From: Clavelina lepadiformis
Lineage: Eukaryota > Chordata > Ascidiacea > Aplousobranchia > Clavelinidae
Direction of reading: 5' to 3'
Assembly: GCF_947623445.1 (NCBI RefSeq)
Contig: NC_135244.1
Location: forward strand, 15,314,860 to 15,378,859
Length of the DNA: 64,000 bases
Shown piece after piece: positions 1 through 64,000 of the stretch. The position numbers were made by a program, and so were the translations under genes. Each line of letters starts with the position of its first letter. The stretch's first letter is position 1. A model generated the notes under the pieces. That model made no database searches, was not told where the DNA came from, and saw only the letters and a program-made list of their open reading frames with translations.

Positions 1-480
1 TCAGTCGCTCAATTTGTTAAAATCTCAGCTGCTATTGACTACGACAACGTCATTGACTACCAACAGCAGCCTATCGGTCACTGGACAACAAGCAACAGCG
101 GTTTACGCTTACGCTCTTTTGGTTAGGTCCCTGCCTCCTCGGCATAGTACTAGATGCAGTTGATTTAACTTGCGGATACATTTTTCCAAGCGCCGCTAAG
201 CAAATGATAAAGGCTGTCACTGTTTCCATGGACAAACTCGCAAGTTTGAAGGTATTTTTCCAATGGTTATAACATAATAACCTAAACGTTATAACATAAT
301 AAAGTAGGTTTAGTAGATAGATTTAGGTTGAGTTTAGTAGATACAAAAAGTTAGGTTTAGAACGAACCTGAAAAAACGTGCAATTTTTGATGTGAAATAG
401 GGACACTGGGGCAGTCTAAAACGAACCACCTATAGTTATACAGGCAATACAGCCATGATGTGCACCAACGTTTGGGTATT
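1..480. other. Left edge, no assigned gene
   Basis: The plus strand is open from base 1 to a TAG at 124-126 (41 codons). This could be the last exon of a gene entering from the left, but the peptide is not recognised and could be chance. Bases 265-350 are AT-rich with a repeated GTTATAACATAATAA word. The same word occurs inside the MITE at 53487-53824, so this may be a related decayed copy. Confidence 0.3.
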
Positions 481-1971
481 TTATTTCTGCTGTATAAACG
501 CATTCATACTTTCAGTAGTACTGTAAGTAGTTGGGGAAAGTTTGGAATGTTGTGATGACGTCAGAATTGAATGTTTTTCTTTGACACTTTTTGCAAAAGT
601 AGTTTGCCGAATGCTGCTTCTGGGAACAGGTACCGATGTTGTCGTAAATGCTTCCGTACCTGCAAACACAAAGGCTTTTCATGTAAACGCTTGTAAATGT
701 TAAGTTAAATGTGTTTTGGATTTAACAGTACCAACCTACACGTCTCTGACATACGTATCTTGCCGGTATGTCACTGCAAGGTACATTGTACCAAGGATAC
801 TTTCTGAAGTACTGGAACGTCCAACCCATAATGACACAATTTTCCTCGATGTTGTTGGGTTCACCCGTTTGCCAGTTGGTATAAGTGACAGGTAAGCTAC
901 TATTGTAAGTCCACTCAAAGGCGTTTGATCGGATTGACCGTTTCAAGCCAATATAGAAAGAATAAGGCTCATCTGAAAACAGTATGACAATATTAATGTA
1001 AATTAAACGCTTTTCGGATAGAACTTTTGCTAATTAATCTGATATAAGAAGTACAAATGATTGGCATACATTTTTTATATGGTTAAAAAACTTGAACTCA
1101 ATTATAACAACAAGCGGTGCAGACAGAGGCGTCGCGCTTAAGGTACGCTATACTTCATCAATTCCCTAAAAAGGAGTTATGGCCTGAAACTTAAGGAATT
1201 GTTTGAATCCTTTATAAAATGGGCCATTTTAGTCACAAAGGTGTATGAAAGTTATAAATCAGGCGATTACAGGTTTATGGAATTTTTTGCATAAGTCTGT
1301 AACAGATCTTTCTTTTTATCTAAAGACAATTTTTTTTGGAAATAGTTATTTATTTAAATTTGCAGCTAATTTACCTGCCCCGAACGTTTTTATAATGCCA
1401 TAATAAACAATACACATATGATGAAATTATGCAAGCATGTCACATTTGTTGCACTGTTTATACAGTATTCATTTCATGATAGTTTATTAACTTTGTACCG
1501 GAGTCCTCCAGAGGTTCCAGTAAATTGTTTGCAGGACGCCTCTGATTGCAAGAATAACTCAGAATCATTACTTGACTGCAAGTTGCATGTATTTCAACTC
1601 AATTTATGGTTTTGGAAAATAGATAGTTAACACGATAGCCAGTTACGTTTACTTAAGTGAAGCATAACGTGCAGCCTACTACTGCATTTGTAGATTTCGC
1701 GGTTTGCAACTGCGGCGTCCTCAACGTAGGCGAACCTACCAAAGCTACCTGAAACAATTCCGATCAATTCTATGAGAAACTGTTGCACAAAGGTGGACGG
1801 TATTACAGCAAGATGTGCTTGTCTTGCACGACAGTCTTTGTCTGCTTGGTCGTAACTTCGAACGTATTTACTTTCAACTAAGTATTCCCACTGCCCGTGC
1901 TTCGACCATAAATTAGCATGCGCAGTGCGTAAAACTAACAGCATTACGAAACATGTGTTAACGATAAGCAT
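481..1971 (-). CDS. C-type lectin-like domain protein, three exons
   Basis: A secreted or surface protein with one C-type lectin-like domain (CTLD). Exons read on the minus strand are 1971-1749, 972-742 and 659-481; phases match and give about 210 aa. Exon 1 has a hydrophobic signal-like start (MLIVNTCFVMLLVL) followed by the CTLD start with YDQADKDCRARQAHLAVI. Exon 2 carries FYIGLKR, the EPN sugar-specificity motif (GEPNNIEENC) and WYNVPCSD...YVCQ, so the canonical cysteines are present. The usual WND is WYN followed by Val, so one calcium ligand may be missing. Exon 3 is a Ser/Thr-rich tail without a membrane segment. The first splice (TCAG/GTAGC to TTTTCAG) is good. The exon 2 donor is less certain (742, or a better-looking GTAGGT at 739 in the wrong phase). 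An in-frame ATG at 2031 is also possible. An AATAAA overlaps the stop. Confidence 0.78.
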
Positions 1972-2031
1972 GTTTATCAATATCAATGAGTTTATCTTGT
2001 TAAGTTCACCTTGAAAAACAAAACTGTTCAA

Positions 2032-3276
2032 ACTAAAGCCTTAACCTAGCTATCATATGCAATTAATTACAGAATATGCAATTTTTTATGATAATCCCGG
2101 TATGGGTATGGAAACAATTACTGTTTGCAAAAACTAGACTATGGATGTCGAGTATAAAATATAGACTGGCGCATTGATATTTTTGGAATTCTATTTTACA
2201 ATCATCCTGCAAACTCTCCCCATTTTATCGTGAGACAACTTTCAAACTCATTAAAATCATTTCTGAGACCGACCGTATTATGCTGATCTTCACAACGGTT
2301 TATCATGGTACTTCCTCTGTGAACTGATATGTTGATGATCTATTTATTTCCTAAGGTACAGTCTTGAGCAAAAATTGCGTGGCGTAAATATCCGGGTATT
2401 GTTTGGCAAATAGGCATGACATCAGATTGCAACAATGAACAACATCGGTATAGCCTACTAAGTTGCCACACAATAGATCAGTTTAAAATTCCTTCTTTGA
2501 TGCAATGTCTTTTGACAAGAATGTTTCAATAATTTTTTCGCACCTTACTACAACGCTGGAAATACCAAGAAGCTTGTTTTTTGGTCGGTTTTACATGAAA
2601 TCTGTTAACAAAACCATTTCAGCTACAACACAACTACAATACAGGGAATTTATACAACAAATACCTTGATTTACAAAACCTTTGTGCATGCATATCTATG
2701 TTATCTTCGTAATCATTCTTAAATCATGCAAATTTTGATATACCAAAAAGTATGACAAGTTACCTATAGGCTACAGTAATACGAATGTTCATATAAGCAC
2801 GCAAGCGTTGGACATATTTGTATATACTACAAAGAAAAGGATTGGTTGAGTGTTTTGTATAACGTGGTCCTGATAAACATTTCCAAAGTAGTAAAATACG
2901 ATATAAAAAATCAAAACACCAAAACTAAAAAGTGTCTGACCATCGTAATTTTCACAAAAGTTGGCTTGGTAACGGGAGTTTGAGCGATGAGGAATCATCG
3001 CCGGGTTCAAGTCGCGCAAAAACTTTCCTCAGTCCGAGTCCGAGAATAAAGATTATGATGGAACCATGTATGCGATTTGATTTGGCAGCAAAGTTATTTA
3101 ACGCTCTGTCGCTCAGCTGTGTCTGGAATTTTTTCAACTCTTCACTCTCCGTATTTGAGTACAATGTCGAAGATAAAGCGTAAGTTTAAGAAAGGCGACT
3201 GTTTAAAAAGTGTAAACACTCAAGTCGGACGTGTCATAAAAAGTTACTTGAAATGGTGAGCTTTAATCGCTTTTGG
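2032..3276. other. Intergenic, lectin gene to basic-protein gene
   Basis: AT-rich sequence. Short open frames occur on both strands near 2789-3183, but none shows a domain or a matching splice partner. The lectin promoter and the 3' end of the next minus-strand gene should lie here. No regulatory site can be assigned. Confidence 0.4.
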
Positions 3277-4955
3277 TTAACCGTGTTTGTCAGGGGGTAC
3301 TGTATCAGACCAATGAACCGACCGTTTTCGTTTTTGATCTGATTTGCTTCTTAGGTCTGGGACAAGAACAGGTTTATTTTTTTTCGTGGTTGGTTTTGAA
3401 ATCTCGGTATTCGGTTTCCTTGTTATTTCTTCTTTTTGTACCGCTTGTGCTACGTCAAGATTCTTGTTTTCTTTTTCATTTTTATGTCTCTCCACTTTGC
3501 TCTCTTGAGGGCTCTTATTGGATTGCTGCTGTACATCTTCGACTTTAATTTCCTGAACGAGTTTGCTGTGGGTCCTTTCATCCAATCGTTTGGAATTCTG
3601 TGTTGTATGTTTTGATCTATTGTAAACTTTGTATTGTTTTTCTTTGTTTTCAACGTTTGTTTTCTTTTCTGGATCTTGACTGTTATTCTTGATTGCTATG
3701 TCGACTTCCGATTGGCTTAACCTTGCTATGGTCGACATACTAGGCAACGAATGTCTTGGTCTGGTTGTTACTTTCATCCGGGACTCCTGTTGTATTCTCT
3801 GCAAATGAATTAACGATTTTGCCGAGATAGAAAACTGACAAGATCGTCGTCTGATCGGGTAGGTTGCTTCACTGGTCATCGGTCGAACTTTTTTCTTTTC
3901 CTGCTCGTCAATGTTTGACAAAGCCAAATCCTTCTCCGTGTTTGCTGAATGATACAGTTCATGGGGAGTCTAACATAATTAAAGGTAATAAAACTGAGCA
4001 TGAAATAACTGAAAAAAACAACAACTATACCAAAAAAGCTATAGCTTACCTGCTGAGTTTCGTCTCGTAAGTAAAGGTTTTTGAATGTCTGAAGTGAGGC
4101 ACTACGTCTTATTTTTCGTTTTTCAACTTCATTAACCTCCACACTTGTGAGTCTTTGCTTTGCCGTGCTCAGCACTTGCAAGCTGTTCAGAAAGATATTC
4201 TTCGTTGTACTATCATGTGAGGGCATAAGCGGTGGTGGATAGGACTTAGACAAAAGGAGCTTTTTTCTGAAGACGCGGCTGGCATTGTGACGCTCAGCGG
4301 CGACTTGTAAAAGATAAATGTTGGACATGTCCTGTGGTAAGAAATACAATTAATACTTCTCGATTTTCTCGACTCGATCTCGACTATAAAAATTTAAAAC
4401 AAAGCATTATATTCCTGAATCATCGGATGTTCTTGGGAAAACTTAGTAATAGGCTGCTGTATTGGCTATACTATGTCATCCCACCTGAATCCTTGCCATT
4501 GATTCGCGATCGCGGGGCACTGACGTTCTCATTAACGGTCTGGAATTATGTGAATGAAATGACGCGTTGTATGTATACAGAACGTGATCGCGAGCTGCTT
4601 GTGAGCGGCTCTGTCCAATTTCACCTTCTAAAAATATTAACTTTCTTGTTGTTGCAGATTTGCAGCGATTTGATTTAAATTTTAATAGACGACAACTGCA
4701 TGCAATCGTGTAATTGAAAACCGACCATCAATATTTTAGTTTTTCTGTGATCGGTATATATAGCTTTATCGTATAGTACTTTGAGAAAATGACGTTTTAA
4801 AATGTTTTCTTGCTAAACTCACCTTTTCGTCGATGATCTTGCCTGATAACTTTTAACTTTTTCTGGTGTTCTCCTTTCTCCTCTATTTTGTTCCGGGTTA
4901 TAGCATACTTCATAAAATGCGATAAAGGAACAGGATCTTTCAGATTTTCTACCAT
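3277..4955 (-). CDS. Unrecognised basic 416-aa protein, four exons
   Basis: I do not recognise the family. Four minus-strand exons join with matching phase: 4955-4823 (ATG; donor AAAAG/GTGAGT), 4627-4485 (acceptor TTTTTAG; donor ATTCAG/GTGGGA), 4331-4050 (acceptor CCACAG; donor CAGCAG/GTAAGC) and 3969-3277 (acceptor TATGTTAG; stop at 3277-3279). The total is 1251 bp, 416 codons plus stop. The protein is hydrophilic, rich in Lys, Arg, Ser and Gln, and has no signal peptide or membrane segment. It starts MVENLKDPVPLSHFMKYA. The middle has the Pro-rich KSYPPPLMPSHDS. The last third is very charged, with Lys/Glu/Gln-rich stretches and a basic end (SDQKRKRSVHW), consistent with an unstructured nuclear or cytoskeletal protein (inference). 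The continuous open frame across three in-phase splices is the main evidence that it is real. Confidence 0.72.
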
Positions 4956-6515
4956 TTTGTTAATATTTTTTACAGAAAAAGATTCTTGAGAAACTCAATT
5001 AAATTTCTTTCTAACTGTAGCTATGAGATACCAGTCTAAAAGATGTAACTCAAAAACAGATTACTTAAAGTTTGGTTAACCAGATTCTTATACATTCATT
5101 ATACACCTTACAAAGACCGACTAAAGCCTATTAGCTTTCGGGATGTCATTTTCCCTTCATAATTGCGGTTGTAGTCGTATTTGGAAACATTTATACTTTT
5201 AAACCGTAAACGATTTCGAAACAACTTAACAAACGTTACCTTAAGTTGTATAAATACAGCCAAAATGGTTTGTTATTTTAAAATGTTATTTTCTAGTGAT
5301 ACGGTCTATTTATATTCTTGATATGATCAAGCGTTATGTTTGTTTAGGGTACAATGGGCGTAAATTGTTTTCACCATAAAATGCGGAAAAAGGACGCGTG
5401 AAACGATTTTGTTTTGTGCAGGCGAGAAATGCCTTCAGAACAATCTAGCTTAATCTCCTTCTCGCTCATCAAGCCTTAAACACTTGTGCAATCAACGCCA
5501 AACTTTCCTTTTAATTTAAATGCATTTCGCAGGCTTCCTAAACATACAAAACTGATGAATGTTTAATGCTCAGCACAGCAGAACTTACATGAATTATAAA
5601 AAACGTTGCCTGCGCAATCAACTTCTTTTAAAAAATGTTCAGATAGTAGGCCTACGCTGCAATAACAATGCGATGCTTTTAAGAAAATCATTTTAGGATG
5701 GGCCTATTAAAACCTTTTCTCTAACCTGCTGTACGGTTTGCTTAACTAAGTTCGAGCTAATATTTAAATTGTATCAACAGAATACAACGGATTTGTTTCA
5801 GCAATACGTTGATATAACGAAATTCATTGAAATAGGTCGCGTTTTCTTTCAGGCACGTTTATCGAACAATGTCAACAAAAGGTCAATCATAACCCTTACA
5901 AAAATAGGAATTGTTTTCTATTGTCAAATACAACCGACCAACGAGTATCTGCAGACGTCCTTTGTATGTGACCTTGTATGCTATGCTCTGTAATTAGGCT
6001 GCCATGAACGATAATCACATTGTTATGAAACTGCTTTTCACAAAAATTACTTTGCAATAATTACAGTGACTCTTAATTATAAAATTTCTTGTCTTTTGAA
6101 ATGTATTTTGACCGCACCCGCACTGCATTAACTTAATAAAGCACCCAGCTAATAATGCGGTGAATAAAAGGGCAAACAATAAAAAAACTAAGCTTACAAT
6201 AAAATCGAAGGAGGAAATATTACTACCAAATGCCACCGAAGAAAGCAAAACAAATGCTGTAACAAAAGCACTAGATCCTTTGATAGTTTAGTGGTTTAAT
6301 CAAATTGGTATAAAGTTATTATATTTAATCTAGTTCGTTAACACAGGTTTGAGGTTTGCTTTGACTGTGTTTCTTTCTTGGGCTGTAATGGTGACGTCCG
6401 AATAAACTGCTTATAACTCGCATCACGTGAAGAAATCAAACTAGAAATTCTCAAGATTTTACTTAGTAGCAGTTTTGCAAATAAGATGATCCCACACTAC
6501 AAAGCGAAGCCAATA
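4956..6515. other. Intergenic with one small membrane-like ORF
   Basis: No recognised gene. A minus-strand open frame at 6248-6015 encodes 77 residues with one strong hydrophobic stretch (LVFLLFALLFTALLAGCF) followed by a Cys/Lys-rich tail. It has no homologue I recognise and could be a small gene, an exon or chance. The stretch contains the upstream region of the basic-protein gene. Confidence 0.3.
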
Positions 6516-8154
6516 CTACATGTATGTGGTTCTTTTATAGTCCTCGCATGGCACGTCCACGATCGATTCAAGCATTTGCACTTCGCGAGCTCGACTTGGT
6601 CCAGCGCTGATACTGGCTCTATGTTGCTGAGGAAGATGGCACCAAGCAAGTGGGTCCGCTTGTACTGTACAGAAAAGATGAAAACAACATTTGTATAATG
6701 CAACCGTTTCATTGTATAACATGACAAACACCAAAAAACCACGGCTGTAAACTTGCAATAAGTCTACTGAAGAATGAAATCAAATCCGGTAATGTACATA
6801 TCAGCAGCCTACAAATTTAAGCTATTTCAGAAATACATATTCTAATACTTTGACTATATGCTATTTCCTTAGTGACGAGGAGAATGGTATCCTTGAAAAC
6901 ATCCCTCCAAATTCATGTACCTGAACCACGACGACTTGCAGCATAAGCAGCAACAGTTGCGAAAACAGACTCCCTGCGCTTTGTTGCCACCTTACGGTCT
7001 CTAACATAAGTAGGCTATATAAATACGTACGTCGCAGCTAGTCTATCTTTTTGTAAAAACTGCCTTTAGGTTATGCAACAGATTCATTTTACTGGAAATA
7101 AAAGTTATCTATTCCTTCTACAAGCCAGAGACAGAGCGCTAAAAAGGCAGGTAGACCATTTCAATATTTCTGTATTAGCCTACTGTATAAAACTTGCCTT
7201 CTGGATATGGCTGCGCCCAGCCACATGCAAATAGCTGCAGCATACGAAAATCCTGAAGCACCCCAGCCAACAAAAATGCCATCAGCCAACTCTATCGCTC
7301 TCTGGTCTTCCCAAGCTGAATGTATAACGTCAAGTCCATACCAAGTGCTTGCAATCAAAACGCATGTACCTGAATTGGTCATTGACTTTGTTAGTCAACA
7401 ATTTGATGACCATATCAAAAGTAAAGTGGTTTGTACTGTAGATAAAGTACGTAACTAATAAGCTAAAGTAACATGGATACTGTGAGAAACATTACCCGCT
7501 ACCACCCAGATAAACGCCCCCCTTCGAGTTAATTTTTCCTTTGTTTTGTCGCAGATCTGGAAGAGCAGGATGCACTTCATGCCGAAAATGTTCATACTCA
7601 TTGCAAAGCCGCTTAACAAGCAGGCAGTGATCATCAAACCTCTACAAACCGTTCGTTGAGCTATGGTTTAAAACTCAAAATTATTTTCAAAGTTATACAC
7701 TAGCCCTTCCAAACGTTTGCTCCATACAAAGGCACATAAGATTATTGCTTAGTGTTTGGATATCACAAATAGAGAAATTTACTGCAATAAATGTTATTTT
7801 AAATAAATCCAATCGTCCACTGCACCAACCACCATGGGGACCGAGCAATGATCCAGACAACCACTTTCCACATAATCCAGTAGAGCTACAAAACTTCCAG
7901 AGCCCGTAGCAATTTTCATATGGTGATATCTATGTTAAGCAGTATTTGAACAACTTTAATTCAAAATATTACAATAATTGTTTTCTTACGATGTTTTAAA
8001 TCGCACGAACTGATTCAAACAGAAATGAAATTATCTATATATAGGTACTCACAGACGCTTCGGCATAAATTAGATACCAGCAAGGAGTAACTGTAACAAA
8101 CACGTGGCAACTGGAAGCAGCTAATCCAAAGAAAAAACCAACCAATTTCAACAT
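6516..8154 (-). CDS. Claudin-family tight-junction protein
   Basis: A four-transmembrane protein of the claudin family, expected in epithelial tight junctions. Minus-strand exons: 8154-8053 (MLKLVGFFFGL, TM1; donor GTGAGT), 7929 to about 7830 (first extracellular loop with the claudin signature GLW-x2-C-x4-C as GLWKFCSSTGLC), about 7639-7496 (TM2 LMITACLLSGFAMSMNIFG and start of TM3) and 7379 downward (TM3 TCVLIASTWYG, second loop, ELADGIFVGW, TM4). The exon 3 to 4 junction (phase 1) is secure. The end of exon 2 could not be fixed. Reading on in exon 4 gives a stop at 7161-7163 (tail RRQVLYSRLIQKY). A donor at 7184/7183 can instead join in phase to 6664-6516, giving a longer cytoplasmic tail ending DYKRTTYM, which resembles a PDZ ligand. 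The family call is firm and the tail is uncertain. Confidence 0.8.
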
Positions 8155-8768
8155 GGGAGCTGCAAGGGTTGAGCTTGCTTTACGGGGCTGCAACATTGCA
8201 GACTTCTAATCAGAGTATCAAAATCTGTTGTGGTTTTAACTGGTGAAAATTGTAAAAATATACTGACCCTACAAATTAAAGTTGAAAAGCTCGTAACGTT
8301 CGCTCGGAAGTAGCTCAACTGCGAAAGACTACAATTTCCACACATTTTGTTGCGGAGAATCGTGTAGCTGTACAAATTAGCACCGTGGTGAGAAACAACA
8401 ACACTCTCATAAAATGGACGGTGCGTAAGTCGACCCCAATAAATTCCATTTAAACTTGTTTAAAGATCCAGAAGCTTCTACAAGCAATACCGACACAGGC
8501 ATAAATTGCATCAAACGTAGATCAGTGAAAACAATTTATTTGAAATTGATATAACGTGAAAGAAAAGTAGAAAAATATATAAAAATCAAGTGGCAGTTGA
8601 ACGCGAAACTAGAAAATAAGAAAGAGCATTGAAATCATCAACATGTGACTATTCCCGTCATATCCATACCACAGTCCTATTCAGTCCACAATACATGGCT
8701 GCATTATACAGCCTCACACCTCCATGAAGACTTTGCAATAAAAAGTTAGTACAAAGAACCAAGTTGCG

Positions 8769-11227
8769 TTATCCTGATTGCTGTTCATTCATTTCATCAG
8801 CTATCATGTCTTGGTATTGTGACTTCCACACCATGATATCGGACTTATCATAGAGCTGCAAAAAATGTGTGGTGAAAAAAAGTCACGAAGTGGTTTGGTG
8901 TGTTGAAATTGTTCAATTTACAATTGTAACCCAAACTTCAAACATTAAATGCTAAATTTTAAAAACTATTTATTTAATAAGAATTATTTGGAATTTGTTA
9001 ACGTAAAACATCTTACAATTAGCTTAAAAGCAGCAGTTAAGGCTTCTCTAAAGCCAGAAAAAAGTAAAAACTGCTTTCTGGTAAAATCAAAAGGAACATA
9101 GAACAATAACCTTCGTCACAAATTCTAAAATCTTTCTCTTTGGAATATCATGGAAAGCTCTTTGGCCCCATCGATATTCATATTGTGGAGGATCACAATT
9201 GGGAACCTTGCTGATGTCAAGATACCTGCATTTTATGCCATACTTAACTACTGCAGAAGTTAATGTGTGTTCCAGTGTCCAGCTATTTTCAGAATAAACA
9301 AACAAATAATTATAAACAACTTTACATTTGTCTGGAAAATTCTTGAGTGATAAGCTTCTTTACATCTCCAAACACTGAATGAGAATGGTCCTTTTCGATT
9401 CCAAGACGTTTTAATGAATGCCAAAGTGCACCTATAAAAACATGTATATGTGTTTGCTGCATGTTTCGTTGAAACCAAGTTCTCCATAAATAAAAGTATA
9501 ACAAATTACATGAAATGAAAGCTCATTAACTCAACTTTACTTCATTCAAAATACTGAATAACTCGAAGCAACTTCACCTGCCCTTGTTAACCACCTATTA
9601 AAATGCATGACAACAACTTGGTTAAAGTGTTTTTGTATCTCCAAGGGTGTAACTAGAGTTAGTTATCTCAAAATTCGTCTAAAAAATTATTCATTGCATT
9701 AAAAATTCTGGGTTGATTTGCTTTAAAAATGGGTTTTTATTGGCTACAAACGTAACAAGTTACAAAATGTCTTCAACTGATGCAAGTAAACTACTAAGAT
9801 AAAAGTAGGTAGACTAGTGAGGAGACTTCAGAAAGGTTAAGGTACGAGTACTTTATGATAACATACAGTAGCAGACTAGCCAAGGTGAAGATACTAAGCT
9901 TAAACATAGCGGAAAAATACCAGTGCAGTATTATAGTACCACAGTGCAGCACTATATAATTACACAGTGTAGTACTGTACCATTTTTTGATTAAACAACA
10001 TTTTTTCTAAAATGTTCTACAAGAAATGCGTGTTATAGTATTTGATTTCTAAAAATGCATTTATTTACACCAGACACAATTTTATAATTATTTTTCCAAT
10101 TTTTTCAACTTTAAATAATAATTGAAGCAGTTTTATTAATCCCTTCACCTTTGAATTAACGAGCTTCCACGATACTTAACATCAACATCATATGCATGCA
10201 GGATCATGACATTTCACAACATGCCTAGCACAAACTATAAAAAATGATTTTCATAAGTTAATTTTACTTTTTTCATGCAAAAACCTACCATCCATTATGC
10301 TATTCCCAGACATAAAGATTAAAGTTAAAATTGTGAACAAAAGCCCTCGTTTTGAATTATCCTTCCTGTTGAAACATTTTTCGTTAGTCTATGCAACAAA
10401 AGGAATAGCTTTTCAGCAAAAGTGGAGTAATAGTATTACGCAGGTATAGTGGCAAATATCTACATACTGTTAAAATGCACCAAAAAGATCTCCACATACC
10501 ATTTCATAACATCGCTTGTCTCGGAATGATCTAATGTGTTGACCAACATGTAGGCTTTTTTTGCTCCTTCACCTATTTCCACAAGTTTTATGCCAAACAC
10601 CTTCTCCAACTTTTTCGCAACAACTTTAATCACATCTGAGAAGGAACTTTTGTGATCCTAAAAATATTCAGTGTGTGGCAAATTACAATTTAGGCTTTAA
10701 AGAAGGCATTGTAGTTTAATTGAAACTTCACCTTCAACACATGTTTGTTAATATCAGCCCGTTTTATAGGTATTTTCTTCTGTTCCCAGATTAACACAAA
10801 ATGAACTACCTCATTAGCCTGAAAGAAAATTTCACAAAATTAATTAATTTTGTTAATTATTATCAGTCATACACAATTAAGTACAATAATAAAAGTGACA
10901 AGCAAAGCATTATTACAAGTTGCCACATACATATTCATCACAGTTTTGCATTAAAATCAGCAAGCAAACATATACAGAGTACTTCATATGAACCTATTAA
11001 CACAGAGTGATGACCACCATAACTATCATATATTCTACCATATCAATTTCAATACATTTAAATTAGAAACTGTGATGAAACATTAAATATTTGCAGAATG
11101 GTACACAACTAATAAATTTAAGACATTTACCAACTAACTATATACAAGCCTGCACCTTTCGTTCCAGTTCTACTCCACTGAGCTTGTCAGAAGCACGATT
11201 CTGGGAAGTTTGAGCTTGTGAGCTCAT
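8769..11227 (-). CDS. nsmce3: NSE3 (MAGE-domain) subunit of SMC5/6 complex
   Basis: A MAGE-homology-domain protein, best matched to NSE3/NSMCE3, the tandem winged-helix subunit that works with the NSE1 ubiquitin ligase and NSE4 in the nuclear SMC5/6 DNA-repair complex. Seven minus-strand exons join in perfect phase: 11227-11156, 10818-10732, 10657-10500, 10365-10289, 9431-9326, 9225-9111 and 8855-8769. The total is 702 bp, 233 aa. MAGE landmarks in order: VHFVLIWEQKKIPIKRADI, FGIKLVEI, LLFTILTLIFMSGNSI, LWHSLKRLGI, FGDVKKLITQEFSRQ, YLDISKVPNCDPPQYEYRWG, KRKILEFVTK and WKSQYQDMIADE. The N-terminal extension is only about 25 residues, so the protein is shorter than vertebrate NSE3. A lone invertebrate MAGE gene is normally NSE3 rather than a cancer-testis MAGE (established knowledge). 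AATAAA at 8540-8535 on the minus strand may be the poly(A) signal. Confidence 0.92.
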
Positions 11228-12651
11228 CTTGCTACAGTACGTGTTTGTAAATCAGGCCAAATACCTCCTATTGTTTTCAAGATACGCTAAATTTCATTAG
11301 AAAACTCTGCAAAATGCAGAATTTATTTACACATAAGCAAATGAATGTATATTTTTACATCTAATTCAACAATCATATTCCAAAACACACACAAAAAACT
11401 GATACCAGCATAATATCAGAAAAACATTACAAGAGCAACACTAATAGATATTTTCAATTGTCCATTGCTGTCTGGTGTCTATTACTGGTTTGACCAAGTT
11501 TAATATATAAATCAAACAATCTTGACAATTGACTTCGCATTTATTGAAAGCGAATAATCACATATACATTATATATATTAGATGAAAATTCTAGTCAGGA
11601 AGGTCTCCTATTCAATCTCACCAATAACAAATCTGTTATAGTATATACATATATAACAAAGGAATTCTTCAGCCTTTTGAGATACTGTACAACAATGTAA
11701 AACTGCTTGTATATAATGGATCCATTAACTTTGCAAGCTGCAAGTGATGGTGTCCTCCAGTGATTTCCAGTGTTGTTACTGGTAATTTCTTTTTACTTCG
11801 TGTGTATGACTGGTGCAAAGCTCGAAATTTTAATTCCGTCCCGCACATGTACAGGAGTAGGCTTATGTGATATCATACAAGAGGTTAAAGCCTGCATTTT
11901 TCTTTATGGTACTTGATTTGATTTTTTACTTCTGTTGTATTGTAAACAGCAGTACAATATTAATCAGTATGGCACAACAAAAAAGTGATTGTAAAATTTT
12001 GAAATTGTAACATTCTGTTGACATGAGCAGAGAAGAAAATACATTATGTTGTTTTGTATTTGAGTACGACAATGACTTCTAAATAACTCAGCAGTGTGAG
12101 ATAAAACATATAGTATAGGTGTCTAAGTAGCTTGCACGATGTGCCTATGATTTATTTCGAGTTCCTATATAACAGATATCACATATACTGAATGAATATC
12201 ACTGGTCCCAACTTGTCCATTGTATACGATGTCTACTATTTATATATTTATTTCATTACAGTTGATTTATAAAGCAAACACTTCACCAAAAATTAGCAAT
12301 TCAATCGCTTAGCTCACAATTTGCTTTCTTTTTTACAGTAAACTTACACAGTATATAGCGATTGATTTGCGTCATGTGAGCTGAAATAATTAGTACTATA
12401 CATTTCAAAGACAAAAAGCTTGTATTTACTTGCACACTTAAAAACACCGTTTAGACTACCAATATCCTGCAGTTCAATTATATGCAGGTACCTAAACAAT
12501 CTACAGGTACCTAAACATCACACAATGCACTATTCCTCATTGTATGTGTGGAATTACATAATATGCCACATATAAATACAAACACAATACTTATAATAAC
12601 TTTAATAAACAAGACTAAAATGTAGTTTTCAATATATTGCACAGTATAACT
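11228..12651. other. Region between NSE3 and V-ATPase e genes
   Basis: Very AT-rich, with short TATATA stretches near 11565-11660. It must hold the NSE3 promoter and the 3' UTR of the V-ATPase e gene. Minus-strand AATAAA words near 12150 and 12250 are possible poly(A) signals. No exon was found. Confidence 0.4.
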
Positions 12652-12900
12652 TCAGTCAACTAAGTCCCAGGCCCATCCCATCATAAATATTTGTCCATTG
12701 GATAGCTGTGGACCAATAAGTGGGTTCAATTGACTCATATACGTGATAAACCAATGAAGCCAGCAGCATACTGCAGTGGTTACTGCCATTGTTTGATAGA
12801 CACCTTTGTTAGGTCCATTGGGAATGACAAATGGAGTAACGCCTCCAATCAAGACCCAGATAAGAGTGATAATACACATAACTGCCCATGTCGGCAACAT
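12652..12900 (-). CDS. atp6v0e1: V-type proton ATPase subunit e
   Basis: The small membrane subunit e of the V0 sector of the vacuolar proton pump, which acidifies endosomes, lysosomes and secretory vesicles. The coding region lies in one exon (82 aa, close to the usual 80-81). The start at 12900 gives MLPTWAVMCIITLIWVLIGG (helix 1), then the family-typical VIPNGPNKGV, VTTAVCCWLHWFITYMSQ (helix 2) and the signature LNPLIGPQL, ending near MMGWAWDL. A splice acceptor (TTGTCTTTTCAG) sits just upstream, with the exon starting at 12906, so a non-coding or short 5' exon is expected further right. That exon was not located. The frame is open upstream to an alternative Met, but family length favours 12900. 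Confidence 0.95.
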   Translation of the reverse strand: MLPTWAVMCIITLIWVLIGGVTPFVIPNGPNKGVYQTMAVTTAVCCWLHWFITYMSQLNPLIGPQLSNGQIFMMGWAWDLVD

Positions 12901-12906
12901 GATGAC

Positions 12907-15900
12907 CTGAAAAGACAACAAAAACAAGAAATATATTAATTACTGAATGTCTGCATGTGGATTAAAATGCTGACAAAAATAGCCCATATCGTCAAAGATT
13001 AAACATATGACATCAATTAAGTACCAAGCTGCAAAGCAGCAAAAAGTGTCTATCAAGCTGCGAGTATAAATTTTCTGTCTACGCCCGGTGCTTTCGTACT
13101 TACCTTACTGATACCCAAACTTATGACCGATTTGCTTTCCAACTTTTACTAATCTGTAATTATTTAGATTTACTTTTTAAACAAATCACTATGCAGGTGC
13201 TCTAGAAAAGACATGCAGCTATTAAGAAACTTAACTACAAACAAGGTAGAAAAAGTAACAATAACCAAGTAGCTGAATACTTTATTGGAAAGTTTACTTT
13301 CTGTGCGCAAAACATGCACACTAAAAGAATAAATTAAATGCAGAAAATTGCCCCAGTCAAAGTAATACCTAAAAATTATATAGAGTTTGAGCATGATGGC
13401 TTCTGCAATAGGATATATTGCCTATTCAGTAAATCGTTGCTTCAGCTAACTTTGACACCGAAGGACTCTGAGGCAACAAGCAAACTTTGGGCCGCTTTTA
13501 CTTTTACACATCCACGGGAGTGCAAACGTAAAGGAGACCCCATACTGACTACAGTGGGCAGGGCTTTGGAGCAGGCGTAAATGTTAAATTGCTCCAGCTC
13601 CGGAGCTCATTGATACCACTGCTTAGGCTCCAGCTCCAGCTGACTGCAGTGAAAGCCGGCCAGTCAGTCTGTATTTCATGGCAGAACTTGCAGACTCTTG
13701 GTGTGCAGATATCTTAGTTGTGCACGCTCACTAAATCGGGTGTGAACCGGCTAGCCAAGTACTAAATCTTTCTCAAGTGCATATCTAGACGCACACTTGT
13801 AACTATAGATTTAACACCGCTAACCACTGATCTAGACATCATATCGAACAAGTTCAGTGATTAGGATTCAAACCGCTTTAAAATAAGAGCAAGGCAACAT
13901 AGTTTCAAACCTTTTTTACTGTGTAAAGTAATTCATATGCTACTCACCTGAGAAAAATCTTTTACTATTCAATAACCAGAACGCTCTTAATTAAAAAAGA
14001 ATCAATATGGGTCGATAACATCCTTGTTAAGTATAGGCAATCAAAAAATCTTGTCACCCCAAAAAAGTGGCGGTGGTAACACGGAAAGGGTCAATTATAT
14101 AACACTTTTACGAAAGGGTAAACTTAGACTTTTAAGTGGTTATTTAGATGGCTTATATCAAGTCAAGTTGGCTATTAACGTTTATCTGACATTTACCTCA
14201 GGTGTGCAGTAGCCACAAAATACATAGGCCTACCAGGGCATCAAAGAAATCCTTATGCGGCAATATTCTAGTGCAGAATTTTCATTTTGCCCTGTATTCT
14301 ATTTTAAAAATACAACATCGTCATGCAAATTTCAGCATTACATTTATTGGTGTATACATTTATAAACAAAAATGTCAGACGAGTATAACCTGAGGATATA
14401 CAAACATATACCACATACCAATAATACTAGGCTATATACCACAGGGGTCAGACTGTACAAACGATAGAGTAGAGTGAGTAGACCATGGACTTGGACCCAA
14501 ATCGGAAGCCGAAAGCTGTAGGTCTAGCTGTGTTTACTATTATCTTTTAGCTTAGCCATTAAAGTAAGATCAGAAAATATATGGAATTACGAATAAAATT
14601 GTAGGTGAAGGCATTAAAACTCAAAAGCATTGTCACATCTTCCCCCAAAAATATCTTCATCACCCCACTACTTGTGGAAGAGTGATTTCTATGGCTTCGT
14701 GATCATATGATTATTCTGAAAAACTAAATTCATCGAAATCATTTAACTTATTACTGTGCAAACTATTTTGTGATGGTATTGAACTGCCCGCCGACAAGCA
14801 TGTCTTTTGTTATTTTACGAGGCAAGAAATTTTGAGGAGTTCAATTTTAATCGTTTTTTTTGCTCTTAATTTGACTTAACAGGTTTTGCATTTAATGGTG
14901 CAGGCTTTTGACTTAACCATTTTTGGCTATTTCCCTTACTTACGTGGATTCAATCAGCTATTCGTTGTCCCGATTTATCTTCAACAACGTGCTGCGTTGT
15001 ACTTCGCCTATCTACGATAAAATCAAATTGTTACTTTCCATAACTCGACATTTTTTCGCTGCTCAAATTCGGGGTGCCGTGTCTATCTGTGTGCGATTTC
15101 TGACAGATGCAATCTTATTTGCTGTTTTGGTTTTATGACAGAGGCGTAGCCAGGTTTTGAGCTGGTGGGAGCAAACTTTTTAAAAAAGCGCCGTCATTGT
15201 ATCAAAATTAACATGCATGATGTCTAATACTGTATGTACACGAAGTTCTGAATAACTGAAAAGGCGCAAATTTTGAAACAATATGCTAAGGGTAGCGGCC
15301 GCTTTCCCTGCTCTGCTATTGGCTACGCCAATTTGTTGAAATTTTATCCAAATTAGTATACAATATAATGTTCCCTGTAATTACTGAGCAGGAGTAAACG
15401 TTGCTTGCCCAAGTGTACGAAGCGATGGCGGTGTATTGCCGCCAAGCACTGTTCCTTTTGGTAAAATATTTCACTTCAGTAAGTAAGTCCAGTCAGATCT
15501 ACACCGTATGAGCTCTCACGTCAACAACTAACACTAAATTGAGAACGTAGATCAACACAAAAATGGAATTTAGCAGGCTTGCAAGTAAAATGCACTATTG
15601 TTGTGACTAAAAATAAAGCCACATAATCATGGATGCCTGCGGCGGGAGCCCCATGAACGTTACTGTCTTCTGTGTCCTTTGTTACATCTTCCTCCTCAAG
15701 TAATAACAAATATTTTCTACTTGTCAAACATCTTTTCAGTGGTTTTGTGCCGGTACGTCCCATGTAAGAAAAATTCGTTGTAAATCGGCCTATACCGAAT
15801 AATTCACATACAAAGTCGGTGATAAAAGATTTATTTTTTACATTATCATTAAAACATAATTGCACATCGATCTATCGTTAAAACAGAGTAGGCTATAATG

Positions 15901-16377
15901 GCATACTACGAAAAAAGGTGCCATGAAATGCACTTTTATATGTATTTTATTGTATTGTGATTACAAAAACATGAAATGGCTGCATATAGTATATATTTTA
16001 CACAGATTGTTATTAAAATCAATCAAACTGACTATTAACTGCATAAGTTGTAGCTCTAAAATCAATATCACCTTTAAGAATTGTCCAATCAATCGTACGA
16101 ACGTAAGGCAAGCACTTAAAGCATAATGCATGTAAAAATATTACACCTAAAAATCGAAAAGGTTTTTGCAGATGGATCTTGTTATATGTTGTTTTGCGTT
16201 TTACATCGATCGATTGTGTTCCGAGTCTTGGCGACTAAGAGTAATAATACAAAGACAGCAAAACAATCCCATGAAATGAAATGACAAAACCGCCAAAGAC
16301 AATTACAAGTTAAACACATTATATGACATAAGAGAGATAGTTTGTACAGTTAAATGGGAATTAATCTTGTTTGGGAA
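12907..16377. other. Intergenic, V-ATPase e to cathepsin B
   Basis: This should contain the 5' exon and promoter of the V-ATPase e gene, and the 3' UTR of cathepsin B (AATAAA at 15951-15946, minus strand). A 114-codon minus-strand open frame at 15865-15521 contains NFSYMGRTGTKPLKRCL and an acidic LLLLEEEDVTKDTED. It is not recognised and may be a transposase remnant. Around 13555-13660 there is an imperfect GCTCCAGCTCC-rich repeat. A short MITE at 15139-15329 is listed separately. Confidence 0.35.
15139..15329. repeat. Short MITE-like inverted-repeat element
   Basis: GGCGTAGCCA at 15143-15152 is matched by its exact reverse complement TGGCTACGCC at 15320-15329, about 190 bp apart. The left end extends as CAGAGGCGTAGCCAGG, typical of hAT-type termini. 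The outermost bases of the right end do not match, so the element is damaged and no target duplication could be confirmed. Confidence 0.5.
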
Positions 16378-19300
16378 TTATTTTTTGATCTGCGGTTTGC
16401 CTGCAACAACGGAGCTTTCAATGCCGCATTCATCTCTACCACGAAGAATCTTGAAGAAACCATTCTGGCCCCAATCTGAGTTCCAGCTGTTGGCTACCAA
16501 CCAGTATGGGGTTCCTTTCTCAACACCCCAGCCCAGAATTTTGATTGCATGGCCACCAAGCACACTCCCAGTAACGTGTTGATAAACACCTATGCAAGTT
16601 AAAATTGAACATGACACGTGTGTCGTATACGGTGTTGGAGTGTGTACATAAAGACTTGACAGCTAATTTCCTGATTCAAGACTAAGTTTAAACTTTACAA
16701 ACTCTCGTACCAGATTTATATGTTGGGAAATCGGCATATACAGTGAATGCTCCTTCAACAGGACCATGGGTCATAATTTCCTTTTGAATCTGGCTGACTT
16801 CAGAACCGATACCGTATGATGATGCACCATAGTGTTTATCATTGTTGTAGGAAATGGTTGTATTGCCTTCGCATTTCCTGTCACATCTTGGAGTAGATCC
16901 ACCCTCTGAGCATTTTGGACGTTTTCCTGTTGATAGGAAATTAGTAAGAAGTCTACCACTATGCAATAGCACACATTTTATAGTACCTGGCATAAAATAT
17001 TTATTACCGGCAGTATGCAAAACTATTTGACGAGTTTATTTGGGAATATTTCATACAACATATAAAAAATCATTGCAGGATCAGGAATCAACATAAATAT
17101 GTTTCAGTTTTATAAAAAAAAATTATTAACTTATTCATCAACTAATTCCTTTAAAATCCAGCATTATATTTTCATTGCAGTAATATCAATTCGAATCAGT
17201 TTCATTAAATCATTCTACCAAAGTTTGAGAGAAGAGATTAACAAGAAATTTGAAAAATTACAAACCCTCAATATGATGCTCGCAAGGTGGGACTTCATAT
17301 GGTTGGCAACTGCTGTCATCTCCATACAATCCTCCAGATACTAGGCCGTAATCGACCCAATATTTCCAGGCTCCTTCAGGGTACCCACCATCACAACTTA
17401 GAAAACAAACACAGCCTTTTAATTATACCATACTTGGGCCAAATATCAAAAAATTAGCTGAACATTTATCCAATGACTATAATTTGAACTAAGGCAGAAT
17501 TAAAATTAGTCAAGACTGCATTTTACACAGTAAATAGTGAACAGTACATAGTAAATTTAATATTCTACACAAGCAAAAACACAATTCGAACTATGGATAT
17601 CATATAAAGAGCTTCATATACAGAAGGTCTATAATTCAGTTGACTTAAGTGTAAGAATTGTTGGTGGCAACAAGATGCAAAATAATCACAAATTCTAAGG
17701 TTCTTGCATCAGCATGAGAGCACAATTGCCCATTTAACTTTAAAAAGGATGCAATTTATCATTATCAGCAGTGGTCACCAAACCATAACATAGAGCAAAG
17801 TTTATGGTACATAATTGACAATAGCTACTTTATGACCATTTTTACTTTTCAATAGTGACTTCCAATAAACAAGGCATTACAAATGAAGCCTGCATTTTTT
17901 ATCAATCTAAAAGTTCAGCACAGGCTTAGATTTACAAACAAAATAGTTAATTGTAAACTCTCGTATCACATGATATTTAGTGCTGACAGTTCAATAAAAT
18001 GGAACTTGCTTAAGTTTGCAAAAAGTCAAACATGGCTGATAATTGCATTTAAATGAAACTACACGGCTATTAAAAGCCTTTTGGTATACAAGTGCTGGCA
18101 GGCACATCTGTCACGACTTTTGAGCCTGCAAGCCATAAAACAGGATGTTGTTGACGTTTCTAGATCACATGATCTGGTCATAAGACCTTCCATTAACGGT
18201 TTCAGTTTGCTGTGTAAGCACAGGCCATTGCAACTATGTGCTAAAGTGCCATTTTGATGAATGCCAATGAATGACAAATACAAATTAAATATATCCATAG
18301 TTATTGGCCAAGCAATTACATGCACATAGCTATCAATGAAAGCTTAAATTGCAACACTTTCAGCATTGCAGTTGTTAATCATTTTATAATTCAGAAGCAG
18401 TTGTTAAGTTGACAACTGTTAACACTATCACTTATGTGACCAACTGCCAAGGTGCCTATTTATTCTCTATAATTTTGGAAGTAATTCGTGGTTTTGCTTA
18501 GACTGGTGCATGTAAATTTCTTTTTCACATTGTGACATAATAATCAAAGATTGATCATTGGCATAACAGTAACTGAATCTTACGCGAGTACGATGCTGCA
18601 GGACAAAAATTTATATCCTATCATTCTCATAAAAATTGTATTTCTAAATTACAGCATTCCAACATGTTATTGTAAAAGCTTATACTATTACATACAAATC
18701 AATGTTCAGGCTATATATTATTTTTTCATATTTATAATTGTTTGTAACTTGTAAGTTATTACACCACAATAGGAAAAGATGGTGCATCAGTGAGGTGTGT
18801 CTTGCATGAAAATTATGACGCATGTTGTGCCTTGGGCAAAAAAACTTGAAAATGACTGCACTAAAACAATTAAAGGTTATTCACTGCTGAAACTAAATAA
18901 CTCATATATATGTATCCAAGTAAGCAAAGTTTCAGAATACGCGTTCAAGGGTTAATGTGACTTTTTCACACCAGTAGCATAAAAGACGGCTGCTTTGCAT
19001 ACACTATTGCAATTATGCATATATGCCATATGTAAATTTATATTATTCAAGCCACTTATTCATAATTATAAAGCGCTCACCCATCACCACAGTCAAATCC
19101 ACAGCATGTAAGTAAATCTTCAGACGAAATGTCAACTTCAATTTTTCCATTGCTGGCTATACAATAGCGATCTGACATTGCTTCAACAGCACCAAATGCC
19201 CAGCATGAACCACAAGATCCCTGGTATATTTGAGCAAGATAATTTTATAATGGTAAGTTTAATGTTCTTATGCAGCCACAGCTCATCTCATTTTCAGTCA

Positions 19301-21543
19301 GATTTAAACTTAAAATTAGGGTAATTGAAAAGTTAGACAAAACGCATGAGCTGCACACACTGTCATTTAAAAGAATACTTCAACAATTATTTCATATACC
19401 TTATAAGCAGGGCTATCGTTTGTGCTTACTTTTGAGTAGTGTGTTTAGTTTACCTTAAAAATGTTTTTCATTAATTTCGTCATTTCAACTGAGCAGTGAA
19501 AATCTACAAGATGCTTTTAAACTTTTTATTTGATTGCATCGACATTGCATTGGGTAGCAAAAATTAATCGGACATATTCATTTTGTTTATTTTGTAAAAC
19601 AATGCATTCTATTGCTAAAATAGTCATTGAATTGTTTGTAACAATCAAATTCTAAAAAGGAAACATCAGCGGTACAGCTGCTTAGCCTTTCAGTGTTTTA
19701 AGTAACCAGTGCATTGTAATCAAGCAAGCTCCCTGCTTAGATCTACACTGTTAGTGATGAAAAGTATTAAAAGTAATTTGGCCTTTATTTCAACTCAATA
19801 AATGAATGTGTTTTTGTCAGTTAATTTATTCTAAAAGCAACTACTTTTTTGATGCTATATAAGCAGGAGGAAGCCCCTTTGAAAACTTTTCTTTCATTAC
19901 TGTGTCAGTTTAAAACCAAAACATTTCGAGAGACGTAAAACGTGAAAGCTTGCAATTACAAAATTTGTTGCAAGTGGAAACCTACTATGACATCACACAA
20001 CAGCGTACCTAATTTTTGATCTACACAGATGGTAATTCTAATATTTGCATACATCAAGATTTTCCAAAATTATCTGAATTAAAATGGAAGGATCCTAAAA
20101 CGAATGTGACATATATATTTCTACAAAAACAAATCGAACAGAAACTCATACAAAAACAAACCTGATCCCTTATTTTACTGATTGAAGGACAATTTGGCCA
20201 TTGCTTTCTGGCATCAAAGGTGTCCGGAATTTCTGTGGCAGTTAACTCGTGGTACCTTAAAAAACAGCTAAGATCAGCCACTTGATTATTGTAATGGTAT
20301 TACTTGTATACAAAAACACTTTTTAAAAGTATGCATAAGTTATACAGTTCACATTGCTTTGGCATTAAAACATTTCTGAAATAAAGAAAGCTATCTAAAT
20401 TATGGCCATCTACATATGATATACTATGTTGTATACATTATTTTGAAAATAATTACAGTCATGTCACAGTCAATTGTTAAAAATAAATCTACTAGGCTAT
20501 ATACTTAATTGGAAGAAACTTTTTCCCTATCTTGGTGCCACAAAGAACACGAAGATCACTTGGGGTGTAGTGCTCTGGATCAAAGTTATGCTGGGCCTAA
20601 TTAACACAAATAATAGTAAACATGAAATGAACATTTTTTACAAAGAAAGTTAACATGCCATGTAATCTGTCCTCCAATATAAGTCACACCAAACGTTATC
20701 ATTGAAAACAAAGTCTTGACAAATCCAAATGTTTCGCCAAATTAGGCCGTGTTGCACTCTCTTACAAAAACAGAATTGCGAGTAAATTTAAACATAAGGA
20801 ACACGATATATGCATCAGATTGTAACATTTTTTGGAGTTTTGGGCTATATAGTAAGAGACTAAGAGGTAAAAAATAATATACGGTAAGCTGCCTTTGAAC
20901 CATAGTGGAAATTATGGCAACTGCACCCTCGAGATTTTTCAAGACTGTGCTTGGAGCACAAGAATGTCGACGAAAACAAGGGCCCACGGTCTTTGTTTAG
21001 ACTAGGGCTACCCAGAGTTTATTGCAGACTGCAAAATGCATCATTTTGCACAAAGATTTTACCCGTCCTGCACCCAGTCACCCTCACTTTGGTCGTCCTG
21101 CACCCCTAACATCTTGTCAAAATGTTCCATGCTTTCTAGCCTGGCACATAGATAGGATTGGCGCTATGCAAAGACTAAAGTACATCAACTAAATTTTAAC
21201 ACTTAAGCTATAATTTATAATTGAAGAAATATGGTGTTAAAGCCAACGTACTATGCTACGACTACATATTGCCAAAAAAAGTTAAGCTACAGTACTTTAA
21301 CACATGAATTGATGAATGTATGATGAGAAACTAATTAAGTCATCTTAAATTTGTTAAGACCAATAGATTTACCATTATTATAGGCTTATGATAACAAAAT
21401 AGAAAACAAAAACCCACCTCCCAAGTTGTGTTAATCTTATTAACAAACCAAACAATATCTTCAAAATTTTCATGCCGACTGAAAACATTGTAGGCCTGAG
21501 TCAAACAAACACAGCATAGAAGAGCAATGAAAATCCTCATCAT
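16378..21543 (-). CDS. ctsb: Cathepsin B cysteine protease, seven exons
   Basis: A lysosomal papain-family (C1) cysteine protease. Minus-strand exons 21543-21418, 20596-20520, 20255-20162, 19220-19081, 17396-17266, 16926-16711 and 16589-16378 join in phase to 996 bp, 331 aa, the normal cathepsin B length. Residues 1-18 are a signal peptide ([18 protein letters not shown]). A propeptide follows, with the mature enzyme starting near residue 77 ([14 protein letters not shown]). The active-site Cys is residue 105 ([18 protein letters not shown]), the His is 275 ([12 protein letters not shown]) and the Asn is 295 ([10 protein letters not shown]). The occluding-loop His pair at 186-187 (PPCEHHIEG), which gives dipeptidyl-carboxypeptidase activity, is present, so this is B rather than another C1 cathepsin. 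Nothing suggests inactivation. The introns are 0.1-1.9 kb. The minus-strand AATAAA at 15951-15946 is a likely poly(A) signal. Confidence 0.95.
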
Positions 21544-24502
21544 TAATTTATGGATACTTTGTTAGTTAACGAAACTAAACAATAACCTCTGAATGTCAAA
21601 ATAGTTTTTAGCAATTCAAGTTAAATACCATACATGTTACGGTAACGTAGAGTACTAGGCCTATAGGCCTAGTAGCGATTGTAGTAGACTATCATTACTG
21701 TATTGTACGCCACGATCAGACGTTGTAGAAATTAAATTTACGCAATTGCATGTGACCGTTCTGTAACGTCAGTATGCTGTTACTGTTAGGCTATAGACCA
21801 AACCTATCAATACAAATATGAACTCAAGAAAAGACACACGAAACGCAGTCTAAAATCATTCGAATACGATCAAGCACAGCAAAACCGGGTCTTGTATACA
21901 GTTGGACAACCACAACAACATCCCTACAGGCGCACCACCAACATCGAGTCAAAGCAAACAGCATTCTACAAAAACAGCTCGCATGCTGATCCAAGGAAAC
22001 TTTTTTCGACAATTATTTCTCACTGGTCGCCGACTCTTATGAAATAAATCAAGCGTGACTAAAGATTAATTTGCATGATTTCGTTCCCTCTTTACTTTGT
22101 TTCATGCAAGACATTTCTTTTTATCAGAAATGGCATGCGTTTACAAAAAGTTAAGAAACTCCAGCATTGGCCCAATAATTCCATGTAAAAGGTAAATAAC
22201 TTTTTTTGTAACTTGCATAAATATGAAAATGCATCTGATATCTGATATGAATCTTTGTAACTTGAGTAGTATGGTAAACCTATGACGATCTATAACCCTG
22301 GACCAAGAAAAGCCTATGCGTGAACTAAACTAAGAGATGATTCCTCAGCGCCCGAGCCCGAGTTAATGAACTTGTCTTAGTACAAGTTCCGATTGTCACA
22401 CATCTTGCATTTAAGCTTATTTTGCTTTTTTTGATTTTTTTTTATATTGTAATGCCCGATTTTGGAATTGTTCACAAAACCACTGAACAAAATACATAGC
22501 TTTCTAACTTGCGTGTTTTTGATTTAATGTCGTCAGACTAGAAGGTCGTCAGTATATTGTCATCAGGCGAGAGGTTCACGAGGCATGACGTGTTAATAGG
22601 AAGATGTTTTGTGTTTCGAATTTCGATCGCTGGCCTCGCAGTAATACGACATGTGTTTTGTTTTCGATACCCAGTCGCGCTACCGTTGTAACGCCCTTGG
22701 GCAAGGCATTAGCAACGCTTAATTGTTCCTTGCTCCTTGTCCCTTGCCCCTAATTCAAGGAACCTGGTGGAAAGTTCTAAATTCGGGTAATACAATATAT
22801 GAAAAAAAACACCAAGTGAAGTGATTAAGTAATTCTAAGTAATTATATCATCATACCAGGTCTCAAATATTGCCAAATAATTTGTTGTTTATTTAATTTA
22901 ATTTAATTTATCTGGATCACGTTCTTGCGTTTCTCTTTTTGCATTCTGCCGATGTCAAAAACACGTTGATTACAGCTAAATTGTCCATCAACGAAATTTG
23001 TATGGATGATACCAACGATATAAACAATTTTAAAACATTTTTATATCGCTTGTGGAACACAAGCAGCTGTCCTGCGTGATTGCTTATCTTTTGGGTTAGA
23101 GGTTGTTTGCTTTTTGTCTTAAAACCTTTCAGATCTCGCGTAAAATAGGTTACGAGAGCATGCTTTTATAGTATCTAGGTTACAAAGAACAAGATTTTAA
23201 AGAATTTAAGATAACAAATAACAATATGTAGGCTTCGCCGACTGTTGCAAATGGACAGTAACGATGGAAAAACGTTGAACTACATACGTTGCATGCAATA
23301 ACATATTAAAATGAAATATGGACGCAGAGATTGTTGTTGACTTTTAACAAAGACAAGAACGTTTAGCAAGAGATTAAAATTTGGAATGTCTGGGTTCAGC
23401 AGTAATTAACGGAGAGATCTTATTATTACAGTCATGTCATAACATACTAAAGAATCAAATATAAGAACTGTGTGGCCCATCATCCAATGATAGGGCCGAA
23501 GATACAACTGCGTAACTTCAAACACTGCGAAAATAAACGTATAGGCCTATACTGCTTCCAGTCCAAAAGGTCCAAAAAAGATTGGCTAAAGTTTAGTTTG
23601 CGGTAGTCTTTGTATTTAGAAACGTAAGCACAGACGAGCTACCTGCCAAATTCATTTTTTGATATAGCCTAGCAGCTCAAAGTTTACAAAGTTATTAAAC
23701 GTTTGTGTGAAATGGTAGACTATGGGGCCAATGAGACAGTATAAGCCTATATTTTCATTTTGGTCCTGTATAAGCCTGTAATGAAAAGTGGTAAATGGTA
23801 CCTTAACCTGTAAGGTTTACCCACTTCCTTACAAAGTCTGTTTACTTGTGTATATCTTAACAGTGAACTTTGATAGACTTCAGCAATAATGACACAGGAA
23901 TGACAACTGTATAATCTGATTATATTGAAGCTTCATTGAACGAGTACATCAAGATAGAACATTGTGACAGCAACAGCATAAAGACATGTTGCAGCGTTGA
24001 ACATACGACTGTTAAGTGATGACTCGTAATGCACGCACAGTAACAGAGAAGCAATCGATTACGTCACAAAGTGTTATGCTTCGCTGATTCGATAGACGAG
24101 AATTCTATGTCGTACACAATTTTATATTATATTAATTGATATATTTATCACAAGCCTATGGGTTATTCATACCATTTCCACGATTTATGGAAAATTAAAC
24201 ATGATACTGCATTTTTTATTAAAAAAAACGATTCGTCTCACCTTAGGTAGATGGTGCGGTATGTATCAACGGTGGGGGAGCAAAAAGAAAAATAAGCTAC
24301 TAAATTTTCATTGACATGAGTGCTTTTTAGTTGTCTAAGTTCCTACAGAGACGTATAGTTGCCTATCGGATATGTATAATAAACTGACTCCTGATAAAAC
24401 GGCTTTGATTCCTTTTCAGAAGTAAGGTGTCCTTCTCAGACAGCATTACTTTGTTGCCTCAAAGAATAGAGGTAGACTTAGAATGGAAAACAGGTATTGT
24501 CG
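21544..24502. other. Intergenic upstream of cathepsin B
   Basis: No coding exon with support. It contains a tRNA-derived SINE near 22570-22790, a TTTAATTTAATTTAATTTA run near 22889 and otherwise AT-rich unique-looking sequence. The cathepsin B promoter should lie just right of 21543. Confidence 0.4.
22570..22790 (+). repeat. tRNA-derived SINE-like repeat
   Basis: A degenerate tRNA-like head (ATCGCTGGCCTCGCAGTAAT, then a T-arm/B-box-like TTTTCGATACCC) is followed by CGCCCTTGGGCAAGGCATT, a tail type seen in many deuterostome and invertebrate SINEs. The A box is not clear and the ends are approximate. Confidence 0.55.
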
Positions 24503-24885
24503 TTAGTTCACAAATCATGAACGCTTTCACAATTTGCAATAGCCTATAGGCCTAATAATGACGCGTTCTCTCAACACATCTATGTTTTTTACACGATATT
24601 TTAGCGTGAATGTAATTTTCGAACCTTTCAGCCAGGCAAAATATCATACTTACGAATAGGGCTACTGTATAAAGCGAATTCGGACACTATGGCTAACCAT
24701 AGGTACCATTATTGGTTGATAGCTCTGCTTCTTTAATGTGCGAAAAGTTCGACTCAACACTGTATGGTTAGCCATAGTGTCAGAATTCGCTTTATACAGT
24801 ATTCGTAAGTATGGTATTTAGCCTGGCTGAAAGGTTCGAAAATTGCATGCAACCTAAACAATCGTGTTAAAAACATAGCTATGTC
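24503..24885. repeat. Fold-back (palindromic) repeat
   Basis: A left arm (about 24503-24701) is repeated as an inverted copy in the right arm (24763-24885) around a spacer of about 60 bp. Shared words include TATGGTTAGCCATAGTGTC, GAATTCGCTTTATACAGTA and GCCTGGCTGAAAGGTTCGAA. The right arm is shorter and lacks six bases (AGCCCT). The transcript would form a long hairpin. No ORF is present. Confidence 0.8.
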
Positions 24886-25638
24886 TAATGCCTACTTGAA
24901 ACAAATACAACCGTTTGTGACGGTGTCACAAATAGGATAGTGCAGAAACACAACGTGATTAGTGACCTTGCTGTCACACGGCCTTCAATAACGGCAGTCA
25001 AGCAAATAACGCACATTAACTATGATAAGGAAGATCATAGTGACGTTTTGTCATTTCCATGAGAGATGTATGTATAGCGTCTACTAACGCCACAAGCCTA
25101 TAAGTTTCTTCGTAAAAGAAAAGTTGAGCCTACTATTATAGACTATGCTATCCCGACCAAGTACAAATTCAAACAAACTAAAAATAGGCCTATTTCAAAA
25201 TTCGTTTAGCAATTTGGTAAAAAACCCAAATAAAATTTTTGGCTCATCGAACGATTCGGACCCAGCACACTTCTCCTAGTTACCTCAGCTTAAGAAACAT
25301 AACTCCTTTCAAATTTGACTTTTGTATGAAATTGCGACGCAAATAAAACCTGAAAAAGTAAAGCTAAGAACGCAGTAGTCTATTCAACTTGCGAAAGCTC
25401 GTGTCGAAAAATATAAAATTAACCTTAAGAGTGCCAAAGTACGTATAGCCTATATCCTGTTTTTTTATTTTACTTTAAAATCTGGTTAACACGGTTCAGA
25501 CAACTATGTAAAACAATGTGCTTGATGACTGGGTTTTAGATTAATTATTATATATAGTATGTTGTTTTATATACTGTACAGTATGTACAATACAATAATA
25601 AACCTTGTCACCTTTCAATACTTATTGGCAAGGTTATG

Positions 25639-25881
25639 TTGATAGCTCTGCTTCTTAAATGTGCGAAAAGTTCGACTCAACACTGTATGGTTAGCCATAG
25701 TGTCAGAATTCGCTTTATACAGTAGCCCTATTCGTAAGTATGATATTTTGCCTGGCTGAAAGGTTCGAAAATTGCATGCACGCTAAACTATCGTGTAAAA
25801 AACATAGCTGTGTTGACAGAACGCGTCACTATTAGGCCTATACGCTATTGCAAATTGTGAACGCGTACATGATTTGTGAAC
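25639..25881. repeat. Half copy of the fold-back repeat
   Basis: The sequence begins TTGATAGCTCTGCTTCTTAA, like the spacer of the element at 24503-24885, and continues as a near-identical copy of one arm. It extends further than the local right arm and matches the reverse complement of the left arm to its outer end (GATTTGTGAAC). It is a separate, single-arm insertion of the same family. Confidence 0.8.
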
Positions 25882-27565
25882 ACGCATGCAATTTGTAAAC
25901 GATGTGCCGCATCGTAGATTATACTGTTAACCAAATTAAACCATTTACGGTTGCTTAACTCAGTTAACTGTCGCTTTCTATAAACCGTAGCGCGTTTTTA
26001 CGTTGTAAAAGTATTTTAGAACCTTATTCAAACAAACTTTCTGAAGTTGAAAGCAGTGTTAAAGAGCCGAACCCCAGCCAGGAAGATGCCGCCAGGTTGC
26101 GTCAGGTTGAATTCTGTACGAAGTTGGCGAGTTTTGGCATGGTATGGCACCAGTAGCGGATTAAGGCGAAGCTGATAGGGCTGCAGCCTCAGGCCCACTG
26201 GCACAAATAGGCCCACCAGAATACGTACGCTTTTATAAGAAATAAGCATGTTTACCCAAAAGTCTGTAAGTACGTGGTTTGTTTGTCAAATTTTTTCTCG
26301 AGTGATATGCTCTCAGGTAAGTCCTGCATAGCAAAATGCAATAAAAACAGAAAATTTACAAGAAGCCTATGTAGTATTATTGTACAAAAACAATAGTAGA
26401 AATACAGAGCACCTCAAAAGTTATTTTTAGTTTATTTCAATGAACTTTTGCAAGATTGATTTTGGTGGCGTCCAAATTGAGATTTGTTTTTTACGTGCAC
26501 AATTTTATGAGCTCAAAGTAATGCAACCAAGCAAACGTACTTGAAACTCTGTTCATGTAATTTTTTTTAAGTTAGTTAGACAGAGGTTGAGTTGTCCGGA
26601 GTTGATTTGTCCGGGGTTGAGTTGACCGACCACCGGCAGGCCCATTCTTACATCACATTTAAACTCATTTAAACTTATGAAAACTATCTTGTCATGTGTA
26701 ACTACTAGCATTAGTTTCAATTGCATTTATTACGGGATGTGTGTTTTGCAAAACTAATTTTATTTGGATCTTGATTCTTTAACATCACCTGTTTTCTGTT
26801 AAACCAAATTTGGCTCATGGCTTTCATCTGTAGAGTGTGATGAAGTTAGGCTAAGTTGCACCATAGTTAAGCAACAGCTAATACAAGAATTAAAAGAATT
26901 CGTGCCTAAGCGCTTACTCCAAAGTAGAGTGCGGAGCAACAAACTAGAAATTTAGCAAATATACACCTTGGTTTGTTTGAAATATATGTTACGTCGTCGA
27001 ATAATGTAACTAATTGATTCCTATTAACGAAGAAACAATGAAAAATTGCACTGGCTGGTAAGTCCCCTAATGTGAAGCCGCACTTCAAATTCCTAAAACA
27101 ATGATAGCCGTAAAGCCCATATGATTGCCCTATTAGATAATCGAAATATCTTAATATGATTTATAAGTAATGCGTTGATTAAATATTTAACAAAATTTTT
27201 AAAACATTCCGGAAAGGCTTTTTAATGGCAGAGTCTTGAGATGCTAAATTTTCAAAGAAAGTACTTTAACCAAAATTTTCCCACACTACCATGCCTTTAT
27301 CAACTTGATGATTTTCTAAAAATTTGGCAACTTTATTTAAATATGGAAAACCATTTCTTTTTTGTGATACGGTTGGGTTGTTTGTGAATTCTTGTCGTCT
27401 ATGTCAAATAGTATAACTCATTTTCCAAGACTAAACTTGTTACGTGTTCTTGTACTAACTTTATTTACCTTGCTGGATCGTTACTGTTGATGGTGATATT
27501 ATATTATTTTGGAAAGTATGACGAAGTTTACTGAAGTTGCCTTTTGCAAATAACGTTTTTTGTTA
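25882..27565. other. Gene-free stretch before retroelement relic
   Basis: No supported exon. It contains a short imperfect tandem repeat (26584-26628) and a GC-richer patch near 26060-26230 with AGTAGCGGATTAAGG, which looks like a transposon terminus without a partner. Confidence 0.35.
26584..26628. repeat. Short imperfect tandem repeat
   Basis: Three tandem copies of about 15 bp: GGTTGAGTTGTCCGG, AGTTGATTTGTCCGG and GGTTGAGTTGACCG. Confidence 0.75.
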
Positions 27566-27610
27566 CGCTGGTCTCGGAATGGAGGCGTGGGTTCAAATCC
27601 CACTTCTGAC
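27566..27610 (+). pseudogene. 3' half of a tRNA-Leu
   Basis: Bases from CGCTGGTCTCGGAATGGAGG (variable arm) through the T arm (GGGTTCAAATCCCAC) to the acceptor strand TTCTGAC match the 3' half of eukaryotic tRNA-Leu. The anticodon arm and 5' half are absent, so no functional tRNA can form. It is probably a retroposed or recombined fragment. Confidence 0.7.
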
Positions 27611-27689
27611 TCCACGTAGTGTTTGTCGCGTCATACACAACTAGCTTTATTAATGCTCAAGGGCTCTTTACCCCTCAAACAGTGTGCTG

Positions 27690-30010
27690 TATATATATAG
27701 AGCTGAAGCTCGTATTCATAGAAATCATACACACAAGACCATAGACATATAACATCAGGCACTTTAATAAAATTTGAAAAATAATCCACTGTTACCAGGT
27801 GTTGGCGGCCTTCATGTTCACAAATATCAATTGCTACTTTTTCCCATGGCTGATTTCCCTCGTCATAGAGTTTCACAGTTTCCTTTTGATTTTCTGGTTT
27901 CAGTTAATTGCATGCTTCGCACGAGGCAGCGATTTCCTTCATTTCACTGGGCATACCGATCCAAAACATTGTGCCACGCTCATCATGCTGACAAAACCAT
28001 GATGTAAACTGCGAAGACACGCTTCATGTCAGCTGTAAGAGATTTTGGAATGAGTATTCTCTCTCCTTCTGCTCCTAACTGCTGCTTTGTATCCGCACGG
28101 CCGTTTTCTATCACTTCTAACAGCATCTCAATTTCTGTATCATCTTTTGGCGCTGCTTTAACTCGTTCAATCCGTTTGTCAGGAATAGCCTACTTGTAAA
28201 TGCCTCAATGCTCATAATTATTCTTCTCTCTGTGTTTGATGCCTCGATAGATGCTCGGCTGAGTGTATCAGCAGTAACAAAATGTCACGACAGGGTGTGT
28301 ATTGCAAAGCGATGTCGTATCGGTTAAGACGCATGATTAATGATTGAAGACGTCGCGGTACCTGTCTTAGAGGTTTTGTTAAGATTGTTTCCAACGGCTT
28401 GTGGTCGTTTTCGACAACAACTTCTCTTGCAAAAGTACAGGGTGGGTCAGAAAAACCTACCACATTTCAAATTGTTACTGTACCAAAGCTGTAGCAGTCT
28501 GACAGGAGGTTGAATTGAAATTTTGCAGCAAAGGACTTACCATTTGTGTTTCAGGTTTTAGTTTTTATAAGTAAATAATGTTTTGTGCAATTTTTTAAAA
28601 TTTTGTATCTGTATGTAAAATGGCCTGGACTGGCGTGCCTGTGCCAACACCGTGCATTTATTGTGGAAGATTTCATTAGAAATGGGGAATCTGTGACTCG
28701 AACGCTAAGAAATTTTAAGACTCATTTCAAACTAAACCGTAACGACCCTGGACCCAATCGAAACTCTGTAATGCTCTGGGTCAAAAATTTCAGAGCTACG
28801 GGTTCAGCACTAATTCGAAAGCCACCTGGAAGGCCTCGAGGGCGCCATCTTCATCTCGAGGGCACCACCTACAGGATGGAATAATTAAAACATGATTACA
28901 TCAAATGGTAACCTTTTGACTTTGAGATGAGACAATAAATGTTTTGATTGCTTATAAATTTTGTCTCTTTTTCCTAGTTTGAAATGTGGTAGGTTTTTCT
29001 GCCCCACCCTGTATATTGGTGAAATCGCTCAAAACCGTAAACAACTGCCAACGTTTCTTTTTCAATTTGCGCCCAGTTCCGCTTGGCTGGCGTCAGTGAT
29101 CTGGATGCATATTCTACCGGCTCACTTTCTTGCATGAGCACTGCTCTAGTCCATCTTTGGGACGATCAACTTGAAAGCACAAAGCTTTACTTGAATCATA
29201 ATATAACAGGACAGGTGTCACAATAACTTTTGTTTTTATGTCAAACGCTGCTAGTTCACCTTTGGTCCATTTCCCCGTTACATTTAGCGTACGAAGAGGT
29301 TCTAGATCACTTGTTAAATTCGCCATAAATCGTCTAGTTTTACACGCAAGTAACGTTCTTTGACATCTAGCTCGCTGAATTCTTTTGCCTGTCTGAGTTT
29401 CGGCAATACATCATCAATCGTTGGTAGTTTGAAATGTTTTCGCTTTAGGGGTCGATTCAATGGCTGCTGGGGATACACGCAGATTCTTAAACCTCGATTT
29501 GGTTTCTCTACGGCAGCCATCTGACTGACCCATTCTGTTGGATCGTCGACACATTGTAATACTCCTCTCTTCTTCAAGCGAAGACGTTCTTCCTGCACCT
29601 CTTTTCGACGATAAAATGGAATCTTCCTGCAAGATAAGACGTTTGAAGTAGGTTCTGGGTCCACGGTGAGTCGGACTGGGCCCAGATCGTCTTATTGCAC
29701 TACGGATATAAAACGCTCATCCTTCACCGTAATAAGGCTCATTGTCTGAATAGTATGCAATCTTAATAAGCAGTCGAAAGAATTTTGGACAACATTTAAT
29801 GCAACAGCGTGCTCTTCATTCGTCTTAGGGTTCAGAACCATTGTCGTTTTTTCCTAACAGTTTCATTACCGAACTTGTACCACATAAGCATATCTGCATC
29901 AACGTGGACTTTTCTTGCGAAGGAACTTTTGGCACATTGCGTTCACATCCCCACCACTGTCTAATTGGAATTCCATATCACAGTCATTCACCTGCAATTG
30001 CTCAGTAAAA
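27690..30010 (-). mobile_element. Decayed Gypsy-type LTR retroelement (pol)
   Basis: Minus-strand fragments lie in Gypsy pol order. They are an aspartic-protease remnant with DSG (near 29960), the N-terminal part of reverse transcriptase (29664-29320), the RT/RNase H connection (29326-29114), RNase H continuing across an insertion to about 28218 (ENDHKPLE at about 28420-28395), a degenerate integrase zinc-binding region (about 28190-27880) and the start of the integrase core (27876-27770, VDYFSNFIKV). The RT palm with the YxDD motif is missing, and frameshifts and stops are present, so it is dead. A mariner derivative interrupts RNase H. No LTRs, primer-binding site or gag could be recognised. 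It is described as a relic only. Confidence 0.85.
28438..29011 (+). mobile_element. mariner deletion derivative inside the Gypsy relic
   Basis: A 574-bp element with terminal inverted repeats of about 34 bp (left starts CAGGGTGGGTCAGAAAAACC; right ends GTTTTTCTGCCCCACCCTG), flanked by TA on both sides (28436-28437 and 29012-29013), the mariner target duplication. An open frame at 28585-28884 encodes only the N-terminal helix-turn-helix (RNGESVTRTLRNF, ALIRKPPGRPRG). It then jumps to a remnant of the transposase C-terminus (GHHLQDGIIKT in another frame), so the catalytic DDE/D core is deleted. It is non-autonomous. The Gypsy reading frame resumes on each side of the TA sites. Confidence 0.92.
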
Positions 30011-30428
30011 CGATTTTTCGGCGACGATCCTAACTCCTGCAACCATGATCCGTTTGAAGCGACTTCGTCGAGTTATTAGTGTTTACAACCAGGATTTTCG
30101 ACCCTCACTTCACGTTAAAATGATTATGGTATCGGCATTTTTAACACACTTTTGCCTAAGCATGACAGCTATTTTTCCTCTTCTTGTGAGATTTGCCCAG
30201 CTTTCTAATTTGTGTCATTCGTCATCTTGTTTGCTGCTAAGTGAACTTTATTAATTTTCTGCGCAGGCAATGTTCCATGTGACAATTCCTTGTAGGAATG
30301 ACACAGATGACGGTACATAAACTGGTGATTGAGGAAGAGTCATTGCCAAAATTGTAGCCTACATAAACCGGTAAAGCATTCTTGTTTTTACCACAGTTAC
30401 CGTGACTGCGGTAAAAACATGTCTATAG

Positions 30429-30458
30429 ACTCTAGAGTCTAGAGTCTAGAGTCTAGAG
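30429..30458. repeat. 7-bp tandem repeat (GTCTAGA)n
   Basis: Four near-perfect units of CTCTAGA/GTCTAGA, each containing the self-complementary TCTAGA. Confidence 0.85.
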
Positions 30459-32230
30459 CTTACAGCTAAGACTGATCTGTACTGCAGGTTAGCATTTACA
30501 TTAGTATTAGCCGGTACAAATACATCAACGTTATTTGTTTAAATAAGCCAGTTCAAGCTTATTTAACGTAAAATATTACTGTTATACACATAAGTCCACT
30601 ATAATTTTATATATTACTGCATTTACTTGTAGGTAACACAAAACCTTCTCTTCATACTAATCCAAATATCTGACGTATCCCTATTGTTTTTTATTGTGAG
30701 GTACTGACGTTATAAAAACCGTGATTCTCGTCTACATTTTAGTACAAATCATTTCACGAGTATATTCGCTGACAACCACTCTATGATTTAAGACCAGCTT
30801 GTTTTTGGACTTGCCCCTCGTTTTAACATCTTCATTCACCTTGACAAATACACACTAGGTTAAGCTTAATTGAGGCAAAATATTCCTGTTATGCACTTAA
30901 TTACGCTTTAATTATACCCACTGTATTTCTTGTCGCCTGTCGGCCACACGCTGCATTCCTTCCATAGTTGATCAAACACCTGAAGCACTGAATTTGCGTT
31001 TTTTGCGATACTTATGGCAACAACTACTCAACTCAGCCATGACATATTAATAAAAACCCTTTCTCCAGTGTACTTACACTGAAAACTATTCTTAGATTAT
31101 TTAGGTCAGGTTTAGCCTAGGTCTGCTATGTTATAAGATTTACGTTAGGGTTAATAAGTTAATAAGAAACTGTGAAAAATATAGCCTCGAATGCACGATT
31201 TTTTCCCTTGAAATAGTGGCAGCTTCACTTTTAAACGGTATCTTTAACAATGAACTGCCTGACTACGTAAATGAAACAGTCGCTTTGTGATAAATTATAG
31301 CCAAAGCAAAGCGCAGTAATGCATATATTATTTTTTTACAAGCGATAACTGTTTTTTAGATACAAAATGCATGCGTAGAGTATACAATCTAATACATACA
31401 GTTTATCTTTTCTATTTCCGCCATTTGTAGGAACCTATAATCATGCAAGGGGTACAAGTTAAAGCATCGCGAACATTAAGAATGTGCCCATAAATAAATG
31501 TAGACCTTAGAATTATTCCTAGCTTTGGATTATTACGGACCCTGGTCAACAGAAACAGTTTTGTTTACAATATAGAAATTGGTTGCAATTGTTGCATTTC
31601 CTACCGTTGCATCATGTTTCCCATAAGTAGGCTACATTAGTTGCATTTGTTATGCTGTTTGATAATTAATTAATAGTTAGCAGCAGTGTTAGGTACAAAT
31701 TAGCATTTGGTGTAGCTACATTTGTTACATTTTGGAATATAATATACTTTAGCTATTTTTTACTTTGAATTATTCGCAAACAAACGTAAAATCCGCTAAC
31801 GAAAAATCTTTGTGTGAACCAAGGCTTAAATTCCTTCCTCACCTACCGTAAGCACAAGCAACATTTCTCTCTCGAGTTTATTAAACCAGGCCGGTCACAA
31901 CGAGTAGTTGTATTCTTCCCTATATGTTTCAAGTGTGTGCTAAGCAAGCATACGTGTCACGCTCGAACGACGTGAAAGTAGCCAGGTAAATAGTAGGATG
32001 CAGCCTAATGAGAAGAAAACGCAGAAAAGTGTTCGCTCTTGGTTGAACTGTTGCATTGGTAGGCTTGGAAAAGATGTTGATGATGAGATATGCAGGCCAA
32101 GGAAACCATAAATTAAATATGTATGACACATTTTATAACACAAAAAGATAACCGAAAACTGTTACAAATTCGATAAGTTTCAGATTGTGGTTGATAACTG
32201 CCTGTAACGACTAAATTGCTATACTGTAAT
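30459..32230. other. Intergenic upstream of the sulfotransferase-like array
   Basis: AT-rich with no supported exon. It should contain the promoter of the first array gene. Short open frames near 31929-32143 (minus) look like chance. Confidence 0.4.
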
Positions 32231-35200
32231 ATGAAGGTGATATGTGCTGGTGCACCAAAAACAGGAACAAAGTCTTTAGCTAGAGCACTGAGAATTTTGG
32301 GCTATGACGCAGGTAGGTCCGCATTCTTCACATTCTGCGAATGTATGTTTAAGTTTTGGTGACATTTTTGCAAAAAATAAGTAGGCTACAGTTAAGCTTT
32401 TAATTGAGCCTTGATCTGGATCTGATCTTGTAAACTATCGCGTAATGAATTCCCTGATCTACCAGGCCATGTGGCAAGATACTCAATTCACGTGAGATCT
32501 GCACATGGCCACGTTTTCATTTGTGTTCATCGTGTAAGCTACAATTTATCAAGATCTTTTAGTGATTGTGTGCAGGGTTTTGTGTCAAACTTGTCTGAAG
32601 ACTTGTTTGTTTTTGGTATGATGTCATGCTTGACAATTGATTCCCTTTGTACTTTTTACGCACTCTATTTTTTTGTTCTAGAATTCACGTCTTAAATAAC
32701 CGGAATTTTTGTGAGAAATTTTGCTTCATAAATTTATTTTGCTTGCCAAGAATTATGGTTAGATGAGCTTATACCTCCCTAAAGCAATGTTTTTTACGAA
32801 GTGACTATTTCACCATATGTATGTCACGTAGCCTGTAGGGGTAGACGGTTAGTAGAATGCAAAAAGTGGATTTTAGCTTTATTAAAGCTTTTATTGGAGT
32901 TAAATTTAGATTAGAAGCTTTGCAAAATAGTTTCGAACGCATGATGTTTTTCTGGTGAAATAGTGGAAACCTATTTTTAATGTGTGAAATGGTATAGTCT
33001 ACGTATTAAGAACGTTTAAGAAAAAAAATCAATATTTTAAACAATGAAACATCACTACTTCATACTTGCAAGTTTGTTTGTTATAAGACTTGTTGTTTTT
33101 GTTAAATAAACAAAAATTTTCAGTTCATTACTGACAATTAAATCTGTTTTCACTTTTATGGTTTTTCTTGAGAAACGCTATCCGATCGTGTTTGGATGAT
33201 TTGCTCATGAAACCAAAAAGTGTGGATCGTTTTCCTACAGATCAAAAAACACTGCCCCAAGGCGAAAACAATTTGTAAACGTACTTCTATAAAATAAGCT
33301 AGACGTTTACTGCCATAGAAAACGCATGATCAAAACAGATGTCTTACTATACTCATACAAATGTTCAAATCAGATACATTGTATTTGATGACGAAATTAT
33401 CACGCGAAACATGTATCTTTCTTTGGATCATTTCCTAAAGTGGGCACCCATTCTTTACAAGACAACTAGAAAACTTAAAAAATTTCCATTACACTTCCTT
33501 AAATGAAAGGTATTTTTATGTTTAAAAAATATGGCTGGGTATGAACAACATTTAACAGTTTCTCATGTCATAACTGTTGCAGTGTATGATGTGGAAGAGG
33601 CTGCGGAGTTTGGTTTCGAGGAATGGGAGGATTTGATGAAGAACAGACAACCTGACATGAGAGTTTTACTCGACACCGTTTATTCCAACAATGTTGAGGC
33701 TGTCGTCGACATGCCGCATTCATATTTCTTTGACAGGTTCCTTGAACGGTGGCCAGATGCAAAGGTTAATTATTATTTATTGCTCTTTAAATAAACTGCA
33801 ATTGTTTGCCAAATAAGAAGAAAAACTGGCGTTATATTGTTTCAGAAAACATAGTTAATTACATTTATCAATGCACAACAATTTAACAAATCTGCCTTAT
33901 TTAAATGTTAATGATTTTCGTTGTAAATTACAATGAAAATAACCTAAACTTAACTCTTCAATAATGCTTTATAACAAACAACGCGTACTTTTGATAGGTT
34001 ATTTTATCCATACGTGATGAAGATGAATGGTTTCGCAGTTTCAAAGGAATGGTCGACCGAGCCGCCAAGGAGTATCCCTTTATTAGTTTGTTTCGTTCTC
34101 TTGCACCCTCAGTAAATCGGCTAATCGAATGGAACGTTTGGCTTATGAGAGTCACTGTCGTAAGTTGTTATCAAGGAAAATAACCTGAAAATATTTATTG
34201 GAGGACGCATTTTTGTATCAGAAAGAGAATAACGTCCTAGCTGGAATAAGTTCAAAATGGCTTAACTTAATACGATCTTGGTCTTAATCAATCCTTTGAT
34301 GGTCTGATTTTTGATAATTTTGTTGCCGTGTTCATTTATTTCGCTGATAAATTTATTACCGGCGTTTAATCGCCGATTTCTATAAGATGATTGAAACGTG
34401 CCGTTAATAACCAGTGAATGCTCACTTTACGTCGCTTCGGCTTCACCTCTTCTATCAAAGTCTATGATTATTTGGAATAGGGTTTTGTTTACTTAAAGTA
34501 TAGGCTATTTGGCATTTTCCCGTTAAGGAAGCGTACATTTGATTTATCACAAAATTATTTAAAAGTTAAATGCTAAATTTAGCATTTTCGAAATAAAATC
34601 AAGAAAACGTACGAATACATGGCAATGGTTACGTAATTTAGGTCGGTATGTCTTATTCATTAAATTATTAATACTAATTCAAAGCGGATAATTTTGTTTT
34701 TAGGGAATAGAAAAACCCGATGCGTTTGTATGGAAGACGTGGTATAGAAGACATAACAAGTTTGTTCAAGTTACCGTTCCTCCACAGCAACTTTTGGAAT
34801 ATCGAGTAAAAGAGGTAACCTGTTGAAAATATTTCGTGTTGAGATTCTCAAAGATCTCTTCTATGAACTATACTGCCTTATCATGGCAAAAGAGCATTTA
34901 AGTGTCCTCATAACCATCTTTTAAACTAAGCAGGGGGAAACTTTGTTTCCAGAGAGATAGCAATACCAAGATAAATCGAAACTAAGAGGTCAAATTAAAA
35001 CTGGAAAAAATCAACAATCTACTGTATGAAATGGTACACAATGTGAATGATGCTATATACGTAGTTCGACGCATGGGTAAATAGGAAACGCATTCCAGGC
35101 TTTGTTCAAAAAAACAGGTTCTGACAGTCTAATTCGAAAAAGAAGCTAGACCCATTAACTTTTGCCGTTGTTGGTAAACCACTAATGCGTTGACTTAGTG

Positions 35201-36770
35201 TTTGAAAAGGATACCCGAAACAGCGCAGAGTACTTGCAGTTTTAAAGGTAATTTTAAAGACAGCCAATGCCTAATAGTTCAGAAAGTTATCAAACGTCAA
35301 CAATTGAAAACTAGAACTTCCTATAAAGTTATATTTAAAGCTTTTTACTCCCCCAGGAAAAAAACAGGAACCATAGTTGAAGAAGCCAAACGCTATTACC
35401 GGAATACCGTAGGAATTTTTTCAACAAAGCACTGTGGCTCAGAAACTGTTCAGCTGACTGATGAGAGGAAATCCTTTTTTGCTGACTTCAATTATTAGTT
35501 TCGACTCAAGAGAATTTGAGAAATTTTATAAATTCTCAGCTGGCGGATTGTGTAGAAAAGTTGGATGCATAAGGACGCCGAGTGTTGATTTTAAAGCAAA
35601 AGCTGAATGCACAAAGTTTCTTTTGTATAAATGACAAGTGTATGTTTCTAACTCACAATACTTCAAATTTTTGGATGAAATTGAACCCGCCCTGCAAGAG
35701 GGTAGCACCAAAAGAATTCAAATTTTGGTTGGTCGACTTTCATACACATGTTGGAGCTGATGACCGCACATGGAAGTGTGTGATTGAATGGTATGATGAT
35801 GCAAAACCTAACGGATTGGAAAGGATCTTACCGCTACGTTGTATAACAGCGGTCTTAACATAAGGAGCGCACTTTCCGACGTTTTCTCTGGAGAAGACGT
35901 CCAAGAAAAAAATCGATAGTGATTAATAAATCAATGACCACCCAATTGTCGTCAACCTGCTCCCAATATCTCATAAAATCGATTGGTAGAATCTATTAGT
36001 CATAAATCATTATACAATTACCCTGAAGTTCCTGCCAGTGTTAAACAGGCAATGGTAATACGTCATCATAATACCCTAGAGAAAACTTTCCAAACAAGAT
36101 GTGTGCTTGCCATTACTGACCAGTAACCTAAAAGAACGGTGGGTCCACCAACAAACTGGTGGTACATATAACGTTTACCTCACTGACTTGGCCTAGTCAA
36201 GACCCGGTAGGCCTAGCTATGTCTTTTAGCAGCACTGGCAGTTATGGCAAAAGTCTGCAACTTGTTTGTAGGTTAAATAGCTGCTAGAGCTGTTATCCTC
36301 GCGATCCTCCCCGAAAGAGGATTCGGAAGAAAGTTAAGAGAGAGAGAGAGAGAAAGAGAGACAGACAGACAGAGAGATAATATGTGTGTCTTCGTGTCTC
36401 CGTGATATCATTGTCATAGTTTTTACTCCCCAGCATTTAGGCTTGCGGTAGCTTAGTTGAAACTTTGAAGCAAGCGTTTTGATGTAATATCTTTCTGTTT
36501 TTACAAATTTGTAAATATTTTGATATAAATTACACATATGTATTATACTTTTAGGGTTGGGCACCGTTGTGCAAATTTCTTGATAAACCAATTCCAAAGG
36601 ATGATTTTCCATTTGAAAACAAGGCTGGAATAGCTCACAACATTGCAAATAAGCTTATGCAAGATACTTGGATAGCGAAGAAAGCTTATAGAGAAATTAT
36701 TCTTGTTTTGACACTGCTGCCTGTGTTTTTTGCTTTCATTGTTGGATTCGTTTATTTTAATTTTATTTAA
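32231..36770 (+). CDS. Sulfotransferase-like P-loop protein, copy A
   Basis: A protein of the Sulfotransfer_4-type family (P-loop, PAPS-binding fold). Exons: 32231-32312, 33583-33764, 33998-34159, 34704-34814 and 36555-36770. The total is 753 bp, 250 aa, with all junctions in phase. Residues 1-15 (MKVICAGAPKTGTKS) hold the phosphate-binding loop for the PAPS 5' phosphosulfate. VVDMPHSYFF and the strand VILSIRDEDEWFRSF (from residue 89) are the family core, with the RDxxxW segment expected to contact the 3' phosphate. WKTWYRRHNKFV and GWAPLCKFLDKPIP (from residue 180) complete the domain. The last ~25 residues are one hydrophobic helix (LTLLPVFFAFIVGFVYF) with no N-terminal signal, so a tail-anchored protein with a cytosolic domain is inferred. 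The substrate is unknown. It is the first of four head-to-tail paralogues. Residue-level catalysis cannot be confirmed from sequence alone. Confidence 0.85.
36337..36378. repeat. (GA)n/(GACA)n simple repeat
   Basis: A purine-rich microsatellite in the last intron of copy A. Confidence 0.9.
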
Positions 36771-39700
36771 TTAGAAGCATGTATAAATTGCAACTACTGG
36801 TGATACCAGTGTTTATTGCTGTTTCAGCATGAGAGTTATTATAGAAAGTAATTTTATTTTTGTTACTATACAGTAGTATACTTGCAGGATAATCTGTTAA
36901 TCGAGTTTATTACAGTTATAGCTATTTGTTGCAGTTATAATCCAACTTGTTATATAGAATTATAGATTTATTACGAATCTATGATGGTTAAAACTAACAT
37001 TTCAATTAGATCTTTATAGCGCTATTGCTTATTGATATTTTATCTACCTTTCAAAAATTACAGAATTTCTGAACTTCTTTTTGATCATTGAATTTGGGAT
37101 TTTGCCAACTATGAATTTTTGATACTGTATCAACAATAGAAAGATTTTTATAATAAGTCTTCTATTGTTAACAGGGTACTGGAAAATGATTCCATAGTTC
37201 ATGTGGTAATTACATTATTGAGGCTTGGCAATTTTTTTTACAACAGATAAATTAAAACATCGTCTTTATAGGTGAAAAGTATTTTAATTGTACTTTAGAA
37301 AAACGTTTAATATTTGTTTGACGAGTGGCGTATTACACAGTCACAAAACAAATCCCTAACATCTAACAACCAGTCATATTGAATATGGTCAATTTTTTGC
37401 TGCAAAACGATGGTATCCTTCTTCAAGCATTATATAACGTACTAGCAGTAGAACTATAGGTAAATTGGTTGCAAAACAATTCTCAATTAAAATCACGGCA
37501 TCTACATCAATATTTGTGTTTGTATATTTTGGCTATCACATTTATCCAATTCTATTTACAGTATAAAAATCCTATCGTTTGTCTAAATTATACTAACACT
37601 TGTAAAATGTAAAGCGACAGTTTTGAGAACTGGTATTAAACCTTAACTTGCATAAGACATATCTTATGTTTATTCCGTAGTTTCTAAATCGCTCTCGCGT
37701 TCTTTTTGTGATGACGTTTTTCTTGTTACAGTTAATTAAAAGACTTACAGTTTTCCATAAAAGCTGCTAGTTCGTTAATGTCCAATGCTTATTTAGAAAA
37801 CTGTGTACCTCACTACAACACTTCGATGTACTGCGTCAATATGTTAACCGACGAAGAATATTTAATTGTATTTATTCAGATTATATCAATATCTAATGGT
37901 TATGTTTATTTATGATAACAAAACTGGACAGCATTCAATACTACAGTGAATTGAACTCCAGCTTCTCAATAAGCGTGTCTGTAGTCAGGCTTACATTCAG
38001 CAGTAAAAGATATCAACATAATTTACTTCGTCTACTGGAAATAGAATAACAGTCATTTCAACAGCAATAATTTAGCAGCATGTAGGCGATTACAAGCACG
38101 CCAAAAACTAGGTTGTGCAAAGGGAAGTGGACAGCGGCTTGAGATAAAATCACGTTTCGTTGTTTCATGATTTCTGTCTCCCGGCATAGCTAAATTTTAT
38201 GTAGCCTATGTATGGCTAGTGGTAGTACTAGTTTTTCGACGTCGTCCATAAAAAGGCTTCGCTTTCTTTGCTGCCACAAGCTACAGTTGTATGCGCATCA
38301 TTATAAGGTTTTAGGATCACTACCGACTGTAACTTTGGGGCGTTCAAAATAATCAACAAAAGTTGTAATTACACAACCACTATCAGTAACACTGTGATGA
38401 ACTGATAATAAACATTTTTATTTGTATTTGTTGGTAAATGCTTGGTTGGTAAATTGAACAAGTCAGCTTCAAATCGAACTTAATTTTTGAGATGGTAATG
38501 CAATAACGCGAAAAACCGTGGCGGATGCACAGTGGTGAATGAATTGTATCCAAGTTGGTCCATTTAATTTGTCATTTTGAAGCACTTTCAGTTTTTCTCC
38601 CTATCAATTTGCACTGCTCACTCGAACACAAATCCTACGATCGACCTGCTTCCAAAAAAAGGCTAGAATAGTCAATGCAGCTAGTTTTTTTTATAGGCAG
38701 CGTTAACCGTCTACCTTTGGTTGAACTTTAACTGCTAAATGGAAATGAAATGAAAATAATAACTCTTGTTATTGCTGCTGCGCTTAATGCTGCTTCAATA
38801 AAAATAAATTTGAAGCGTGTTCTGATGCAATATTATTTGCCGCCAGGAGAAAGACTGATTTGAGACTAAAAAGTCGCGGTGGACGTAGATGTTTACGTTT
38901 AGCCCTCTGGCTTTAACCATTACGTGCTATGCTGCAGTAATGTTTAATGCTTTGCAAATCTGTTTCGAAATACCGCAATATTGTGAAAGTTAGGTTTCAT
39001 AAAAACTGACACGAAAGGTATATAGCTTCGGCAGTAATGTATTCACGTAATGCACTAGAATAAACAGTATAAACAGCTTATTTGCTAACAAAAATAAACG
39101 AAAAGCTGCAGCGAGTTAACACTTGATTACGTTGCATAAAAGTGATAGTAAGCCTAAAGCAGTAACAAAAAGCTATTGGCGAAGCTCATAGAGCCAGTAA
39201 TGGAACATTTTACTTAATTTTCAAATGTATGTTATGGACGTATTACTGTTTTGCGATAACGTTAAAACGAATAGGTTTTACTCAATAACCGTTCACTTGG
39301 CAAGTATATGCACTAAGAAACGTGAAAGCGTTGATTGTTTCCTGTCGTCGCATATTCATATTGAAGCAGAAGACATTTTGTCGTAAACTTTCCTTGAGTT
39401 GTCGTTTTAAGATTTAAAGGCTTCCATGCATTATTTAGGCTACAAATTGAGTTTTTGTGATGTGGTCTATAAACGATCTTCTCGTATATAGCTTTGTCAT
39501 ATAGTTTTGAAAACGCATAGCTTCAAATCTGTTATATAGTACTACGTATAAGGTATTTTTGCCAAGATTTTAGAAAACGTCTGTTATTGTCATGACATCG
39601 TCAGTTGGGAACTGGCATTTCGGTCATATGTGCATTGTGCAGTATAGCTTGGCTAGTATTCGATTAGTAGCTAAGCTGAATACAGGATAAACGATCATGA

Positions 39701-40060
39701 AAATAAGGAAAACAACGTTTGATCCAATCTAAACACATAAAATTGTCAAAGTTTAGCGCATATCGTTTTACCGACTTTTAAGGCTTTTTGCAAGATTTAC
39801 GACATTGATCAGCGGATAACATTCTGCATAAGTACTCCATAAGCACCTTTACCAGCATCAAAGCATCAGTAAAAGAAGTCGATTAAAAATTGGACGGTGG
39901 CTCTTTCATCCGCCTACATGCTGATTTCAGTAAATAGTGCTTGAATTACGAATACGAAAATTGTAATCACCTGCACCCGTATATAGGATAATTGAAATTT
40001 CGTAGACGCCGTGACCTTGAGGTAATAATTACTTGGCCGAAAGTCGACGAACGTTTCAAG
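36771..40060. other. Intergenic between array copies A and B
   Basis: About 3.3 kb of AT-rich sequence with no exon of the sulfotransferase-like family and no other supported gene. The 23 bases immediately before the copy B start (CGAAAGTCGACGAACGTTTC plus AAG) are nearly repeated before copy D. Confidence 0.45.
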
Positions 40061-42278
40061 ATGAAAGTAATATGCGCCGGTGCACCAAAAACTGGAACGA
40101 AGTCAATTGCTAGAGCTTTAAGAATACTTGGATACAACTCAGGTTAGTGTGCAACTTGTTTATACGGGTAATATGCACATAACGATACGTTAACTATGCT
40201 TTCCTGTTTAAAGTGTGCAACCGTAATAATTAAACTTTCCGTGTTGGCACCGTAAAACAATTGAACAGGGTAGATATTTTAGGTAAATAATATTTTTCAA
40301 ATAATCACTTAAGTTATAAAGCTAAAACAAATTACTTCTGAAAGTAAGTTATAAGTTATTCCCTAAGGCGGTAAGTCTGATGCCAATTTAAAGCACTTGC
40401 ACTTCATGCTATAAACTATTGCTTCATGCTACAAACTATTACTATAAACTACCAAGTTTTTGTAACCTATAATCCACTTACGACAGGTTTATCCATTTAA
40501 AAATCTATTTTAATGCAATTGATGTTACGTGTACGTTTACAGTGTATGATGTGGAAGAAGCTATAGAATTTGGCTTCGAGGAATGGGAGGATTTGATGAA
40601 GAACAGACAACCTGACATGAAAGTTTTACTCGACACCGTTTATTCCAACAATGTTGAGGCTGTCGTCGACATGCCGCATTCATATTTCTTTGACAGGTTC
40701 CTTGAACGGTGGCCAGATGCAAAGGCAACTATAACCTATAACTATAATGGTAGTTTTGATAAATGTGCCGTGCCGTGTTTAGAATTAACGTTTCCTGTTA
40801 TGGGAATTATACTGCACAATTTCAACATCCAGTGATGTTTTATAGTCGTGTAACTTAAGGCTTATGGTAAACAGGGCTACATTTTAGGTAATTTTATCCA
40901 TACGTGATGAAGATGAATGGTTTCGCAGTTTTAAGGAAATGCTTGAACGAACCAACAAACAATATTCTTATTTCAGTTGGTTGCGTTCATTCTCTCCTTC
41001 TTTGAATCGACTTATCGGTTGGAATTTATGGCTATTTAAAGTTACGATGGTAAGTTTTTGCAAAATTAAATAAGCTAATAGCTGATTAAAACTAGTTAAT
41101 ACAAATCAATAAATCATTCTTTTAAGATTGTATCAGGTTATTCGATAACCTAAATGTGTTTGTCCAAACAGTTTTACTCGTATAGGATAAATATTCACAT
41201 ATATCATATACCAAGCACATAAGACTCATTATCAAGAAAATCTAAACCCCCATCAGTGCTACTTTAGGTAGGGTGAATGAAATTATCTATTTATGTTCAT
41301 AGATATATTTTAATAAAATAGGACAATTTTGTGTTCATATAGGGTATAGAAACACCCAACGCGTTCATATGGAAGACATGGTACAGAAGACATAACAAGT
41401 TTGTACAAGCTACCGTACCCCCAAAGAAGCTCTTAGAATATCATATAAAAGAAGTAACAGAAAATAATATTTTGTACTGGGAATGTCACAGGAAATTAAT
41501 TATATTATAGGCAGAGTCGTAATCAAGTCAGTGACCTACATCGAGACACTTGTTGCAAAAACTTGACTCAAGCCCTTGTCTAAGAAATTAACTTGAATGA
41601 TTTGACTTGATTCGACTCGAATCAGTCCTTGTTTATTAGGTTTGGGCAATAAGGTAAAGCAAATTTTTGTTTTGTCCAAACCCATTTAAGTGTACACCTT
41701 AAAATGAAGATTGTTTGTCTACGATCGCCTACCGGCCGGCAAAACGAAGTAAATTTTCAAAAATTTGAAAGCTTTTCTTGTTCACTCTTTATATCGCTTA
41801 GCTTTTAGGTATCAATTGAATTGACTCGAGACCTGTTTGGTAAACAATTCGACTTGACTCGAATCTTACTTGCTAAATAACTCGACTTGCCTCAAGTGAT
41901 TTCTGCCAATAGGCCCAATTTGACCTGCGACTATAGAGTTTGATGAGTTGGTTATGACTCTGATTATAAAACATAGTCTGCTTTGTTTTATTTGTAATTG
42001 AAAAGCAAGCAATAGAAAATAATAAATCCTTCTATTCTTATACATGTATTCTTTACTTCTAGGGTTGGGCACCGTTGTGCAAATTTCTTGATAAACCAAT
42101 TCCAAAGGATGATTTTCCATTTGAGAACAAGGCTGGAATAGCTCACAACATTGCAAACACGTTAATGGAAGATACTTGGATAGCAAAGAAAGCTTATAGA
42201 GAAATTATTCTTGCTATGACATTGTTGCCCGTGTTTGTTGCTTTCATTGTTGGACTTGTTTATTTCAATTTTTTCTGA
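40061..42278 (+). CDS. Sulfotransferase-like P-loop protein, copy B
   Basis: A second array member with the same five-exon plan: 40061-40142, 40543-40724, 40888-41049, 41343-41453 and 42063-42278 (753 bp, 250 aa). The P-loop is MKVICAGAPKTGTKS. The core VILSIRDEDEWFRSF, the C-terminal GWAPLCKFLDKPIP and a terminal hydrophobic helix (MTLLPVFVAFIVGLVYF) match copy A. Exon 2 after its first ~35 bases, the start of exon 3, and exon 5 are almost identical to copy A. The rest of exon 3 differs strongly. The end of exon 2 reads AAAG/GCAACT where copy A has AAAG/GTTAAT, so an intact protein requires a GC-AG intron. Without that splice, translation reads into the intron and stops at 40833-40835. A hAT-like MITE lies in the last intron. 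The substrate is unknown. Confidence 0.82.
41512..41962. mobile_element. hAT-like MITE in intron 4 of copy B
   Basis: The ends CAGAGTCGTAATCAA and (reverse complement of the right end) CAGAGTCATAACCAA match at 13 of 15 positions. The flanks ATTATAGG and ATTATAAA agree at 6 of 8 positions, consistent with an aged 8-bp hAT target duplication. The interior is made of degenerate TTGACTCGAATC-like words and has no transposase. Confidence 0.75.
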
Positions 42279-43765
42279 CTGCTTATAAATCACTTCTACA
42301 CGGTTTTCAAACCTAAATTGCCAAGAACGGTATACTACAACAATGTCTTGCTGCTTCTTTGCTTTTATTTTTTGAAATTACTACAAGTTTTTTTTGCATG
42401 CTAACCGTTTGATGTGGATTTGATTTGATTGCCTGCCAGTCTTTCTGTAGTTTTGCAACTGAAAATGCTTGTATTGCTTTTGTACTGCATGTCAACTGTT
42501 TGATTTAGCATTTGTCTTTTTGGTAAGAAAAGATGTGATAATAGTATAAGTAATCCAAATGGTAATAGCCTAACAGTATATTATATTAGCTTTCCGATTC
42601 CCTTCGGTTGTAAACTTTCTGGCATCACCATACGGCGCCACATAGTTAAGAGTAATATTACTTTAAATGTCCACACCGCGCTGCTCTTTCAATCACATGA
42701 CCTTCATTCCCTTTCAACGATACTGGCATCGCTAAGCAAGTTGTTTAGATTAGATCATTCTACGTGAAAACTTGGTGTGGACGGATCCTTGCAGAAAGAA
42801 ATCATATAATCACTAATAACCGTAGATACTTCTGGTTTATTAGCTACTAAGCTTATTACAAGGCTAGCCTGTGCTCTTATTGTAAATGCCTCTGATTGTT
42901 GCTGAGTGAGCTGTATTTGGTCTGATTGTGGAATAGAGTAGTAAGGTTATATACAATCAGAACTTTCAATGCAAGTTAAAGGCTTTTGGCACAAGGTAAT
43001 GATCTTATAATATGATGTCGGTTCGTGCAAAAACCTATGTTCCAATTGTTATTGAACAAAATATTAATGAGCAACTTTTAGTTTGGCATACCATTCGATT
43101 AAGTTCCTTTTTAACATTTACCGGCTCATTTCTAAAGTTGTTTTTCCAAGTTCAATAAAGTTTGATTCTTACAAACCGTAAATTTTGTTCGCTTTTTTGT
43201 AATATCAAAATTTGTATCATACTTCCATTTAGGTATAAATGTAGTAGGTACAATTGTATAAATCTTGTTTGGAATGAGCTTTGTTAGGATGCAAAATATA
43301 CAACTAATTGCAAAACAATAAAAGCAAAATCGAAAAGCAGTAAATGTAAGGGCTATACGCGAGTAAAATGTTCTGGCTTCACCTACCACAACAAAATAAT
43401 GCTTGAAATCAATGCATGGAATGACCAAAAGTTTTTGATTTATCGAATGACACTGTCAATGTTTGTGGGACAATCGTATGAATGTTGTCGTGGTTATATG
43501 CTATATCACGAAGAGAAAATAGATTTGATTAGATAAGAAAATGCTTTCCTTTAATCATTGTTGTGAAAAATTTGCAATAATACTGTACTTATAATAAACA
43601 TTATTCACATGCTATTCCTTCGCCCACCCGCGCCTTATAGTGTTGGAAACGTCTTTAAAAATTTTCTATATTAAAGATGTGTCCCATGGATAAACCTGGA
43701 TATCATACATAACTATGCATATATTGTATTCACATATACACGCTTTGAAATTGGTACCAAGCAAG
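42279..43765. other. Intergenic between array copies B and C, first part
   Basis: No supported exon. A 98-codon minus-strand frame at 43428-43132 is Phe/Ile/Cys-rich with no recognisable domain and is probably chance. Confidence 0.4.
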
Positions 43766-44262
43766 CAGAGGTGGGCTGCCGATAACGGTAGTTGGCAAAA
43801 AATGTACCGACGGTTCCGGGATTCGGTACTATTTAAAAAAAAGTAGTTTGGTACTTTGTCAGTACTCGGTACCGGTACTTTTTGTGTAAAAGATGTTGCT
43901 GCAAATGCAATGTTTGTCGCTATTATGCCGCCGATAAAGGTTACTCCCGGTCAAAACATATTTGACGTTAATCGTTTGCAATTTTGCTTGACATTTCTAG
44001 ATTAAAAAAATCAACAGATGCTAAAATTAGTATTAAGGATTAATCAACATGTATTTTTGAAAACATGTTTGTTAAATTTTTGAAATAATCACGTGAAAAG
44101 TACCGAGTACCGGCACCAACTGAAATTTCTTGAAAAAAGTAATTCGGTGCAGACATTCGGTTCTTTTTGTCAAAGGTACCGACGGTACCAGTATATCGGT
44201 ACTGAAAAAGTACCGCGGCACAGTAATTCGGTACTAGAGTACCGCGGTACTGCCCACCTATG
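43766..44262. mobile_element. hAT-like MITE rich in GGTACCG words
   Basis: 497 bp. The left end CAGAGGTGGGCTGCC pairs with the right end GGTACTGCCCACCTATG, typical of hAT termini. The flanks CAAGCAAG (43758-43765) and CATGCAAG (44263-44270) match at 7 of 8 bases, so the target duplication is well supported. Many copies of GGTAC/GTACCG occur inside, especially towards both ends. There is no transposase gene. Confidence 0.88.
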
Positions 44263-44925
44263 CATGCAAGTTACATAAACAACTAAGTAACCGCACTTTC
44301 TTAGATTAACATTATATGGTGTAATGAACAATATAATCTTTAAGTATTTTCTAACGGTCACAGAAATGGAAGCTAGCTTAATGTACAATATTTTACGACT
44401 TTTGCACTTATTATTGCGTAACTTTGTATTTAAAATGTCACAATTAGAACAGGATGATCAGGTGCTGGCTTTTTCACGAGTTTTGCATTTGGTGAGTACG
44501 AGTCACGCCACTCTAATAAGTTGCTAAGGACACGTATCCTTTGTCATTTATAAATATAGACCTAACAGGGTTTCAACGCCATGAACGACTCAGTAATTTT
44601 TGTGACTGTTAGCTCTACTGGTATAACTTATGGATGCAAATTTTTGCACAATGGTGTTTTGGGATTCGCAATCTCTAAAAAATAATTGCATATATGAGTA
44701 TCATATAAATTGTAAAGACATTAAAACACGATGAGCAGTAAGCAGAACTTTTGGCGTAACTACAGCGCATGATCTTCTTACGCGTGAATGATTTTCCTCC
44801 GTGTAAAAAAACTGAACAAAGACTAAGACAAGTTTGACGTAGCATACATGTTTACGTTTAGCCGGAGTAAGCGCTACATACGGTACTGCAACAGCGATAA
44901 TAGGCTACTCTCTTTAGAAATTATT

Positions 44926-47301
44926 ATGAAAGTTATATGCGCTGGTGCGTCCAAAACTGGGACAAAATCTTTAGCGAAAGCTTTGAGAATCTTGGGTTAT
45001 AATGAAGGTAAACAGTGTCATGTTTTAAAAGTTACAATTATTTTCATATACAGCACTATTTGAGCTAAATAATAGTATTGCGATGATATTCAAAACATTT
45101 CTGTCCTTGTATTGCAGTGTATGACGCAGAAGAAGCGGCCGAGTTTGCATTTAAAGAATGGGAAGAAATCTGGCTGGGCAAACAAACTAGCTTAGACGTG
45201 ATACTTGATTCAGTCTATTCGAAAAACGTAGAGGCTGTCGTGGATATACCACATTCAGCTTTCTTTGAGCAGTTCTTGGAACGTTGGCCCGAGGCTAAGG
45301 TATAAGCTTAAACAGAAATCGGCAAAACCTTTTTCTTCCTTTCATTTTAGTGCCTAATTGATTTCTATAAAATAAACTTGCCTGTTCACTTCTTTTAAAT
45401 TGACAGCGATGGAAAGGCGGATCAGATCGGATTATATAAACACAATTTGTGTCTTGTTGTTTAATAGGACTTCAGTTGTATTAACATAAAATTTTTGTTT
45501 GATCTGAATTGAGTTGCCAGCGAAAATAATACTCAAGTCTTCATATAAAATCGGTTTCTTTTTTATGAAATACTTTTTTTAAATCACCATTTAAATTATT
45601 TCATTATTTTCATTCATTCAAATATTTTCACATTCGAAAAAAATGTTATGAATAGGAAAACTTAAACATCAAAAGTATAGCCTGTAATAGTGCGTTACGA
45701 GTATTCCTGATTTTGCTTATAGTATTAACGCATTACAAAAGATAAATCATAAAAACCAAGTTTGCTGTGACTGGGTATCTGTTATGATTGTAGAACTTGA
45801 CTTGATGATCATGATTGACCAGACTTGATTTGAAAATATAAGATAAAATGAATTTTCTGGATTTGCCCTTCACTGCTAATAACTTGACTTGGGTTACAAT
45901 CGTTATAACTTGTTTCCATCACTTTGTAAATTAGGCAATAAGCTATTTATATAAACTCGAGTGGTATCATATATACTGAACCTAACTAATTCATCATGCA
46001 TTGTAATAGGTTATTTTGACACTTCGTGACGAGGACGACTGGTTTCAAAGCTTCAAAAGTATGATAGACTGGGCTAATAACAAATACTGGCCCATCCACT
46101 ATCTTCGCTATATTTCACCAACCCTGAATCGAATGCTCAACTGGCAAGTCTGGCTATTCACAACGACAGTGGTAATGAGATGTGTTTTATTGCTTTTGAA
46201 GGCAACTGTTTTACCAAAACTTTTTGCGATACATGATCGTTTTTACGAGAGTCTTTCTGCGAATCCTTTTAAAACTTTCGTGTTTGTTTGTGTTTTGTTT
46301 TGGTTAAATACTGTTCGAAAAGCTCCTCAATGAGTTTTGTAACTTGTCAAGTTTTGAACTTGCTTTAAACGAAAATCCATTGAAAAAGGATCAGATTGTT
46401 TAGTTTTCAGTTAATATAATGATGGCGATAAAACCAGCTATACAAAGTTATTGATATAACCGGACAATTTGAAGCAAGTATCGCTTTCAAAACAGCACAA
46501 TAGAAATAAGAACGTGGAAGTCAAACGACGAAACTTTTATATTTTTTACTTGGATAGTTGTATCGACGCCAAGTTTGCCTTTTTTTTCTGAAAAGAACTT
46601 TTCTGTTTACTGTTTCTCATAAAAAAATATGATTAAATTTGAATCAAGGTAACATTTACATGCGCCTGCACCTGCCGATTTTTGAAGCTCAAAACAGTTG
46701 CTTTTTCCAAACAAAAAGTAGTTTAGGCCAGAATCCAAAGCCTTGTTTCGGCATCCCTTTATGATTTGGATTAGTATGTCTGTTCCATATTTCCAAAGGG
46801 TCCAGAGAAACCACATCCTTTTCTGTGGAAATGGTCTTACAGACGCCATAACAAATACGTAAAAGCGGTGGTACCATCGCAACAGCTGTTGGAGTATAGA
46901 GTGGCAGAGGTAATTAATACGATTATGAGACCTAAGACATGACTTATGTGTATAAAGTTTTCAAAGCATGTACAAGGACCTGCTCACTTATCTGCGTGTG
47001 ATATTTAACTTTGTATGTTCACCGATATGCTTCGGTCATTGGTAACTTTAGCCAAGCCATAACTATAATATAAAAATGACTTTATTCACAGGGTTGGCAA
47101 CCACTGTGCGAGTTTTTAGGGAAACCAGTACCAGGAGAAAAATTTCCGTTTGAGAACAGCGCCGACAGTGATGATAAACCTGCTGACAGAGTGATGCAAG
47201 AAAGCTGGATTGCGAAACAAATTGCCAAAGAACTTGGTATTGTGCTTGCTATTATTCCACTCTCGCTCGCAGTAGTGTTTGGATTGTATTATTATTTGTG
47301 A
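44926..47301 (+). CDS. Sulfotransferase-like P-loop protein, copy C
   Basis: A third array member. Exons: 44926-45007, 45118-45299, 46010-46171, 46799-46909 and 47092-47301 (747 bp, 248 aa), all with GT-AG junctions in phase. The P-loop is MKVICAGASKTGTKS (Ser replaces the Pro-side residue of the other copies). The core is VILTLRDEDDWFQSF, followed by WKWSYRRHNKYVKAVVPSQQ and GWQPLCEFLGKPVPG. The C-terminal hydrophobic helix (LAIIPLSLAVVFGLYYY) again predicts a tail anchor. It is more diverged from A and B than they are from each other, and shows no sign of recent exchange. An in-frame upstream ATG at 44848 exists, but alignment to the paralogues favours 44926. The substrate is unknown. Confidence 0.85.
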
Positions 47302-50300
47302 CTGCTTCTTTGCTTATTCGCTATTACGTTTTGTTTCATCAACGTTAACCGGAAGTTAACTTATGTTCTGTTTTCCAGCTTAATCAGTAAGCCATTTTAA
47401 ATGCGTTCAATTGCACGTAAAAAGCATGAAATTAATGCAATTTATGTCATAATTCTTTTCTGCTTTTATGATTTCACGCTCCATTGATTATTTATAATTT
47501 ATGTTAATTCAATCGTGTCAGTAATCTGCAACACGATTGTAAGTGGTATGTACATGCTGTTAATCGTTGAAAAGTTGTTGGCCTACCAACTTACATTTAT
47601 TGCAAGATACAAAAAGACTATTCTTATTCTTAATTTATAGCCAACTGTATACAGTAAATGTTTGCAGCGTGAGCATTTACAGAGCATTTTTACAAAAGGG
47701 CTTCAGTTTGATGTCCTCGAACATGTAACAAACAACGTTCACAGTTTTATGGAAAGTAAACTACCGTACTCTAAGGTTCTCTTAAAATGACATCATCATT
47801 GTACCAATTGGCAAAACTCCGAAGAATTCGCGGGTAACATAGTTCAAACCGGTTCAAACAGCAACTCACAGACTGCCCGCAATCAATAGATTGCGAAAAG
47901 GTTTCTCAACTGATAGTGACATGAAAACACAAGTGTGAAGCGGGGTCACTAACACTTTGAATAGAAGAGAGCATTTGGCGAAATATAGCACGTAAATGTA
48001 GGTTGTTGCATCTTGCACATGAAAAATGCCTTAATTTAAACGTGTATAAGTCGAAGTCGGCGTATTTGCTTTTTTCAACATTTTTTTCAAAGTTGCTTGA
48101 AGCTGTATTGTACTGATTTTCTTTTCTGGCAGAACGGGTTTAAAGGAGTTTGCTCTCCAGAAAAGCATTTAGAGTAATATGTACTGAAAGTGACTATTTT
48201 AACGAAAATAAATTGCAAGGAACGCTCGCAAAAATATAATTAGATTTAGGAGAAAGTATGCTTGAACGAAAGACGTTATTCTCCTATACAAAGCTTGAAT
48301 TAGAGTGTAATTTAAATGAAAACTTTGAGTTCAATTTAGGTTAGCATGTAATTTTAACTTAGTTTAAATCACTTCTTAAATAGGTCGAAAAGGTTTTGTA
48401 GTAGCGGCAAATTGATAAGAGTCTTTGTTAATTGAATGACCGCAGTAAGTAGACTCGACTGATTAAATTTTGCATTTATTTGTAAACCAATTAAGCTTTA
48501 GTAGTTGACATAAATGATTATATTGTTACAAAATAATACACCTAGCCATCTTTGCATGCAGATATTCTGTAGAACTGATGACTAATCAGAATCAATTATT
48601 CTCTTACAAAACGTATAATCTTTTTCTGGAAACTTCAAAACATCTGAAAAACAGTAAGAGAACTAAAGGTATTTGTTTACCCGTGTACAAAGACATCTTT
48701 ACTAATAGGATTATTTTATTATGAAACAATAATAAACAATAAAATTGATAAACTTGCCCTGTCACATGTCAGTTAAAAATCTAAATCATGTTTAGTAACA
48801 GTTACTTACGTCAAGTTCCCCTTTTTACATTAATCCTTTAAAAATGTATTAATCATTTACTGTGGTACATAATTGACGACCTCAGTATTCGAGGAACCTG
48901 TACAACACAGGTCATCAGCGTTCATCAGTGTTTTTGCTTAAGGCTTAATTTTTACATTTTGTTACAACTTATGAAAAAAGGTCACTGTGTACACGACGAA
49001 AACGGCATGATATTATGATCATCAGATCTAATAACTTTTCAATTTTTCACATTTTTTACAATACAGTATATCAAATAAAGAAACTGCTCCAAACACATTT
49101 AATACATTCTTTATTTGGGTTAAGCCTTTTTTCGTCGTCCGCCACACGAAGAGACGCAGTACTTTGAGTTTAAAGCCTTTTTAAGTATTGCTGTTTACAT
49201 ATAAATACAAATGTACAAGATAAAAAAAGAAATAGAAATTAAACGCAGTTTTTTTATTAAGGAATTCCAGTAATCTACGCTTCTACGACATGTTCTATTT
49301 AATTCACTGTGGTTCTATTAGTAAGAAATCGTTCTTTGCATTGATTCATTCTAATTGTCCCACAGGGTAGGTTATATATATGTATAGGTTGTAGGTAGCT
49401 TCAAATCAAACTTATATCTAAAGGAAACTTTTTAGCTATCTATATCTTGTATTCAGATATTGTGCGAGGAAATTGAAAATGACTATAACGTCTGAAAGTA
49501 AACAGTTTTGAAGAAACTTTATTTCAGAAAAATTGTTTTGCTAGTGTACTTTTAGCATTAAACGAAGAACAACGATTATTGTTGGTTTTGGGTTGCTCAG
49601 CTGACATTGCTTCATTTGCTTTGAAATACTTGCAGTAAAAACGTGATTGAATTTGTGATAAAACCCTGTTGACAAAGTTTTGAAACTGAAGCTGGTTAGT
49701 ATATAATTGAGGTATCGTACGCAAATTGCATGGTCGTTAATTATACTTTACTTTACACTCGCTCGGGTGTAGGCGGTAGCTCTTTTGCACATTGTTAAAA
49801 GTGTATACGATATTTATTAATTAGATTTTTTTGCATGCAGATTGCAGATCACTGGATAGCGTAGGAGAGCAGTCTGAACGTTTCTCACAACTTGAATGAA
49901 CTTATAGATAGCACGACGCAGATAAACACCACTAACGAGAGGTATATCTGCATAAAATAAATAATTATTAATATATTGCTTAGCCCACTGCATGCTTGCA
50001 CATGTTGCATAATATGGAGATATCGCCTGGGGCAAATATTTGCACACCATTTATTCTGTCTCGCGCCAACATTTATGGAAAGATTTTGTTGACCGAGCGC
50101 GAAGCGCCTGTTTGGCACCATTTGACCGTTTCAGCTTGTATTGTTCACAAAAGATTGTTGTCCGAGTTGTTGAACTACCAAATACGTCTAAAGACTTTGT
50201 TTACTTTGCGTTTTTTTGTGCTCGGATAACCTCATGCACTAAAATATGCTACGGACTAACAAATGTTTTGAACTATACGAAACGAATGCAACCTTAATTC

Positions 50301-51095
50301 ACACTTGTCGATCAAGTACCCATGGCAATTTAAGTTCCTGCAAACAAATAGCGTCCAGCGACGATGCACCAATGGCGAATCATGTCACGATAACGAGCAA
50401 ACAAAGCTGTTGTGTTATCATTAACGTTACACAAAGTTATGTCATTGGAATATAAAGCAACCTTAATTCAAACTCGCTGGTCAAATATTTTCGACAACTT
50501 GTGTCCCATATTTTACACTCAATTATGGCCACTATGCGTTGTGAATTCCTATCTGGCGAACAAATAAAAACGGTTGCCGCTGCCTTATAAATTGCCGGCT
50601 GCTAAATGCAATTGCACAAATTCGAAGTGATAAAATGTTGATATAAAAACTTGTTTTGAACTTGAGCGCTTGCAAAAGTTTATTCTATAGACACCTTTCG
50701 TTATTAGAACGTTATAGTCGTAATAACTATACGGTATGGCCGTGCAGATATAAATATGATACGCGGTACGGGTGGGGGTAGCATACGTGATGCAGACGTA
50801 GAATAATACAATTTCAGCTTTAATGAACAGGTGACTTCACTCTAAGCTGCTCAGTTAAAAATATCATTCTGCCAATCTTTTGCAAGCTTTTGAATATCGA
50901 ACAGCTGATGACATTCATTTGGGCGGGTGAAAAACGCTGACAGAGAGTGGGACGGCCTACCTTTAACTTGGCCTTTGTGCTGACCTGATTAAAACGTGCT
51001 GTGAATCCGAAAAAGGTTTTAATCAGTAGACTTCATTGGCATTCCGCAGACCGCTCTGTCTTGAGGTTTCACCGAAAGTCGACAAACGTTTCAAG
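47302..51095. other. Intergenic between array copies C and D
   Basis: About 3.8 kb. Overlapping open frames on both strands at 49816-50297 lie in a slightly GC-richer patch, but neither shows a domain nor splice partners. No array exon was found here. Confidence 0.4.
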
Positions 51096-54000
51096 ATGAA
51101 AGTAATATGCGCCGGTGCACCAAAAACTGGAACAAAGTCAATCGCTAGAGCTCTTAGAATACTCGGATACGATGCAGGTTAGTGTTAATCGTTTGATTTA
51201 AAAGTGTCATAAAAGAAAGCTGTGCTGTAATTATTATTGATAAATGGACACATTTTCGACAAACAAATTTTACGGGTTGTTGTGAACACATTGATATATT
51301 TTCCTAAAAACTTATGCTTGTTATATCTGTGTAATCGTATGAGCTGTAAAACCAGCTATTCTGGGTAAAAGTTAAATTTCCTAGTCACGTTTGCAGGATA
51401 AATTACACGCTGTACAACAAGCAGTTTTATGGATGAAAGCCAATTGCGGTTTATCTTGCGGCTGGCGAATTAAGTGTTTAAAACGTTCGAGCTGCAGTCA
51501 AGCAGAATTACTATGAACTCCAGTTTCATAACTATTAGAATTACATCTACTTTCGCAAACTATATATAAACCTGGTGGTTTTGACTAAACTGAAGTAATT
51601 GTCCTACGGCAAAAGCACGCGTTTTAGCTGGAATTCATTAATAATATCATGAATTGAAATCTTTATTACCTAGAACAAAGGTAAATTACGTGTTACGTAA
51701 ACAATTTTTATAAGAATATGTACTTATACAAGTAGAAAAGGTTACGTAAGGAGCGTTTTCAAAGTATAAACCGAATCGATGACATAAACCGCAGTTTGCA
51801 TTCCATGAAAGTACCTATACATGGTGCCGTATGTACATCATCCTACTAATTTGCTGTACGGTAGAAATGTTAGTTTTATACAGTTTATATTTGCAAATTA
51901 AACACAATCACTCAATGCATCTCAGAAAATCTGGGAATTTCTGATTCAAAACCTATTCTGTGCATGCTAAGTGCAATGTTTCGTGAAAGGTTTATTTTTA
52001 GCTCGTTGTTCACCTGCAGCGCCAGCGAAGCGTATCTCCTGAGCGTTTCACTGTTGCTCGGTAGCCCTATCAAATTTCAATTTTTGCTAATTTAACCTTA
52101 CTGGTTACCGTTTTCAGGTAAATCTTCTGAGTATTTGCTGATGTGGCTTGTTGTCTGTAACTTTAGACCACCAGCTAAAAAAATCAACCAGACCCCGTTC
52201 CATTTTATATTTTTATGTTGGATTTCCTTTTTTAGGCCTATAGACAAAGTTATAATTTGTGTAGCCGTAGAACAAAAAAACTGGCACACTGTATGTGCGA
52301 TGACGTACAGTCGTAAACTATAGGTTATCACTGGTAAAATACTTCATTGCAAGTTTTACGTAATGTTTCTTGCGAAATTGTTTGGTTTTAAAGTTTCAAA
52401 CTGACACAGATATCAATGAAAACCTTTTAAAAGGGCTTCCTTTTCCCCACTAACAATGTAGTCCTAAGAAGGGAGTTTACTTGACTACAATGCGCAAGTT
52501 AGGACACTGTAGTATTGTACTACCGGTGTCTCCTTTTCGCAGGGCAACTTAGTCTACCGGTATTGCAAACAATAGGCCCTACTTTGTTATTTTTGATGTT
52601 TGTGATGGAATGCGTTGTTTCATAATCTGGTCAAACCACTTAGTGAAATGAACATATTGCATAAGTGACCTATTTATTTCATCCGATGCAACGCGGACGC
52701 AACCAAGTACAAAAGTATGGAGCCAACTTGGTATAGCTTTTCACCGCTCGCGCAAAGTGACCAAGTTGATGAAAGATATTCTAAGACAAACTAAGCACAC
52801 AAATCAAAAATAAACATGTTTCTTAGAAAAAGGCACGTTAATATTTTACAAGACATTGTTCTTGAAAACAAGCAAAAATCTTAGAAATAAGTACGAAATG
52901 ATAACCCTGCCTATAGGCTACAGCTGCAAAGATATTATCTTTTAATTGAACGTCCAAGTCTCCTGTGGAATGTCCGTGCAGGCTTTCATATGTGCGGCGC
53001 AAAATTCGGCATTCCGCTTATACTTCTTTAAGAAAAACTAAATATTGATGAGTGTATCAGTGTATGCTTGGTTCGTGGAAGTCTGACGTCGTGAATGTGC
53101 GAGTGAATGTTTTATTTTATTTACTTTTTAGTTGGGCTACGCTGAAAATAGTGATTTTTGTCACTTTATCACAACCCATGGCATATATGAATACGAATCC
53201 AAAACGTTTGCACGTTCTAGTTTTCATTCAATAAAAAGAAAAAAGGATTTTGCAAATAACCTCATAAAACGAAATTAAACGCGATTCCCTTTGCTTTTAT
53301 TATCGCGCGAGCTGTTTTGGCGTAGGCTACCGTTCGTACCCAAACATGTGGACTACAAACAAAGCACTTCACACTTTTAAGTTTAAATTTGAAATCCTAA
53401 TTTGAAACTAATCTCCAGTTTGTTTCGTTAAATCAAGAAGTTAGTATAAAATTTTTAACTTAAAAACGGTTTATTTCTCCTCAAAAAGGTCACGCGGCCC
53501 GTTGTTAAAGATAGGTGGTTATAGATTACGAGAAAAGATACGAAAAATTTGATATCACTTGTTTAGGGTTAAATTTAATCATATACGTTCGTAAAAAAAC
53601 AAAAAATCATACGTTTGAAGTTATTTTTTACAGGTTTCTTCTTAACCTATCTGAAATGTTATAACATAATAACTCAAACCTTACCTAAATCTACCTTATA
53701 AGTTACTGTAATTTAAATCTACTTTCAATTAAACGCTAAATAGCTAAAATCCATTTTTTGCATACACCCATTCTTCTGAAGCTAATCAAATTACCTATCT
53801 AGCTAACAACGGGCAGTGTGACCTACTTCGGTGAAATACTCACTTTCCGTTTTCTAAGCTTGTGCTCAACTGTTGCAATAGACCAATGGACAACGGTTTT
53901 TATTTTTTTTCATATTTCTCCCTTATTAATCACAAACGTTTTCAAATCCTCTCCAACATAAATTTGCAATAACACGAATCACTGAATACAATGTGAAGTC

Positions 54001-57000
54001 ATAATGAAAATAGCGTGGCAAATGATAGGCACCGGTAGTAGATAAAAACAACTTGGCAACAGTAGACACCGGTTAATACATCCACCTCGGGCCAGCTGAT
54101 TTTGGATGTAATAAGCGGTGGTTGTAATAACCGAATAAAGAAACAATGCCACTAAACAACCCTCTGGGAGAAAAAACGCAATCATTGAATTTGCTGTATG
54201 TATTCAACACAGAAAAACTTGTGCAACGAGGTTTGTCTAGGTGGGAAAGTCTTGATTTCTTCATACCGCAATGTATGTGCTGCTTCATCTAACTACAATG
54301 ACTGCTGTTCTAACACACTCGGTTTGAATACCGGTAGATAGAGTGGTGGCTGGATGCTATAAGCGATGAACTAAGCGGTGGCTGGATGCAATAACCAAGG
54401 TTTTGATAATGAGAAAGGTAAAGGAAAATTCCTTTCCAAGCAATTTGGACGTAATAAGCTATTGTTTGCATTAACCGTCGATGTATTACGCGATATCTAC
54501 TGTATTTATTCCGGTGAAAAACTTGAACAAATGAAAACGTGTGCTAATACTAAAAAAAATTGTTTACTAAATTAATAATACATACAGTCTATACACCAAT
54601 AGCTCACTTAAGGATGTATTCACAGCTTGAGTAAGTGCTTTAACTGGTAAATAGACCTAACGTTTATTAGCAATATGATGTGGGCCAAAAGCAATAAACC
54701 CATGTTTCTCTTTAGTTTTCTCAATCCTTCCCTGTTTCCTTCCTAAGCCAAATTTTCTCCCCAAAAAATTTAAATTGCTCTTATGTTGAGCCAAGTGGCT
54801 GTCGTTGAGAATCACTGCAATAAACCCTTACCTTGTGTGTTACCATCTCCATTTTGTGAGTGGCAAGATTTTTTCATTAGCCCTTGCTTAACTATTGAAT
54901 ATGTCGAAACACTTTGATTCTTTTTGTAAGCATTTTGGGCATCGGATTGTAAATATTTTACTTAAGTGAGTATCGTATGAAGTTTTTTACAGAAAAAAAT
55001 TTCGAGAAAATATTGCCTTGCTTTTATTTTACAGCGATGCTACGCAATTAATTTCTTTGATATGATGTTACGGACACGAAAAGCAATGGAGCATGCAACG
55101 TAAAATGCGTAATAGTTTGCTTGGTACGACCCTTTCATACACGTCATTTCTGAGCACGATTTAAGCCTTTTCGGCTTTGTCACTTTTTCCCATTGTTTAG
55201 CGCATGCTAATAAAAACTAGATTGATATTTTTCGTCTCCATCACGCTTTTGACAAAAAATAAAAAGATGGAATGACATTTGTTATGTTCGCCAACGGAAC
55301 GCAAAATTAAAAAAGAAAGTGAGGCACCACCGGGGTTCGAACCCGGGATCTCCTGTTTACTAGACAGGCGCTTTGCCGCTAAGCCATGGCGCCACGACTG
55401 AATTTGGGACTAAAACCTAATCATATACGTGAGATGCTTCTTTTGCAAGAAAGAATAATAGAAATTTCACTTTGTGCCGACTTACTGTTACTTTGTGTGG
55501 AAAGATGTGAGGATGTTCATTTAAAAAATTTATCTCAGAAGAAGAAACCGTTGCATTAGGATTACTGCATTCTTCTTAATGATATATGGTGAATGACTGC
55601 AAATATAAAAATATATTAAGAAAACTTTTACATTGTAAGAAACATAACTTTTACGTAGTGTACGACATAGAAGAAGCAATGGAATTTGCTTTTGAGGAAT
55701 GGGAAGACGTATGGGAAGGAAGGAAATCTGATCTCAGTGAAATAATGACAAAAGTGTATTCCAAAGGTGTAGAAGCGATTGTTGACATGCCACATTCACA
55801 CTTCTTTGACCATTTTTTGGAAGAATGGCCGAAGGCAAAGGTGCGAAACTTTAATCATAACTTCACACAATTTCAAGATTATTATCATTGATTTATTCTG
55901 GCCTCTAGACTGAAATGTCTTAGTGCTGGTCAAAGATAATTGCAAACAATGATCGTTGTTCATGCTTATTGTTGATTATTTTGGGTTCATATTTGTATTG
56001 ATAGGATTGGGCTATTGTGTAACAGCATAATGAGGTTAAATGCATTTGGCATATATTTCTATGGAAGTTTGGCATTCTGCTATGACTTTATTTTACATAA
56101 AGCAAGCCTGTAATTAAAAACCTTCTCTGAAACGAACTAAGCCGATTCTTTCCAACAACAAACATTTATTTTAAAATTTCAATGCATTTTATTTTCCAAG
56201 TTGGCTAATTAAATTTTTATTTGACATACCTATGAAATTGGGTACTCAAATCACCAAAATCGGTGACTCAGAATATACGTACACATTTTCTTAGTACGCC
56301 TGAAGAAGCAAGCTTATCTTTGCGAAAGCTCGTGTAGAAGAATAAAAAATAAAGGTAACCTTCAGAATGCCAACCTATATCTTATTTTTTATTTTAATTC
56401 AGAATATACGGTAATTGTGAGTGGAGATCGCCACTCAACACTATTGAGTTGGGTCTGTTTTTCCAAGAAAATTATGGGGTTGGGTTTTTGATCTGGAATT
56501 GAGTAAGGAGTTAAAGTTTAAGTTTTGATCAGCACTTAAGTTAAGTTTTTGATATCCACTTTGAAAAACTCCAAACTGGGAAAAATGTTACACAAACATT
56601 TAAAATGATTTAAAAAACATATTTTTAGAGAAAAAGAAAATGAAATAAATAAAGTAGAGGCACCACCGGGGTTCGAACCCGGGATCTCCTGTTTACTAGA
56701 CAGGCGCTTTGCCGCTAAGCCATGGCGCCCTGTTCAGACAGCGCATAACAAAGTGATTATATAAACCCTGACACCCACTATTTCTAAAATCACTTCAGCA
56801 CTTCTATATTTCCGAATTGTACCAGGGAAATTTGATCTTGAAATAAAATTAAGCGCATTAAGCTTTAGTACGTTACATTGACAAAAAATTGCACGCGAAA
56901 AGTTGTCAATAATTTTCAATAGCTTGGAATGGATACTTCTATTGTTTATATTGTTTATGTTAAGTTCGTCAAACACAGTCAGGCCTCGTTTATCCGCAAG

Positions 57001-58749
57001 TCAAAAAACGAAAATCCCGGTATCCGGCATGTAAATGTAACTGCTCTAAAAGGAACGTATTTCTTCCCATACAGTTCACCTATTTTTATTTGGAAACCTT
57101 GGTATTCAACTCCGACGTGGAAATTTAAAAGCGGATATGTCAAATCAATAGAAAAGCATCTGCTAATCCGGATCACGGTATAAACGAAACGTATTTATAC
57201 ATCATACTCTCATACTTGTCACGCTTCAATGTTTGTTTTACGCGCAGTCATTGACCAATTTTCTAAATTCTTTTGCTTAATCCGTCATTTTAGACGCAAT
57301 GTTGGATCTTTAATACAGTGTTTTGTGCTTTAATCTGTAGCCTAAACCTTAATTGTAGTAAATGCTTACACAGAAATTCTTCCGATTTCGATTATCTGGT
57401 TATACCTCGATAAACCGACATTTTTCAACGAAACAAGGTGGTCCCGATTAGCAATGTCTGACTGTATATAGCAACCAATCGACTTTCCTAAACATTACTG
57501 TTCAAAATTAACTCATACTTTTACAACTACTGTATAACAAACTCTTGAAAAAAAAATAACGAAACCAGTTGCTCAAACTAGTACACACTTGGAGGTTGCG
57601 CTTTTTAGATTTTTTGCATAAGCTTAGGCTATACTCAAGTAAAGCACTTAGTCTATGTGTATTATCTATACACAAATTCATGGGTTTGACGTTTCATGGT
57701 ACCTTACGCTTTTTGTTAACATGTAGGCTAGAATTGATTGATTGATAAATTGATATACCTTATAACTGCTATATTTCATAATACATTTTTTCCACAGGTC
57801 ATTTTGACGATAAGAGACACGGAGGAGTGGTTTGAAAGCTATAAAACAATGGTTCAGCGAGCTGAGAAAGACTACGGACCCCTACGTATATTTTACTACC
57901 TTTCTCCATCAAGCAGAAGGTTAATTAAATGGTGCGAGTATCTATCCACAGTTACTTCGGTAGGTGCCTTGTCATTAAACAACAGTTTTTGTCGTACATT
58001 TTATCACAAGTGCAACGTTCAGCCTTCACCCCGTTTTATCCTCAGGGATGCGTTAAACCAAAGCCATTTTTTTGGAAAACTTGGTTTGTACGCCACAACA
58101 ACTTTGTCAGGACATCGGTGCCGTCATCGCAACTTCTAGAATTTGACGTTAAGGAGGTTCGTAGTTCGCTTTCCTTTGTAAAAATATTTGTATATTATTT
58201 TAAGTTTAACCAAAAATATATTAAGGATTTAGCTTAACCGAACAACCGAATAACTCTGTGTTGAATTTTATAGGTTACCTTTAGTGTTTGTTTTGCACCA
58301 AACACACATATCGGCAGTATAGCACACAACTTATTTGTTTGCTTTAGTAGCCTATACATGTCTCACTATATGCTGGTTGATAACCTTTTGCATAGTAGGT
58401 TACGCAACGTTGAATATTGATAAAACAAACCACAGGTCAAGGAGTCAAAAGCTTTACTTATGCTTCTATGGGCTAAAATGAAGCCCTTTACTGATATGAT
58501 TTTTATTACTTCCACATTTTTCTACATCGCATTTGACAGGGTTGGAAACCACTCTGCAAATTTCTTGATAAACCTGTTCCTGATCAGCCATTTCCTTGTG
58601 AAAATCAAGCCGGTTGTAAACGCAATATTGCCGACAGAATGCTTCAGGATACATGGATTGCCAAAAAAATGTTGCGAGAAATACAATGCTGCATCATAGC
58701 TGTTTTTCTCTTAATTTTCACGTCACTGTTTTACATGTTTTATTATTAA
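51096..58749 (+). CDS. Sulfotransferase-like P-loop protein, copy D
   Basis: A fourth array member. Exons: 51096-51177, 55659-55840, 57798-57959, 58046-58156 and 58540-58749 (747 bp, 248 aa). Phases match throughout. Exon 1 (MKVICAGAPKTGTKS) and the 23 bases before it closely resemble copy B. Exons 2-5 are as divergent as copy C: VYDIEEAMEFAFEEWED, VILTIRDTEEWFESY, WKTWFVRHNNFV and GWKPLCKFLDKPVPDQ, with a terminal hydrophobic helix (IIAVFLLIFTSLFYMFYY). Intron 1 is 4.5 kb, far longer than the other introns 1 (0.1-1.3 kb). It holds a MITE and a tRNA-Thr gene, and intron 2 holds a second tRNA-Thr. It is therefore possible that exon 1 belongs to a separate truncated copy and that D's own first exon was lost. 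cDNA would decide. Confidence 0.75.
53487..53824. mobile_element. MITE in intron 1 of copy D
   Basis: 338 bp with long inverted ends. The left end AGGTCACGCGGCCCGTTGTT and the right end (reverse complement) AGGTCACACTGCCCGTTGTT match at 18 of 20 positions, and both continue into GATAGGT. The interior is AT-rich with no ORF, and includes GTTATAACATAATAA, also seen at 265-300. The superfamily is not clear from the ends. Confidence 0.85.
55322..55393 (-). tRNA. tRNA-Thr (anticodon AGT), copy 1
   Basis: The minus strand folds as a cloverleaf. The acceptor GGCGCCA pairs with TGGTGCC (one G-U), the anticodon stem is CCTGT/ACAGG with loop CTAGTAA (anticodon AGT), and the T arm is CCCGGGTTCGAACCCCGG with a perfect B box (GGTTCGAACCC). 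It is close to animal tRNA-Thr-AGT. A T-run (CTTTTTT) downstream on the minus strand can end Pol III transcription. It lies antisense in intron 1 of array copy D. Confidence 0.95.
56297..56400 (+). repeat. Dispersed repeat resembling a Penelope-like terminus
   Basis: CTGAAGAAGCAAGC...TTTGCGAAAGC has the CTGANGA / short stem / GAAA layout seen in the terminal repeats of the Penelope-like element at 61233-63760. The bases that follow (GCGAAAGCTCGTGT, then AATAAAA, AACCTT, AGA.TGCCAA and CCTATATC words) are shared with a second copy at 25388-25460. Confidence 0.45.
56658..56729 (-). tRNA. tRNA-Thr (anticodon AGT), copy 2
   Basis: Identical in sequence to the tRNA at 55322-55393, 1.3 kb away in the same orientation. 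The flanks differ. T-rich runs (TTTTCTTTTT) lie about 20-30 bases downstream. It is antisense in intron 2 of array copy D. Confidence 0.95.
56976..57464. mobile_element. pogo/Tigger-like MITE in intron 2 of copy D
   Basis: The left end CAGTCAGGCCTCGTTTATCC resembles pogo/Tigger termini. The right end, reverse complemented, reads CAGTCAGACATTGCTAATCG. The right flank is TA and the left flank is CA, so the TA duplication is degraded on one side. No transposase is present. Confidence 0.6.
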
Positions 58750-59366
58750 TAAATTACAATATAATCGTTGCGTGTATAGACCAATTCGTATACTCCGCTT
58801 TGACTCCTTTAAAGTAGTTTAAACACCACAATTGATTTTTGTGTGGTGCATTATTAGTGAAATGCGGAAAAGTATATCCGTTGGTTCTCCTAACTTGTTT
58901 ATAAAATCTCTTGTAAAATGTTGCTTAATGTAGGTCTAAATATTTCTAAAAGTTCGTTTTTTGTATTTTAATATTGCGCTACAGTTTGCTAATCGTATAA
59001 TTGTTTTTGCGAGTGTTATGATTTTATTTTAAGCTTGCAAGTAATGTCGATTAAAAAGATTTCTATTGAATATTTTGTATTCAGTATTGTCACAATGTCA
59101 GTAAGCTATGTAATTTCGCTGCTCAAATCTCCGTGGGATTTATCATGAGCGACGGTGGCCATGGTGTTGCACTCAGGCGTAATTGCAATCACACGGAATC
59201 GCATCAGAATATTGCATTCACAAGGACCTAATGTGAGGTATTGGTAACACACTGAGTGTAACAGTTTGCAAATTTAATGGATTAGAAATACTGTTCTGTA
59301 CCTATAACTTCAAATGTTTTTAATGATCAACTCTTCTGCAACGACGAAAGGTATTATACTCTAGGT

Positions 59367-59588
59367 CAGGGCTTCTCAAACTTTTTAGTTCTGCGACACC
59401 ATTTTAGAAAAGAAATTTTTATGCGACCCCTTAATGTGTAGCCTATACGTTAATGATATTAAAACAATAAACGTCAAAATAGCATACAAATATCGAGTAG
59501 TATTTTTGTCTCTGGCAAAATTATACAAATGCACACAATCCACCAAGTAGAGCCGTGAGCCCGTGACCCACGTAGTTTGAGAAACCTG
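59367..59588. mobile_element. hAT-like MITE, 222 bp
   Basis: The ends CAGGGCTTCTCAAAC and GTTTGAGAAACCTG are inverted copies of the common hAT terminus. The flanks CTCTAGGT (59359-59366) and CTCTAGAT (59589-59596) match at 7 of 8 bases. The interior has no ORF. Confidence 0.9.
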
Positions 59589-60415
59589 CTCTAGATAAGT
59601 CGTACAGAATAAACTCAGAATATATGATAAACTCTTAATAAATAGCTCTGTTTCAAACGAATTTAAATGTCCCAGTAACTTTCACGCTGGAAAAACTTCC
59701 AAATTAATGTAAAGGTCTCAGACGTTGGTTATTGAAATTTATTTCTCTTCAAAATCCTCTATAACTTCTTTAAGAGGGCCGAGGGGTAGATGTTCTGCAA
59801 ACTTTTTAACTACTGCAGTTTGCAATTGATTTGCTATTAATAAAAAACATGAAGTCGTAGGGATCTATGTAGTCTACTCGTTCGTGACCACGCTAGGTCA
59901 ATGATAAAATTATATTTCTAGTTCTTTTTGATTCTTGGTTGACCGGTGGTCTCTTGTCGGTCGGTGAGACAAGCATGACTTGTTATGCAAAATCTTCCTA
60001 TGTAATTCTCGTGATATGTCCATGCCATCGTAGTTGAGACTTCTCCATCAGAGGAAGTATATAACAGCGCATCATTCAAGGATGTACGGATTTCAGTGTT
60101 ATACGCATTTGATCTAACTTAGTATGACTTAGCTTTTGAAAATTTGCAATAAACATCCCATTTTCGAAGCTGCATGACAACCGTAGCCTATAAGCGCACT
60201 CTGTCGGTCAGTACCAAAGATTCTTAACCATAGAATAGAGTTATAAGAAAAATTTAAACTATTTAAAGATTGTGGCTTATGTAGCCTTCTTAGAAAGTTC
60301 TTGCTTCATGACAAAGAAATGCTGAAAAATCATATCCAACATAAATCACATTCAAATCGTATCCAACGTAACAGATATTATTTCTTCCAACAAAACCATT
60401 GAGGGGGAACGTAAC

Positions 60416-60653
60416 CAATGTTCCCTCTAATTTTTCACGAGTCTGAGCAAACAAACTAACTCCCTGAGCGGTCCCTTGGACAGCTGTGAGCAACATCAGA
60501 CGTGCCACTTGCGCACTGTGGCCATTATTATGCGTTTATTTTATTTTCAATTCAGGTTGGATTTTTTTCTTGTGCGCAGCACAGATTTTCTGTGCGCGGA
60601 GACCGTGTCAGCAGTGCGCATTTGCGCACGCGCGCAGCTTAGAGGGAACATTG
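60416..60653. mobile_element. hAT-like MITE, 238 bp
   Basis: Perfect 15-bp inverted ends CAATGTTCCCTCTAA / TTAGAGGGAACATTG. The flanks AACGTAAC (60408-60415) and AACGTGAC (60654-60661) match at 7 of 8 bases, as expected for a hAT insertion. The interior is GC-richer, with repeated GCGCA words, and non-coding. Confidence 0.92.
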
Positions 60654-61232
60654 AACGTGACTCCACCGTCTCTGCGGGATTTCCGCCCAAGATCGGTATA
60701 ACGTAACCCAATAAATTCTATTACACATGTGGAAGTTGTGGGGAGAAAGTTTTGTCAGTTCTTTTTAAAACACCATTTTTGTTGGTAGGTAAGGATTGTT
60801 TTGCGCTTTCACTTTACTTTCAAAATGGTGGATTAAAACTCTACCGTGCTTAATCTGCTAAACTTTAAAATCACTTAGTAGTCAGTTTGGTAGCCAAGTG
60901 TTTTTAATTAAAAAATATCTGTATCAATCGGAACTCGCACAAACACAAGCTTGATAACACAGGCACGAGCGGTGTGGAAGCATCGTGCATGCAAGTGTCA
61001 CACTTTCCTCGAGGCTATGATATGCGCCCTTGTGCTCCACTCTCCAGTTTCCAATAAGCATTACGGTACAATCACAGCTCTACACACAGGTACCATTATA
61101 CCAGAGCAAACGTACGAGCACCACACTCTTATAAAGCCTGGCAATGCTCATAATTCCAACAAAACTGGCATTCCGCGCGCATTTTGCAAAGTCAACTTAC
61201 ATTATACTATGTTTCCTACCAGGTATAATTTT

Positions 61233-61535
61233 AATAACAAAAGGTGCTCAGCCGGTGAATTAATTCTTTTATGAACCAACGTTTCGCAAACCCATGCGGG
61301 TGAGCTTCGTCAGGGCAGATTACAATAAGTGAATAAGAAGTCTTTCTTGAAAACTACAAACATAAAATTACCTAGATTCGAGCAATAACTAAGAAACAAT
61401 TATGATGTATGGTATTATGACGTAAGAAACGCAAAATTACATAATAAAGCAAAGGTAAAAAACTAGCAGTTAAAGGCAAACAAATATATACATATAACAT
61501 GTTTAAGTAAAGTATTACGAGTAAATAGGTGACAA
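61233..61535 (-). repeat. Left terminal repeat of the Penelope-like element
   Basis: An inverted copy of 63451-63760. Shared landmarks are GGTGCTCAGCCGGTGAATTA, the CGTTTCGCAAACCCATGCGG block and AAATAGGTGACAA. Small differences and indels show it has aged since insertion. Confidence 0.9.
61279..61313 (-). ncRNA. Hammerhead-ribozyme-like motif, left repeat
   Basis: The minus strand reads CTGACGA, then AGCTCACCCGCATGGGTTTGC, which can fold as a stem (GC and ACCC paired with GGGT and GC), then GAAACG. This matches the hammerhead core layout (CUGANGA, stem II, GAAA) known from Penelope-like termini, but has one extra A before the stem. Activity is not established. Confidence 0.4.
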
Positions 61536-63211
61536 TAGTGTGTCCTTTTTATCGTTTATTACATCCTGTTTCGAATTAATATAAAACGATTTCATAAATT
61601 TTCTTTTCCAGTAGTCTGGTTCGAAATTAGGTACATGAGCATTCTCCCAATCTATTATGTGTTCTTTTTCCAAGGCATGTTTATTCAAAGAACTCTTTTC
61701 ATATCGAAAGTTGCTTATGTCAGATCTACGTTCTTTCTTTCTCGTAGCAAAGAATCGTTTTGTTTCAACTATATAAGTACCCTTACAGCCTTTACAAGAA
61801 ATTTCGTAAATGGCACCTTGTCTATTTCCCTGTAGTAGGCTATAGGATCTTTGGGAGAGGAAAGAATGTCATCAATGTTCAAAGCCGGTTTGAAAGCAGT
61901 CTTGATTTTGTGATCTCCTAAAATTCGTTTCAGTTTTTCGGCGAGGAGGGGAATATACGGAACAAGAACAAAATCTTGGAATGCTTTGGAGTTATCTGAA
62001 TTTTGTTTGACCTTTTGTTGGCTTTTGTTTAGTATCTAATCCGGGTAACCGTTTAATCGTAAGGAATCTTTTACAGTCTTTAATTCTTTCTTTCTGTCTT
62101 TATCTGTGGTCGAAAGTGATTTTGCTCGGTGTAAGAGAGTTTTCACCACCGAGCGTTTGTGCTGTAGTGGGTGCATCGAATGAAAGTTGAGATACCTGGG
62201 GTTATGAGTAGGTTTCTGGTACACCTTTGAAGTGAGCAGACCTAACTTATTACGGGAAATATATGAATCTAAAAAAGCAATTGACCAATTTTCTTCCTTT
62301 TCCAACGTTAATTTTTAGAGAAGATTCAATAGAGTTAAGGTGTTGGTGAAAACATTCAAGATCTTCTTCTTTTAAAATCACAAAGCAGTCATCAACGCAG
62401 CGTTTCCGTACTTTGGGCGAAAAAATGTCGAAATGTTCTCTACGTCTTCCATGATAAAGTTTGTAGTAATCATTGACACAGGCGTGCCCATGGCAGTACC
62501 AAAAATTTGTTTGAAATGTTATCCTCTCACTTTCTAGCAATATCTATGGTTAAGTATGTTGGTAAAGAGCAAGATAACTTTAAAATATACCATTATTTCG
62601 ACATCAGCGATGTGTAGATTAGTAATCTCATTCACAAAATCCGGAGAATTCTTGACATGGTATTTGCTTTGTCCAGTTAGTGGCGGAATGATATCGGCTA
62701 TTTTCTTTGATAAATTATATGTTGGAGTACCAATGAAAGAGATGATAGGCAGCAGAGGAGTATCAGGTTTGTGGATTTTCGCCAACCCATATACAGACGC
62801 GGAGCGGAAGCATCAAAACGTTTTAACGATAATAATGTTTCCGCAGGGGAAAGTTTTTCCATGTTAGGGGCAGAAAGTTTGGAAATGAATTTGTTTAAAA
62901 TCTTTTCAGTAGTCTTTGTAGGGTCTTATTTCAGTTTAAGATATGTTTTAGAGTTAGATAATATTACTTCAAGTTTGCTTTCATAGTCAACACAATCCAT
63001 GATAACGGTGGAACTACCTTTATCAGCTTTTAAAATAACGATGTCCTTGTTGCTTTTAAGTTGATTCAAAGCCGCTTTTTCTTCTCTATTTAGAGAAGGC
63101 TATTTGCATGATGAGTTGATGACTATTTAGACAGCTTATGATTTAACTACGTAAGAAGTTAGCTTGACCGTTTGGTAATTGTCAATGTAGACAGTGTAGT
63201 GACAATGAATG

Positions 63212-63420
63212 GTAATAATAATAATAATAACAACAGTTAATAATAATATATAATATATATAACAATATGTATAACACATAACAATATATTAATATAATAA
63301 CAATAGTTAATAATAATATATAATACATATAACAATATTTATAACACATAACAATATATTAATATAATAACATTATATAATAATAACATAATAACAATAA
63401 TAATAATATAATAACAGACA
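63212..63420. repeat. AAT/ATA-rich simple repeat
   Basis: About 200 bp of (AAT)n with an internal duplicated block (GTTAATAATAATATATAATA at 63236 and 63306). It sits between the Penelope-like coding remnant and its right terminal repeat. Confidence 0.9.
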
Positions 63421-63450
63421 ATATAGTAAATGTCAATTGACAACACCCTG

Positions 63451-63760
63451 TTGTCACCTATTTACTCGCAATATTTTACTTAAACATGTTATATGTATGT
63501 ACTGTATTTGTTTGCCTTTAACTGCTAGTTTTTTATCTTTGCTTTATTATGTAATTTTGCGTTTCTTACGTCATAATACCATACATCATAATTATTTCTT
63601 AGTGATTGCTTGTATCTAGGTAATTTTATATGTTTGTAATTTTCAAAAAAGATTTCTTATTCACTTATTGTAATCTGCCCTGATGAAGCTCACCCGCATG
63701 GGTTTGCGAAACGTTGTTTCATAAAAGAATTAATTCACCGGCTGAGCACCTTTTGTTATT
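63451..63760 (+). repeat. Right terminal repeat of the Penelope-like element
   Basis: An inverted partner of 61233-61535, starting TTGTCACCTATTTACTCG and ending with CACCGGCTGAGCACCTTTTG. It lies upstream of the pol frame in antisense orientation. Confidence 0.9.
63680..63714 (+). ncRNA. Hammerhead-ribozyme-like motif, right repeat
   Basis: CTGATGA followed by the same stem (AGCTCACCCGCATGGGTTTGC) and GAAACG. The layout is identical to the left copy, with only a T/C difference in the variable core position. Confidence 0.4.
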
Positions 63761-63805
63761 TAACTTACAATAATTAAGTTTTAGTATTTAGCTATTTTAG
63801 CACCT

Positions 63806-63922
63806 ACATTTTGGAATTTAGTAGCTACGTTAGCTACATTAGTTACATGAGCTGTATTAGTTATACATTAACTGCATTTTGGAATTTAGTAGCTACGTTA
63901 GCTACATTTTGGTATTTAGAAT
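63806..63922. repeat. 68-bp-period tandem duplication
   Basis: CATTTTGGAATTTAGTAGCT followed by ACGTTAGCTACATT occurs at 63807 and again at 63875, with a third partial copy (CATTTTGGTATTTAG) from 63905. The units are built from GCTAC/GTTAC words. Confidence 0.8.
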
Positions 63923-64000
63923 GGTCCCCACTTGAACATAAATTGGCTTAGTCTCATAGAAATGACGGCACAGCATGACGTACAAAGAGAATTATTTCAG

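Follow-up and report, generated by a model that had tools for sequence, protein, structure and literature searches.

Candidate tail-anchored, cytosol-facing sulfotransferases of the Sulfotransfer_4 family encoded by a tandem gene cluster of Clavelina lepadiformis

On which side of which membrane would a sulfotransferase reside if it begins at its cofactor-binding loop and ends in a hydrophobic helix? The question is raised by four genes (g1 to g4) arranged head-to-tail on the forward strand at positions 32231-58749 of a 64,000-nucleotide stretch of the C. lepadiformis genome (here called the window). The known animal membrane sulfotransferases are lumenal enzymes, and the known cytosolic ones are soluble. 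The reading favoured here, with a probability of roughly 0.7, is that g1-g4 encode PAPS-dependent, cytosol-facing, tail-anchored sulfotransferases, most likely of the endoplasmic reticulum (ER), that act on membrane-partitioned lipophilic alcohols and have been widened in acceptor range by duplication.

The four genes share a single five-exon plan (82, 182, 162 and 111 nucleotides, then a last exon of 216 in g1 and g2 or 210 in g3 and g4, stop codon included; Table 1), as a preliminary description of the locus had proposed. The models, predicted from genomic sequence alone, are exons joined at splice sites; a spliced aligner recovered the same exons of g1, g3 and g4 when supplied with no more than residues 1-196 of a sister gene product, and those of g2 once the search was bounded before g3. 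Every intron is of the GT-AG type except intron 2 of g2 (40725-40887), which has a GC donor. Exon 1 of g4 is 90% identical to that of g2, exons 2-4 being 65, 51 and 57% identical (exons 1-4 compared; 70% for exon 2 by local BLAST alignment), and lies upstream of a 4.5-kb intron that separates it from exons 2-4. The GC donor of g2 and the apparently borrowed exon 1 of g4 could mean that these are P-loop proteins that have lost activity or taken on another role, or are in part pseudogenes, an explanation to which broken-looking copies elsewhere in the genome lend some weight (stops in C6:17086340 and C6:17100937, a short tail at C6:490563). This is the least probable of the alternatives considered; against it, the dN/dS ratio of g1 versus g2 is 0.14, the level of constrained coding genes.

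Table 1. Coordinates within the window of the four genes and of selected features of their predicted products
Feature	Position	Strand	Details
g1	32231..36770	+	250 aa; exons 32231-32312, 33583-33764, 33998-34159, 34704-34814, 36555-36770
g1 P-loop GAPKTGTKS, residues 7-15	32249..32275	+	from sequence; putative 5'-phosphosulfate-binding loop; similar motif encoded by exon 1 of g2, g3 and g4
g1 Asp70	33708..33710	+	occupies the alignment position of SmSULT Asp91, a residue in contact with the acceptor hydroxyl
g1 C-terminal hydrophobic helix, residues 227-250	36696..36767	+	from hydropathy
g2	40061..42278	+	250 aa; exons 40061-40142, 40543-40724, 40888-41049, 41343-41453, 42063-42278
g2 C-terminal hydrophobic helix, residues 227-250	42204..42275	+	from hydropathy
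g3	44926..47301	+	248 aa; exons 44926-45007, 45118-45299, 46010-46171, 46799-46909, 47092-47301
g3 C-terminal hydrophobic helix, residues 227-248	47233..47298	+	from hydropathy
g4	51096..58749	+	248 aa; exons 51096-51177, 55659-55840, 57798-57959, 58046-58156, 58540-58749
g4 C-terminal hydrophobic helix, residues 227-248	58681..58746	+	from hydropathy

A Pfam search bears out the Sulfotransfer_4-type domain, beginning at the P-loop, that had been proposed: all four proteins match PF17784 (Sulfotransfer_4) at residues 2-203/204 with E values of 1.7e-56 to 9.3e-55 and scores of 186-192 bits (curated cut-off, 22.8), over positions 1-212/213 of the 215 in the profile, and the P-loop reads GxxKTGTKS at residues 7-15 in each. 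None of the four matches PF00685 (Sulfotransfer_1) at an E value of 0.01; genes of that family are also present in the genome (85 exon matches). A search for Glyco_hydro_6, a family expected in tunicates, found no match, which counts mildly against a tunicate origin, but the controls were equally silent and the gene could be concealed by introns. No NCBIfam model matched any of five proteins scanned, four of them bacterial and tail-bearing. Among 34 aligned models from the genome, K10-T-G-T13, R94 and D70 are invariant and S102 is found in 97%; R94 and S102 we take, by analogy, to be the arginine and serine that hold the 3'-phosphate. All four window proteins retain the cofactor positions and the acceptor aspartate, and Sulfotransfer_4 ranks far above their other Pfam matches, both of which argue against inactive or re-purposed proteins, whereas a weak AAA_18 match confined to g4 and below its cut-off could be read in favour of them. 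Sequence comparison relates the domain to enzymes whose structures contain PAP (Cpz8 and the schistosome SULT), as does the predicted structure of a bacterial relative. This relatedness and the kept cofactor residues support a putative PAPS-using type, and oppose the proposition that the domain does not bind PAPS.

The final 22-24 residues of each window protein carry no charge, and the helix extends to the last residue. The best 19-residue Kyte-Doolittle mean (KD19) is 2.36-2.94 in the tail versus 0.46-0.79 in the core, and the tail value was reached by 0, 4, 5 and 4 of 5000 shuffles for g1, g2, g3 and g4, respectively, so that the single terminal hydrophobic helix attributed to each protein stands. 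Tail-anchored proteins are defined by a single helix that lies no more than about 30 residues from the C-terminus; the uncharged run is followed by no residues in the four window proteins, which thus have the single, near-C-terminal helix of that class, and by 0-28 residues in the 30 other tailed models judged usable. Alternatively, these might be soluble SULT-like enzymes whose tail is buried within the fold or a dimer, or rests on a membrane surface without crossing it. This is unlikely, given that a run so long, uncharged and hydrophobic is found in all four proteins.

A C-terminal anchor is not in itself evidence of a cytosolic enzyme: plant TPST, in the available part of its description, is a type I sulfotransferase with a C-terminal transmembrane domain (PMC4082320). 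Because of this precedent, the topology proposed for g1-g4 rests on the missing signal peptide rather than on the anchor. The N-termini are not hydrophobic (the highest KD value within residues 1-40 is 0.29-0.35 in all four proteins), but an upstream exon could add a signal peptide and make g1-g4 lumenal type I enzymes, the helix anchoring, as it does in plant TPST, a domain that faces the lumen of the ER or Golgi. In g1 such an exon is excluded, as an in-frame stop lies 33 nucleotides upstream of the start with no AG acceptor between. The stops leave room for one in g2 and g4, in which the ATG directly follows an AG and the reading frame stays open for 69 and 66 nucleotides upstream, respectively; in g3, in which it is open for 99 nucleotides with several AGs; and in 30 of 35 other genes tested. 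The remaining five have an upstream in-frame stop with no usable AG between, a count in which an AG lying within the stop codon is treated as a usable acceptor. Lumenal type I enzymes are nevertheless very improbable, considering also that the start methionine is invariant in 12 aligned genome copies, that a methionine occupies the aligned position in 16 of the 26 bacterial tail-bearing sequences aligned (frames as called), and that a beta strand begins at residue 3 of the predicted model of a bacterial relative. A GPI-anchor signal was considered and rejected: GPI anchoring needs a signal peptide, and none was seen. The cytosol-facing, tail-anchored topology is thus well supported as an interpretation of the domain, the non-hydrophobic N-terminus and the C-terminal helix.

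The preliminary description had also presented this layout as an unusual topology of a tandem family; it is not peculiar to that family. At least 112 further first-exon matches lie in the genome outside the window. From 42 models built, seven were dropped (two for stops, one for a locus end, five for want of the domain-end motif, one of them having two reasons); the pattern used for the motif was strict, and hydrophobic tails are present in two of the dropped models, C6:17108574 and C6:17772258. A hydrophobic tail is present in 34 of the 35 usable models, window genes included; of the 31 models from elsewhere in the genome 30 have one, weak in four cases (KD19 1.13-1.35). The exception, C6:490563, was left out of the 34-model alignment, and eight of the 35 were left out of one comparison as near-copies or defective. 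The core peak exceeds the tail peak in three of the 34 models. The four weak tails would suit soluble enzymes with a packed helix; against this, residue identity in the helix columns has drifted (top-residue frequency 0.38 among the 34 models) yet the uncharged hydrophobic run is kept.

The tail also recurs in bacteria, in 34 of the best 80 of 287 relatives, not an unbiased frequency since these were confirmed by a tail-carrying query. A unique layout for the cluster is therefore rejected. When the tails are left out of the tree-building, tail-bearing and tailless sequences still cluster strongly. The other 46 of the 80 are without a strongly hydrophobic tail, which is consistent with soluble enzymes and means that sulfotransferase chemistry does not need the tail. 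Gene neighbourhood was rejected as a clue to the substrate, no shared context being found at the tail-bearing loci (20 of 151 ORFs of at least 100 aa scanned; 226 neighbours of tailless loci were set aside); with no common context among the scanned neighbours, nothing links the anchor to lipid substrates. Recurrent neighbours were an X-Pro peptidase-like gene at three loci (L033, L039 and L053) and an AMP-binding gene at two of these (L039 and L053), with nothing common to the rest.

In the predicted model of the bacterial relative, the terminal helix runs to residue 241 of 242, and matches to solved chains cover chiefly residues 1-222, which argues against a tail packed as part of a soluble enzyme; that the solved relatives are soluble proteins, known from crystal structures, points the other way. 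Shikimate and adenylate kinases match the fold at lower Z, a point in favour of re-purposed P-loop proteins. The tail helix of the model begins at the place that corresponds to the acceptor-pocket lining of the schistosome enzyme, and for this reason membrane-partitioned acceptors, for example fatty alcohols or sterols as guessed from context, are favoured; the argument draws on alignments and one bacterial model rather than on models of the window proteins.

The favoured tail-anchored reading may be set out as follows. The g1-g4 proteins, putative Sulfotransfer_4 enzymes that would use PAPS to sulfate small molecules, would insert their C-terminal helix post-translationally, as a tail anchor, into a cytosol-facing membrane, most likely that of the ER, and the catalytic domain would remain on the cytosolic side, the site of PAPS synthesis. 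The pocket-lining helix of the soluble schistosome enzyme would continue, three to five turns on, into the anchor, so that the pocket would adjoin the membrane surface and take membrane-partitioned lipophilic alcohols (fatty alcohols, sterols or similar). Tandem duplication and divergence of exon 3, which probably encodes much of the acceptor pocket, would have widened the acceptor range while the PAPS site stayed fixed.

If so, membrane lipids would be sulfated on the cytosolic side, to which PAPS does not have to be transported. With its acceptor region diverging and its PAPS site unchanged, so large a family offers candidates for ascidian sulfates, and its bacterial relatives offer single-frame forms usable in ordinary laboratory hosts. 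In the available parts of the sources, alkyl sulfates occur in ascidians, some of them remarkably abundant (PMC6780655, PMC6268736), sulfated steroids are ascidian sperm attractants, and no sulfotransferase for these aliphatic or steroid sulfates was found named. It is conceivable, and offered here only tentatively, that Sulfotransfer_4 holds an old membrane-bound branch, spread over several bacterial phyla and animals and acting on lipids from the cytosolic side of the membrane to sulfate them, and that its more than 110 loci in this sea squirt make the ascidian aliphatic and steroid sulfates. Among the literature matches listed, within a scope that takes in few subscription papers, no description of a tail-anchored Sulfotransfer_4 protein was found; a paper on fungal aryl sulfotransferases, in its available part, concerns PF00685, not Sulfotransfer_4 (PMC11677658).

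The layout proposed for g1-g4, cytosol-facing and tail-held, recurs in many bacterial relatives and differs from that of the familiar animal sulfotransferases. Golgi carbohydrate sulfotransferases have a type II N-terminal anchor, unlike the g1-g4 models (upstream exon excluded for g1 only). Cytosolic SULTs (PF00685) use PAPS in the cytosol to sulfate small molecules and are not known to carry a membrane anchor; g1-g4 differ from them in lacking a PF00685 match and in having a hydrophobic tail. Plant TPST presumably acts on the lumenal side and belongs, we assume, to an unrelated sequence family. Cpz8 acts in caprazamycin synthesis by the title of its PDB entry. These Streptomyces proteins (Cpz8, 9kf1 and 9kf2 with PAP; SgdX2, 8y9p) have chains of 212 and 256 residues, of which the aligned part ends with the domain. 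SmSULT-OR of schistosomes (4mua, 4mub and 5byk; 28-33% identical to the modelled bacterial relative) is related to the window proteins over the whole domain, sharing the P-loop, Arg94, Asp70 (its Asp91) and the domain end GW-PLC-FL...N; it is PAPS-dependent, and the available part of its description mentions no hydrophobic membrane anchor (PMC4618941), unlike the tailed window proteins. The bacterial tail-bearing Sulfotransfer_4 proteins (29-40% identity in the best segment) resemble g1-g4 in length and in order of parts, a domain, a short linker and one helix with few residues after it, but their genes read as single frames, unlike the five-exon genes of C. lepadiformis.

Four genes (g1 to g4) lie head to tail on the plus strand of contig 5 of the 209-Mb genome, all with exons of 82, 182, 162, 111 and 210-216 nt. 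A spliced aligner whose query was limited to residues 1-196 of g3 recovered these exons in g1, g3 and g4; those of g2, in which intron 2 starts with a GC donor, were recovered likewise once the stretch was bounded, the unbounded run having continued into g3. An open frame repeated in introns 1 and 2 of g4 is due to two near-identical tRNA-Thr (AGT) genes lying antisense there (table).

All four proteins match the whole length of Sulfotransfer_4 (PF17784) in a profile search (E 1.7e-56 to 9.3e-55), a domain of which the family, fold and chemistry are already known and to which Cpz8, SgdX2 and the schistosome sulfotransferases are related solved sequences. Each of the four ends, with zero residues beyond, in 22-24 residues without charge, the best 19-residue Kyte-Doolittle mean (KD19) of this tail being 2.36-2.94; shuffles of g1, g2, g3 and g4 matched their own tail in 0, 4, 5 and 4 of 5000 cases, respectively.

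A Pfam search of the genome gave at least 112 first-exon matches to Sulfotransfer_4, possibly including pseudogenes, from which the window genes are absent because their first exon is split. Models were built for 42 copies (36 of the 112, the four window genes, and L025 and L026, two split-exon copies elsewhere), of which 35 were usable. In 34 of the 35 the tail is at least 43 residues long and includes a stretch of 13-25 residues free of charge; this stretch is at least 15 residues long in 33, and KD19 reaches at least 1.5 in 30, with weak tails (KD19 1.13-1.35) in four usable models and a core stretch more hydrophobic than the tail in three of the 34 tail-bearing ones. None of these 34 departs from K10-T-G-T13, Asp70, Arg94, His159 or the end motif W-PLC-FL...FP..N; Ser102 is kept in 97%, and conservation within the core is lowest in exon 3. 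In the schistosome enzyme the residue aligned with Asp70 is Asp91, the side chain of which is described in PMC4618941 as positioned for a hydrogen bond to the acceptor hydroxyl.

The first exon measures 252-258 nt in 35 of the 36 modelled copies in which it is single, and the window genes form with L025 and L026 a separate clade (SH-aLRT 96) in which it is split in two. Elsewhere, four first-exon matches spaced 8,084-8,087 bases, among the matches listed, look like a recent tandem duplication, and two copies within a cluster of otherwise open ones carry in-frame stops.

Locations of the window genes, other copies and further features
Feature	Location	Strand	Remark
g1	window 32231-36770	+	
g2	window 40061-42278	+	
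g3	window 44926-47301	+	
g4	window 51096-58749	+	
tRNA-Thr (AGT)	window 55321-55393	-	g4 intron 1
tRNA-Thr (AGT)	window 56657-56729	-	g4 intron 2
L025	G000:C6:4550000-4559000		member of window subfamily, far from window; extra Val after start Met
L026	G000:C5:8627000-8633000		member of window subfamily, far from window; extra Val after start Met
Evenly spaced matches	G000:C2:24337364-24361873		four copies
Interrupted copy	G000:C6:17086340	-	in-frame stop
Interrupted copy	G000:C6:17100937	-	in-frame stop
Open frame	window 1630-2040	-	taken by eye to resemble part of a C-type lectin domain
Open frame	window 16691-17035	-	taken by eye to resemble a cathepsin B exon
Open frame	window 29317-29691	-	taken by eye to resemble a retroelement fragment
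Open frame	window 61518-61868	-	taken by eye to resemble a retroelement fragment

Identity between g1 and g2 is 96% in exon 2 and 92% in exon 5, against 77% in exon 1, 73% in exon 3 and 81% in exon 4 (dN 0.083, dS 0.577 for the pair), and g2 and g4 are 90% identical in exon 1 but only 51-65% in exons 2-4. This patchwork among g1, g2 and g4, with 96% beside 73%, points to patchwise gene conversion in exon-sized tracts within the array.

The animal alignment, run once against 84,980 species genomes, yielded 287 confirmed bacterial relatives, and a hydrophobic C-terminal helix (KD19 cut 1.6) was found in 34 of the best 80, belonging to Actinomycetota, Pseudomonadota, Chloroflexota, Cyanobacteriota, Myxococcota, Fidelibacterota, one member of the Desulfuromonadaceae and one unplaced bacterium. 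In a quick tree of these 80 and 27 ascidian sequences (107 rows, tails left out of the alignment; 36 of 104 inner branches weak), the ascidian sequences form a single clade (SH-aLRT 99), a branch supported at 82% has 40 of the 46 tail-less rows to one side, and the distribution of tail and no tail requires five changes, against a mean of 34.7 with the no-tail labels shuffled. Gain and loss of the tail are indistinguishable because the root is not known; the simplest reading of these sequences would be that the anchored form of Sulfotransfer_4 is old.

No description of a tail-anchored Sulfotransfer_4 branch was found in the literature searched. Automatic transmembrane annotation of such proteins is probably present in public databases. 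A genome search for Glyco_hydro_6, a domain to be expected in tunicates, gave no match in a run that lacked a positive control. The genome contains ATP-sulfurylase exons, and as general ascidian background, aliphatic sulfates, some in remarkable amounts (PMC6780655, PMC6268736), and sulfated steroids acting as sperm attractants have been described; the 20 of 151 bacterial neighbouring ORFs that were scanned gave no hint of substrate.

The proposal that the domain faces the cytosol follows from the missing signal sequence. The preliminary description had each protein begin at the P-loop with no signal peptide. For g1, an in-frame stop 33 nt upstream of the start, with no AG in the interval, rules out any further coding exon spliced in there through a standard acceptor; the frames of g2, g3 and g4 are open for 66-99 nt upstream and contain AGs, so that for these three the exclusion does not carry over. 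Five of 35 other genes tested are closed upstream as g1 is. The signal sequence, present or absent, decides the topology, because the plant TPST, as described in PMC4082320, also has a C-terminal anchor but is a type I protein.
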